Assembly: GCA_015499995.1 (NCBI GenBank)
Contig: JADNRV010000011.1
Coordinates: 434,001 to 498,000 of the forward strand
Length of the DNA stretch: 64,000 bases
DNA from: Flammula alnicola
Taxonomy: Eukaryota > Basidiomycota > Agaricomycetes > Agaricales > Strophariaceae
Direction: 5' to 3'
Part shown: positions 1 to 64,000 of the stretch, piece by piece
How positions within the stretch are numbered: the stretch's first letter is position 1
Layout of the letters: each line of letters begins with the position of its first letter
Position numbers and translations under genes: made by a program
The notes under the pieces: generated by a model
The model's database searches: none
Seen by the model: the letters and a program-made list of their open reading frames with translations, nothing else
Told to the model about the DNA's origin: nothing

Positions 1-301
1 CCTTGTGCGAGAGGCTAAAACTCCGAACAACTTTGGAGATAAAGGCTACCTCGGGTTTGAAAATGTTACCTTGTCAGTACGATTTCCACTGGTTATGCGG
101 AAAGCACGGACGAGATGTTAATAACTGTATGATCGTAGGTGTCCGATTCACAAGAAACTCGTTGATACGAGCTTGTTGACTGAACAGGAGAAGTCATGGC
201 TTAACAGCTACCACGCAGAGACGTTTGAGAAGGTGTCTCCGTTATTGAAGAATGATCCAAGGGCATTGGAGTGGTTGACTCGTGAATGTAGCCCTCTATG
301 A
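1..301 (+). CDS. Xaa-Pro aminopeptidase (aminopeptidase P), C-terminal end, 5' partial
   Basis: Only the last two exons lie in the window: 1-72 and 139-301, joined across a GT-AG intron at 73-138, with a TGA stop at 299-301. The peptide runs through NNFGDKGYLGFENVTL, then HKKLVDTSLLTEQEKSWLN, and ends near LEWLTRECSPL. This matches the conserved C-terminal tail of eukaryotic aminopeptidase P (M24B family, pita-bread fold), where the glycine-rich GFENVTL strand follows the metal-binding core and a helical tail closes the protein. The enzyme removes an N-terminal residue preceding proline, usually in the cytosol and with Mn2+. The catalytic core is outside the window, so activity cannot be judged. 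The identification rests on recognising the tail motif only, but frame and splice phase agree across both exons. Confidence 0.75.
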
Positions 302-748
302 CATATATCTAAAGCTGACTTGAGAGCTTCTATTTCTATTACTTTGTGACCTTATTTCCTCTTCAATGTTATTTCAGAAATTCTTTGTCAAGTTCAGAAA
401 GAAATTATGCGAAAACATCAAAAAGTCACATTTCTCTATGTATTAATATGATGTCGACTTCCTGAGAACGTCGATGCTGGATTCCTGGAAATCATCGGCA
501 AAACATATTCTAATGCAAGACAGGGTTCACAACGTTCACAATTTGAACCAAACCCATTGTGTGCATTTCGTTTGTCATGGCTAATTTTGTAGACTGCGGG
601 CTGTGGGCGCTACATTCCTTGCCTTCGAACCACAATCAGTTGCCTCGAGGATAGAGCCTCGAGGACATCTGAACTTCGATTTCAACTTTTTGACCTTCTC
701 ATCGATCTTCATATCAAGTTACGACAGTCTCTACAGCCTTTTTTAATC
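302..748. other. Intergenic region, Xaa-Pro aminopeptidase to helicase
   Basis: I see no coding signal. It must hold the 3' UTR of the aminopeptidase and the promoter of the helicase gene that starts at 749. No clear TATA box or regulatory motif was recognised. Confidence 0.5.
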
Positions 749-3700
749 ATGCCGACCACTAACTATACCCACCCAACGTACTGCATTCCATTCGTTACAA
801 CTGGTTGCTCTTTTGGTCGAACCTGTTCACTTCGCCATGACATCTTCAAGTGTTCTTGTGGCCTTATCCTTCTCCTTGCGTACCAGACGCCGCATCTTCA
901 GGGGAAACGACACCAGAAGTTGCTCTTGGGCACGGAACCTCGAAAGCAACTTCGCCAAAAGCTGCAGAGGAGAAGTGGAAATGTTGCTCAATCTTCGCAA
1001 GGCGATCGCACTGTAAGTACATTTTGGCCAAATGCTATGATATTCTATGTGCCCATGTCGTTCTTTTTCCTTCAACAGAACCATCATACGACGGAAACGC
1101 ATGAGCAGTTCATGAAGTGTGAACATTGCCGAAAGCAAGTCGAAAACGCGGCTTACGATGCTCATGTTGAAGAGCATATCAGGCAACAGCACGTCGAAGA
1201 GATGAACGCAGACCTTGAACGGGCTGCGGAGGACAAGGAGGGAGTCACGGTGACTGGAAGAGCCGGAGTCGACTTTGGCATCTTGGACACGGATAATGCA
1301 GTAGAAGTCACTATCTCGGTTACCAGTGCAAACTGGCCAGTTGCACTGCGAACTTGCAGGTTGCGATCGTCCAATCGCGGGGACGAGCATGGGACCCAGT
1401 GAGTTCCAGCCCAAAAATGTTGCCTAAAATGATGAACATCCCATTCTTTAGCTTCTCTGCTCGACTGAGAGGAAAGTCGCGTGTTGTACAGAAAGAAATG
1501 ACTCGGCAGGTGTCGATCATCCTTCATCCTGCCTTTGCAGGGCATTACGAAGATACCCTCGAACTCGTGTTTTTCAACATGGAACAGAAATCTGCTTTCG
1601 TCATCACGCGCAGGGTGGAAGCGACCGTTGGGTCTAGGGAGGATCACGAACTCCTCAAGCCAAAAGCTCCTTACTCTCGTCGGAAGATCCTCAAGTTCAA
1701 TCCCGTTGGCCCGATTGTGCCGAGTTCAAGGCCACCAGTTTGGACGAAAACGGCGTGGGTCCAAAAACTTCCCCTGTTCAACCCTCCCCGCCGTCTCATC
1801 GAAGCAGCCTATGGTCCTGGTGCAAACACTCAGCAGGCACTATCCAAGGTTAAGCGCTTTATGCCCGTTTTCGATGAAAAGACATACGGGGCTTGGTTCC
1901 AAGTGCTGTTATATATTGAAGAAGAGAGGGTCAAGTTAGTACTGTACGATTGAATGCCACCCTTTCATCTTATTAACGTCATTCATTCAGGCTGGACTTG
2001 GATGCTTACTCGCTAACCGAGGTTGAATTGCAGCCGGATTACCCCCGCTATAAGTTTGTCATTCTTCGTAGTCTAAAGCATAACCGTATTGACATGCTAT
2101 ACGCAGGCTCTTGGTGGAAGGTCTAGCCGAAAACCGGCCTTCTGTGCTTGTTGGTGACTTTATCCTTGTGAGCCACTCGGAATCCTCGGACACTGTCAAT
2201 ACACGCACCTGGCACGAAGGTCGCGTTCATAAAGTCTACGAAAAGCACGTCAGCCTTCATTTCGGCAGCGATTTCAGCACCTATCGAGGAACCAAGTTCG
2301 ACGTTCGATTCGTCCTCAACAGGCTGCCCTACCGACGAATGTATCAGGCCCTAGTTAATAAATTTGACCCGATACGCTTTCTATTTCCTGGGCCCGAACA
2401 TATACGAGGGGCGGAACGCGTTCCTTTGGATAAGATTGTCGAGCTCGTCCCGTTTTATCGCCCACTTGGAGAAGACGAAGAACAGATGGAGACGGTCGCT
2501 GCTATCGTGAACCAGAAACCGGGCAGTGTCCCATTTGTGGTGTTTGGCCCGTATGCTTGATATCTCTGACCTTCCGGTATATATCTCTAACTTTGAACTT
2601 TAGGCCAGGGACAGGGAAGACTGTTACGATCGTCGAGGCTATGCAGCAATTGCTAGCTAAAGATCCCAATATTCGCATCTTGGCCTGCGCCCCAAATAAC
2701 TCGGCTGCTGACACGATTGCCCAGAAACTTATCAGTCTCGGACGATCCGAAGTGTTCCGCCTAAATTCACTCAGTCGAAGGATCGACGATATGCCGAAAG
2801 GTCTTCGCGACTATTCGATCATCAATGACAACTCAGTTTTCGCTATGCCTACCCTGGAGCAGTTGGCGAAGTATAGAGTGGTTGTATCGACATGTTTGTC
2901 TGCGGGCGTACCTGCGGGTCTGGGTTTGAAGAGAGGGCATTTCACGCACATCTTCATCGACGAGGCTGGGCAAGGGAAGGAGCCTGAAGTTATGGTGCCC
3001 ATCAAGAGCATCGCCAATGCTGAAACAAATGTTATCCTTGCTGGCGATAATCAACAACTCGGACCAATTGTCCATTCCAATTTGGCAAGTTCCTTGGGAT
3101 TGAAAACCAGCTATCTTGCTCGCATCATGCAACGCGAGATTTATAATTTAGAAAGCGGCCGGGGAATCACGTAGGTGTAATTTTTTTTATACGTCTGTCG
3201 GCTCTGATGCTTAATTATATGTAACAGGATTGTGAAACTCGTAAAGAACTTCAGGTCTCATCCCGATATCCTCCGGTTCTCGAATGAGCAATTCTACAAC
3301 TCGGAGCTTCAGACCTGTGGTGACATGGCCATGATACACTCATTGGAAAACTACGAAGACTGCCCAAGAAGAGCTTCCCTCTCATATTCCATGGAATTAT
3401 CGGCAAAGACGAACGCGAAGCGAGCTCGCCCTCCTTCTTCAATATCGATGAAGTGACGCAGGTCAAGAAGTATTGCTTGTCTCTCGTTACCAACCGGAAG
3501 AATGGAATCAGTTCGTGTCTAAGCTCATTTTCGTCCACTTGAACTGACTGGTATTCCTTTTGACTGTAGGGGGCGAGCACATAGGTGTTATCACTCCATA
3601 TCACGCGCAAAGATGCAAGATTCTGGATCTCTTCTGCAAGGATTCTAAATTGCGTGATATTAAAGTCGGAAGTGTGGAGGAGTTCCAGGGACAAGTATGT

Positions 3701-4248
3701 TTGTTTATCCAAATATTCTTTCTATCTGCTGATTTTGTTATTTTAATTGTAGGAACGACGCGTCATCGTCATCTCAACTGTACGAAGCAACAAGGACTTT
3801 GTCACTTCCGATATTAGACGATCTCTTGGATTTGTAGCGAACAAGACTCGCCTCAACGGTGAGCACTTATTATTATCGCAATTTGGGTCAAGCCTGACAA
3901 TTTCTGGTTCCAGTCGCTCTCACCCGAGCGCAAGCCCTCCTGATCGTGATCGGCAACCCTGTAGTGCTCTCCCTCGATCCAATATGGAGGGCTTTCCTCA
4001 ACTATGTACACAAACGCGGAGGATGGCGCGGGAAGCACATAGACTGGGATCCCGAAGAACCAGTCGCTTCTACTGGCGAATATAGTTCAGAGAGGAAATC
4101 ACGTGCAGAAGGTGAAATGGAGGAAACGATCGCCAGATTGAAGGCGCTGATTCTGGAGAAACACGGGGATGATGGGTATGAGATCGATTCCGGAGAAGAT
4201 GATGACGCGACTGCTTTTGAGAGGCCTATTTTGCGAGAGGCAGAGTGA
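749..4248 (+). CDS. MOV10/SDE3-like RNA helicase with N-terminal CCCH and C2H2 zinc fingers; one frameshift
   Basis: Superfamily 1 RNA helicase of the MOV10/SDE3/Armitage group, which acts in RNA silencing. Exons read as 749-1012, 1079-1398, 1452-1943, 1991-2053, 2107-2550, 2604-3170, 3228-3510, 3570-3694, 3753-3858 and 3914-4248, about 999 codons if one missing base is allowed for. Residues 12-31 form a C-x7-C-x5-C-x3-H finger, followed by a U1-like C2H2 element (one residue short between its cysteines) and a second C-x2-C-x11-H-x4-H finger near residue 124. The helicase core has GPPGTGKT (about 526), DEAGQ (about 645), GDNQQLGP, VKNFRSHP, GVITPYHAQ, VGSVEEFQGQE and VALTRAQ, so motifs I to VI are all present in order. 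At about 3360 the frame shifts by one base between ...ENYED and LPKKSFPLIFHG; no intron fits, so a base is missing, either a mutation or an assembly error. Confidence 0.87.
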
Positions 4249-4625
4249 AGGATTGGTGAATGATGTTCGATGTACGATGAATGACGACTTGAAATTGTAT
4301 ATACCTACTGCTGGCCTCAATGTCAATGGTGCTCAACAGCTGACCGAATACCTTTTGAGATGATACATAGGGTATACCGTGACATTGCTAATTGTAACAG
4401 ACGAGTCCCTAACTATCGACTGATATGCTGATGACTAGCAAGGTCCGTAATAGCAGTGTGCAATGGTACACAATCTAAATACAACACCAGATGGGTATGT
4501 GAACTTGCTATTTTACAACGCCAAACCCAAGAAAATGCGTAAGTACTACACAACATTTCATAATTTAGTAAAGCCCATCAGAATAAGAGAAGAAGATACT
4601 TGTAGTAGCGTGGTTGATGAAAGGG

Positions 4626-5255
4626 TCATGGCGGTGGAGAAGCAATTCCCCCATAGACCAATCTTTCCATCTCTGCTTTCTTCTCCATCCGCTTTTTCAT
4701 CTTGGCGATGCGCTTGTCGTGGCAATCCTTGCAGTAGAGTGACTGACGGCTCTTGGCGAACTTCTCTTCGTCCAGGGTTCTACTGCATTTCTTGCACTTG
4801 AAGCATTCCGGATGGTAATACGAATGATCCCCCACGTAGATAACCTTCTCAGAAATGGCCAGTTGGCAAATGTTGCATTTGTGAAAGCAACTCGCGCATA
4901 GCGGTAGGCCGTCAAGATCAAGAAGGACACGATCCTCGATTTCTATCGACGTTTGACACTTTTTGCAAGTATAGCAGTCGACATGGAAGAAAGATTTTCT
5001 GGGGCCAGGCAAAGTTTCAGTATCACTGAATTTATGTGCATTCTTCCATCAAGGAATAATCCTGCTTACTTACCCGCATGCAATAACTAGTCCACCCTTC
5101 TTCCCAGCAGCGGGCCTGCCGCAGCCTGGACATATTCGTATCCCAGAGTCATCTTCGGAAAGGGACTTTTCTTGCACCGCATTGTTCTCTGGATTACATT
5201 GTAAATCAAGAACCGTGCGCTCTCGGTTCTGATTCTTCTTTGGTGTTGCATTCAT
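4626..5255 (-). CDS. Small protein with two LIM zinc-binding domains
   Basis: Two exons on the minus strand, 5255-5074 and 4998-4626, split by a canonical intron in phase 2. The protein is about 184 aa. After a 40-residue polar leader it begins CPGCGRP, continues SFFHVDCYTCKKC and CASCFHKCNIC, then HPECFKCKKC and YCKDCHDKR. That is two tandem LIM units, each with the CxxC...HxxC / CxxC...CxxC metal ligand pattern. The C-terminus is a short basic helix rich in K, R, E and M followed by a PPP tail. LIM domains mediate protein-protein contacts, often with actin regulators, kinases or transcription factors; nothing here fixes the partner. It is convergent with the helicase gene, with about 380 nt between their stop codons. 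Confidence 0.85.
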
Positions 5256-5930
5256 TGCGGTTATGTGAATTGTTTAGAGAATGAGAAGGAGGATTGGCAA
5301 TGGCATTCAGTATCAGACACTCCTGGCGTCTTGGCCAGGTGCATGGAGACTAGAGTCAGGCGACAGTCGCGACATATCAGAAAAGTAACGATCAATTTTA
5401 CCCTGAACTCAACTTGCAACTCAAAATAGCTCCAAATTCAACGTTCAACTCTCTTCAATAACAAAGGAATAAAGTCAGCCTCGTGTTCAACTTGAACTTC
5501 GGACGCACCCAGGAAATTTCTTCTTCTATCAAGAAAACATAGCCATGGTGGCTGGGCTCCAAGGCAAAACTTATGACTCTCGGAGTAGTTTGTGTACATG
5601 CTTTGCAGGGTTGTGCACAGCCTTTCCAAACCTACACTTTGTGGCGGCTGAACTTCGGAATTACAGAAGCCTCTCAGGATCCTTCAAGACTCCCTTGACA
5701 AAGCTAAGAGCGTCATTTTTTCTACGTAGCCTTCGACTGGAATACCGTGGAGCTACATACCCTAGTTTAGTAAAGGCGCATAAGGCATGTTTTCGTTCAT
5801 GTTCAGCCCGGTCCTGACTGACGGCTTTACCTTTGCTTTACCCTTCCCAAGATCTTGACAGAGTGCTCAAGTAGAGCAAAACCCATATCGACGCAATAAT
5901 TATCATATCCTTGGCTATTCCCAGTCAGAT
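5256..5930. other. Intergenic region, divergent promoters of the LIM and NACHT genes
   Basis: The LIM gene (minus) and the NACHT gene (plus) start from opposite ends of this stretch, so it should contain both promoters. Short ORFs occur on both strands, but none has recognisable motifs or splice partners. I see no repeat. Confidence 0.5.
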
Positions 5931-8551
5931 ATGTCATTTTTTGAAAGAAGCGAGAACAGTACCATTCACGGGGGAGAATTCACTGGTATCCGAGTCGAGG
6001 AAGGCGGGACATTCACCAATTTTAGAGTCGAGAAAGGAGCGAGAGTCCGAGTTGAAGGAAGCAAGGATACAGGTCTGTCTTATTTCATGCTTCGCCTTAA
6101 CACGCCCTTTTCATTGATCATTAGGATTCAAAACTCTTCACCGTCATGTTGCGATGGGTGCCGTTCACAACTCTGGCGAGCGCTACGATCCTCCGAGATG
6201 CCATCCCAACACACGGACCGCCGTTATCGCCGGGATAAAGAAATGGATAATGACTTTTCCAGAGTCGAAGATGTTCTGGCTTTATGGGGCCGCCGGTGCA
6301 GGGAAATCTGCCATCGCGCAAGTTCTTGCTGAGCTATGCTACGAGAATCCGGATATGATATTCATCGGGGCCTTCTTCTTTTCTCGGACGAGCGTGAATG
6401 AAGGACGAAGCAACGAGAAATGCTTGGCCGCAACCCTGACCTACCAGCTTTTGCAAGCAATCCCGGAAGTAAAGACCCATGTCCAGACAGCGCTCGTAAA
6501 CGACCCATTGATTTTCGGTCGATCGGCCGAAGTTCAGTTCCAGGAGTTACTTTTTAAACCGTTGTTATCCGTGTTCCCTTCCCCTACCCACGGTGTGATC
6601 CAGTCGACTTCTCTACCACTTCTCATTATCATCGATGGCTTGGATGAATGCGAATCTCGGGAAGTTCAATGTTATCTCCTCGAAACGATAGACAAGATGA
6701 TTAATTTCTCCGACCGACTGTCGTTGAAGATTGTAGTAGCAAGCCGCCCTGAAGTCCACATTCGCAATTCCTTCGACTCTATCAAAACCCACAGACACAT
6801 CGAAGCTGTCGACCTTTCGAATGACATCGAGGTTCATGATGACATCCGCCGTTTCCTTATGGAAAAGTGCCACGAGCTGAAGAGTAACCATTGGATGCGT
6901 CAACATATTCCCCCCACTTGGCCAAGTGAGGACAGCATCGAGAACATCCTTGTGAAATCCTCCAGTCATTTCATTTATGCGGCGACCGCCATGAAATATA
7001 TCCAATCACATCGACATCTACCCCACAAGAGAATGGATGTTATTCTAGCTTTATCTCCGCCGCCAACCAACTCCTCGCCCTTCGCAGCTCTCGACACTTT
7101 ATATTCCCATATTCTCTTCCAAGTGGAAGACATGGATGCCGTGATACGTGTCATAGCAATCATGGTGCTTCCTTCACCGACTGCCATTGGCCAGGAGCCA
7201 GTCAAACTCGATGCAAACCAGCGGTTGACTCCGGCGTTTCTCGAAAGACTGCTCTTCTATTCTCCAGGACACCTAGAACTGTTGCTCACAGATCTCGTGT
7301 CTATTATCGACATGCAAAACCCTGCGCAGCAAATGCGCTTTTTCCACGCATCGTTCCCCGACTATCTTTGCGACCAGACGCGATCCGGAAGGTTTTATGT
7401 CGGTGACCTTTTGCAGTCGGCCCACGCTGACCTTGCGAGCGGATTCATGCACTACACTTCTCTCAAGTGTAACCGACCCACCATAGAAATAGAATCCTTT
7501 GAAAAGCTGGAACAATCACTTGCTTTATACAATCTGAAGACCTACAAAGACCGAATCCTCGCGTTTTATACTTCGTTCAACTTTCATTACTCCCGTGCTT
7601 CATTTACCAAGGACTCTCACCCAGACCTTCACGAATTCAACTTCGCATCCTTCTTCCGGCAAGGTTATGATCCTGAAATACACAAACAAGAAATTTCATT
7701 AGTCTTAATGCCTTATTCCTCCTTCATACAGACCCTGGAGTGCTCAGAGGTATGACGCATGTCCTTGCCTAAACTTAGTTGATTAATTCCTCGTTCAACT
7801 AGGTGCATGTCAATGAAGCATTAAGCAGGAATTTACCACTATACCAAACTTGCATTCGAGACTTTTTATGCTGTTACGACGGCGTTCATCGTGGCTTGGC
7901 TGATGCACTTGCCCTGGCCGATGTAAGCTCCCCATTTCTGCCATTGAAATCTGGGCATTCTCTGACCCTTATCATACTAATATCCTCAAAAATATAGTAC
8001 AAGATCAGCAAATATACGACTGCTTACACCATGAAATATATCATCCAAAATCTGTCGCCCTCTGTGTGGAAGGTCATCGATCAAAATGGACTCCACCTGG
8101 GGGAATGGGTTGAACTGTGGCCGGCCCACTGCTTGTTCGCTTTCCAAGAGCATTTGTGGGAAGTCCTACACGATCCGCAGAAATCTGGTCAACATGCGCT
8201 TGATGCTGAGAAGAGATTATCTGCATTGGTCCGATGTCTGCATTACTTATGCATCAACCAGTAAGCTATTGTTATTCGTTATACCTTAAAAATCCCTCAT
8301 TGTTTCGCTCTTGTTCCCATAGCGGAATCGAATTGAAAGGCGTACAAGATTTTGATCTCACCGGAATATTTTTCCCGTCTGAAATTCCACGATCGTCAAT
8401 GGGCATCAGTTGGAATTACGACGAACTCACAGATAGCGAGATGATGGACCGCTCCGCATTCTTAATCTCGAAAATTCCTCCTGGCAGCTTAGCCTCGAGC
8501 AAACTTTCTTCGATTCTCCTTGAGAATTACCCAGAGATCCACGAATCCTAA
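5931..8551 (+). CDS. NACHT-domain NTPase (NLR-like, STAND class)
   Basis: Exons 5931-6072, 6125-7749, 7803-7922, 7998-8260 and 8323-8551 sum to 793 codons in one open frame (792 aa). The N-terminal 45 residues are a short FTGIRVEEGGTF-type leader seen in basidiomycete NACHT proteins. Walker A is YGAAGAGKSAIAQ near residue 100 and Walker B is LLIIIDGLDE near 211, followed by a sensor-like VVASRPE. A helical region and a C-terminal segment of unknown fold follow; no WD40, ankyrin or TPR sensor domain is visible. NACHT NTPases switch state on ATP binding and act in heterokaryon incompatibility, xenorecognition and cell death. The last exon is doubtful. In its region the two other frames also look protein-like (SPEYFSRLKFHDRQWA in one, NLENSSWQLSLEQTFFDSP in the other), which suggests frameshifts there. 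Confidence 0.82.
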
Positions 8552-8990
8552 GTTCAGCCGACATACAAAATTATAGTGAAACCGAGGCAGCCAAGTTAGA
8601 GAAAGCAGTGTATGATTTTATCACGGTATGCGCATTTCCTTTCGTTGCTAGTTCTGACTGACTATGGACGTACTTAGGCGAACGATCACGATTATTCTGC
8701 TGAGCGGGCGGTTCCTGCTCTTCCCACCGATTCCGACCATTATCAGTTTCCGCTGGTGCAGCCGTGGCATCTGTCCTGACTTCAACCACGTGTAACAGGC
8801 GTTACCGCTACCTCTCACTCCGCGGCGAATACAAACCCCATAGGATACAGTCCACACGTCGGAGCCACAGGCACATCGCCTGGGAGATCGTCTACCAGTA
8901 CCACTGGCAGGCACTCCATTGGCAGGTCCTTTGGCAAATTCGTCAAAAACGCACTCGGAAAATTCAAAACACGGCATCATAAATCTAAAG
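8540..8990 (+). pseudogene. Out-of-frame coding-like extension of the NACHT gene
   Basis: Downstream of the predicted stop at 8551, a different frame reads PRILSSADIQNYSETEA, then KLEKAVYDFIT up to a good donor at about 8634, and resumes after an AG at about 8678 as ANDHDYSAERAVPALPT, ending at PWHLS and a stop near 8777. Further on, 8800-8990 has a serine/threonine/glycine-rich frame ending in a basic KFKTRHHKSKGTDK tail. Such runs are unlikely by chance and look like the original C-terminus of the NACHT protein, now cut off by one or more single-base indels at about 8330-8545. An alternative is genuine intron usage that I could not resolve. Confidence 0.45.
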
Positions 8991-9058
8991 GCACAGATAA
9001 GTGAAGCCCACGGACAGTTTTTGATTCGAGAGTATTTCAAATTTGGACGGAGGATAAC

Positions 9059-9152
9059 ATGGGTGCTGTTTACAACACCGCCGAGGGCTTCGAGACTCCG
9101 AAATGCCACCCCCGACACTCGGACAGCCACCATTGCGGGAATCGGGGAGTAG
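9059..9152 (+). pseudogene. Remnant of a second NACHT gene
   Basis: The sequence from the ATG at 9059 reads MGAVYNTAEGFETPKCHP, then after a one-base shift DTRTATIAGIGE and a stop. It aligns with the NACHT gene at 6150-6240 (MGAVHNSGERYDPPRCHP then NTRTAVIAGIKK), the linker just before the Walker A motif. Nothing of the NTPase core follows; instead the dispersed repeat R1 starts at 9157. This is a truncated tandem copy or a scar of an exchange between NACHT paralogues. Confidence 0.7.
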
Positions 9153-9156
9153 ATAC

Positions 9157-9389
9157 TAGCGCTTCTTGTCGGGGCAAGACGCGCTGGAAATTCTGATCTT
9201 GTCCGACTCAATTCACCACGACATCTTTCACGACAAACGCGTATGAGAGAGTTCAAGATCTACTACTAATGTATTGCATCGAAATTGTAAAAGGTTGCTC
9301 CACGTAACAGAATGATGGCCATACTAGAGTCTAGTGTGTTTGCTGATGATTAAGAAATTGCTAGGTATCCGATAGTCAGCCAATTGTCC
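9157..9389 (+). repeat. Dispersed repeat R1, copy 1
   Basis: This stretch is closely similar to 18018-18219 in the same orientation. It opens with TAGCGCTTCTTGTCGGGGCA and ends around GGTATCCGATAGTCAG; the copy here has about 30 extra bases in the middle. It starts directly after the NACHT remnant, and its end overlaps the last codons of a minus-strand ORF (9324-9593). I cannot tell whether R1 is a mobile-element relic or the shared 3' end of a duplicated gene. Confidence 0.85.
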
Positions 9390-10206
9390 ATTACTAGTAG
9401 AAACCGTGAAATCGATCACTGGTGATTGTGCTTTCTTCATCTCCTCAACAAGGGCAGCATTAAGATCTGATATCTCTTTCTGCTCAGGGATAAAAACAAC
9501 GTTGATTTTTCGATGTTTATCGCTGAAGCTACTCGACTTTCTACAACGGCAATAGTCAATTTTGGAATGGAATAGGATGGGTGTGCTATGCAAAGCTACC
9601 CGTCAGCTTTGACAAGGGTACCCGGTACAGTATAACCTTCTTCCACAACTAATTCCTGGATGGTATCGTTGACCTTAAATACCTCACCTCGCCGGCCTAT
9701 AAATGCTGGTTTGGAGTGTGGTAGGTTAGCGTTATCATCGCCAGTCCATGAGACGGGTATTTGTGGTATCGTCATGCTGTTGTTTTTTCAATTTAGACTC
9801 GCGAATTTCACGTCCATCTATGTCTTGAAGACGTCGTTTTCATCTCTTTTCCTTTGAAATTGCTTTGTGACGTGCATCTCTCCACAGAGATGGGTTAATG
9901 CCATAAACATTTGATGATGATAGGGGCTGTGAGATGGCCTTGGTCGCAGAGCTGGAAGCCAATGGAGACACCATTGGCGACGTCGAGGTGCTTGGAGCCT
10001 GCGTGCTAGAATCTGGGTCTGCGCCATCAGAGTTGTGAAAGCTCTCTTTTGAAAGAGCTGATTTAAATAGCTGTTTCCAGTCGAGGTTCACTATCTTTTC
10101 ATAGATATGACCTGAGTGCAAAACCTGGTAAAGACTGCATCCGATTTAGTGAAAATACAAGAATAATCGATAATCTACGACTTACACATTTTTCAAACTC
10201 ACCCAT
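9324..10206 (-). pseudogene. Gene of unknown function, frame-broken; its 5' end is duplicated at 57.36-57.50 kb
   Basis: The start is MGEFEKC (10206-10186), an intron at 10125-10185, then VLHSGHIYEKIVNLDWKQLF and a Ser/Thr/Pro-rich stretch to about 9840. A lysine/arginine-rich part follows (RRLQDIDGREIRESKLKKQQ), then a one-base shift near 9720 into GDDNANLPHSKPAF and TIQELVVEEGYTVPGTLVKA, with a stop at 9596. A further ORF, 9593-9324, encodes NVVFIPEQKEISDLNAALVE and may be its last exon. I do not recognise the family. The first two exons up to KIVN recur on the plus strand at 57,373-57,497, where the similarity ends abruptly; that point is a breakpoint of the large inverted duplication. Confidence 0.5.
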
Positions 10207-10412
10207 GTGTGAATATGAGATATCGAGCAAGCTGGCTCGTTGGTAGCTAAGTAAAAAGCTTTCCGAAAATTTGTAAGATTTTTGATTGGATAGACAGTCA
10301 GAACAAAGAAGGACAGAACATAGAAATCGGAATCGTAGGATGGTAGATAAAAGAAATCCATGACATAAATCCCAAAGCCTCCATGGATCCAACAGCCAGC
10401 TTTTCTACACAC

Positions 10413-10608
10413 ACAATCCAGAGTGATACAGTGCCTTGGATGATACAGGCCGCTGAGCGTGGCCAAGGCGCGGCGCTCTGCATCGGCACATACTCTATTA
10501 TGGACATTGGAATGAAGCCTTTCCTAACATACAATCCAGAGTAAGAAAGTGCTTTGAATGATGTAGCGTAGCCGAGGCGCGGCGGTCTCCATCAGCATCA
10601 GCACATAC
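10413..10608 (+). repeat. Two direct copies of an ~80-bp unit between the unknown gene and trpD
   Basis: Units at about 10413-10493 and 10531-10608 share an AATCCAGAGT start, a GCGCGGCG core and a CAGCACATAC-like end. The same two-unit arrangement is present inverted in arm 2 at about 57007-57190, so the tandem repeat predates the large duplication. Confidence 0.7.
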
Positions 10609-11212
10609 ATTGGAATACAGCCATTGCAGTAGTACGGGGCGTTCTGCATGTTCCAAGCAGAAAATATAACATGGCTGGGCTGGCCGGGAATGCGAATAAA
10701 TGAAACATACATTTGAAGAACTCGGAGAATGAAAAAACCAAGTACTTAGTAGAAAGAGAAAGAAAAAAAGCTGTAATGGCACAATATATGTAAAGGTCGG
10801 AGATTCTTCTCACGCTCGAGCCAGAGTTTGACCTTGTTCTTAAATCCTGCATGAGATTTTTCATCCATACTTGAGTGAAAACACAAGACCCTCTCTCACT
10901 CTGGCAGGATAGCTCGTCCCCATCCGGCTTCGCAACACGTGATAATCATTTTAAGATCGCGTGACCGTTACAATCAAGTTGACACGTCGTTTGTTTTTCA
11001 GAATCAATGTCCTTCAAACTGACTTCCTCCTTCCTTTCTTCCTCGCCACCTCGCTCTTCCCTTGTCCCCTAGTCTCCTCAGCACACCATCATTGGCATCC
11101 CCAAACCGCCATCCACCCGTCAACCTGTGTGCCCCTCCCCTCTGAGAGGGATGTGGAGCCGGGATCGAAATTGCCGCTACCTTCGAGTTCAAGGCACGTC
11201 ACAGTGCGTTGA

Positions 11213-12060
11213 ATGATGCGCTTCACAACGTTGGAGAAAGTAACCACGAAGGAACGAGACCATACAAACCGCAAGCTCGTGCAGACCCCGGAATATTTCG
11301 GCTCCGATGATCTCAAGGAGGCGCTTAACCACTTGTTCACACCCGACGTGCTGCATATCCGTCGTAGAGAGACGACCGGATTCATTGGCAGCGGCAGCAA
11401 GCGTGCTTCGCGAGAGAGCCTTGAAAGCTGCTGTTCAACATCTCGAGGAGGATTTTGTCGTCGACATTGTCGGAACGGGTGGTGATGGATCCAACTTGTC
11501 CAATATGAGCACAACGGCCGCGATCGTAGCTGCTGGAGCAAGCGCCAGGGTAATCAAGGTATGCATTCAATTTTCCATATGTTATCTCATCATGTACTAA
11601 TCTCATTAATACCAGCATGGCAGTCGAGCATCAACATCCTCCTCGGGTTTTGCAGATCTCCTAGAGTCACTGTACTGTCTCTTCACCGCGTCTACACCAG
11701 GAACGCCTATGCCCATCCCACATATTCCCTTTACCTTCATCCTCGCACCCCATTATCACCCCGCCATGGCTTCCATTGCACCCTGCCGCGATGCTCTGCC
11801 GTTCTGCACCATGTTCAACGTTCTTGGACCCCTCATTAACCCCGCTCGTCCATGGGGCATGGTACTCGGGTTGCAGAGCCGAGATTGGGCCAACATTTGC
11901 TCTTTCCTTGAGTCAAGGAGGTGTTGAGTGTGTGTGTGGTTTTGAACGGCTCGATGAGAACGGCTGTCAATTGTGGTCTATCGATATCCCGGCCACAGCT
12001 TCAATAACTCCTCGTCTCCGCATCAGTTTATGCGATTGCAGTGCAAGGCAGTGTAACTAG
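11213..12060 (+). pseudogene. Anthranilate phosphoribosyltransferase (trpD/TRP4) pseudogene, copy 1
   Basis: Anthranilate phosphoribosyltransferase joins anthranilate to PRPP in tryptophan synthesis. Diagnostic pieces are present: TPEYFGSDDLKEALNHLFTP, VDIVGTGGDG (the PRPP-binding glycine loop), NMSTTAAIVAAGASARVIK, and after an intron at about 11560-11616 HGSRASTSSSGSADLLESL and FILAPHYHPAMASIAP. It is broken in at least three ways: a 36-base deletion at about 11356 removing 12 residues, a one-base insertion just after it (RRE to DSLAAAASVL is out of frame), and a frameshift near 11868. Similarity to the family stops after about FERLDE, so the C-terminal third of the normal protein is missing. 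Copy 2 lies at 55923-56794 and shares the insertion and the truncation point. Confidence 0.85.
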
Positions 12061-12296
12061 ATATTAATTTCAAGCCTTCGAACTCTACAGTATTTCCATT
12101 TGACAGAATAAAACCACGCAGTAGGCGCGTAGTATTGTAGGCTGGTAGCGCACATGCAATCCGTGTGGTGTGGTAGCATATGCGATCCGCGAGGCTGGCT
12201 TGCGAGGGTGGTCAGTTCTACCTGCCACCGTCTGCCGCTCCATTGAATCTCAATACTAAACATAAACTGCTCGAGCCGCCACATTGCAGGTAAAAC

Positions 12297-12550
12297 ATAT
12301 GCCACGAGGTTATCATGCTGTGAGCATGCCATTGAAGATTTAGAATGGCAGCCCGAAGCGTTTATATTTATCACGAAAGCTGTATACTATGATGCCCAGC
12401 GCTTCCGCTCTTTTGAATCTCAATAACAGGAGCTTACAGCACCGCCTGGCCCCCGATTGCAGCTATAGTTGTATATAAGCGCGATGAAACGCTTAGCGTA
12501 CAGCTTTCGTGCTAAAATTAAACGCCTCAAGGTGCAATTCTCAACGCTTC
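12297..12550. repeat. Imperfect inverted repeat upstream of TPR-CHAT gene 1
   Basis: Two arms of about 60 bp, at about 12328-12390 (minus) and 12486-12550 (plus), share ACAGCTTTCGTG and a TTTAAACGC-like block in opposite orientation, enclosing about 100 bp. Because it lies just upstream of the TPR-CHAT start it may shape transcription, or it may be a relic of a small terminal-inverted-repeat element. In arm 2 the equivalent arms are in direct orientation (55390-55670). Confidence 0.6.
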
Positions 12551-12607
12551 AAGCCGACTGGCTTACTTAAACTCATTCTTCCATTTCGACCTCGACAACA
12601 CTTAGCT

Positions 12608-15600
12608 ATGCCACATTCACCTTCCAACCAAAATCCTAATTCAATATTCCATCCATACGGAAGGCCTGCGTCTCATATCTCGGAAGCTCAGGTTTGCGTC
12701 ATGCATTTTCAGAACTAGTTCTATGTCATTTTTAACAATTTACAAGATACAGGCGTCAGGCGGCGAAAATAGCGATATAGATTCAGCTTCACAAGAGAAC
12801 TATGATGAACCTCGAGTACGTCCTTTATTACAGTTAATAGTATATACATCACGATCTAACAAAGACTAGGTAACAAACGGCAGTGCAACTGAATGTGCAA
12901 CAGAAGTCGATGAAAATTCTTTCGTAAAAGATGTATGTAAGCAACATGAAGTCCTGTCCCGTTGCAAGATCGTGATCTACATGGCAGGATCAGATCGAAG
13001 GTCATGAAGACGATGAAAACATCGATATTGCCATCTCACTCATAGCAGAATGCAAGGCACAGCTATCGCTTCCGAATCTCAACAATGTTGTCTTTCTGTT
13101 CCGTCAACTTCTCGATGACCACCCAACGACTCGCCCATTCCACACCGATGCTATGCGCGGTCTGGCCTCTGCATTGGGTGTTAGATTCATGTACACCAAT
13201 CAGATAAACGATCTAGAAGAATCCCTTATTCTTCGTGGCCAGATAATGGAGTCTTTGATAAGTGTTCAAGGTACAAGTGGAGTAAGTGCTATTGATTTTC
13301 AAAGAAAGAAATATTTGCTCACAGAAAACGCAGTCGAGTTTCGTTTTCTGTGACTGGGACAGCGTTGATGCGCACGGCCTGATGCAAATGACGAAAGGAT
13401 TTCTTGCCGATTTCCAAAAGTCGCCTGATCTTGACACTATAAACTCGATTGTTCACCTTTTACAAAGGTCCCTTGCGCGTCATCCCAACCCACATCCCAG
13501 GCGGTTCGCTGCATTGACGACTCTCGCTGATGGACTATACGCCCGGTTTCACCATTGCGACACTATGGCTGACCTGAACAATGCAATCTCTTGTCTAGAA
13601 GATGCTGCCAAATGTTGCACAGAGAGAGATTGGCAACAGTTAAACACACTCTGCCGGATTTGCTGTATGTTGGGAGCACGGTTTGACTCCATGAGGGACA
13701 TGCTCGATCTCAAAAGGGCTTTCGCCAGTTTTATAGATGCGAATCCTCAAGAGACAGAGGCGTCCGAAGGTGCCCTGGCACAGGTTGAATTCGCGAACAA
13801 GCTTCAAGACGAGTTCGGCAAATCAGGTAACATGGATGATCTAAACACTGCAGTAGCGCTTTACCGTGAGGGAATCACAGAGCTCCCTGCTAGCAGTCAT
13901 AATTATGTGGTTACTTTAAATAATCTCGCAAATGCCGTGGCGACCAGATTTGAGCAAGGAGGACAGAGAAGTGATCTCGACGAAGCCATTTCTCTCCACA
14001 GACAAGCTCTCGAGCTCCGACCTTCACCCCATCCGGATCGATCTGCCTCCCTCAACAATCTCGCAAGTGCACTAAAGACCCAATTTGAGCAAGGAGGCCA
14101 GAGAAGCGATCTTGATGAAGCAATTTCTCTCTACAGACAAGCTCTCGAGCTCCCCCCACCCCATCCCCTGCAATCTGCCTCCTTCGACAATCTCGCAAGT
14201 GCACTGTGGACCCGATTTGAGCAAGGAGGCCAGAGAAGTGATCTCGATGAAGCCATTTCCCTCCACAGACAAGCTCTCAAGCTCCGACCTTCACCCCATC
14301 GATCTGGCTCCCTCAGCAATCTCGCAAATGCACTGTTGACCCGATTTCAGCAAGGAGGACAGAGAAGTGATCTCGATGAAGCTGTTTCTCTCTACAGACA
14401 AGCTCTCGAGCTCCGACCTTCACCCCATCCAGATCGATCTGCCTCCCTCAACAATCTCGCAAGTGCACTAAAGACCCGATTTGAGCAAGGAGGCCAGAGA
14501 GGTGATCTCGATGAAGCCATTTCCCTCTACAGACAAGCTCTCGAGCTCCTCCCTTCACCCCATCCCCTGCGATCTGCCTCCCTCAACAATCTCGCAAATG
14601 CACTAGAGACCCGATTTGAGCACGGAGGCCAGAGAAGGGATGATGTCGATGAAGCCATTTCTCTCTACAGACAAGCTCTCGAGCTCCGACCTTCACCCCA
14701 TCCCCGTCGATATGGCTCCCTCAGCAACCTCGCAAATGCACTAAAGACCCGATTTGAGCAAGGAGGCCAGAGAAGTGATCTCGACGAAGCCATTTCTCTC
14801 CACAGACAAGCTCTCGAGCTCCGACCTTCACCCCATCCGTTGCGATCTAGTGTCCTCAACAATCTCGCAAGTGCACTGTGGACCCGATTTGAGCAAGGAG
14901 GCCAGAGAAGTGACGTCGATGAAGCCATTTCTCTCTACAGACAAGCTCTCGAGCTCCGACCTTCATCCCATCCGCTGCGATCTGGCATCCTCAACAATCT
15001 CGCAAGTGCACTGTGGACCCGATTTGAGCAAGGAGGACAGAGACGTGATCTCGACGAAGCCATTTCTCTCCACAGACAAGCTCTCAAGCTCCTCCCTTCA
15101 CCTCATCCGGATCGATCTGCCTCCCTCAACAACCTCGCAAATGCACTAAAGACCCGATTTGAGCAAGGAGGCCAGAGAAATGATCTTGATGAAGCCATTC
15201 CTCTTCACAGACAAGCCCTCGAGCTCCGACCTTCACCCCATCCAGATCGATCTGCCTCCCTCAACAATCTCGCAAGTGCACTAAAGACCCAATTTGAGCA
15301 AGGAGGCGAGAGAAGTGATCTCGATGAAGTCATTTCTCTCCACAGACAAGCTCTTGAGCTCCGACCTTCACCCCATCCGGATCGATCCACCTCCTTCGCC
15401 GCCTTAGGGGACATCCTTGTTGACGCTCACTCCTTGACTGATAGAAATTCAGATTTTTTGGAGCAAGCCATGTGTTCATTCTCCGCTGCTACGCAATGTC
15501 TATCTCAACCGCCATCTAGACGTCTCAACATTGCAAAATCGTGGATACGTCATGCAGATAACCACCAGCATATTCATGCAATTGACGCTTACGACGCTGC

Positions 15601-17296
15601 CTTGCAGGCTTTACCCCAATTAGCTGCTCTTAGCTTCAGTTTACAATCACGCCAGGAAGCGTTGAGCGCCGGCAGCGATGGTTTAGCGCGGGATGCATCA
15701 AGATGCGCTATTCGAGCTGGAGATTTGGTCAAGGCAGTAGAGTTTCTCGAAGCAGGACGAAGCATTTTCTGGTCACAGTCCCTATCACTCCGCTCTCCTT
15801 TCGACCAACTCCGCGATATCGAACCGCAACTCGCAGATAAGCTACGACATATTGCAGATGCACTCGAGCTTGGCTCCCATCGCGACATTTCGGCCGATAT
15901 TTCAGATAATCGGAGGAAATTATCCCGAGATCAAGAAGCGTCCCGACTGAATCGCCTTAACGAAGAATGGGCGAACGGTATCGATGAAGTCAGAAAATTG
16001 AAGGGATTTGAGGATTTTCTACGCCCCCGCCGTTTTTCGGAGTTACAACGTGCTGCCTCAGAGTACCCTGTGGTCATTCTAGTGGCGAACAATGATGGTA
16101 GCCACTGCCTGATCTTGACATCAACTACCATTCAGCACATCGATCTCCCAAGGTTACCCACTCGCAGGTTGCAGGACCTCGTCCGGCTCGTACAAGTCGC
16201 TGTCTCAGAATCGACAGTCTCATTCTCTTCCGTTGAAAGGGTTATGGAAGATCTAGCTGTTCTTCTGGGGGAAAACCGCGCAGTGGAGCGTATGGTTCAT
16301 AAACTGGGATCCTCGGATGATGTTTTCAAACGTGTTTTGAGAATTCTGTGGAACGAAGTGGTAAAGCCTGTTGTCGATTTCCTCAAAATCGAGGTGAGTT
16401 GTGTCATCCGCGGTGAAGCATCAACCTACTCACACGATCGTAGAAATCCTGTTCAGGAGAACTGCCCATGTTGCAATGGTGCCCAACTGGACCCTTCACT
16501 TTTCTTCCGATCCATGCAGCTGGTTGCTACGATATCGAGTTATCCGGCGAATGTGCTTCCGATTACTTCGTCTCTTCCTATATACCAACCATAGGCGCGT
16601 TGCTTACCCACGATCCTGCTCCGTCAACCGAAACATTCAAGATGACGGTCGTCATTCAATCCACAGAGCTCCCTTCTACGAAAACTGAACTAAAAAACAT
16701 TGAAAAGCACGTATCCAGCGGCATGCTTAACAAATTGGGAGTTCCTGGCAAACCTGCTACGATTGAAGCAGTTGCTTCTTGTCTTTCGAATGCTTCCATA
16801 GTTCACTTCGCATGCCATGGGAAGCAAGACCGATTAAGACCACTTGATAGCGGACTCAAACTTGATGATGGGTTACTCCGAGTCTCGAGAATTATGCAGG
16901 AGACAATGCCAAATGGATCACTAGCCTTCCTCTGCGCTTGTGAGACGGGGAAGGGTGACGAAAACCTACCGGATGAGGCGATGAGCTTAGGTGCAAGCTT
17001 GCTCTTCTCTGGATTCCGTCGGGTTATTGCAACTATGTGGTAAGTTTGTTTTATGGCGTCGCTTTCTGGAACATAATTTCTGATACGATTATCATATCAG
17101 GGAAATGAGGGACGCAGACGGACCCACCATTGCAGATACCTTTTACGAAGAACTTTTCCGAGGTCCGGATGGAAAACCTGCTCTGGAGCCTGACATCACG
17201 AAGTCTGCTCGAGCCCTTTACCTTGCGGTCAATAAATTGCGTTCCCAGAATGTTTCTTTCCGCCGTTGGGTTCCCTTCATTCACATGGGCAAGTGA
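12608..17296 (+). CDS. TPR-CHAT protein 1 (tetratricopeptide repeats plus caspase-like CHAT protease)
   Basis: Exons 12608-12691, 12753-12815, 12870-12932, 12994-13281, 13334-16393, 16444-17039 and 17101-17296 give 1450 codons (1449 aa) with consistent phases. Residues 1-80 are an acidic, disordered leader (GRPASHISEAQ, then many E/D). Residues 90-350 are helical with TPR-like spacing. About 358-853 is an array of 11 near-identical TPR units of 43-46 residues built on LNNLANALKTRFEQGG and DLDEAISLHRQALELRPSPH. Helical repeats continue to about 1180, then a CHAT domain with VHFACHG (His about 1311) and FLCACETG (Cys about 1352), the expected catalytic pair. CHAT proteases are clan CD relatives of caspases and separase; TPR-CHAT proteins are expanded in Agaricomycetes and occur in bacterial defence. 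The substrate is unknown. The frame is intact and a close paralogue lies at 50592-55307. Confidence 0.92.
13912..15390 (+). repeat. Coding minisatellite: 11 TPR units of ~132 nt in TPR-CHAT gene 1
   Basis: Eleven tandem units, mostly 132-135 nt with one of 138, differ by only a few bases each and repeat blocks such as GAGCAAGGAGGCCAGAGAAG. Unit lengths stay multiples of three. Lengths vary at the PSPHP linker: one unit has lost two codons and another has gained one. Near-identity between units and divergence from flanking TPR-like helices point to recent amplification and homogenisation. Confidence 0.9.
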
Positions 17297-17422
17297 GATG
17301 GGTGTTGGTCCTTGTCACGACGTCAGACACGTTAGCGTTTAAGAAGCTTGAGGATATACTTCGTATATAAATATGGTTTACATACTTTTAATCCATATAT
17401 CAGAATAGTTTTCTCCAATCCC

Positions 17423-18017
17423 ACCTACATGTTATGGAGTAAGTCGCGGAAATGGGACTACGGGCAGCTGAGACAACTAGTGGGAATCGTGACTTCTGTA
17501 GGGTAGGACCTGGTAGGTCTAACCTAGCTTTTCATCAAAATGCTTCTGGTCGGAAACCAAACTAAGGGAAGAGTCATTTAGTTATGATAAACTGAACAGT
17601 TTCAAGGAAGGTGGTGGTCATCGAAGGCACCGTGGCTCTGCATCATCACAGTTATGGTACATAAGCTCGGAGCAAGCCCCTTCGGCAAAAAGGCAGCCTT
17701 TTTTGCGGCGCGGTTACAATTTCTGTCAAAATCTGCACCGGCACCACTCTAAAGGCAGAGTATTTTCATTGTATGTGACAGTTGAGCTTGAGCAAGCCGT
17801 AGAGAAAGGTGAATTTTCATCATATATGACATGAGAACTTGGGAAAGACGCAGAGGAATTAAGCGAGGTGTAGCCAGTAGCCTGGAGTGTTGTAGTTAAA
17901 CTTAAAAAGATGGTGATAGAGTACGGTCAGAAGGAAAGGAATGTGATTGGGACTGTGGGACACTATGTACAGCATTAGTCGGCCATTTTTGAAGGAAATT
18001 TAGCGAGACACTAGCCT
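17423..18017. other. Non-coding stretch downstream of TPR-CHAT gene 1
   Basis: I see no gene. It lies between the end of duplication arm 1 and repeat R1 copy 2. A TTTTCAT...TGTATGTGACA-like motif recurs at about 17763 and 17815, too short to interpret. Confidence 0.4.
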
Positions 18018-18219
18018 TAGCGCTTCTTGTCGGGGCAAGACGCGCTGGAAATTCTGGCCTTGTCCGACTCAATTGACCACGAAAACTTTCAAACGGCGAA
18101 CGCGTATTGTATTTGAATTGTCAAAGGCTGCCCCACGTAACAGAATGACGGCCATACTAGATTCTAGTGTTTGCTGATGATTAAGAAATTGCTAGGTATC
18201 CGACAGTCACCGAATTGTC
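18018..18219 (+). repeat. Dispersed repeat R1, copy 2
   Basis: Same orientation as copy 1 at 9157-9389, about 30 bases shorter. Both copies retain a minus-strand reading that ends CRIPSNFLIISKH or YRIPSNFLIISKH, so R1 may include the 3' end of the unknown gene at 9324-10206. The two R1 copies bracket duplication arm 1 at about 1-kb distance on each side. Confidence 0.85.
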
Positions 18220-20055
18220 TATAGTCGGAAGCAAGATAGCAAGCACCGACGATGACCTCCAACAGTCTTAGGTGGCACTGCTTGTGTCTGGCGCAAGGTG
18301 CTTCGCGCAGTCATCTGTAGCGCCCTTCTCCTTCTCCCAGACTACGAGCTCGCACTTGACATTTGTACCCTGGCGATTGCTGCACTGCGCGAATTCGTAA
18401 TCCTCCTTGCATCTAGAGTGAAGGGTTTCGGGTGTTGGATGGAACAAGATTAACCGATGGATGAGCTGGGGTTGTTGAGCACGGAGAAGACGATGGAAAG
18501 GATGATGCATGAAGCCTAGTGCTAGTAAGTAGTTGTTCAACGACCCTCCACCGAGGCAACGTCATATGTTGCGGGAGATGGCCTTGCGGGATTGGTGCGT
18601 CAATGGGGTGCAATTTTGGTAATCAATCTCTTCAGCGACCGGGAACTTGAAGTCTGACCAGGCAAGATATGTGACACAGCCCTTGACATGTCGACTAGAT
18701 TTACGCAGGCTCCAGCTATTAGCCTTGAAATGAAATGCTGGGATGGATCGTCAAAGTGAAGGTATTTCAGGCGGTGAAATTTACCCAGAAGGTTATTTCG
18801 ACATTGTCCTTGAGAGTGAGAGTATCCTCGGGTACCTTGTTCGTGGATTCAAGTTGCAAGACCTCGATGAGTCGATATACTGTCGAAAACGGCAACTACG
18901 GGCCTTATAGAAAGGTTCTGGGAGGAGTACGGTTCATGCAGTTGTTCGAGACTGTAAAACGATCGGAATCCAGACAGCTTGCATTGAGTTCAAAAAGAAG
19001 ACCTCCATTCTGAGCCCTGCTCTCTGAAGGAGCCAGTGAGCGAGAACTCTAGAACATTACACTGTCCAGAGCTCATAGATGCCCTCAAAGTAGAATGTGC
19101 AGGTTATCGACCTTGGTTGGCTCTCGCTCGACTAGTCCGATGAAAGAAGCGTATGACGCCATCGCGTGGTCGAATTGTGACTTTGACTAGGCAAAGTCTA
19201 GCGATTCAGCCATGCCTCAATTCATGTCATGTCAGACAAGAGAATAGCATCAAACTCCTCCAGATCTTCAGATGCAGTCGAAAAGATAGGCTCCCGTAGA
19301 ACATTATTGTCTTAGAATCTAGACAAATGGACTGGCTCTGCCTTTGCCAGACAGTGAATCAAGACTCGAGCCAATGGATCCCTTTCCAGACTGCGCAGGT
19401 TGCATTAAATTCGCGGCAAGCCTTCGAATTCACGGAAACGTTCTATGCCTGGAATATTAACACATCTTTAAAGTAACACAGGTACAGGAAATCTCGAGCA
19501 CTTACAGGGAGCTGGAGGTGTTGATATCGGAGCAGCTGAAGTCAGGGTATAGACGCGTAAAACTCCATCCGAATCGGAACGCCGTAGTTTGCCTGGCTCC
19601 GCCAATATATGCGCCAGAATACCCACTTTGATGGGAGGGCCTTCCCAGAACAAGATTAGTTGTATCAACTGAATAGCACCCATATGGACGCGGTGTCCGT
19701 GATATTACCGGTATTCCGAACTTCAAGCTCGCCCAAGTTGCAGAACCCGAGTGATTTTGAATGTTATACCCGAGGATTAGGGCATTTACAGGAAGTTGGA
19801 GCTTGAGGCTAGCTAGGGCTGGCTGCGGCCTTGACGCAGAGGACTGAATGTTCGGAGTTCTGGGTAAGTTATTGCGCCATAAGGTTTGCGTGGCGTACCA
19901 CCGATAACAAAATCGAGTCATGATCGTGATTAGATAAGATATACGTTCGCATTAATTCGGCTTTTAGATTTTACATATATTTGCCGGGCTTTCTGAAATA
20001 TTAACTTCTTTACTTCTCTATTGCTACCTGTTCTCCCTACACATACACATAGAAC
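18220..20055. other. Gene-poor region upstream of aspartokinase
   Basis: No gene is convincing. The longest ORF is minus 19921-19502 (139 aa, beginning MTRFCYRWYATQTLWRN); it lacks recognisable motifs and splice partners. A minus ORF at 18540-18268 ends in a cysteine-containing, polar sequence that could be an exon of a small protein. The last 100 bases upstream of 20056 should be the aspartokinase promoter. Confidence 0.4.
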
Positions 20056-22389
20056 ATGTCTACACCCTCACCGTCGTCCTCGAGGTCATCTTCGCCTCCC
20101 AAAACACCTCCCAATCTGCACCAGAACAGTATTGACCCAGACGCTAAATGGCTTGTTCAAAAGTTCGGAGGAACAAGTGTTGGAAAATTTGCTGTAAAGA
20201 TTGCAGAGGATGTCGTCTCGTACGTGGCCTCTTTTCGATGATTAAGTCATTAATAAGCCAAAATCTTGCCTTGAATTTCAACTTCATCCAGTAACTACAT
20301 CGATAACCACAAAGTTGCTATTGTCTGCTCGGCTCGTTCGGGGTCTACCAAGGCACTCGGAACGACCAACCTTCTTCTGCGTGCAGCTTCAGAGGCTCTC
20401 CAACGGACAAAACCCGCCGGATCTTCGGCATCGGGGACAGCCACGCCTCTCACAAGGAGCTTGTTTGGTGCTGGACGCAATGGAAACAACGGAAGGGATC
20501 ATAGTCAGAGCCCACCGACGAGTCCCAAGAGCAGGAGTCGGTCATCACGACCGTCGTCCCCTCAGCCACTATTTGGCTTCACCCCTCTCAACGAACAGAA
20601 CAGTGCGGAGACTCAGCCAGAGTTCTACGTAACGGTCGACCTCATACGTCGAGAGCACATTACAGCAGCCCGCGAGTCCATACGCGATCCTGAGCTGCTG
20701 ACGGAACTGGAAGAGGAGATCGAGAGAGACTGCGAATGGCTTCGCAGCTTCCTCTTTGCAGCAAAAGTATGTCTTCCCACAACACTTTTCTTTTGAGCAT
20801 TATTTGACTACTGTTTCCTCATCACGATTTTCTGCCATTCTGGTTAGATCATCGACGAAATTTCTCCACGGTCGAGAGATAATATCATAGGATTGGGCGA
20901 GAGGCTCGCGTGCAAATTTATGACCGCGGTTCTCCGTGATCAGGTCCGTTGTTTTATTTATAGCTCATAATGGAAATAATTCAAGATTTCATAGGGTATC
21001 GACGCTGAATACGTGTCATTAGAGGACATCGTGCCTCCATATGAAGGCGAAATTGTTCCTGAGAAAGCCCTTCCGCAGGAATTCTACGACAACCTCGCTG
21101 TTGCTCTGGGCGAACGCCTGCGGGAGTGCGGTGCTCGGGTGCCAGTTGTAACTGGTTTCTTTGGTCCTATACCTGGCTCTCTCCTACGCCAAGTTGGACG
21201 TGGCTATACAGATCTATGTTCTGCCCTTCTCGCTGTAGGCCTCGAAGCGTCCGAATTGCAGATTTGGAAGGAGGTGGATGGAATATTCACTGCCGACCCC
21301 CGTAAAGTGCCGACTGCACGCTTGATTTCGGTCATTTCACCAGACGAGGCGGCAGAGTTGACATACTACGGCAGCGAGGTAGTGCATCCGTTTACTATGG
21401 AGCAGGCTATCCGCCAGAAAATCCCCATCCGCATCAAGAACGTGGAGAACCCTCGCGGAGGTGGTACCGTCATCCACCCAGACCCCGATTCAGACATATC
21501 ATCCGCCTCCTCACTCACTCAGTCATACCCGAACCTACCTCGCTCAAGTCCCTTCACGATCTCGCACTAGCCACAGAGGACTCGCAGCGCAAACGCCTTC
21601 CAACGGCTGTTACCATCAAAGAGCATGTAGTCGTGCTGAACATCAATTCGAACAGGAAAAGTGTTAGCCATGGGTTCTTGGCAGGTATCTTTGGTATCCT
21701 TGATAGATTTGGTGTCGTGGTCGATTTGATCAGCACCAGTGAGGTGCATGTCAGTATGGCGATCGGTGACGGGTTGCCTAAGAAGGTCTTGGATCGCTTG
21801 GTCAAAGAATTGAAGACGAATGGATCCGTATGTTTTCTTGCCTAGAGGGTTTTCCTCCCTCCATCATCTCCGAGGCAACGCTAAATCGCTTATCTGTATT
21901 TCTAGGTCTCCGTCCACACCGATATGGCCATCCTGTCGCTGGTGGGGAAGCAGATGCGCAATATGCTCGGAATAGCGGGACGCATGTTCACGACGCTTGC
22001 GCAGGGCAATGTTAATATCGAGATGATCTCGCAAGGAGCGAGCGAGATTAACATATCCTGCGTCATCGACGAGCGCGATGCGGTCAAGGCGCTGAATCTT
22101 ATCCACCAAAGTTGTTTGCAGATAAAGCCGGAGGGTGCTCGAGGCAGAGGTCAGCTTCTTTCTCATTTTCATTTTCTCTATGAACAGAGAGTTACATCTT
22201 GCATTTACTGATTTGTTCATAGTAGGTCCTGGTTGTTCTGAAGGTGCCAAAAAAACAAACACAGAAATAAAGGAATCAGCATGCAAGATATATACACATC
22301 TAGATGCCAATATTTCCATTTCAAATGAGCTTCTTGGGATTCTCCAGCTAACATCCGCTGGATTTGCTTGTGAATTTTCTATTTCGTAA
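20056..22389 (+). CDS. HOM3: Aspartokinase (aspartate kinase), with a frameshift
   Basis: Phosphorylates aspartate, the first step toward threonine, methionine and homoserine. Exons 20056-20219, 20292-20766, 20848-20943, 20995-21827, 21906-22149 and about 22223-22389. The N-terminus has a serine-rich leader then VQKFGGTSVGK, the kinase signature; CSARSGSTKALGTTNLLL follows, with a Ser/Pro/Gly-rich insertion at about 85-130. VVTGFFGPIPGSLLRQVGRG and IWKEVDGIFTADPRKVP mark the catalytic core. Two ACT domains follow (VVVLNINSNRKSVSHGF and VSVHTDMAILSLVGKQMRN), the usual site of threonine feedback. Between core and ACT domains, at about 21520-21543, the frame slips by one base: NLPRSSPF must become LKSLHDLALATED. 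The C-terminus may also be off by one base near 22230, since the neighbouring frame stops at once as WLF whereas the printed frame runs about 50 residues further. Confidence 0.88.
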
Positions 22390-23287
22390 TACCAGCATGA
22401 AACGTGCACTGTACTCGTCATTTAGTATTCAAGTTGCTCGTACCCACACATAGGCATCGGTACAAGTATCAGTGATCGAGTTCTTTCGAATTCTCCAGTT
22501 TTATACCGCTGTCATTCTGGTCTCTGGTCTTTCAGATACTTGCAGTGCACATGGGCGTTGACATGCAGAACATTTTGATATTATTATCTACTAGCGCGGT
22601 CGCGCGCTTCGCACGCTCCCTTAGTAGTAGCATCATATCCATCCAATTTTAAAACTTTCATTTCGAAATTAACAGGAAAAGGACCTTCACCCAGTTATTT
22701 TTCAGCTTTCTGGACTATTTTACAATAAATACAGTTGCAAGGACTCAGGAGGGCACATAAAACAGTTAGTGCTCGTCTGCATTCCATCTTGTATTTAAGC
22801 AAATTGGCTGCCTTCTATTTCTCTGAATGCCCAACATACTGCAATGCGTAAGTAAGTCATTCTCTTTCAGAATTATTTGTGTAGAATCTGTAGATCTACT
22901 GTAGGCTGGTCAGCAGAAAAAGATGAAGGTAAAAGAAAGAACTGGAATATTCGCTCGATCATCAATGCCTAAAATGGTTTCAGGAGAGTTACATTTGAGT
23001 CACTTGTGACTGCCGGTGTAAATAAGTGGGGCGGGCCCAACAAAAAACGGAACTCTTCATCGAGGACGATACTCAAACGGATAGCGAAAAGAAACATGAG
23101 ACGATCAGTGGAAATCTTGGAATAATGATCTCTGTACAAGAAACGGAGTGATAAAATGGGATCGCAACCACGTTTGCGAAGCCGACGGCCTGAGAAACTG
23201 TGGGGCACCTAGCCTCTTTCGTTATAGTAGATAACTTCGCCGCAGGCAAGAAATTGAATCCAAGTAATACAGCGCCGCAGCCGACAT
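22390..23287. other. Intergenic region, aspartokinase to PMP3
   Basis: I see no gene. There is a GC-rich patch with CGCGGTCGCGCGCTTCGC near 22593-22611. The right end is the PMP3 promoter. Confidence 0.4.
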
Positions 23288-23313
23288 ATCACGTGATGTT
23301 CAGGTGACGTAAT
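23288..23313 (+). promoter_or_regulatory. Conserved promoter pair: ATCACGTGAT palindrome and GTGACGTAAT
   Basis: A 10-bp palindrome (23288-23297) is followed 6 bp later by GTGACGTAAT (23304-23313). Both, with almost the same spacing, are kept in front of the PMP3 pseudogene at 32739-32764. CACGTG is a bHLH (E-box) core and TGACGTAA a bZIP (CRE/ATF-like) core. The start codon is 86 bp downstream. Binding is inferred. Confidence 0.6.
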
Positions 23314-23398
23314 TGAACCGAAAGGAGAGCACAACGTTGGCACAACGTCCAACACCGCCTTCTTTCTCCTTACCACCACCACCCCAACTACCTTCGCA

Positions 23399-23870
23399 AT
23401 GGTCAGGTCTTCTGACGTTATCCTTATCCTCGTGAGTAGTGGTCGTCGTTGATGACAGTTTATTGAGCAGGATGGGCTGAACGTTCACCGTCTGACGACT
23501 ATAGGTCGCCATTCTCTTCCCGCCAGCCGCAGCTGGTATTGTTACAGGATGCAGCTGTGATTTACTCATTAACATTCTCTTGACTATGTGCGTATCGTCT
23601 TGAATTGTACCTATTTCTGCTATCTAACCATCATGACATCCTTCTCTAGCTTGGGTTATATCCCCGGACACATCCATGCGTTCTGGCTAATTTACAAGAA
23701 GATGCAGGCTGAGGAACGTTATGGAAACGGTGGATTCATATGTGAGTCAACTCCGTCTGTCAAATGTCTTGTGCTGATGACTCGCCGAAGATATCGGCAA
23801 TGGACAATACCAACCCCTGTATGTAAGCGATGGCCCCGCACCTCAGTACTACGGTGCGACTGGACCGTAG
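23399..23870 (+). CDS. PMP3/UPF0057 family plasma-membrane proteolipid
   Basis: Four exons, 23399-23431, 23505-23587, 23650-23741 and 23791-23870, give 95 aa with all phases matching. The sequence shows VAILFPPAAAGIVTGCSCD, LLINILLTMLGYIPGHIHAFW and LIYKKMQAEERYG, the two hydrophobic segments and linker that define Pmp3 (Rci2/Sna1 type) proteins. The tail is YIGNGQYQPLYVSDGP. These small proteins sit in the plasma membrane, influence membrane potential and confer tolerance to cations; loss in yeast gives sodium sensitivity. The C-terminal tail is longer than in yeast Pmp3 (55 aa), resembling the Sna-type members. A broken copy of gene and promoter lies at 32.74-33.14 kb. Confidence 0.93.
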
Positions 23871-26089
23871 AGAGTCGGTTACCCTCTTTGGGAGATATGG
23901 ATGAGATTCTGCCATTGAATCTTCCGTTATTCCTTTCCGTCTCTGTATATCCTTTTCCTGTAAAGCTGTATTCTCCCATCTATCCTGGATTTTCCCTGAT
24001 GCTTCCCACGTCCATTTAAAACGGAAGAAAAGTTTGACAGAAGAGGTTCCTCCGAGTCTATGCATTTTTTGCAGATGTTTTGGCCGTTGGGTCCAACTCT
24101 CAGCTCTTTTACTGGCTAATTCGGAGGTCTATCATCATTTGGTGCGTCGACTAATCCAACTCATTTGATTATGTATTGTCACTGATGTCCTCAACGCAGA
24201 ATTATTTAAAGCAGTGAGGTCTGGTGAGGGCCCCGACAATCGTGCTGGACAGATTCATGTCCCTTCACCTCTTAACCTCTCGATATTGGAATAACGGCAC
24301 CCACCCGCGGGCGCGTCTCTCAATCTCAATCTTTGCCTTCGACATTTCGGTAGCTTTCGCGGTCGGAAATCCAGGTTGTCATTATTCACACACGCTGTGT
24401 TCTCTGATGATTCCACCATCAGATCTTCCCCGAGTCTGGAATGAAAAGTGGCCTTGGTGTTGTTTCACAGCAATTTCTTTCAAAATTGCTTTCCTAAAAT
24501 TCTCGAGTCGAGGATGAATTCTCTGCGCACCGCTTTCCGTTGGCAGCGACGCTGACGAGTGCGATAGCGATGAATTAATCGATCGTCCTGAGATTCAGGA
24601 CGACCGATTGGTGGCAACTGCCATCCTTTCGGTGACGGCTCTCGGGGTGGAATTTCTGTATTGATTCGTTAGAGGGTTCAGGAAGCCTGATGTGGGTTTC
24701 GGATAATTTTTTGCGCCTTTTGCTTTAGCACATGGACTTGAGGGCAACTGTGATGTCCATTGTCGAGGCAATAGTGTTGTCGCCGGAACGAAGTAACTTC
24801 GAGGTGGACTTCGCCTGGGTTCGAAAATGCACCACTTCGGATCACATCATTGACAACGAGTTGGTTCGAGCGCGAAGTGTATCAAATCGGACATGTGATG
24901 GCACCGCGCGTCTGCCTTTGCGTTCGACTTGATTCGCTCACGACGCTCTATGCCCCCTCCCTTTATTTTTGCCTCCACTCTGGACGTGATACCATTAAAA
25001 GTAACCAAGAAATTATATTATCATTTTTAGCGCAGAACCTTCCCCACCTTTTCATCAAAGTGACGTAATACAGCAAAGTTAATGCCACGATTCCATACAG
25101 ACAGATATCTGAAAAAACTGTCACCCATAGATTAGACTCATCAGAACCTCAAAAATACAGAGAAATGGTTTTTATATGAGAGGCGAATAACTTCAACAAG
25201 CAATTTCTAGGGTGTAGCACCGTAAGTGCTGGGTTTATCATATTTAATCAATTTGCCTGTCTAGGCAGTGAGTTCAGATCAAGCCAGTTTGATTTATTTC
25301 CCAACTTGAGTTTTCTCTGATCATTTCATTGGTTGGAGCTTTGATGGCAGAGAACACCGACCTCGCGAAATACCTCGACGTGACACTTCGACCCAACTCG
25401 AAAATTCGAGCTGATTTGAAGTGTTCACTCAGCATCGCCTGGCATCGCCTGGCAACACTAATAGATCATGTTGATCGAATGGAAAGCACCGACATCATTA
25501 TGCAGTCACTCAGGTTGACCGGAGGTCAACAGTCACGGGAGTAGCCTCGAGAAGGACGGGCCTGCCACAGAGCTTCTACATCCGCTGGGTTTGACGGCTC
25601 ACGGAAAATGTGTCGGTCCAGCACTGACCTAGCATCAACACAGCATATCACAACAGAGAAACCTGTACAAAACCTGTACAGAACTTCAGGGTAATGTCAT
25701 CCAATTGATTTGACCGAATTCTGTGGCGAAGAACGACCAATGGGCGGCTATTTCGCCTGTTTTCACTGAGCTCGTCTAATTCCCGCCCTTTTCCTTTGAC
25801 CGGTCAGTCCAGATTGGCCTTTTTTGACCCCTTTTTGGCCTGACCCCGGCCTGACCGGTCATGACCCGGGTCATTGACACCACTGGTGACATTATGTACA
25901 TCTAAAATTGAGTGGTTAGTGATCTATATTTAGGAGGTGGATCTAAATTAGGAAGGCACAGACGCCACACTCCCAACTTGGACGATCTCCGACAAGCTTT
26001 ATGTACGAACCGTAACGGTTAGTTGGGTGGTACTGCTTACACTTCTAAACAAACAATGTGAGATGGGGTAATCGACAGAGACTCCTCTC
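23871..26089. other. Gene-poor region downstream of PMP3
   Basis: No convincing gene on either strand. Short local repeats occur, such as CATCGCCTGG twice in tandem near 25434-25455 and ACCTGTACA twice near 25661-25682. ORFs at 24224-24517 and 25329-25544 lack motifs. Confidence 0.4.
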
Positions 26090-26347
26090 CATGCATCATG
26101 GGATGCCAAAGCAATCAGAGTACCGTATTGCTCGGAGGATGATCTCTAAAAATATTCTGTTGAGTCGAATTGGCACATCAAGTCCGCGGCCACGCTTTCA
26201 GATTCTTAATGGTCTATAGGAATCCAAGAATAGACTGATTCTGGTATATAAAGCTAAGCCGAATGTAACTCCTGAAGGAGTAAACAACCATCTCTTTCAA
26301 CAAGGAACTCCGTCTCTTACCAGCTCTGCCTTTCTTTGTCGTTAACA

Positions 26348-27710
26348 ATGACATCCCAGATCGACCTAATGTGAGTTCTATCTGACCATCATAATATATT
26401 CTATTGACCAGTAGGCGCTCGTCTGCACAGTGTCGGACTTTTAGTATGCAGGGTACTTCATGAAGCGTTCTAAGCATTCATGCTGTTTACTTTAGCTGAC
26501 AGGCTTTGCCTTAAATTTGTGCTTGTTCGGTGTTCTAACGATACAAGTCTGTAAGAATCGTTAAAATATATCAAGCAGAGCGGATAACAAGCTAACTTTT
26601 GAAGATTTTTACTGCGCGGCCTTTCCAAAGGACCGCTTCCTTCTGAAGACGGTGATATATGCGGTGTACATGCTAGAATCTGCACAGACACTTCTTCTTT
26701 CCGTCGACGCATTTAAAATGTTTGCAATTGGTTTTGGAAATTCGACATCCTTCGCCAAACTTGATCTTCATTCAGGCTGGTTCTCGATTCCCATCATGAG
26801 TGGCATAAGTGAGTACATGTCCTTATACTTAAAATTATTGTACCAGAAATAACGTCTTAAAACAGTTGCATGCTTTTCACAAGGTTTCTATACCTATCGA
26901 ATTTTTGTGGTATCGCAATCTAGGTATATCCCTGGAGTGATACTGCTGGTGCGTCAGATGCATCATGGCTCGGTATTCTCTCAACGCATTACCCTTACAG
27001 CTTTCATTATTTCAATTGGGAGGGGCGATCGCAATTGGGCTGCAAGCAAAAAGGGCTCGTTTTTGGATCAAGTCTTGTCAAGTAATACAGCATTAATTGC
27101 AGGCGGAGTAAGCTTGATTGCTCTTCCGATCTGCCATTTCAGCTTCAATGTCACCTAGATTTGGGCAGGCGGAAGCGCTGCATGCGATATAATGATTGCC
27201 GCTTGCATGACTTACTATGTTTGTACTTTCACATACACTTTTCACTGTAAACTTACGAACTGACATGAACGTATGCAGCTGAGGCGTAGAGATACCGGAT
27301 TCAAGAAGACTCGCGATATCCTCACAAAAATTATTGTATTGACAATCGAAACGGGAACAGTGACAGGTGTGTTCTAACAGCTGGACTATATTTAACTCTA
27401 ATGTGTCATATATTCACCCCCAGCTACCTTAGCTATCATCGTTATGGTCCTGGCAATCCTTCCTGATCATCTATTATACTGGGTCCTATTTGTCATGGTG
27501 CTCGGAAAAGTATATTCAAACTCCATGATGGTCGCACTCAACAGCAGAATGAAGGTTTTCCCTAACGCTTCTCGCCCTGTATGGAATGAGGACAGAACCT
27601 TATTCCCAAGCGCAAGGCATGAGGGAACATTGTCATTACGCGAAGATGTGGTGTTTGCTCCTCTCCGCCCAGTTCCATCCAATGACACAGAACATCCCGC
27701 GATGGTGTAG
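26348..27710 (+). CDS. DUF6534-like seven-TM membrane protein, copy A, with a frameshift
   Basis: The start MTSQIDL is followed by several short exons. Readable parts are LTGFALNLCLFGVLTIQV, then YCAAFPKDRFLLKTVIYAV and YMLESAQTLLLSVDAFKM, GFYTYRIFVVSQSRYIPGVI, LSLFQLGGAIAIGLQAK, IWAGGSAACDIMIAACMTYY, LRRRDTGFKKTRDILTKI, and LAIIVMVLAILPDHLL ending with LGKVYSNSMMVALNSRM. This succession of hydrophobic segments with the RRxTGFxxT and YSNSxMxxLNSR motifs is typical of a large basidiomycete family of multi-pass membrane proteins (DUF6534), function unknown. Near 27050-27065 the frame after GLQAK must shift by one base to reach FLDQVLSSNTALIAGG. The first exon boundaries are uncertain. An inverted copy lies at 43782-45119. 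Confidence 0.72.
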
Positions 27711-28207
27711 TAGTGGGATCTGGACGGCGCTCGCTTAGAATTAAATTAGATTACTCTAGGATACGGCTGTGCATGACCAATGACCATGTGTGCCAGCACG
27801 ACTCGATGTAGACTGCAACCCACCTTGCCTGCGATGTATCCCTCACGGCGCCGCCTTGCCCAGTCAGATTGGCCTGTTCCAATGGCTTCATACCTTTTCT
27901 GAGTCTATTCCACATCATCTATTGCGTAATCCACGAGAAAGTATTGTATCCAGTGCAAGAAAGTGGCGTAGAGCTACAACGGTGTGAGAGATAATAAGGT
28001 TACGATTATTGTATGTGACAGTATTGCATATAATACAAATTGTAAAATAAGAGTAGGATAGGGAGTGAATGTCCGACTTAATAAGTATAAGAATAGCGGT
28101 CCATAATCATGATGTCGTGGCTGTCGTGTAGAAAATCATGGTTGGAATAAAAGATAAAACCATATGAACGAAATAAATAAGATAGCGGGCAAGGAAAAGA
28201 CGAGGAA
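27711..28207. other. Intergenic region between convergent genes
   Basis: I see no gene. It lies between the 3' ends of the DUF6534-like gene (plus) and the receptor-like gene (minus), so it should hold two 3' UTRs. The right half is AT-rich. Confidence 0.4.
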
Positions 28208-31200
28208 TTAAAATGGTTTATGGAAAGGATGCTTCGACGATTTGGTGTGCGATTGCTCGCCAACGCCAAACGTACTGGCAGAGAACCGCGACGTTAGATC
28301 CTTCTTGACAGGCTGTCGTGGATCCGGTACGCGTCGGGGTGCACCAGTCAGCTGCGAGTATATCGACGGCGCTGACATGTGGCTGCTCGCATCGCTGATG
28401 GAACGCTGGTCAGAATCTTGATGCGTCACAGCAACTCGGGTGTAACGGGATTGGTGGTAGTAGCGGGAGGGTTCCGGCGACGGTGTCCTGTTGTAGGACC
28501 CGATCAGCCTGACCATGTCGACGTCGGCGGCAGCAGGGGTGGGGGTTCGCGCTTCTTCTAGTGCTCGGAGCTTGTGCACCTTAACGTCTTCGTCTTCGCG
28601 AACAGGGCCGAGATGGACGATGGTGGGCATCGGACGGCTAGGAGTATGTCCGAAGAGTCTCTCGCCCCAGCGGACGAGTTTCCACCGCCAGCCCACACCC
28701 GCCGTAACAGTACGGTTAGCGACGTGTCCGTCATCGTGAATGGAGTTGAAGTAGATGGGCGAGGACGCATGCACGTGGTTGGGCGCCTTTTCCTTGTGTC
28801 CGAAAAGCTTCCGTACCCAATGTATGAGCTTCCATCGCCAGCTACGGCCATAGTCGGGGGAGTAAATATCCATCTTATTCGCGCGCTTCTTGCGCTGGCG
28901 CCGGCGGCAGCACCATATAACGACGAGGAAGATGAAGGCACACCCGAGGGCCATCAGAAGAATCTGCCACCACTCCAACCTGCGCGTCTTGACCACTGTC
29001 GTCGACGTGTCGATTCCAGGTGCCGGAGGCAGGGTCGTGTTTCCCCCAGACACAGGTAACTGAGGGACGAGATCGGAGAGGCAGACGCCTAAGCCAGCGA
29101 TGACGCTCGAGTTGGACTGACAATTGGCCGCCACGCACGTTCCGCCCCGGAGGACTTGGGAAGAGCTTGAACAGGCCAGGCAGTTACTTGGGCCAGCTCC
29201 TGAGCAGCTAGAGCAACTCGAATCGCATGTTTGGCATGAAGATGATGTAAGTTCGAAGAATTGAGTCTTGCTACATGTTGGCAAGCACCGTCCGTTGGTC
29301 AGAACGGGTCGATTCGAAGGGCAGCTCGTGCATTGGTTGAAGGCGCCTCCTGAGCAGCTGGCGCAGTCGGGATGACAGTTTAAACAAGATCCAGAGGAGG
29401 AAAACGTGCTCGAAGGGCAGGCCGAGACACATTTCCCTCCAGAGGCCAATTGGTTATTGGCACATGTCAAACAAAACGTAGACGATCCTGCACATGTGGT
29501 ACAGGAGGAGTCACAAGCTAGAAGAAATAGTACGTGAGCAATTTTCAGCGAATTGGGAAGTTCAAGATGACGTACGGATGCAGGTCAAGTTGTCTTGGGA
29601 CGAGATGGTGGTTCCTGAAGGACAATTCTCGACGCAAGTGCCATTGCTGAGGAAGAAGCCAGGCAGGCATGCGGTGCATTGCTTCTGGTCCACGGTAGAA
29701 GCCACGCTGAAGGCCGGAATTTCGCACTGGGTGCATGTAGCGCCACAACCTGTTGACAGAGAAATTAAGGCTATGCAGACGAACATTAAAGGGTGAAACG
29801 TACTGTCGCATTCACGTTTATTATTGTCGGCAATGAGGTTCGTTCCTTGGCAAACACCGACGGAGTTGGCAGATACGCATCCTCCGTTGTTAGTGAAGGT
29901 ACCGGCCGCACAAATGATACAATCATTCGATGTTCCTGCCGTACATGTCTGGCACGTAGAAGAGCATGGCGAGCAAGATGCACCATTCGCGAAGCTACCG
30001 TCGGGGCATAGTTGGCCACCAGTCGTGCTAGATTGAGGAGGATTGCACTTCGTACGATCGTTGCCATTCTGAGAGAACCCTGATTTGCAGGTGACACACT
30101 CGCCCGTTCCATCTGCACATTGTGTACAGCCGAGTTGGCAAACTAGATCGTAAAAATCGTCAGTGTTAGAAGAGGAAAACAAATACCAAAACGTACTTTG
30201 ACAGTCACCTGACGAGGTCAAGAAGAAACCTGGCAAGCACTTCGAGCAAAGAGTCCCGTCGTCACCAGTGGTGAATCCGGGATTGCAAGCACATGTCCCG
30301 TTGGCGCCACAAACTCCGCTTTTGCATTTACATGTAGCAGGGGCGTTGGCAATTGTAGGCTTTAAACACCTGCCCGAGCCTGTAATTCCTTCGTCGCACG
30401 TTGTGCAGTTGGCTGGACAAGGCTGACAATTGGGACCAAAGAACCCAGAGGCACATGTTTCGCAAGAAGACCCTGTAAATCCGGCTGGACACTGACAAGT
30501 CCCTGACGCAGTGCACACTCCTGAACCTGAGCAGCTAGGCGTGCAAGCAGCGGATTGGACGTCCAAGAGCGAAAGGGAGCCGAAGTCGCGTGACGGGAGC
30601 TGGCCGACATCTGGAATGGCGTCCCAGACGATGATACGGTTATTGGAACCGGCATTCAAGGCTACCCAGACGTTTGAAGAGAGGGCGAGGGCACTCGCGG
30701 TCAGTGGCGTTGAAGTGTTTCCAATGGGCGCCGAAGGAAGAGCTGTAAAGGAAGCTTGGCCTGAATAAAGTGTGTTTGCGTAGAAAGATACACCGGGTTG
30801 CAGAGCAAGATTAAGAGGAAAAAATATAGGTGACGAGATGTTGAAGCCAGGAGATGATGTTATGGATACAGAAGAGGCTGTGAGGGAATCATGGAGAAGT
30901 TGTGGGTTTGTGGTGGTGGTATAGACACCAGGAAGAAGATGGATAGATGTGGTGGTACCAGGAGTAAATACTGTGGCACCGACTGTAAGGGTAATCTATC
31001 AGATACAATTTCGGGATTCATCCAAGCGTAAAACTCACTGGTTGTGTTGAAATTGCCTTGGAGGCATTGTCCTGCAATACACAGAATTGTTGGGGTAGAT
31101 TGAGCGACTAAATAGACATTTAATTAGCGGAGAGAAAGCATGAAATTTGGGTGGGTACGCACTAATTGATATGGGCAAGAACAGCAGGAGGCTGAGAGCG

Positions 31201-31217
31201 TCAAGGCTCCCGAACAT
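28208..31217 (-). CDS. Cysteine-rich, single-pass receptor-like membrane protein (furin/EGF-like repeats)
   Basis: A multi-exon gene starting MFGSLDALSLLLFLPISI, a clear signal peptide, with an intron at 31108-31162. The N-terminal ~190 residues form a Thr/Ser-rich ectodomain. Cysteine-rich modules follow: CTPSCSGSGVCTASGTCQC and CPANCTTC, then CSKCLPGFFL, CTQCADGTGECVTC, CQTCTAGTSNDC, CTACLPGFFLSNGTCVENC and CNQCTSC-type units, consistent with EGF-like and furin-like (GF receptor) repeats. Near the C-terminus comes a transmembrane helix (WWQILLMALGCAFIFLVVIW) with a CCRRRQRKK stop-transfer, then about 200 cytoplasmic residues rich in Ser, Pro, His and Arg, containing two WRWKL motifs. No kinase or TIR domain is present. 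Ligand and role are unknown; cell-surface sensing or adhesion is plausible. Exon joins at 29.50-29.56, 29.79-29.82 and 30.15-30.20 kb are inferred from frame continuity. Confidence 0.83.
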
Positions 31218-31350
31218 CGCGAGGTCGTCTAAACGAATGAAGAGAGATGGTGGTAAGAGTCAAAGTGCAGAAAGGAGCATCCAAGATCGATGGCGAAAGG
31301 ACAAGGCCCTTCGCCTGACTCGGTGCGCAGCATGCATTGTCCGTTCCCCG

Positions 31351-31508
31351 TGGCCTCTCCCTTTTGTTCTGCTCACTGTTCAACACAATAAAGATGCCCA
31401 ACTCTCGACCGTTGCCATTGTTGCCCAAATCGGGCCATTATTTGGCTAGAGCATGTTTGTCTACCTTTACAGCCAGACAAAGGCAAATACGTATTTGCAC
31501 AGCCACAT
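31351..31508 (+). repeat. Dispersed direct repeat R2, copy 1
   Basis: About 158 bp, closely similar to 33211-33372, from TCCCTTTTGTTCTGCTCA to TATTTGCACAGCCACAT. It sits upstream of the receptor-like gene, 134 bp from its start codon, so it may overlap the promoter. No coding frame is shared. Confidence 0.85.
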
Positions 31509-32332
31509 GACCGAGATTGGTCTTTCTGTCAGAAAATTTGGCGGCGTACAGGTGATGTATCATTGAAAACTTCTGTCTCTTCAGAATTAATTGTTTTGCA
31601 ATGAAATGCTCACATTTCACAAATTAGGTATCTGCCTACTCGAAAGTTATCTGCCATGGCAGATAACTCACGTGATATTTTCCCGCGCATCCGACACTTG
31701 CTCCTGCTGGAGATCGGCTCTTGCGCACTCGATAGAGGCTCAAATAAATTACGGAAATAGCTGAAAAAAATCAGAAACTCTTTGAATTAGTGTCTAAAAT
31801 GCCCCGGGAAATTTTTGAGGCATAAAACAGCTTATTGAGCTCAATATTCGAAAAAACAATACCTGAAAGTTACTGAAAATCTATCTGGCCAGTGCACGCA
31901 GAATGCGCGCCAGGAATTTTTCGACATTTTGTGGATGGCAGAAATGAAATTTAGAGCTACAAAAAATCCCCTGAGGGGTCAGAGCTGTCCAGCGAATTCT
32001 CTCTCTTTCCCTCTTTTTTTGAATTCTTTTTCTTACTTCTGACCGTGAAAATACCCAGACTATTGATGGGAAAACCGAAAATTTTCCAGCAAAAATGGCT
32101 TCGTTGTGTGAGTTGCTCATTCTTAGATACATGAATAAGCATCTTGTAAACTGAATACTGCGATGAATTCATACCACAGAAAGTTACTGCAACATGCTCC
32201 TTTCCTTCGTTCATGTATCCTTCTTCTGTCCTCCATTCCATTCCAGCAGATCGGAAGCGCCACTCCCCCAGCTATCCCAAAACTCAGGAGGAGAGTCAAG
32301 ATCTGTTCGTCTGCTCGTTGGAGAGCCTCCCA
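31509..32332. other. Non-coding region
   Basis: I see no gene. A TCACGTGATATTTT string at about 31669-31682 is identical to the one in the PMP3-pseudogene promoter at 32740-32753. Confidence 0.4.
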
Positions 32333-32662
32333 TTAGAATTGAGCCAAGCAGAACGCACCATCGAAGGATGGCCAAATGGCCGGCGTGCAAATCTTACGGG
32401 CAATATCAGCCAGTGTTTTGTCATCTGAAGGTGGCACTGGATTATTCATCAACTGTTTTTCATCGCGGCCATCCTCCATAACGATCATGACATTGAGATT
32501 GTCATCCTTCTCATAGCCGTTGCCGATGTATTTGTAGGCATCCCTCGGGATACAGTCAATGATGGAGATGACATAGTCATGTGGATCTTTGGGTGGCTGA
32601 ACATTGAAGGTTCGGCTTATCTTTGACTGTTCAAGCTTGTAACCCTTGAGAAAAAGAGGCAT
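32333..32662 (-). CDS. Small hypothetical protein (109 aa)
   Basis: An uninterrupted ORF of 109 codons begins MPLFLKGYKLEQSKISRTFN, contains DPHDYVISIIDCIPRDAYKY and ends DGAFCLAQF. Composition is ordinary for a folded, soluble acidic protein (many D, E, K and hydrophobics), with no signal peptide, transmembrane segment or known motif. I do not recognise it. It is divergent from the PMP3 pseudogene and convergent with nothing obvious. Chance cannot be ruled out at this length, but codon-like composition supports a real gene or the single exon of one. Confidence 0.5.
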   Translation of the reverse strand: MPLFLKGYKLEQSKISRTFNVQPPKDPHDYVISIIDCIPRDAYKYIGNGYEKDDNLNVMIVMEDGRDEKQLMNNPVPPSDDKTLADIARKICTPAIWPSFDGAFCLAQF

Positions 32663-32738
32663 CGTATACAGATAGTGGAAGCAGAGTGCAAGTCTTGAAG
32701 AAAGGATTCAAACTGTGAATCCGACTTAACTTGGATAT

Positions 32739-33140
32739 ATCACGTGATATTTTGGTGACGTAATAGAAACGATGGAGAGCATAGTGACAAGGTCCAACTT
32801 TCTCCTTACCATCACCCCCAACTACCTTCGCGATGTGTCGTCTTCGAGGACAGTTTATTAAGCAGGATGGGCTGAACCTTCACTGCCTGACCACTATAGG
32901 TCGGCGGTCGCCATTCTCTTCCCGCCAGCCGCAGCTGGTATTGTTACAAGATGCAGCTCTGATTTACTCATTAATATTCTGCTGACCATATCCGTACCGT
33001 CTTGAATTGTTTCTGTTTCTGCTCTCTAATCATCATAACATCCTTCTCTAGCTTGGGTTATATCCCCGGACACATTCACGCGTTCTGGCTAATTTACAAG
33101 AAGATGCAGGCTGAAGAACGTACTTAATTCATATGTGAGT
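32739..33140 (+). pseudogene. PMP3 pseudogene with retained promoter
   Basis: Colinear with 23288-23741. The promoter palindrome and GTGACGTAAT are kept at 32739-32764, and exon 2 and exon 3 are recognisable (VAILFPPAAAGIVTRCSSD, then LGYIPGHIHAFWLIYKKMQA). It is broken: the coding part of exon 1 is deleted after the ATG and replaced by a short sequence, the reading GCS becomes RCS, and exon 3 ends in a TAA after EERT. The last exon is degraded. Introns are still in place, so it arose by DNA duplication, not retroposition. Confidence 0.88.
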
Positions 33141-33210
33141 GATGAGTCAACCCCTTGTCTGTCAAAGTATGTAAGTAATGGCCCCGGGGTCGCTCCTCAC
33201 TACGAGATGG

Positions 33211-33372
33211 TGGCCCTCCCTTTTGTTCTGCTCAGTGTTCAACACAATAAAGACGCCCAACTCTCAACCGTTTAAATTGCCATTGTTACCCAAATCGGGC
33301 CATTGTTTGGCTAGGGCATGTTTGTCTACCTTTACAACCAAGTATAGGCAAATACATATTTGCACAGCCACA
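33211..33372 (+). repeat. Dispersed direct repeat R2, copy 2
   Basis: Similar to 31351-31508 in the same orientation and directly downstream of the PMP3 pseudogene. This copy has a few extra bases (TTTAAA after CAACCG). Confidence 0.85.
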
Positions 33373-33990
33373 TTGCCCACCATTCCTGCAGAGTACAAGT
33401 TGTTCCGTAGTACTACAAGTGCATAACGGCTGATTCGCAGTTCAGCGACACAAATGTCCAGTAAATGTCCAGAGCTGAAATCGAAATTTTTATAAACCGA
33501 GTCCATAAATATTGGGTTCATTTCAAAGTTAAATAGAGCCCCGCCAACAGACAAGCCAGAAGAATGAGTCTACGTTGTCAAGTAACTAACAGCCAGAGAA
33601 ACGCCCCCATTTCTTTGAAATGGAGGGTGGTGTCGTGTATACAATTGGTACAGTAAGTAAGTATACAAATTTATGCAATATAAGGGTGTACGAGCAGAAT
33701 AAGAACTTTATGTAAATCTACAGCCAAATGCCAAATGCCCTTGTAAATAGAGCGATATTAAATATTCTGCAAGTTGGCCATGCGCGAGTCCGAGGTGAAC
33801 TGGACGGCAAAACAAAAATAATGGTATGATGCCATCTTTCCAGACTGAAGAGTGGGCATAGGCATAGGATGCTCGTGATAAACGCGGCCCGAGCCCAATG
33901 ACCCAGATATTGCTTCGACTTTTCGACCATAGTCGAAAAGACAGTAGGAATTGAGTGGTAGTGAGTGGAGATGTAGGCCCTATAATTCGC

Positions 33991-35973
33991 TCACTCCGAA
34001 GAGCTGAGATCCGAACTCGGCAACGATCGAGTTACCTTCCCAGCAGGTAATCGGTTTTCCCGTCTACGTTGACGATAGGGTCGGACAATCGGGATGGCGT
34101 GGTCCGTAGGCATGGGCGGATCGAATTGGATGGGAAAGGTCTTTCGTTTCGGCGGTTCGAAGAGGGAGGAACAGAAGGAAGGGACACGTCGAAGAGGAGC
34201 CTGAGCTCGCTTCGGCTTTTTGGGGACTGGTTGTTCAGGATAAAAAGTCTTTGCCATCGGATTCAGGCCTCTTGTCTTCAAAGGGGCCTGTTGACGAATG
34301 ACGGGTTGGAGGAGGATGATATATAAGCTGAACATGAATTAACCCACCAAAGCATTAGCCGTACCATTGATACATGAATCGGTCGTAGAGGACGACCTTT
34401 GAAGGTCCTCTTTCATTCTCTCATATACGAAAACTTCATCGTCAGTTTCAGGATCGGTAACTTCCACGACCTCGTTCTAGCACAAATGTCATAAGCTTAA
34501 AGAACCTGCATCAAGGAAATAAACGAACCAGAGGTACTTCTGAAGCAGGATATACGAAACTCTCTTCGTCTTCGCTGTCGGATGCAACATCGTCTTTTGC
34601 TACTTTGTTCTAAAGAGTGCCCGATCAGCTTAAGACCCAAAAAAATGAGGCGAAGCGAGGCTTACGATAGATGATTCGGTGAATTCTTCATCGTTCGTGG
34701 TCGTGAATGTAGTCTGATCGTCATAGAAGACCGCTGACAAAAAGTTATCCTCAAAGTGATATCCGGCCAACCAGAACACAACAAGAGGAAGTAACAAGGC
34801 AGGGCAGAATGCAAAGACCATAAACTCAATGACATGGAAGAACTTTAGCGTTGGGCCCGAGACACTTGCGTGTACTGCCTTTGGGCCTGGATTTTTGGGA
34901 AAGTCACTCTTCAGTGGTAGGCCACTTTGAGAGGTGGGCACGCCAATGCGCGCGGAGATAGCTGGCACAGCAGCACGGGTGGCACGGAGTGGCATGACAT
35001 TGGGGCAATTGCCCTCCATAGCACGGTTCTTCGGCTTGAGGCTGTCCTGAGTAGCAAGAGCAAGAGCAACGTCCTTTCTGCCATCCAATGGACTAGCATG
35101 GATGGGCATGGGTGGAAATTGCTTCTTCGTGGCCTTTAGAATTCGCAATAACTTGCGCCTCACGAGGTAATAACCAATAAGAGAAATCAAGGCAGTCAGC
35201 GAGAACCAGTTATTGGTAACGGTCGGGTGCTTGTCCGCGTCGTCATTGCCCTCGACTGGGCTGGCAAAGGGCGGTGGAGGCGGTGGCGGCGGAGAATCGC
35301 CTTGGGCCGTTGAATAGTTGCGTGGAGACTCAGGACGCTCGACTTTACTTGAAGCGCTTCCTGTTGCTAAGTTTCGACTGGGTGGACGACGGTTCCCGCC
35401 CGAACCACCTGAGCCGTCCTGCCTGGCCGGCGAGGAGGTATTCGAGCCCGAAGGCATCGCAGAGGATCCGTTGGAACCGGTCGATGAAGATGGATTTCCA
35501 GGAACTTCGTGCTGTCCGGAATTTTGAAGGACTAAGCTCGCTCCAACGACAGCAAGGGTCGCGCAGGTGGTAACACCCAAAAGACCTCCAAGGGCGGCTT
35601 GAGCTTCATGAGTTTGTGTAGGCGTTGGGCTAGTCGTCAGAGATACCGGGAAAACAATCTTTGGAATTGTCTTCTCGTTTAGGACGAGGTAGACTGGGTC
35701 GTCTAGCGTGGCACGTTGGTGATGATATTGGAAAGGATTGGCGCCCTTCTTCAAGGCAAGACTTTCGTCCGCCATAAGGGGTTGCTGGAAGTGTCCTACA
35801 AGGTATACTTCAACAGCATGTTTAACGAGGGCTACACCGGCCGTTAAGGCGAGGTTGGCGACCACTTTGGGTAGACCCTCCTGGAGACCTTCACCAGAAA
35901 GTTGTGCTTGTAATACACTGGTGAGCATAGTTTGGGTGAACGGGTGTCGGAAAATAGGTATGAGCAGGTTCAA
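33991..35973 (-). CDS. Hypothetical membrane protein with polyproline tract and acidic tail
   Basis: Exons 35973-34666, 34609-34529, 34476-34348 and 34287-33991 sum to 605 codons (604 aa) with matching phases. It starts MNLLIPIFRHPFTQTMLTSV. Hydrophobic segments occur at about 115-145 (ALGGLLGVTTCATLAVVGAS), about 255-275 (WFSLTALISLIGYYLV) and about 385-405 (VFAFCPALLLPLVVFWLAG). Between them lie a Ser/Gly/Asn-rich stretch and eight to nine consecutive prolines. After the last membrane segment come acidic linkers (SDSEDEES, DPETDDEVFVYERMKED) and a basic Pro/Arg-rich end. I do not recognise a family. The N-terminus is a helical region of about 90 residues without a clear signal peptide. Confidence 0.7.
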
Positions 35974-37929
35974 TGTAGGTGAGATGATGTTTTGTGGAAA
36001 AGGGGGAGAAAATAAGCACCACGGAGTGGCTTTACCTCCCCCTGGCCCAAGCGTTGAAATTTCCCTAATTGCGATAGTCTGGGCGGGACTAGTGATCGGT
36101 GTGATCGTTCTGTTCGTTCATTGTTCTCTGGATTTGATTAGGAACATGCATGCGCACAAGATAAATACAATAATTACTTCGCTTGTAACATTGGAATTTG
36201 AAATGTTGCGAATTAGGGACAACATGCCTGTTATGGATAACACACGCTTCAATAGAAAATTTTGAAGGACCACATGGATACTCAAGCGGCCATACACCAG
36301 CGTTCTTATAGAGTCTCGAGAGATGTATCACAAACAATATGCATTGGCTGCCAGGCATAATACTACAAGGGCTAACGAACAAAAAAGAACGTGAGCAAAC
36401 GGTATCAGATGGCGAGGATAAAAGTATGAAGTCAGAGAAGCCGTAATTTTCATGTTCGTCTCCATTAGTTCGAGCTCCATGTCTTCATGTCTATTCCAAG
36501 ACGGAATAGACACGCAGAACCCTAACCGAAGTCAAGGCGACGAAGGAAACCCGACAATGAAGAGTACTTCAACGAATGGATGAACTTTTTTTCTTCCTAT
36601 CAGCAGTAGCCCTGTGAGGAAATTGTGCTTACCATGTGTCTATCATGTATATCGCAATCCCCTCGCAAAATAGTAGAAACCTGAAGAGGTGTGTCAGTTA
36701 GGAACATAAAAGTTCGAAAGACAGAAAGGAGAGATCAGAATATTTTTTGGTAAAAAGGTTGTCCACAAGAGGTTGATTGCTCTCGTTCGGAAGCAGAACT
36801 GAGTTGATCATCACAAGAGATGCTCTCAGAGAGAGAAACGAACAAGAACATGGACTCACCATAGAAATAAGGAGAAGGATGCCGTCGATGGTGAAAGGAG
36901 GAACACGGTGACGCGTGCTCAGCTTAAAAGTCAAACTGTACAGTTGTATTCAATCTCCGACAGCTAAACAATGCCGTACAATCAAGCGGAGTTTAAAATG
37001 TTTTCTTTTCATGTTTGGGCATCGCACGACTTGACATTCACTTTCCACCTCTTCTTCTCATGTTGTTCTAGTACTCTTCGGGCTACCCAATGGTTCCTTG
37101 GTAAGTCCAATCCTCATGATATATTGGCTTTGATGATATTTTTCCATCTTCGAGACGGTGACGATTCTCGATGATCCACCTCGTAACATGCATCACCAAC
37201 TGAGCTTTCCTTTTTCTTTTCATCCTATTCTTTCCGTGGTGGTTGTAAACGATGCTAATCAGAAGCTTATTTATCAGATATTGACTTATCCTTACTCTGG
37301 TTGCGCGGCGCTCAGCCGTTGATAATGGATAGTAGCGTCGGAGTCGGCCACATGCTCGCATGGTTGTAGCGTGAATGTCCAGCGTGAAGCGGTTCAGAGA
37401 ACAAAAGGTAAAGCTCTTTCCTATTGCCTTTTCCCCTTCGTCCACTTCCCCGCGATGATTTAATCAAAGTAAACAAGCATATGTCCGACCATTCATGACG
37501 GATAACTTATCTTCGTCTGAGGGATCCATTTGTCTCGAAATCCGTCTTTCTTGGCCTCAGCTAACCCTCTCTTTCTTTTCAGGTGGGCTTTGCAATATCT
37601 ACGTAACTTACGAATGTTATAAGTTGCAGTACTCACCTCTCCATGGTGTCGTTATTTTTTAAATTCATTTTACTTTCGGTCTTGGATGGGTTTAACGCTA
37701 TTACCACACAATGAGTAATTCCCCGGTTGATAACCAGTCGAAACCGAGATATGCTAACTGGTACGATTGCAATTTTGCATGGCCAAGCATCGGAGGGTTC
37801 TCGGGTATTGATGCATTGATGTTCAATTTTGCGCCATGAAAAGGGAGAAGCCCTGACAATGTTAGTCTGGGAATTGGAAGAGCAGTTGAAAGGCATCAAC
37901 AGGAACTTCAGCTTCTCCCTGTCCGCCTT
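35974..37929. other. Gene-poor region, hypothetical membrane gene to SET gene
   Basis: I see no convincing gene in about 2 kb. ORFs on both strands (for example plus 35738-36265, minus 37445-37083) lack motifs and overlap real genes or each other. One short perfect hairpin lies at 36488-36512. Confidence 0.4.
36488..36512. repeat. Perfect 10-bp inverted repeat with 5-bp loop
   Basis: TGTCTATTCC and GGAATAGACA flank AAGAC. It could be a dimeric protein-binding site or a cruciform-forming relic; there is no gene close by to link it to. Confidence 0.6.
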
Positions 37930-39211
37930 TCAGCTTCTTTCCGGGTTGCTCTGGGAAAGGGGGTACACAATAGAAGGGTGTTGGCCAAGTAAGAAAAGAG
38001 AAAGGAGCTCACGTTGCCTCTGCTTTTTTCTCCAAGCCCATTTCTTCATCTTCTTTTCGGGGTCTACTAACCACTCTTCGAATCTCTTTGCGGCAGCGGG
38101 GTCTTCTATCCTGCTTAGCGTTACGACCTTTTCTCCCCATGCCCGGAACGCGTCGCGGTCTCCCAGCATCGAGTAACACATCGCGATTTCTTCGATGAAC
38201 AAATTCTGCAATCCATGCATGCCCTCCTGTTCGATGAGCTCTAACGCTTCCAAGTGCGACGAAATGACGAGATCGTCCGTTCGAGCTAGATCCGTGCTCC
38301 ATTTTTTGTATCCTGGATGAGTGAATATCCATGTCCCAAGAAGCGCACGTCTTCTATCGGACTCGGCTATTTGCTCGAGTTCATCAGGAGTAAAGGATGG
38401 TTGCAGGTCGTTCGTAGAGGATTGGCGGATATTGCACCATGGACAGTCGCACTCGAAGCGATAATTTTTCTGGAGGTGGGCTACTCGAGTTTCGCGGGGT
38501 AGTGCTGGTTCGAGGTATGTCTTGTGGATCTCTTCTCCTTCGAGTATGGGCCGTAGAGCATACAGCGATAGTGTCAGTGCGGCCAAGTCCCACTTTATGC
38601 CAGCGTTTGGGCCACAGCTAGGAAAAAGAAAATTCAGCATCGATATACAAGTCCAAAGGTGGAATCTTACCTGTGGTTGCCTCGGTTGATCAGAGGATAC
38701 ACCCCTCCATAGACGCCCTTTTGCTCTGCTGGTATCTTTCCCTTCGGATCCAGCTCCAGCATCAGGCCATTCGTCCTCACGATGCCCTCAACCGGACTCT
38801 TACACTCTTCCGGAGGTCTACAATTCGCCATCGCCAACAGCTCAGCCCTTTTCTTTTCTGGCAATCGCCTTTTAGCTCGTCGTACAACTCCGGTGGAAAA
38901 TTCCCAGACGGCAGTATCAATGCCGGGTGCTCGACGATGATAAGTTCCCCTGCTGCGATATTTCGAGCTGCAAATAAGCCAATGCCCTTGTGGGCCGTTT
39001 TGAGGATGCGGAAATTGCAGTTCTCGATAGGTTTGAGGGCAAATGGTGGTGGGTTGGGTAGGAGGGGTATGAGCTTGGGGTCGAGAAGGCAGGATATCGT
39101 GGCTTCCTCTGAGCACCCAGAGGCGGGTAAGGTAATAGTGTGTAGCGTATAGGTCCTCCCTTCTATTATCCAGTTATTGGGATCACCTGCTTGAGATTCG
39201 AAGGCGCCCAT
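37930..39211 (-). CDS. SET-domain protein (putative methyltransferase), with a frameshift
   Basis: Exons 39211-38671 and 38617-37930, intron 38618-38670; 409 aa if one base is restored. The N-terminal 75 residues precede NFRILKTAHKGIGLFAARNI, the start of a SET fold, then GELIIVEHPALI. After a helical insert, VYPLINRGNHSCGPNAG is the substrate-site NHSCxPN motif (split by the intron), IHKTYLEP follows, and FECDCPWC is the post-SET cysteine cluster. A helical C-terminal part of about 130 residues follows. This layout fits the SMYD/SET5-like family of lysine methyltransferases, though no MYND finger is seen. At 38870-38873 a run of four A on the coding strand must be five for the frame to go from YDELK to RRLPEKKRAELLAMAN. 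The frame break falls exactly in a homopolymer. Confidence 0.82.
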
Positions 39212-39774
39212 CTTGGGCTCGCAAACGAGTTTTTATAATAAGATCCTGTGGAGTCTCGTTGAGTGATGTAAATGGACAAGTTGTGCGTCAGGACTTGCCC
39301 TGAAGATTTGTGGAGGCAGTCAGAGCTGGGTACGACTCTGACTAGGAGTTGTCCGTAGAGCGAGTCCCCCGCACCGTTCTATAGGATAGTTATGCAAATA
39401 AAGCAAAGATATGATTTGCAAGATGGAAAAAGATGTTGAAAAGAGGATACATACAAAATTTAAATTGATTAGATCGCATTCCACGTGTTTTCTGTAAGTC
39501 TATCGAGCTCAAAGTAATCAAGTCTGAAATTCTCAGAATCTCAATAAATTGGGAGACTACTGGATACAATGTTAAGTACAAAAATGGCTGATAATATGCA
39601 ACGTGCAAATGGATACGAGTATGCATGTGGGGGTCTGCGTGATTGAATACAAAAAAATTAGTGTGTATCATGACGGTCGTGAAAAGTCCTCTTCTCTCCC
39701 TTTCCCCTGCCTCCGCCTTCTTGACTGTGTCGCATCACCCAAGCGTAAGCACATGTATATGCTAACCTCAGAGA
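39212..39774. other. Intergenic region upstream of the SET gene
   Basis: I see no gene. It should hold the SET gene's promoter and the 3' UTR of the coiled-coil gene, both on the minus strand. Confidence 0.4.
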
Positions 39775-42018
39775 TCACCGCGACGTATCGAACCCTCCAT
39801 GCCCATTGGTATTTCCATGCCCATGTCCGTGTCCGTGCCGATGAATCCCTGACCACTGGTGTCCATGCGACCCATCTTTCGCAGTACTGGCGCCGCCAGC
39901 TCTGCCACCGCCCACAGCCGCGCCTGGCGCCCTCTGAATCGGCACCGCAACGGGCGAAGGAGAAACAGAGAATCCAGACGTAGTAGCTGTCGAATTTGAT
40001 CCAACCTGTCCATGGAAATGGTTATGGCCGTTCAGATTCTTCAGTGTACCGATCGACCTCGAAGGCTCGAAGGCTGGAGCGCGGCTTGATAGGGTCGAAG
40101 TTACAGGTGCGGTACCGGGGCTTGTCCGGGTGGGCGATGAGGTCAAAGAGGATGTCGTGGCGACGGCGTCGAGGTAGACACGGAGGAGAGAGACGTGGAA
40201 GAAGGAGTAGACAACGTAGACACGCTGGATATGGAAGTGACAGTCGATTTCAGTGATCCTTGCCGCTGTGGGTTTATCAGAAGGACCGACGCGCCGTGGT
40301 TCTGGCTGCTTGGATTATGCAATGAATGTGAGCGGGCATTGTGGGTCTGGCTCTGCCCATGGCTCTGCGTCTGCGTATGTGCTTGAGGTTGTCGATGAGG
40401 CTGCGATGGACTCCACAAGGGACTCGACTTCGATTGAGAGAGATGACCGTTGGGGGAACCAGAGTGATCAGGATGTGGAGGACGCTGGATAGGTGCTGGG
40501 GATGGCCGTCCGATCGGCGTTGGCTTGTCACCCCCACTATGATGGCGGAGTCTTTGTAAGGGGACGTAGGAAGGAGAATTGTCCTCGATGTGATGACTAC
40601 CGTGGACGCCCCTGTTGGGGTCGTTCTGCGCATGCATATCCTCCGTCTCGAGTCTCATCAGTCCTTGCTCCTCGAGTTCGATTTCCTTCTCTACGCCTTT
40701 CAGCTTTTCCTCCAGATCTGGAATAACATTCGCCTCCAGTTTCTCCCTCTTTCCACCCAACTTTTCGAGCTTGCTCGTCAGTCCGGCCAGCTCCGCCTTC
40801 ATAGCCTCCAACCTCTTCCGTTCCTTCTCTTCCACTTCCTCTCTCTCTTTCCGCACCCGCTCTGCCTCCTGCTTGATTTTTGCATGCTCTGCTTCCTTTT
40901 GCTCTTTTCTGGCGTTTAGCTCTGGTCCAAGACGCTTAACCTCCTCTGCCAGTTCTTCCGCCTCTTCGTCGAGTTTTGGCACGTTTTACAGCTTCCTGCA
41001 GTGCCAACACCTTTTGCTTCCCCCGGAGTTCCGCTGCGGCGGTTTTCTCTGAAGTCCGTTTGAGAGTATCTATTTCCGATCTGAGAGCTGAGTCTGCCTT
41101 TTGTGCCTCTCTTCGGGCCGACTTGAGCGAGGCAAGGAGAGTTTCGCGTTCCGAATTTACAGCAGATAGCGTATGTTGTAGTTGATTAAGACGGTCTTCC
41201 AACGTTATTTGAGGTGTAACGCTCGGTGGCGTCCCTGGTACAGTGCGACTCGGTGAGGTAGATGGAGTGGAGTGAGGGTCAGACAACGTGAATTGTCAAG
41301 GGTTGGAGATTCTGGATCTGTGTGGACGTCTGCAGTATCGTGGTCTGAATCTTCTGTCAAGCAGGTGAGGGTCACGGATCATGGCAGGTTGTACGGACTT
41401 ACCCTCCGTTGTAACCTGCCGCCGTACTGCAGTCGATGGTTGTCCAGCAGGCGCAAGACCCAGTTCGATATCGTATTGGCGCCCCGGCATGAGTGCATAG
41501 ATGATAATGACAGCCTCGTCCAGTTGATCGTCAATCCGGATGAAGGCCCTCGGCCAAGCAGATCCGTTTACATTGACCGACAAGCCCTTGGCGAGTGCAT
41601 CAGCGATGACGGAATTTGTCTTCCTCTGAGTCAGCGATGAAGCCGGCACATCGCCATTCAGATGCTCCTCGCCGTTCTCTGGATCTTCCTCTGCAGCCTC
41701 GAGGCCTATGGAGGCCAAAGACGGGTCGATCTCCCGGTAAGAGTCGACGAGAGAATAAAAGTTGCTGACACAGAGGTGATTTCCCGGACTGCTAGCGATA
41801 GCGAGGGTGCCCATGGCCGAATCGAGTGCCAGTTGGAGATGTGAGATACTATATTTTCCAGTGAGCCGTCGGGGGACATGGCGGTGGTGGATGCCGTTGG
41901 CAAAAATAATAATATGACTGTGACCAAATTTGGCGTGACTCAGATCTTTTGACCTCACCACTGCTCGCGCAGGCCGCATGGTCCTCAGCTCCCCGAGAAA
42001 TTTTACCGACAGTCTCAT
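39775..42018 (-). CDS. Coiled-coil protein with FN3-like N-terminal segment and disordered tail; several frameshifts
   Basis: An N-terminal part (start at 42018 or, more modestly, the ATG near 41813) contains SLVDSYREIDPSLASIGLEA and AVIIIYALMPGRQYDIELGL, reminiscent of a fibronectin type III strand pair. After an intron (41354-41402) comes a Ser/Thr/Pro linker, a long coiled coil (NQLQHTLSAVNSERETLLAS through KKQEAEHAKIKQ-like heptads to EKEIELEEQGLMRLE), and a disordered tail rich in Ser, Pro, His and Gln ending in GHGHGHGHGNTNGHGG. Continuous reading needs three single-base shifts, near 41290 (SR to SDPHSTP), 40975 (VKRAK to LDEEAEE, in an A run) and 40155 (STPSP to TTSSLTSSPTR). I do not recognise the family; NST1-like stress proteins share this look. 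It is transcribed in the same direction as the SET gene. Confidence 0.65.
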
Positions 42019-42229
42019 TTTCTGAGGCTAAATCGACGCGTGTTTATACCGGTGAGTGCTGCTAGGGTTCAACGTACCGGTTTGGTGTGTTGTTATTTCG
42101 AGACGATTAGCGTTCCGAGTCGGTCATCTGAATATTCTCCAAAGATACTGTGTATCAAATGCTACCCATGTCAAGCAGTAAGTGTTCATTCCATGGAGCC
42201 CAAAATGTAGACTGCTGGACAATTGCTTA

Positions 42230-43698
42230 GGTCACCCCAAACTTCAAGCGCCACGTACCCATCGAGCTCATCATCGACCACCTCACAATGACAAGAAGTC
42301 ACTGACCCAGTCTGACCGTATGCACTCTAGTTGCACGCAGCTGGCTACCGACTTCACGATATCATCTTATCTCATCAATTAGAGACACACGCCTCGCAGT
42401 CTCAGTCCGCGAACTGGACGTTGTCAGCTTCCAGCGGAAGGATAACGCATGGTTGAACGATGCTCTCTCTACGTTGGTCAAACACTTTGGTTCAATAACG
42501 TCGCTTCCTCGGGGTGGGATCAAATGGCAACAACTTGACCTCCTAATCTGTGGATTGCATTATAACCGCCTTCCGGGAAAGCACCCAATTGATTCTGTTC
42601 TAATGCCACTTTGTCTCGTTTGCCCGTTCATCGAGCTAATATCATCGTTTGAAGTCCTCGAAGATTCCAGGTGTGTTGCCTACCAGTGCGACAAGCAAGA
42701 CCCAGCCGCGTCACCTCAATTGAAGATGTCTTCCCGCCTTAAAATAATCACGTTAAACGATATTCATCCAATGTTGACGTCATGGCTGGCAGATCAGAAA
42801 TTTATATATCTATTGGTGGAAGGCATTTCACTCTCGCTTTTGGACATCGTGAACACTCTGGTCGTACATGCTGGCTCTGGCTCTATGTCCCTCCCACTCC
42901 TGTCTTCCATCACCTTTCCCTCTTTCACCCAGATCATCTTCGATATCACGCGAGACCGGAGTAATTACTGTAAGCACGACATCTTGAGATCATTCGAAAC
43001 ATATCGCCGATGTGCACTACCTTAAGACCAGCAATCTGCCAGTGAAACTAAATATTTGGGATTATGCGATTACTGGCAGATGCATATGTGCTAAAACGTA
43101 CGCTTCGACTAGATTTGACTTGATCAGGGAATTGGCGCGTGTGGCACTGGCCGGATATCGATGGAGAAACACCACTTTGTCTGAGCAGTTCATTGATGGC
43201 ACTCGATGATATAGATGATATATTAATTACGTATACTAGCTTAAGCGCCCAATTCGACTACAACGTCACATGCTCGATCCAGCACCAAAAATTAATATTA
43301 TGGCCATTCTACTTGGAGACTCAAGTAAGTCGATAGATTGGAAAGGTGGCAACACCGTCTCCGTGTATCGTGGGAATGCGATGTTTTTGCGCACTGGAAA
43401 GTGGTTCTGATGATCATTGTTTAGAGTCTTTCCGAACAACTCACGGTGGATATACGTGATGACGCGCAATCGACAATCCACAAGAGCAACTTCTCTTTTC
43501 AAGATCCAGACAGGATATTCGTCGAAAATTCGAGTCTACAAAGATCTTATTCACATTGACCGACATGAGGCTGGATCTCGTCCAGGAAGACTTCATGGAA
43601 GGCGCGGGATAATATATACTCCGGTCTGCGCAATATTGAATACTGCCAGACGTGGCCTGTTGGACGTGACTGCCTCAACGGAAAAATACATTGAATGA
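42230..43698 (+). pseudogene. F-box/LRR-like pseudogene
   Basis: Degenerate copy of the F-box gene at 57671-58977. Matching parts are VPIELIIDHLHNDKKSL-like sequence at about 42256, CTLVARSWLPTSRYHLISS with a premature stop, NAWLNDALSTLVKHFGSITS, FIELISSFEVLEDSRCVAYQ, PQLKMSSRLKIITLNDIHPM and, at the end, NTARRGLLDV. A block of about 60 nt after the F-box is missing relative to the intact copy, the LRR part is shortened, and the 3' half is in shifting frames. It is in the opposite orientation to the intact gene and lies directly against the inverted DUF6534 copy. Confidence 0.85.
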
Positions 43699-43781
43699 TA
43701 CTCTTATTTCTAGGCTTACTCGAATCGTCCCATTCTGTTTTCATATAGAATTACATGTACACATGTATGAAATAAATACAA

Positions 43782-45119
43782 TCAGGAAGAGTATGACAGC
43801 GCCAAGGAGTGTTCTCTGTCGTTGGATCGAAGTCGGCTGCGAGAAGCGAATATAATATTTTCGTTCGGGAATGGCGTTATCTCGTGCTCATTCCATACGG
43901 GAGGAGAAACATTAGGGAAAACCTTCATTCTGCTGTTCAGAGCGATCATCATGGAATTCGAATATGCTTTTCCAAGCACCATGACACATGACTCCCAGTA
44001 TAATAGATGACCCGGAAGATAATCCAGGACCAGGGCGACAATAGCTAAGGTGGCTGGAAAAATGGACGATATTTGAGTAAAATATACTGTATAATCTAGG
44101 GCTTCGACGCACCTGTCATTGTTCCCGTCCCGATCGTCAATCGAATGATTTTTGTGAGGATATCGTGGGTCTTCTTGACTCCAGTATCTTTACGCTTCAG
44201 CTACATAAGTCCGAGACGTGGTTAGTGATCCAGACAGTGAAAGATGTATGTGAAGGTGCGAACATAGTAAGTCATGCAAACGGCATCATTATATCGCAAG
44301 CAGCACTGGCGCCTCCCCAAATCTACGTGACATTGATTAAACCAGAGTGGCGGGTCCAAAGAGAAATTAAATCGCACTCCAGCGGTAGTCAAGGCTGTAC
44401 GATCGCCAACACTTGATTCAAAAAATGAGCCCCTTTTGCTTGCAGCCCAATTGCGATCCCGCCTCCCAATTGGAATAACGAAAGCTGTAAGGGCAATAAT
44501 GCGTTGAGAGAAACCAAGCCCTGATCCGTCCGACGTACCAGCAGTATCGCTCCAGGTATATATCTAGATTGCGATAGCACAAAAATTCGGTAGGTATAGA
44601 AACCTTGTGAAAAGCATGCAACTGTTTTAAGACGTCATTTATGGTACAATTTTAAGTATAAGGAGATGTACTCACTTATGCCACTCATGATGGGAATGTA
44701 GAACCAGCCTGAATGAAGATCAAGGATGGATGTCGAATTTCCAAAACCAGTTGCAAACATTTTAAATGCATCGACAGAAATCATAAATGCTTGTGCAGAT
44801 TCTAGCATGTATACTACATAGACCATGGCCTTCAGAAGGAAGCGGTCCTTTGGAAAGGCGACGTAATAAATATCTTCGAAAGTTAGCTTGTTATCCGCTT
44901 TGCTGATATATTCCAGCGATTCTTACAGACTTGGATCGTTAGAACACCAAACAGGCACCAATTTAAGGCAATACCGGTCAGCTAAAGTAAACAGCATGAA
45001 CGCTTAGAACACTTCATGAGGTACCCTGCGTACTACAAGTCCGACACTGCAGACGCTGGTCAATGCAAGATATCATAATGGTCAGGTATAACTCACATTA
45101 GGTCTATTTGGGATGTCAT
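43782..45119 (-). CDS. DUF6534-like membrane protein, copy B, with a frameshift
   Basis: Inverted partner of 26348-27710. It begins MTSQIDL, then IALNWCLFGVLTIQV, VAFPKDRFLLKAMVYVVYML, ESAQAFMISVDAFKMFATGF, GFYTYRIFVLSQSRYIPGAI, LSLFQLGGGIAIGLQAK, KKTHDILTKIIRLTIGTGTM, LDYLPGHLLYW and LGKAYSNSMMIALNSRM. Here the A/T run after GLQAK stays in frame through FLNQVL, but a base is missing shortly after, near 44405-44412, before RTALTTAG. So each copy is broken within 60 bases but at a different position. The 3' ends of the two proteins differ after NSRMKVFPN. Confidence 0.72.
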
Positions 45120-45899
45120 CGTTAATGACAAAGAAAGGCAGAGCTGGTAAGAGATGGAGACTTGATAAAAGAGATAATTGTCCACCATGCCCTACATCAA
45201 GTTCACTTATATCGTAGTCTGTCTAGTTACATTCGGCTTAGCGTTATACACCAGAATCGGTCTATTCTTGGATCCATGCAGGACTAGGCATTTAAGAATC
45301 TGAAAGTGTGGCTGTGGACTTGATGTGCCAATTCGACCCCACAGAATATCAACGCGGCTATATTTTGAGATGTTCCGAGCAACTCACTCTGATTGCTTCA
45401 GCATCTCATGAAGCGTGAAGAGACAGGTATCTGTCCGATGACTCCCGTATCACAGGTATTTGATTAAAGGTATAAAGAGCATCAGACAAGTAACATTACT
45501 GCATTACTGTTCGAGAGGTTTGTCACTAGAGAGTCTTGAAAGCCGAGTCAGCATCACTGTGGCGTCCGTGCCTTCCTAATTTAGATTCATATTCTAAATA
45601 TAGATTGTCACTCCACCAGATGCTGTGGAATGATATCCTTAAATTAGACTTGATTATCTCGAAAGCAATGCAGCTGAATTACTTACTCGATATACATATC
45701 AGCGTATCGCACAGCTTCATTGAAATGGGCTTCTTGCACAGGATAATTGCACGTTGTACAGCACAGCGAGATCGCTCGAGAACTCGTTCATCCATTCAGT
45801 TCAAGTTGATGATCTTGGGTGAGAAGAGCGAATGTGATGGCATCCTTATCTGGGCAAGAGTCATTCGACCCTCACATGTAATTTTTAGAACAGATGAAT

Positions 45900-46015
45900 T
45901 TAATCCTTCCATACTTGGGGATAGGATGTTAGTAAAATGTTCATTCTGGTGTTCAGCAAGACCGTTATCTTGGAGTCCGAGGATGCTTTCCCGAGACCAC
46001 GAAGCTGGGCTGGCA
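45900..46015 (-). pseudogene. Third DUF6534 fragment (3' end only)
   Basis: The minus strand reads LGKASSDSKITVLLNTRMNI, which lines up with LGKAYSNSMMIALNSRMKVF of copies A and B, the conserved end of the last membrane helix. No other part of the gene is recognisable. It suggests that a further copy once lay upstream of copy B. The overlapping 163-codon plus-strand ORF (45536-46027) is probably spurious. Confidence 0.5.
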
Positions 46016-46342
46016 ATCTGGGGATGACGGGGAAGTAGCGACAGTAGAAACGACTACAAAAGAGGAACATGATTGTGAGACCGGAAGGAGGCGAAATTTT
46101 GGCCAGAGGATCTCAACTGTTCATAATTCCGGCATAATTGAATAGTGGCCATTGAGTCTTATGGCAGAGAAAGAAAGCAAATTTAATGCGCGGAGAACAG
46201 GCCTGCCGCTTGTTAATATTATCGCCTTTCGAGAGGAGGATGCCGAGGCGGCAGTTTGCCGTGCGCAAATAAGTGTCAACATTGCACTGCCGTTCACGAA
46301 CATTCTAAAGCTCAACGCCGTATACCTCGATCAAACAACGAA

Positions 46343-47915
46343 ATGTCCTCGGCCTCCCCTGATCATCCCAAACCGTCCAAAAGAAAGTGGGACCAACCTG
46401 CGCCAGGCGAAGAAGCGGCCGCTCCCACCAAGGTAGCAAAAACCGATGAGGGAAAGTCCGCGTCAGAGGCAGCAGCAGCGGCAGCGGCTATTGCTGCGAA
46501 AATCGCCGCGCAATTCGCCAATGGGAGTCTTGGTGGTGACGGACTGAAGGACCAACACGATGCGGAGTTTACCCATGATATTGACATCAACGATGTGCGG
46601 AATCGATATCTTCTGACGAGAGGGTCAACACAAGACCAGGTTCGTGTGTTCTGTTTCTGATTCACGAGAAAGTCTTGACGGAGCTGGTGCCAACGATATT
46701 TGTGGTTTAGATTCATGAAGAAACTGGCGCATCTGTTGGGACGAGGGGTGTGTGGTACCCAGACCGTTCGAAGGCCACAGAGAAGGACCCTCCTCTGTAT
46801 ATCCATATCTCAGCGCAAACGAAGGAAATGCTGGATAAGGCTGTCGCCAAAGTTAACGAACTTATTGCTCTGGATATGGGGTCATTGGTGGAAAAAGGTG
46901 ACAGGACAAGGGAGCGTGTAAGCATGAATTTATTTATCTTTTCAGCGCCCTATCTTAACTCCTTATTTAGCGGAAATGGCCAGAAGAGAAACTGCCAGTG
47001 GGATTGGAATCGCTACGAAACTTTAACATCAGGGCGAAAGTCGTTGGTCCAACGGTACAATTGAACTCGAGATGAATTCTCTGTTCAAATTCTGACTTTT
47101 GGTTCAGGGATCATTCGTTAAGTATATCCAGGCAGAAACGAGCACAAGGGTGCAAATAAAAGGCATCGGATCTGGTTTTATTGACCAAGAGGTGTGTAGT
47201 ATTCTTTTTTCTTTCTTAGTCTGTTAATGCTTATATCCTCTAGACCGGCCAAGAAGAACCCGTCCCGCTGTATATCCATATTACGTTCGTCTTGCCAAAT
47301 TTCACTTGTTGTCAGCGTCTGACACGTCTCTTCTTCCCAGTGGACCAGACGAAGGACAAGTCGCAAGAGCGAAAGTACTAACAGAAGACCTCCTGCTCGT
47401 TGTTCGCCAAGAACATGCAAAAGCGCTAACCCTCGTCCAACAACAACAGATGGAACTTCATCAGGCTCAGGCTCAGTATGCAGCTTACAGTGCCATGGGA
47501 GTGCGTATTACGTGCCATTATCATCTAATCCTTTCTTAATCATCCTTGATAGAGCTACGCTCCACCTCCTCCATCCGCACCCGCTCCGCCACCCCCTCCT
47601 GGAGAAGGTCCGCCACCACCACCTTCAGGTACACCTGCTGGAGATGCTGCTGCACAGTATGCCGCGGCTGGTCCGCCAGCTCCCTCAGATACAGAAGCAT
47701 ATGCCGCCTATTGGTGAGTTGAGAGCGGCTCCGTGTAATAATAGCTCACTAATTGTCTCGACAGGGCTGCATATGGTTACGACGTGAATTCACCCGAGTT
47801 CAAAGAATGGCAAGCGAGTCAGCAACAACAATACGCCCAGTACTACGCTGCGTACGCTGCGAGCAGTGGTGCTGCCCAACCCTCCGATGCGCCCCCACCG
47901 CCTCCACCATCATGA
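46343..47915 (+). CDS. KH-domain RNA-binding protein (KHDC4/BLOM7-like)
   Basis: Eight exons, 46343-46639, 46711-46917, 46971-47054, 47108-47191, 47244-47284, 47341-47500, 47553-47713 and 47765-47915, give 394 aa with consistent phases. Residues 40-65 are an alanine-rich helix. NDVRNRYLLTRGSTQDQIHE, TGASVGTRGVWYPD and DPPLYIHISAQTKEMLDKAV form a first KH-like unit. ESLRNFNIRAKVVGPTGSFV, KYIQAETSTRVQIKGIGSGF and EEPVPLYIHI form the second, more canonical KH fold with a GxxG-like GPTGSF loop. The C-terminus is proline-rich with Tyr/Ala/Gln repeats (YAQYYAAYAASS). KHDC4 family proteins bind RNA, associate with the spliceosome and affect splice-site choice. The frame is clean, unlike several neighbours. 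Confidence 0.88.
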
Positions 47916-48491
47916 TTGTTGCGATTGTACTTTTATGCGACAGGCGTTTTGCCCAGGTTTACTTTGTGGAGCGGATTGCAGCAGGTTTGGATGATGTATT
48001 GAGAAGTTGGGATTTCGCGGATGGCAGCGGCAAAGCTCAAATTTTTCGTTGTCGATCTTCGGCGAAGTGTTTTATGAGGAATGCTCTAATATATAATCGT
48101 GTATCGTGTCCTTTTTCGTGACTCATGATGGCCATTTCTCATTGGCATGAGTTGGCACTGAGCGTTGACCGCTCTTCCTCATTGGGCTAAAGTCACCCAG
48201 ACGACGATAGACAACCCTCTGTGATCGACCACTACATACCATTAAACTACCCAAGGCGTAGCTTGAATACAGACTTCCACAGCAATGTTCGCCTGGTGTT
48301 CGCTTCGACGCCCAAGAAAGGCTTGAATGTACAACCCACATGGGGGACGGAGAGCCCGGTATATCTCGACGTTGTCCTTGTTTACTACACCAGTGCAAAC
48401 TTGAACTTCAATACTTTCCTCGTCGTTCTGGCTGCAGGAAGAAGTCCAACTTCAAGCTCTTCAAGCTTCAGGTTCGGACACGTCGATCCGG

Positions 48492-50150
48492 ATGGAGTTC
48501 CTTGCAGTCGCGCAGTGGGCTGGCCTTATCCTCGCTCCGTTCATCCTCCTGGTGCTTTATATTCGCCGAAACGATAGGCCCCTCACCTCTATCCCTGCAA
48601 GTGCTCTCTACTTCGCACCGAAGCGATGTACTGCACAGGATGTGCACGCGATGGCTGAGAGGCTAGCCAATTCGCCCCCTCTGTCGAAAAATGAGAAATT
48701 ACCCCCGAAGACGGGTCGACGGTACATTGTGGTCGGTGGCGTGCGTCTTGTTTATTTTTCTCTTGCTTGTGATTCGCATTAATCTGGTTTACAGGGAGGT
48801 TTTCTCGGAGGTTGGATCGTGACAAAGCTACTAGAACGGGGAGAAGAATTCCACCGCATCCGTCTGCTCGATCTGACTCCACCCTCGAACCACGTCGCAA
48901 AAGACGCACTATCCAAAGGCGCGCAGTTTATTAAAGTCGACGTGACGGATGCCCAAGCTCTGCATGAAGCATTCAACGCACCCTGGACCACGCCTTCGAA
49001 CTCACCAAGAAAACAGCCCGAACCTGAAATCACCGTATTTCACACCGCCGCGAATATCCGGTTCTACGAGCGACATCAGGAGTTTTTGGATCGATCGACG
49101 AGGGTGAATGTGGCTGGGACGCAGAACGTCATCGACGCATCGCGAGCAGTCGGCGCTACCGTGCTGATATACACGTCTTCCGGCTCGGTTGGCGTACACA
49201 GTACTCGATTCCTTCTGTGGCCTTGGGAGGAGGAGCCAAAACAGTTCGTGCAGGTCATAAACGACGATGACAGCCGCCTGCCCAAGCGACATGAGGATTT
49301 CTTCTCGAACTACGCCGCGACGAAGATCGAAGCCGAGAGGCTCGTACGTGCCGCTGATCGAGCGACGACTGGTGCGCAGGGGAAGGACCTACTGAGGACC
49401 GGCTGTATCCGGCCTGGCAATGGTGTCTTTGGGCCCCGAGGAGACATGCTGTGCGGTGCATATTTGGTACGCAAGACCAACCCTACCTGGATCTCGTCCG
49501 TCGTGCAGTCCTTCTCATACGTGGAGAACTGCGCCGCCGCGCATCTGTGCTACGAGGCGCGCTTGATTGACCTCCTTGAGGGAAGCACCAATCCTGACAT
49601 CGGCGGACAAGCTTTCTGCATCGCGGACCCTGGGCCGACGCCTACATACGGAGACGTGTATACCACGCTCGAAACACTCACGGAAGGAGAGTGCCATTTC
49701 CCTGTCTTCTCGCCTACGGCTATGCTCCTCCTATCACATGTGATAGAGAGATATTACCGCACACACCATGCGCTGCTTGCCGCCGGCTGGAAATTCGTCA
49801 AGTTCCTCCCAGCAGTGACAGGCGACATTATCAACCTCCAGCCGTCCCTCTTCTCGCTGACGTCGGTCCACCTCATCTTCGACGACTCGCGGGCGCGCCT
49901 GCCACCGGAGAAAGGAGGCTTGGGGTATTCAGGTGTATGGACGACACTCGAGGGCCTGCACAAAACGTTCGAGGAGCACAAGAGCGGTATTGGACGGTCA
50001 GAGACGAGGTCGGACACGGCCGGCGTCAGTTTCTCGTTCGGGTTCAAGTTTAGGAAGGCAGAGAAGGGGAAGGGTGTCAGGAAGGCAGCCGACAAAGTCA
50101 ATGATACTATGCCTGGCGTAGCCCCTGTAGAGATGCTGCCGGCAGCATGA
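48492..50150 (+). CDS. Extended SDR / 3-beta-HSD family dehydrogenase, ERG26-like
   Basis: Two exons, 48492-48740 and 48795-50150, encode 534 aa. The N-terminus carries a membrane anchor (WAGLILAPFILLVLYI) and a basic RRND stop. A Rossmann fold follows, with YIVVGGGGFLGGW (the glycine-rich NAD(P) loop, cut by the intron), VFHTAANI, IYTSSGSVGV, and NYAATK as the catalytic YxxxK. CIRPGNGVFGPRGD and SFSYVENCAAAHL are typical of 3-beta-hydroxysteroid dehydrogenase/isomerase proteins. In fungi the closest role is sterol-4-alpha-carboxylate 3-dehydrogenase (Erg26) in ergosterol synthesis at the ER. The N-terminal anchor and ~530-aa length exceed yeast Erg26 (349 aa), so it may be a paralogue acting on another sterol or isoprenoid. 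The C-terminal tail is basic and low-complexity. Confidence 0.82.
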
Positions 50151-50591
50151 TCGGACGACGATGCAACTCAGAGCAACTGCTCTATAGTGTTTTCAATGCT
50201 TATACCGATCACTGACTACTACGAGGGGATAGATGGTTTGATTTATTAAAATTTATTCTTCGAGCTCAAATGTAACAAAGGAATAGTATAGACCGACCAA
50301 GATATGATTATCGCTACTCCTACTCAAGATTGTTAAATTACTTGAACTAATGAAGAAATTTCTCGGTGTCGGTGTGTCGTGCGCGCTCCTTTGACTGCAT
50401 CATACTTTTTGTAACTGTATCTAATGCAGTTATTCGGCATTTTGAAGTGCCTCATTGGATGTAGAGGGATTGGAGAAAACTATTCTGATGTATGGATTAC
50501 AAGTAGGTAAGCCATATCTACATACGAAGTGCATCCTCAAGCTTCTTAAACGCTAACGTGTCTGACGTCGTGACAAGGACCAACGCCCATC

Positions 50592-53500
50592 TCACTTGCC
50601 CATGTGAATAAAGGGAACCCAACGGCGGAAAGAAACGTCAGGTTGGGAACGCAATTTCTTGACCGCAAGGTAAAGGGCTCGAGCAGACTTCGTGACGTCA
50701 GGCTCCAGAGCAGGTTTTCCATCCGGACCTTGGAAAAGTTCTTCGTAAAAGGTATCTGCAATGGTGGGTCCGTCTGCGTCCACCATTTCCCTGATATGAT
50801 AATCATATCAGAAATTATGTTCCAGGAAGCGACGCCATAAAACAAACTTACCACATAGTTGCAACAACGCGACGGAATCCAGAGAAGAGCAAGCTTGCAC
50901 CTAAGCTCATTGCCTCATCCGGTAGGTTTTCGTCACCCATTCCCGTCTCACAAGCGCAGAGGAAGGCTAGTGATCCATTTGGCATTGTCTCCTGCATAAT
51001 TCTCGAGACTCGGAGTAACCCATCCTCAAGTTTGAGTCCGCTATCAAGCGGTCTTAATCGGTCTTGCGTCCCATGACATGCGAAGTGAACTATGGAAGCA
51101 TTCGAAAGACAAGAGGCGACTGCTTCAATCGTAGCCGGTTTGCCAGGAACTCCCAATTTGTTAAGCATGTCGCTGGATACGTGCTTTTCAATGTTTTTTA
51201 GTTCAGTTTTCGTGCAAGACAGCTCTGTGGATTGAATGACGACGGTCATCTTGAATGTTTCGGTTGACGGAGCAGGATCGGGGGTAAGCAACGCGCCTAT
51301 GGTCGGTATGTAGGAAGAGATGAAGTAATCGGAAGCACATTCGCTGGATAACTCGATGTCGTAGCAACCAGCTGCATGGATAGGAAGAGAAGTGAAGGCC
51401 CCAGTTGGGCACCATTGCAACACGGGCTGTTCTCCTGAACAGGATTTCTACAATCGTGTGAGTAAGTTGATGCTTCACCGCTGATGACACCACTCACCTC
51501 AATTTTGAGGAAAGTGATAACAGGCTTTACCACTTCGTTCCACAGAATTCTCAAAACATGTTTGAAAACATCATCCGACGATCCCAGTTTATGAACCATA
51601 CGGTGTGCTTTGCGATTTTCTCCCAGAAGAGCAGCTAGATCTTCCATAACCCTTTCAATGGAAGAGAGTGAGACTGTCGATCCTGAAACAGCGACTTGCA
51701 CGAGCCGGACGAGGTCCTGCAACCTGCGAGTGGGTAACTTTGGGAGATCGATGTGCTGAATGGTAGTTGATGTCAAGATCAGGCAGTGGCTACCATCATC
51801 GTTCGCCACTAGAATGACCACAGGGTACTCTGAGGCAGCACTTTGTAGCGCTGAAAAACGGCGGGGTCGTAGAAAATCCTCAAATCCCTTCAATTTTCTG
51901 ACTTCATCGATACCGTTCGCCCATTGTTCGTTAAGGCGATTCAGTCGGGACGCTTCTTCATCTAGGGATAATTTCCTCCGATTATCTGAAATATCGGCCG
52001 AAATGTCGCGATGGGAGCCAAGCTCGAGTGCATCTGCAATATGTCGTAGCTTCTCTGCGAGTTGCGGTTCGATATCGTAGAGTTGGTCGAAAGGAGAGCG
52101 GAGTGATAGGGACTGTGACCAGAAAATGCTTCGTCCTGCTTCGAGAAACTCGATTGCCTTGACTAAATCTCCAGTTCGAATAGCGCATCTTGACGCATCC
52201 CGCGCTAAACCATCGCTGCCGGCGCTCAACGCTTCCTGGCGTGATTGTAAATTGAAGCTAAGAGCAGCCAATTGGGGCAATGCCTGCAATGCAGCCTCGT
52301 AAGCGTCAATTGCACGAATATGCTGGTGGTTATCTGCGTGATGTATCCACGATTTTGCAATGAGGAGACCTCTAGATGGCGATTGAGATAGACATTGCAT
52401 AGCAGCAGAGAATGAATCCATGGCTTGCTCCAAAAAATCTGAGTTTCTGTTAGTTGAGTGAGCACGAATAAGGTTGTTCCCTAAGGCAGCGAAGGAGGCA
52501 GATCGATCCGGATGGGCTGAAGGTCGGAGCTCGAGAGCTTGTCTGTGGAGAGAAATGGCTTCATCGAGATCGCTTCTCTGGCCTCCTTGCTCAAATCGGG
52601 TCGACAGTGCATTTGCGAGATTGTTGAGGGAGGTAGATTGAAGGGGATGGGGTGAAGGTCGGAGCTCGAGAGCTTGTCTGTGGAGAGAAATGGCTTGATC
52701 AAGATCACTTCCCTGGCCTCCTTGCTGAAATCGGGTCGACAGTGCAGTTGCGAGATTGTTGAGGCAGGCAGATCTATCCGGATGGGGTGAAGGTCGGAGC
52801 TCGAGAGCTTGTCTGTGGAGAGAAATGGCTTCATCGAGATCGCTTCTCTGGCCTCCTTGCTCAAATCGGGTCGACAGTGCATTTGCGAGATTGTTGAGGG
52901 AGGTAGATTGAAGGGGATGGGGTGAAGGTCGGAGCTCGAGAGCTTGTCTGTGGAGAGAAATGGCTTGATCAAGATCACTTCCCTGGCCTCCTTGCTCAAA
53001 TCGGGTCATCAGTGCTTTTGCGAGATTGTTGAGGGAGGTAGATCGAAGGGGATGGGGCGAAGGTCGGAGCTCGAGAGCTTGTCTGTGGAGAGAAATGGCT
53101 TCATCGAGATCACTTCGCTGGCCTCCTTGCTCAAATCGGGTCGACAGTGCAGTTGCGAGATTGTTGAGGGAGGAAGATCGAAGCAGATGGGGTGAAGGTC
53201 GGAGTTCGAGAGCTTGTCTGTGGAGAGAAATGGCTTCATCGAGATTACTTCTCTGGCCTCCTTGCTCAAATTGGATCGACAGTGCATTTGCGAGATTGTT
53301 GAGGGAGGCAGATCGATCTGGATGGGGTGAAGGGAGGAGCTTGAGAGCTTGTCTGTAGAGTGAAATGGCTTCATCGAGATCACTTCTCTGGCCTCCTTGC
53401 TCAAATCGGGTCGACAGTGCAGTTGCGAGATTGTTGAGGGAGGAAGATCGAAGAGGATGGGGTGAAGGGAGGAGCTCGAGAGCTTGTCTGTGGAGAGAAA

Positions 53501-55307
53501 TGGCTTCCTCGAGATCACTTCTCTGGCCGCCTTGCTCAAATCGGGTCGACAGTGTACCTGCAAGATTGTTGAGGGAGGTAGATCGACCCGGATGGGGTGA
53601 AGAGAGGAGCTTGAGAGCTTGTCTGTGGAGAGAAATGGCTTCATCGAGATCACTTCTCTGGCCTCCTTGCTCAAATCGGGTCTTCAGTGCATTTGCGAGA
53701 TTGTTGAGGGAGCCAGATCGATCTGGATGGGGTGAAGGTCGGAGCTCGAGAGCTTGTCTGTAGAGAGAAATGGCTTCATTGAGATCACTTCTAGGCTGGC
53801 CGCCTTGCTCAAATCGGGTCGACAATGCATTTGCGAGATTATTGAGGGAGCCAGATCGATCTGGATGGGGTGAAGGTCGGAGCTCGAGAGCTTGTCTGTA
53901 GAGTGAAATGGCTTCATCGAGATCACTTCTCTGGCCGCCTTGCTCAAATCGGGTCGACAGTGCAGTTGCGAGATTATTTAAAGCAGCGACATAATTCTGA
54001 CTGCTACCAGGGAGCTCTGTGATTCCCTCACGGAAAAGCGCTACTGCAGTGTTTAGATCATCCATGTTACCTGACTTGCTGAACTCATCTTGAAGCTTGT
54101 TTGCGAACTCAAGCAGTGCCAGGGCCCCTTCGGCCGCCTCCGTCTCTTCAGGATTTGCATCTAGAAAACTGGTGAAAGCCCTTTCGAGATCGAGCATGTC
54201 CCCCATGGAGTCAAACCGTGCTGCTAACATGCAGCAAATCCGGCGGAGTGTGTCTAACTGTTGCCAATTTCTCTCTGCGCAACATTTGGCAGCATCTTCT
54301 AGACAAGAGATTGCATCGTTCAGGTCAGCCATGGTGTCGCAATGGTGAAACCGTGCATATAGTCCATCAGCGAGAGTCGTCAATGCAGCGAACCGCCTGG
54401 AATGTGGGTTACGATGACGCGCAAGGGGTCTTTGTAGAAGGCGAACAATCGAGTTTATCATGTCAAGATCAGTCGACTTTTGGAAATCGGCAAGAAATCC
54501 TTTCGTCGTTTGGATCAGGTCGTGCGTATCAACGCTGTCTGAGTCGCAGAAAACGAAACTCGACTGCATCTTTTGTGAGCAAATATTTCTTTCTTTGACA
54601 ATCAGTAGCACTTACTCCACTTGTACCTTGAACGCTTGTCAAAGACTCCATTATCTTGCCACGAAGAGCAAGGGATTCTTCTAGATCGTCTATCTGATTG
54701 GTGTACATGAATCTAACACCCAATGCAGAGGCAAGACCGCGCATAGCATCGGTGTGGAGTGGGCGAGTCGTTGGATGGTCATCGAGAAGTTGACGGAACA
54801 GAAAGACAACATTGTTGAGATTCGGAAGCGAGAGCTGTGCCTTGCATTCTGCCATGAGTGAGATGGCAACATCGATGCTTTCATCGTCTTCATGACCTTC
54901 GATCTGATCTTGCCATGTAAAGTCACGATCTTGTGATGGGAGATGACTTCATGTTGCTTACATCTTCACCGAAAGTATTTTCATCGGCTTCTGCTGTATA
55001 TTCAGCCGGACTGCTGTTTGTTACCTAGTCTTTGTTAGATCGTGATGTATATACTATTAACTGTATTAAAGGACGTACTCGAGGTTCACCACAATTCTGT
55101 TGCGCAGCTGAATCCATATCGCTGCTTTTGCCGCCTGACGCCTGTATCTTGTAAATTGTTAAAAAGACATAGAACTAGTTCTAAAAAGTGCATGGCGCAA
55201 ACCTGAGCTTCCGAGATATGAGACGCAGGCCTTCCGTATGGATGGAGTATTGAATTATGCTTTCGGTTGGGAGGTGTGTCAGGATAGGGTGATTTTGAGG
55301 GTGGCAT
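50592..55307 (-). CDS. TPR-CHAT protein 2 (tetratricopeptide repeats plus caspase-like CHAT protease)
   Basis: Exons 55307-55203, 55141-55079, 55024-54962, 54903-54616, 54563-51498, 51447-50852 and 50790-50592 give 1460 codons (1459 aa), all phases matching. Domain order is as in copy 1: disordered acidic leader, helical N-terminal repeats, 11 near-identical TPR units, further helices, then a CHAT domain keeping VHFACHG and FLCACETG. The leader is seven residues longer than in copy 1, and the C-terminus has SQPDVSFRRW where copy 1 has SQNVSFRRW. Two AGs usable as splice acceptors in copy 1 are mutated here (near 54909 and 54573), but in-frame AGs 6 and 9 bases downstream, present in both copies, keep the gene open. 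Intact reading over 4.7 kb beside a dead trpD suggests the TPR-CHAT frame is under selection. Confidence 0.92.
52495..53985 (-). repeat. Coding minisatellite: 11 TPR units in TPR-CHAT gene 2
   Basis: Eleven units of mostly 135 nt. Units 8-9 and 10-11 look like a duplicated pair, sharing the rare GQGSDLDQAISL and PHPLQST variants followed by the common form. Most units here have ALSTRFEQGG where copy 1 has ALKTRFEQGG or ALWTRFEQGG, so each array is more alike internally than to its partner array. Confidence 0.9.
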
Positions 55308-55389
55308 AGCTAAGTGTTATCGACGTCGAGTATGACTTGTCAATCGAAGAATGAGTTAGAGCAAGCCACTAGGCTTGAAGGTTATATAT

Positions 55390-55670
55390 AAGGACGCTTA
55401 ACGCACAGCTTTCGTAAAATTAAACGTTAAACGCTTCGAGGTGCAATTCTCAACCCCCAACAGGATGCACACAGCGTGTTAGCCTCATGGAGTCCACAAT
55501 ATACACTATAGCTGCAATCGGGCGCCGGGCGGTGCTGCAAGCTCCTGTTATTGGGATTCAAAAGGGCGATGAAGCGCTGAGCATACAGCTTTCGCGATAA
55601 AGGTAAACGCTTCGAGCTGCCATTCTAAATCTTCAACGGCATGTTCACAGCATGGTAACCTCGTGGCATA
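55390..55670 (+). repeat. Direct repeat pair upstream of TPR-CHAT gene 2
   Basis: Two plus-strand copies of about 90 bp, at about 55393-55490 and 55575-55670, share ACAGCTTTCG, AAACGCTTCGAG and CACAGC blocks. They correspond to the arms of the inverted repeat at 12297-12550, but here the gene-proximal arm is flipped, so the pair is direct. Confidence 0.65.
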
Positions 55671-55922
55671 TGCTTTACTTGCAACGTGGCGGCTCTAGCA
55701 GTTTATGTTTAGTATTGGAGCGGCAGACGGTGGCAGGTAGAACTGACCATCCTCGCAAGCCAGCCTCGCGATTCGCATATGCTACCACACCATGCGGATT
55801 GCATATACGCTACCAGCCTACCATACTACGTGCCTACTGCGTGGTTTTCTTCTGTCAAATGGAAATGCTGTAGAGTTCGAAGGCTTGAAATTAAAATCTG
55901 CTTACACTGCCTCGCGCTGCGG

Positions 55923-56794
55923 TCACATACACTGATACAGAGACAAGGAGGTATTGAAGCTGTGGTCGAGACATCGATAGACCACAATTGACAGCTGATC
56001 CCATGGAGCCGTTCGAAGCCACACACGACCAGCACGCTCGACGCCTCCTTCGCTCAGGGAATGAGCGAATGTTGGCCCAATCTCGGGCTCTGCAACACCG
56101 AGTACCATGCCCCATGGACGAGCGGGGTTAATGAGGGGTCCGAAAACGTTGAACATGGTGCGGAACGGCAGAGCTTTGCGGCAGGGTGCGAGGGAAGCCA
56201 TGGCGGGGTGATAATGGGGTGCGAGGATGAAAGTCAAGGGAATATGCGGGATGGGCGTAGGTGTTCCTGGTGTAGACGCGGTGAAAAGACAATCCAGTGA
56301 TTCTAGGAGATCTGCAGAACCCGAGCAGGATGTCGACGCTCGACTGCCATGCTGGTATTAATGAGATTAGTACACGGTGAGATAATATATGGAAAATTGA
56401 ATGCATACCTTGATTACCCTCGCGCTCGCTCCAGAAGCTACGATTGCAGCCGTTGTGCTCACATTGGACAAGTTCGATCCATCATCACCCGTCCGACAAT
56501 ATCGACGACAAAATCCTCCTCGAGATGTTGAACAGCAGCTTTCAAGGCTCTCTCGCGAAGCACGCTTGCTGCCGCTGCCAATGAATCCAGTCGTCTCTCT
56601 ACGATGGATATGCAGCGCCGTCAGGAATGCTCCGATCTGTGCAGGATGCAGTACGTCGGGTGTGAACAAGTGGCTAAGCGCCTCCTTGAGATTGTCGGGG
56701 CCGAAATATTCCGGGGTCTGCACGAGCTTGCAGTTTGTACGGTCTTGTTCCTTCATGGTTCCTTTCTCCCGAGTTCCAACGCTGTGAAGCGCAT
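55923..56794 (-). pseudogene. Anthranilate phosphoribosyltransferase (trpD/TRP4) pseudogene, copy 2
   Basis: Counterpart of 11213-12060. It keeps TPEYFGPDNLKEALSHLFTP and the PAQIGAFLTALHIHRRE segment that copy 1 has lost, FILAPHYHPAMASLAP and VLGVAEPEIGPTFAHSLSEG. It shares the one-base insertion after HIHRRE with copy 1. It then has its own one-base deletion just before the PRPP loop, which restores the frame after about 45 wrong residues, and the loop reads TGDDG instead of TGGDG. The end is truncated at the same place as copy 1. The intron between ARVIK and HGSRA is retained. No functional enzyme is expected. Confidence 0.85.
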
Positions 56795-57372
56795 CATTCG
56801 GCGCACTGTGACGTGGGACTGGTGTCTTGAACTCGAAGGTAGCGGCGATTTCGATCCCGGCTCCACATCCCTCTCAGAGGGGAGGGGCACACAGGTTGAC
56901 GGGTGAATGGCGGTTTGGGGGTGCTAGTGATGGTGTGCTGAGGAGATGAGGGGACAAGGGAAGAGCGAGGCGGCGAGGGAGAAGTATTCCAACGTATATG
57001 ATAGAGTATGTGCTGATGGAGACCGCCGCGCCTCGGCTACGCTACATCGTTCAAAGCACTTTCTTACTCTGGATTGTATGTTAGGAAAGGCCTCATTCCA
57101 CTGTCCATAATAGAGTATATGCTGATGCAGAGCGCTGAGACTCGGCCACGCTGTATCATCCAAGGCACTGTATCACTCTGGATTGTGTGTTTAGAAAAGC
57201 TGGCTGTTGGAGGCTTTGGGATTTAAGTCGTGGATTTCTTTTATCTACCATCCTACGATCCTGATTTCTACGTTCTGTCCCTCTTTGTCCATCCAAAAAT
57301 CTTACAAAATTTCGGACAGCTTTTTACTTAGCTATTGACGAGCCAGCTTGCTTGATATATCATATTCAAACA

Positions 57373-57497
57373 TGGATGAGTTTGAAAAACGTGTAAGTCG
57401 TGGATTATTCTTGTATTTTCACTAAATCGGATACAATGTCTTTACCAGGTTTTGCGCTCGGGTCATAAATATGAAAAGATAGTGAACCCCTCTTATA
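57373..57497 (+). pseudogene. 5' fragment of the unknown gene at the duplication breakpoint
   Basis: Reads MDEFEKR, an intron, then VLRSGHKYEKIVNP, matching MGEFEKC and VLHSGHIYEKIVNL at 10084-10206. The frame then runs on without a stop through unrelated sequence (KKNKKGAEPVHMSVWHYFQL and onward) to a stop at about 57756, so a chimeric transcript is possible. Confidence 0.7.
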
Positions 57498-57670
57498 AAA
57501 AGAACAAAAAAGGGGCTGAGCCAGTCCACATGTCCGTATGGCACTATTTCCAGCTCGGCAGAAAGCGTTGAAGAGGCGGGAAGCAGCCTGCGGCCCTGCG
57601 CACGACCACATGGGTTACGAGCCCTCGGGCCATCTGCAACTGCGCATTGAAGGGCAGATGATTGGTTACG

Positions 57671-58977
57671 CTATTGTCTTCGCTGCCGCGGCACTGGCGC
57701 ATATCGGACATCCAACAGGCCACGTTTGGCGGTGTTGTGCAGACCAGGGTATATGATCATCTCTGCTTCTTCCATGAAGTCTTCCGGGACCACGTTCGGC
57801 ATCATATTTGTCAGCGTGAATAGGATCTTTTTGAGATTGGGCTTCTCGACGAATATCTTGTCTAGATCTCTCCATTTGATGTCTATGAGATCGTCTGGAG
57901 AGCCCACGAGAATGCGGAACGTGATGGCGGTGAAGGGTGGAGAGGAGATGGAGGACAGAAGTGGAACAAGGAAGGAGATGTTACGTCCGGATGGCAGGCC
58001 CATAAAAAACTGGAAGGGGTTCGGGAAAGCTATGGAGAGTTCGAGGCTTTCGAGGGATGTGTTCTGGCTTAGATCTAAGGGAGGTTGGGCACCTTTACAT
58101 GTACGTGTTAGAACACTCGACCAGCATGAAGAACTGGCGCGCACACACACCTCGATGTTGCATGTAATCGTCTTCAAAATGGAATCGCATACGTTTAAGA
58201 GCAGATCCTGCATGTACCACGAGAGCGTTCACGCTGTGCAAACGTGGGAGAGAAATTCCTTCCACAAACAATTCCTGCAGACGGATAGGTTTCTGATCCG
58301 CCAGCCACGCCAATAACATTGGATGACCATCGTCGAACATGAATGTTTTCAGGCGAGATGCCATCTTCAATTGAGGTGACGGGGCTCGGCCTTGGCTGTC
58401 GCATTTGCAGACAACACACTTGAGATCTTCGAGGACTTCAAACGATGATATGAGCTCGATGATCTGAGAAAACGAGACAAAGAAGCAGTCGAGCAGAAGC
58501 AGTTTGGTGGTTTTCCGAAAGGCGGTTTTAATGCAATCCACGGATCGGGGATTGAGTTGTCGCCATTTGATCCCAGCGAGCGAAAGCGACGTTATTGAAC
58601 TGAAGTGTTTCGCAAATGTGGGAAGAGCATAGTTCAACCATGCGTTATCGTCCTCGTTGAATCTGACAAGCTTTAATTCAAGGACTGAGACTGCCAGTCG
58701 CGCGTACGGAGCGCTTAACAGCTCAAGAAGGCCCCTATAGTTCTTCTGATCGACTCTGACTGATGAGATGAGATGGTATCGCGAAGTCGGTAGCCACCTG
58801 CGTGCAACTAGAGTGCACACGTTCAGAGACTTCTTGTCATTGTGAAGGTGGTCGATGATGACCTCAACGACTTCGATGGGTATGTGACGGTTGAAGGTTT
58901 GGGTTTGACGGTGACCTAGTAATCGTGCATCGGTCTACACTTCGGGCTCTACATAATGAAAACTTACTGTTCGGCAT
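57671..58977 (-). CDS. F-box/LRR-like protein
   Basis: Exons 58977-58968 (only 10 nt), 58915-58151 and 58092-57671 sum to 399 codons (398 aa), phases matching. After MPNSHRQTQTFNR comes HIPIEVVEVIIDHLHNDKKS, the F-box that contacts Skp1, then CTLVARRWLPTSRYHLISSV. The rest is a run of leucine-rich strands and helices (LELLSAPYARLAVSVLELKL, SSITSLSLAGIKWRQLN, LKTFMFDDGHPMLLAWLADQ, SLESLELSIAF), typical of the expanded basidiomycete F-box families. F-box proteins select substrates for SCF ubiquitin ligases. A broken, inverted paralogue is at 42230-43698. The tiny first exon is supported by a good donor and acceptor and correct phase. Confidence 0.85.
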
Positions 58978-59485
58978 GGGTTGCGTATTGGCATTCAGAT
59001 GATAATTGTTGCAGTGTTTCACGGTAATAAACTTTACGCTGGCTCTTTGGAGGAGTGGAAGCTGAAATCACGGTGAATATCGATTGACCAACGTCACCTG
59101 CATTTGTAATCCATGGTTCGGGCATTGGCGGCCGGGCAGTGATGCATGATGCTCTTAGCTCTAAGTAGCTGCGTTCGTCAAGAAAGTTATTCACTGTCTT
59201 GCTTCTCTCCAACGACGCCGGACAGCGCGACGACATGCTTGGATTATACCACTCATGTTCTCATTCCTTGGGTCCCACGAATGACTTTCCTGGACATGAG
59301 TTGAGTTCAGCTAAGAATAACTCCCAGCATTCCATCATACATCAGGAACCACTTCACTCTGTGGATTAGCAAGGACACGTCCAGGTGTTCAGATGATTGG
59401 CTATTCCCACAGAAGCTGCGTGCTTACAGATTCGGATGGACGTCTACGCTGATGGTAAAGCCACTTAAACTAACTTCCAACCATC
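58978..59485. other. Intergenic region, F-box gene to flavoprotein gene
   Basis: Divergent promoters of two genes. A 90-codon minus ORF (59236-58964) overlaps the F-box start and ends at its donor; it could be an upstream exon or an upstream ORF, but it does not join the F-box frame. Confidence 0.4.
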
Positions 59486-60955
59486 ATGAACGAGAATACC
59501 AAGAAGAGAATCGTCGTGGTCGGCGGCGGTGGAGCAGGTGCAAGCAGTACGTCCCGTTTCTTGGCTTCGACGTTCCCAATGTCCTGATCATCCGACTTTG
59601 CGTCCGCAGTTGTCCGTGGGTTGTCGAAGGTGCTTAACGCATCGAAGCACGACCTTATTCTCATCACGGCAAGACCACAGTTCGCCTACCTCCCAGCTGC
59701 TCTACGAGTGCTCGTCGACAGAAAGACGCCAATCGGCATGATGTTCATGCCATACGATACCGTCTTTGACAAGTTCCCTGGAGAACTGAAGATTGGATCT
59801 GTATCGTCCATCGACGAAAACAAAGGTTTACGAGGAGGCAGAGTTATCTTGAAGACTGGTGAACAAGTGACCTATGACGTACTTGCCGTGGCGACTGGAT
59901 CAGCATGGCAAGGCTTAGTTTCTTTTCCGGACGAGGAGAGTCGATACAAGGAACACATCGAGTTGTGGCGCAATAAATTCGAAAAGGCCCAGAATATTGT
60001 CATCGTCGGAGGCGGCGCTGTCGGCATAGGTTAGCAGACAATTTCTCTCTACTTTGTCGTGATAGCATAATTTATTGACAAACTTGACTCTCAGAGGCTG
60101 CTGGAGAGATTAAAGATGTGTATCCTGTGAGTCAGCGTAGCAATTTAATTCATTCGGGCACCGTTTGATCATCGATTATTGGAAAATAACTTGTAGAACA
60201 AGTCAGTGACAATCGTTCAAGGGGCTAAATACCTCATGACCGACATATATCCTCGCAAATTTCGCGTGGACCTTGAACGGCGACTACGTCTACGAGGAGT
60301 CGACATCATTTTTGACGACGTTATCGAAGGACAGCCCCGCGTGGATCCTGACGTGCCGATAAAAACTCGTATGGGGACGCCGGTGAAATGTGATCTTTTG
60401 GTAAACGTTTCTCTCATCCCATCTTATGATCTATGATTATATGCTAGAGCACCGTCTTTCTCAATATCTCTTCTACTAGGTGTTAGCGCGCGGGGCTGGC
60501 CCGAATACCTCCATGTTCAAGTTTCTCCTTCCGACTCCGCTCAGCGACCATGACTACGTCCAAGTTGAACCCACTCTTCAAGTACGAGGCCATCCGTCTA
60601 TCTTCGCCGCTGGCGATATCATCGACCTTCCCGAGGCGAAGCAGTTCGCAAAGACTGCAGGCCATGCGACGGTTATTGTCCAGAACATCGTGAGCTACCT
60701 CAAGGACGAGCAGCCAAAGGAGGAATGCAAGCCCGGGAAAGAAATAATCGTGATTTCTAATGGGAGGGTAGGCACCTGTTCAATATCTTCTCGCCTTCTC
60801 ACTATCTGATAGTCGTATTTCAGAATGGAGGCGCTGCGTATCTCGGAATCCTCTGGGGTCTTCGGTTCGGTGATCTATTCACTAAATCCATCAAGTCTCG
60901 AGACCTTTTGGTCGGCATTGTTCGAAAGAATTTGGGTTTGCCAGCTCATTTTTAA
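59486..60955 (+). CDS. FAD-dependent oxidoreductase, AIFM2/FSP1-like
   Basis: Six exons, 59486-59546, 59610-60029, 60095-60126, 60197-60400, 60480-60767 and 60824-60955, give 378 aa, close to human FSP1 (373 aa). The N-terminal RIVVVGGGGAGAS is the FAD-binding dinucleotide loop (split by intron 1). TARPQFAYLPAALRVLVD, VLAVATGSAWQG, then IVIVGGGAVGIGEAAGE for the NAD(P)H loop (cut by intron 2), and SIFAAGDIIDLPEAKQFAKT with the flavin-contacting GD follow. This is the type II NADH dehydrogenase/AIF-like fold. FSP1-like enzymes reduce quinones or similar acceptors and protect membranes from lipid peroxidation; yeast homologues are linked to cell death. No myristoylation glycine (second residue is Asn) and no transmembrane helix is seen. 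The frame is clean. Confidence 0.88.
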
Positions 60956-61197
60956 TCGAGTCATTATCACTCACTCATTTCCCCGATGTATTTAACCTTG
61001 ACCATTAAATAATAGAAACCACAACTGTAATTGCAATGCATTCGGAACTCAAAGCTGCCAATGTTGCATACGTAGTCCATCGACTCGTGTATTCAATCGC
61101 CCGACTTCATCTCAATCAAATGCGTGCCTATCAGGGGAGAAAGCCGATAGCTGTAAGATATCTAATTGCCCGCGTACATATAACATAATGTGGAGTG

Positions 61198-62038
61198 CTA
61201 CACCATATCGTCGACTTTGTTCTGAGCCGACGAACTGTGCTCTTCTTCTGCATCATTAGATGTTCCCTAAGGCAGCAGGGTTAAGAAACAGAGGAAGACA
61301 AGACAAATGTAAATAGGTGACTCACTTCATTGTTGTGTGGAGGGGGCTCACTATTGCTTGCCTCGGTGATGGCGGTGTCAATCCTGTGAAACAGGTCGCC
61401 CCGGGCTTCACGTTCATCGAGATTGACACCGCAACATAGACCTAGTGCTGAGAAAAATTCCTGCACAAACCTCAATATGATATCGAGAAGGTTAAAGACT
61501 GCGGTCGCAGTCGTCATAATGACACCTGAAATGACATTATAAAATGCGTTAAAAAATGCATCATGAAGGTCGCCATATCGGCCAAGCCGGCTGTGCACCT
61601 CCGGGTCTGATGCAAGCAAGGTATGGAAGACAAATTCGAAAAATAGACAGAAAAGTAGCAGCAGACTGTATCGAAGGAGTGGGTGTGCTGCAACAAATGC
61701 GGTTGGAAGGCCGGGGACTACAGACTCAGAGTTTGGCGAAATAAGTCCTATGCCTAATATCTTAATAAAAATAGATACTCACAGAGGGCAACCACGGGGT
61801 TCATTACGTTCACCAGAAAGCATGGCAACGAGAAGCATATCACAGGCTGGCTGAGGGCATCGTACTTGAGATAGGCCAAGGGAATCGTGGTCGATCCACA
61901 AGCTCCCAGGTACCAGACAACCCAACGATAGGGGTCACGAGGTACGATAGTATATGACCAGTATGTGCAGACAGATGTGAATATGATTGCCAGGAGGCAG
62001 ATGATCCCGGAAAATAGAGTAAGGGGAGGTGAAGCCAT
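61198..62038 (-). CDS. Small multi-pass membrane protein; contains a 29-nt intron
   Basis: Exons 62038-61783, 61753-61326 and 61266-61198 give 250 aa with matching phases. Hydrophobic segments are LFSGIICLLAIIFTSVCTYW, WVVWYLGACGSTTIPLAYL, VICFSLPCFLVNVMNPVVAL, LLLLFCLFFEFVFHTLLA and one near GVIMTTATAVFNLLDIILRF, so about five helices. The C-terminus is acidic and polar. I do not recognise a family; it is typical of uncharacterised basidiomycete membrane proteins. The first intron (61754-61782) would be 29 nt, GTGAGT to TTAG, well under the usual fungal minimum; the alternative is that the protein ends early at about 61757. Confidence 0.68.
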
Positions 62039-62601
62039 TGTGACTACAGAAAATCATTAAAATGTGTGAAGATTAAATACTCTGAGGCGGGCTATGCCGA
62101 TCAAGTCGACTAGTCTGAGATATTTTTAATAGCGTCGCGGAACCTACAGGGCGTTCTACAAGACATATGCATCATCGCCGTAAGTCAGTCACCAGATTTG
62201 TTTCATCTCGGATCAAGTATCACTAGCCCTGGATTTTGCATCGGTTCGTTTGAAGCCGGTGTCCACCGGCGCTTATCTGCTGCACCAACATTTTTGCAGT
62301 GAGCGCTTGGTGATTTTCGGAGCTCCATAAGAAAGTAGAAGCGCTGAGGCTTATGAACTGTCTGTAAATTTCCAGTGTTACGGATTTAAGCCAACAGTGT
62401 CCTAAATTCCTCCGATTATAGAGTTTAATAATTGGCCATCGTTTTCACCCTGTATGGAAAATGCTGAACACGACTGTTTATGTTCCCAACGTATTCAAAT
62501 GACACTTGCCATTGCCCTACTATCCATAGCCTAATTTACAATGTGTTCAAATTTCACGGCCGTTTAACATTCCGGAATCGAGCAGAGACCTTCCCTTCAG
62601 T
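62039..62601. other. Intergenic region, membrane protein to questin-oxidase-like gene
   Basis: I see no gene. It should hold the membrane protein's promoter and the neighbour's 3' UTR. Confidence 0.4.
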
Positions 62602-64000
62602 TCAATCACCCGATTCCCAGGCTGCGTCCCAACCAAGGGCGCTCCTATCCCAATCCGTTTCTTTCTGACCATAACCTGACCATCCCAATGTCTCCATCAT
62701 CACGCCAGCAGACCTGACAAAAATCGTTCCATCAACTTTCCCCATACCGACGTGGGTCTCTTCTTGCTTTCCCCCCTGAGTGCGGAAAGCGCCAATCACG
62801 CCCCCTGGCGGCGTATCGCCAAAGTGCTGCGTGGCGAAAATGAGAGTACGCATTGATTTGAGAACATGGGAATCAGAGTGGTAGCGCACTCCCTCGATCA
62901 GCGCGGGCCACGGATTGTAGTCTGCATTGTCTGCAGGATTGCCTACGGCGGTTTCAGCTGGTTTAGGATGGTCGCCGGAGGTCGAGGGAGGCCGTGGGAC
63001 GGCCGTGTAGGACATCAGTAATTCAGGATCGATCCTTGGACGACCACGCGCCAGAATGAACAAGACCATCACTGGGATATATGTGCGAATGAGTGCGGCC
63101 TTGTGCTCCTGCTTCTTCAGGAGCGCACAGAGTGGGCGCATGAAAAGAGAAGAGGTAAGAATGTGCATAAGGAAGAAGTCGATCCTCGGCTTCCTGCCTT
63201 TCCTGCCTGTGCCGAACGTCAGGAGAACGGCGGTCCAGATGAGTTCCTCGGTTTTCTGCGCGATTTCGGCGTCGGTTATGGTGTCACTGATATGGAATTG
63301 CGCACAGAGCCTTTCAATTTCTTCAGCACCTCCGTTGTCGAGGACGCTTTTCACGCGTGTGCTGATAAATGGCTGTGGATCGTAAGGCACTGGTTTGAGC
63401 ACGTCGGAGGCATATATTTCAGCCAGGAGCTCGAGGAGGGTAATACTTTGAGAAGGTGGAGACTTGTTGATGTGGAACTTGGACGGGGTACCGTGCACAG
63501 CCGCCTGCGCTAGACCTGAAGACACGAAGAGTGAGGAATTCATATGCTTATTACCCGGTAGTGTGTCGCTGAGGGTTTCAATTAAACGTACCTGTGGCGA
63601 TGAGGGTGTCATTACCGAATTCTGCACCGTACTACATAGATTTCAAGGTCACTAAAAACAAACCGTGTATATAGATATCATCTGGCTTACGCCTATCTGA
63701 ATTAACGGATGAACTCTAGGTGTCCAGCTTCATGTGAGACTCAAATGCCGAAGAGACGTGGAAAGGGACTTACGCTCCGCTAATGACTCGGGCGAGCATA
63801 TCAACGCCGGCCTTGCTAGCATCTTCCCCGAAGACATAGTTCTCAAAGGTTCCATTGACGCCAGACGCGTCGATTTCGTTGGAAAAGAACTTAACAAAAG
63901 CGCCATATGCACTAGTGCAACAAAAGTGTCGTCAGTATGTGACGTCAGTAGGAGGAGGAAAGAGTCCGAACCTTTGATTTCCGAGATACTGCACCCAGTT
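62602..64000 (-). CDS. Questin-oxidase-like (AflY/DUF4243) protein, 5' partial
   Basis: Exons in the window: 64000-63972 (continues outside), 63911-63774, 63727-63691, 63631-63592 and 63515-62602; together 386 codons in one frame. Readable parts are NWVQYLGNQ, AYGAFVKFFSNEIDASG, NYVFGEDASKAGVDMLARVI, RVHPLIQIGYGAEFGNDTLI and ATGLAQAAVHG, followed by DFFLMHILTSSLFMRPLCAL, RTYIPVMVLFILARGRPRID and SDSHVLKSMRTLIFATQHFG. The H-P-L-I-x-I-G-Y-G and GLAQAAVH motifs are characteristic of the AflY/questin oxidase family, Baeyer-Villiger-like oxygenases first known from aflatoxin and geodin pathways. In basidiomycetes they are often not in secondary-metabolite clusters, and no cluster genes are seen here. 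The substrate cannot be told. Confidence 0.85.

Follow-up and report, generated by a model that had tools for sequence, protein, structure and literature searches.

Two open TPR-CHAT genes in an inverted duplication of Flammula alnicola, with a repeat array replaced between alleles

What might two open TPR-CHAT genes, lying in opposite arms of one duplicated segment, be doing in the genome of an agaric? The window, a stretch of 64,000 nucleotides of Flammula alnicola (contig JADNRV010000011.1, positions 434,001 to 498,000), holds a segmental inverted duplication with two apparently live members of an Agaricomycete family of putative receptor-proteases. To our knowledge, few of the receptors and executioner proteases of non-self recognition in mushrooms are known, and this locus is a candidate in which a sensor and a caspase-like effector would be joined in one protein. 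Among open-licence papers, we found none that deals with this locus or with arrays being exchanged in TPR-CHAT genes.

The inverted duplication

Self-BLAST bore out the inverted duplication proposed in a preliminary description of this DNA, giving two inverted copies with 86-91% identity.

10085..17430, plus strand: arm A of the inverted duplication (self-BLAST; C13 is its sole contig)
50459..57488, minus strand: arm B of the inverted duplication (self-BLAST; allele and both flanks in contig C389)

The main self-BLAST blocks (E from 0 to 1e-109), all inverted, pair 12618-17430 with 55276-50459 (91.3%), 11350-12476 with 56616-55499 (89.3%), 11036-11356 with 56983-56646 (88.5%) and 10085-10597 with 57488-57011 (86.4%). 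By part, the arms are 88.7% identical in the repeat array, 94.6% in the linker, 95.0% in the CHAT exons and introns and 92.3% in a trpD fragment; their longest exact match is 88 bases.

The assembly includes unmerged haplotype contigs. Contig C389 holds arm B with both junctions in unchanged orientation, and looks from its sequence like the other haplotype's allele of arm B and both flanks; since it reproduces all three, arm B is not an artefact. For arm A and its flanks (~2.2-26.1 kb), searches gave no long match of at least 92% outside C13 (in one of them, 8 of 9 candidates were scored and the own locus was absent from the list), so that arm A is supported by a single contig. C530 is uninformative on arm A, because its match ends at window position 26152, the start of a multi-copy repeat whose end is constant; a telomere at the end of C530 was considered, and the doubled telomere hexamer is absent. 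A flip of the segment between the arms, suggested as possible in the preliminary description, was not seen: at arm B, C389 has the same inner junction as the window (one junction in one further haplotype), with no inversion allele there, and the arms share no exact match longer than 88 bases. Inspection by eye ruled out a mobile unit whose copies end at the same inner point, as A and C534 remain homologous beyond the place where the homology of B ends.

Pieces of two other genes accompany the arms.

11272..11959, minus: trpD fragment, arm A (sign is the reverse of the orientation of locus L043, not the coding strand)
55992..56730, plus: trpD fragment, arm B (sign is the same orientation as locus L043, not the coding strand)
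9398..10895, minus: unknown gene, front part (resembles C8; the stretch 10085-10597 is found again in arm B, at 57488-57011)

The trpD Pfam match stops at position 130 (A) or 144 (B) of 253, and C379:206729-207545 gives an uninterrupted match. Relative to the C379 gene, one breakpoint is common to all four copies (A, B, C389 and C534), which indicates that a fragment was copied rather than that a gene died twice. The trpD copies are indeed dead in both arms, as first described, but because of this common origin they make a weak contrast from which to argue for selection on the TPR-CHAT genes. On C8, a longer stretch has a front part similar to the unknown gene; the idea that this gene encodes a TET/JBP-like dioxygenase found no support from Pfam or PDB sequences.

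Two open genes with a TPR array and a CHAT domain

Gene models reproduced both protein lengths of the preliminary description, 1449 (A) and 1459 (B) residues, with six GT-AG introns in each gene.

12608..17296, plus: TPR-CHAT gene A, 1449 aa, seven exons (gene model; equal to public protein P0001 except for two residues)
Exons of gene A: 12608-12691, 12753-12815, 12870-12932, 12994-13281, 13334-16393, 16444-17039, 17101-17296
50592..55307, minus: TPR-CHAT gene B, 1459 aa, seven exons (gene model)
Exons of gene B: 55307-55203, 55141-55079, 55024-54962, 54903-54616, 54563-51498, 51447-50852, 50790-50592
13942..15394, plus: repeat array of gene A (11 TPR units, each 43-46 residues long; period 135 bases)
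52494..53975, minus: repeat array of gene B (11 TPR units; those of the C389 allele number 7 and are different)
16444..17296, plus: CHAT exons of gene A, most of the domain (both the His and the Cys motif retained; the domain match starts one exon earlier)
50592..51447, minus: CHAT exons of gene B, most of the domain (His and Cys motifs kept)

Public protein P0001 is the product of arm A, annotated at 1451 aa with the two extra residues at one splice junction. The spliced frames are open in A, B and C389; the copy on C534 lacks the N-terminal exons, yet is open from the array through the stop. Each predicted protein starts with an N-terminal part, followed by near-identical 45-residue TPR units wound into a superhelix and by a linker of helices; a CHAT peptidase of caspase/separase-like type forms the C-terminus.

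Units of 45 residues occur in A, B, C389 and C534, and array A includes others of 43, 44 and 46 residues, a spread that could reflect looser constraint. Mean pairwise unit identity is 0.85 in P0001 and 0.81 in P0006 (7 matched units each). For the repeats of fungal NLRs, the part of PMC4986451 consulted defines high identity as >85% over at least 100 residues; we judged near-identity by mean pairwise unit identity instead of by that method, and on this measure the arrays classify by sequence as high-identity tandem repeats.

The Pfam CHAT profile (PF12770) scored 84.8 bits in P0001 and 62.3 bits in the main exon of gene B, against a cut-off of 24. The motifs HFACHG and CACETG are present in A, B and C389, and in an alignment of 40 relatives the Cys column shows no variation and the His column is at least 90% conserved; we take these His and Cys residues to be catalytic. 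By profile and motifs, genes A and B are members of the CHAT peptidase family, with proteolysis itself predicted. The family is large, with 35 CHAT matches in this unmerged assembly. NACHT and NB-ARC were absent among the Pfam matches at E 0.001 of P0001 (24 families) and P0006 (14 families), and PADLOC gave no match on P0001.

Replacement of the array between alleles

The B and C389 alleles are 98.8-100% identical on either side of the array and 87.6-93.5% identical within it. The arrays differ in unit count (11 in B, 7 in C389), and their closest full-length units differ at 9 of 135 bases. As no near-identical unit is common to both, simple reshuffling of one array was ruled out. Colinear unit order was found in none of five array pairs. 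Just 3' of the C389 array lies a tract that matches its own allele B (217/246) less well than the paralogue C534 (236/249), and the next 600 bases return to B (594/600). Within B, units 8 and 10 are one base apart, which marks them, from sequence, as a recent internal duplication.

An array unlike between alleles within a nearly identical gene is the pattern expected, at the sequence level, of a fast-evolving self/non-self receptor. We regard this comparison of alleles, which lay outside the preliminary description, as more telling than the evidence given there. The evidence for array replacement comes from one allele pair, B and C389. Two other pairs, C557/C701 (100% over 3807 bases) and C403/C612 (99.97% over 3722 bases), are uninformative on this point, and one paralogue whose repeats have diverged shows no array replacement. 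Outside the array, too, the divergence between the alleles rises abruptly, at 47.5-50.7 kb and 56.25-57.5 kb, so that the array is not alone in forming a divergent block.

Constraint outside the array and variable positions within it

Selection on both TPR-CHAT genes, another proposal of the preliminary description, found support when dN/dS was computed between A and B: 0.47 before the array (bootstrap 0.29-0.82) and 0.43 after it (0.28-0.67), both intervals lying below 1. The CHAT part gave 0.31 (a point value without interval). Values near 0.45 are compatible with partial relaxation too.

Within the units, variation peaks at positions 33, 40 and 43, both here and among 42 related proteins. 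In these relatives with high-identity repeats, position 33 ranks among the five most variable positions in 35 of 42, position 40 in 27 and position 43 in 24. Replacement and silent changes number 39:4 at the three positions and 87:60 elsewhere (Fisher p 8e-5, positions grouped after seeing the data); the same post hoc grouping gave a binomial p of 0.023. Silent changes per site are similar, 1.99 at 33/40/43 versus 1.77 in the other 38 codons. In single-position tests of positive selection, where recombination among units violates the assumed tree, only position 33 was significant (p 0.029, uncorrected). By TPR numbering, positions 33, 40 and 43 would lie on the groove face.

A proposed mechanism and its alternatives

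Our best explanation, which we hold to be slightly more likely than not, is that the locus encodes a receptor-protease without a nucleotide-binding domain, equipped with a diversifying sensor and segmentally duplicated in inverted copies. The groove of the TPR superhelix would bind a non-self or altered-self ligand, and binding would free the CHAT protease; this would cut a protein of the host, possibly, going by precedents in fungi, a pore-forming one such as a gasdermin, and cleavage would lead to local cell death or rejection. The array would be swapped as a block from a diverged source, either another locus or an old allele, conferring a new specificity. Specificity would thus be renewed both by block replacement and by diversifying pressure at three groove positions per unit, with the N-terminal part, linker and protease held constant.

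The alternative that weighs most, although we think it unlikely, is that the arrays at arm B are old balanced alleles, which diverged long ago at the same locus under balancing selection while nearby recombination homogenised the flanks, no array having come from elsewhere. The lack of near-identical units common to B and C389 fits this history, as do the narrow footprints described for heterokaryon incompatibility genes, a CHAT gene included, in the part of the Aspergillus fumigatus study consulted (PMC11138114); the C534-like tract after the C389 array does not, although only two alleles are compared. We regard as improbable a neutral turnover, in which unequal crossing-over and slippage would reshape an ordinary duplicated TPR gene with no selection for diversity. 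Tandem arrays in general change fast, the near-identity of B units 8 and 10 shows such change here, and position 33 alone is singly significant. Internal reshuffling, however, predicts shared units when the flanks are 99-100% identical, and none were seen; moreover, replacement changes concentrate at three positions where silent changes per site do not, and the same positions vary in related proteins.

A role in normal cell biology, in which a separase-like enzyme would use its TPR array to bind a changing set of endogenous partners and would have no part in non-self recognition, seems to us more improbable still: among compact structural matches, separase comes closest to the protease domain, but array replacement between alleles and the expanded family fit a housekeeping enzyme poorly. 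As for an assembly artefact, in which the arms would be misjoined haplotypes or collapsed copies, we give it very little credence. The unmerged haplotype contigs and the single contig for arm A would suit it, but C389 reproduces arm B with its flanks, and the arms are ~9% apart, against 0-0.4% between the arm-B alleles along most of their length, the array excepted.

The natural allele pair, with a gene differing almost only in its putative sensor, lends itself directly to testing whether specificity is set by TPR arrays. A wider proposal, which we advance tentatively as something short of likely, is that agarics use, for immunity or allorecognition, a repertoire of TPR-caspases that lack a nucleotide-binding switch. 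Whole sensor arrays would move between loci as cassettes, a single receptor-protease would change specificity in one step with its protease fixed, and within one mycelium the two nuclei would carry different sensors at the same locus.

Relation to known systems

Among fungal NLRs, the WD arrays of Podospora het-d/het-e and the TPR and ANK arrays of NACHT or NB-ARC proteins are treated in the parts of PMC1805685 and PMC4986451 consulted, which report three variable positions on the concave side of the TPR repeats. The arrays studied here have in common with those high-identity repeats, as far as these parts describe them, near-identical units, unit numbers varying between alleles, unit exchange and variation focused on what would, by TPR numbering, be the binding face. 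They differ in that the array adjoins a C-terminal protease, with no NACHT or NB-ARC found, and in that two alleles within a single basidiomycete assembly show replacement of the whole array. The exchange of arrays and the variation on the binding face that are known in fungal NLRs would in this way extend to a protease without a nucleotide-binding switch.

At hetB, a heterokaryon incompatibility locus of Aspergillus fumigatus, the same portion of PMC11138114 places a CHAT protein with divergence confined to a narrow region, a likeness that our locus bears in sequence. The hetB alternatives are described there as idiomorphs without protein similarity, whereas here each of the two alleles is a complete TPR-CHAT gene, the difference lying in the array. 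In Podospora, a TPR-bearing CHAT protease activates gasdermin, according to part of PMC12881547, and TPR and CHAT are likewise united in a single protein here. No gasdermin was detected nearby, in Pfam scans of selected window frames, or elsewhere in this genome, where profile PF04598 had no match; as this profile matched nothing in 14 control genomes either, its negative result is uninformative.

Against Craspase TPR-CHAT (Csx29, type III-E CRISPR), the domains agree and their arrangement differs, with an rmsd of ~18 Å over the whole match. The CHAT model superposes on separase at 3.3-3.6 Å over 309-319 residues, with ~16% identity. Separase is a conserved cell-cycle gene, whereas the TPR-CHAT family here is expanded and polymorphic.

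Inverted duplication and its gene content

The window is C13:434001-498000 in an assembly of 74.4 Mb in 861 contigs, from what we take to be Flammula alnicola, a mushroom of the Agaricales. The inverted duplication proved real, its two arms, A and B, aligning in self-BLAST at 86-91% identity with a longest exact match of 88 bases, and the preliminary description of it was confirmed. Going inward from its outer end, each arm contains part of an unknown gene, then a trpD fragment, then a TPR-CHAT gene reading toward the centre. The arm-A gene model equals the public Flammula alnicola CHAT protein P0001 except at two residues.

Features, in window positions:
10085-17430 (+), arm A
50459-57488 (-), arm B
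13942-15394, TPR array of gene A
52494-53975, TPR array of gene B
6118-7752 (+), NLR-like frame with NPHP3_N/NACHT matches, just outside arm A
26284-27596 / 43880-45181, second inverted pair (82%), just inside the arms, probable membrane-protein frames
42390-42884 / 58198-58700, third inverted pair (78%), frames presumably of F-box type

A further copy of the membrane-protein-like frame is close to the TPR-CHAT paralogue on contig C534, in opposite relative orientation. These frames matched no Pfam family above cut-off, and the F-box-like frames had no Pfam match at 0.001.

Replacement of the TPR array between two alleles

Contig C389 of the same assembly is colinear with window positions 43537-63291, in the same orientation, and spans arm B with both flanks. 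Outside the array its identity to the window varies patchily, from 91 to 100% per 250 bases, with a few indels, and it was therefore taken as the other haplotype. Along gene B, identity of the two alleles in 250-base bins is 99.6-100% on the linker and protease side (50.75-52.0 kb), 97.6% at 52.0-52.25 kb, 87.6-93.5% across the array and the tract that follows it (52.25-54.0 kb), and again 98.8-100% on the N-terminal side and upstream (54.0-56.25 kb). The B array has 11 units and that of C389 has 7, C389 being shorter by about 540 bases in this comparison. The most similar full-length units of the two arrays have 9 differences in 135 bases; this comparison used 30 of the 38 units, leaving out each array's last unit and any unit of a length other than 45 codons. 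For the complete set of 38, the minimum distance is 0.059. Colinear unit order exceeded shuffles in none of five array pairs (best diagonal at any offset, equalled by 140 to 491 of 500 shuffles).

Because the flanks are so alike, internal reshuffling is ruled out as the sole cause of the array difference, which calls for a diverged source. The tract immediately following the C389 array matches the paralogue C534 at 236 of 249 bases versus 217 of 246 for its own allele B, and the 600 bases that follow match B at 594. As this tract is nearer to C534 than to its own allele, the comparison of these two alleles tends to favour exchange between loci, rather than an old allele, as a possible source of the C389 array. 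Beyond the preliminary description, we observed that two alleles in a single assembly differ by replacement of the sensor array, and that three positions of the repeat concentrate the variation.

Contigs C168 and C221 (loci L051 and L052) carry a TPR-CHAT paralogue with about 70% DNA identity to the A and B genes and look like alleles. The units of this paralogue are diverged from one another, and the two contigs agree across its array (98.8% over 2013 gap-free bases), so that, judging from this one pair, not every TPR-CHAT gene of this genome undergoes array replacement. Just past the 2013-base stretch, C221 carries about 1.8 kb of inserted sequence. A Flammula alnicola NACHT protein, P0058, also has 45-residue TPR units of the kind described here; such arrays are thus found on NACHT as well as CHAT proteins.

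Variable positions of the repeat unit

The most variable of the 45 unit positions are 33, 40 and 43 (entropy 2.42, 2.21 and 2.09 bits, versus a mean of 0.51), with 0.54/0.07, 0.37/0.16 and 0.45/0.18 replacement/silent differences per site, respectively. From alignment to the canonical TPR, we take them to be its positions 2, 9 and 12, on helix A and presumably facing the groove. The canonical groove set (2, 5, 9, 12 and 13) exceeds random sets in mean entropy (p 0.0003), although 5 and 13 vary little.

Parsimony on a FastTree unit tree, whose tree assumption is violated by recombination among units, counted 39 replacement changes against 4 silent ones at 33, 40 and 43, grouped after the data were seen (binomial p 0.023), versus 87 and 60 elsewhere in the units (Fisher p 8e-5 for this post hoc group). 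Tested singly, only position 33 reached p<0.05 (0.029, uncorrected). Silent changes per site are similar at the three positions (1.99) and in the 38 codons that remain once the seven most variable are set aside (1.77), so these positions do not resemble mutation hot spots. Among 120 listed relatives (including P0001 and P0006 of the same genome and the NACHT-TPR protein P0058), 59 have at least 6 matched units, and 42 of these reach a mean identity between units of 0.70 or more. The five most variable positions include 33 in 35 of these 42 proteins, 40 in 27, 43 in 24 and 24 in 23.

Possible mechanism and precedents

In known systems, high-identity arrays of fungal NLRs diversify by unit exchange and selection on the binding face (PMC4986451, PMC1805685), incompatibility at the Aspergillus fumigatus locus hetB is due to a CHAT gene (PMC11138114), and a TPR-bearing CHAT protease activates a gasdermin in Podospora (PMC12881547); PMC10197012 is cited as a further precedent. 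By analogy, the simplest reading of the TPR-CHAT protein would be a one-chain receptor-protease of sensor array, linker and protease, in which the array would sense a putative ligand and, through a putative switch, the CHAT protease would act on a putative substrate. The gasdermin profile PF04598 had no match in this genome, but as it matched nothing in control genomes either, this negative carries no information.

Constraint on the TPR-CHAT genes

The preliminary interpretation was partly right: the proposed selection on both TPR-CHAT genes held, and the proposed flip between the arms was not seen at arm B of the second haplotype. The comparison of A with B gives a dN/dS of 0.47 before the array (95% bootstrap 0.29-0.82), 0.43 after it (0.28-0.67) and 0.31 for the CHAT domain alone (a point value), supporting constraint on both genes; values near 0.45 fit partial relaxation too. 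After the array, dN/dS against C534 is 0.40 for B, 0.44 for A and 0.49 for C389, and against C389 it is 0.55 for A (0.37-0.88) and 0.24 for B (0.11-0.43). In the part preceding the array, 2 replacement and 0 silent changes separate B from C389. Units 2, 3 and 6 of gene A (within 13942-15394) have 44, 43 and 46 residues, off the 45-residue period, possibly reflecting looser constraint in arm A.

The contrast between dead trpD and open TPR-CHAT frames, earlier offered as an argument for selection, is weak. Relative to the C379 gene (uninterrupted match at C379:206729-207545), the trpD fragments of all four copies (A, B, C389, C534) break at one common point, positions 2540/2541 of locus L043, which indicates that trpD was copied as a fragment.

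Orientation and haplotype structure

As C389 runs through arm B and its flanks, both arm-B junctions were assembled twice and the second haplotype is unflipped there. In several searches, one of which scored 8 of 9 candidates from a list without the own locus, the arm-A region (about 2.2-26.1 kb) had no long match of at least 92% outside its contig, C13; in the other haplotype, arm A may be absent, hemizygous or collapsed.

Outside the array, too, divergence from C389 rises abruptly in blocks at 47.5-50.7 and 56.25-57.5 kb, from close to 0% to 3-9% in 250-base bins; this patchwork suggests that diverged haplotypes recombined in the past. Contig C530 aligns, with gaps, as an allele of 26152-35021 and enters a multi-copy repeat at 26152. 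This repeat (C530:10385-24040) starts at a sharp end, 'CACTGTGGGG...', common to 15 other contigs within a few bases and several times at a contig start; it resembles a young transposable element that is polymorphic between the haplotypes. Window positions 1-2213 are 99.95% identical to C591:18695-20907, where contig C591 ends.
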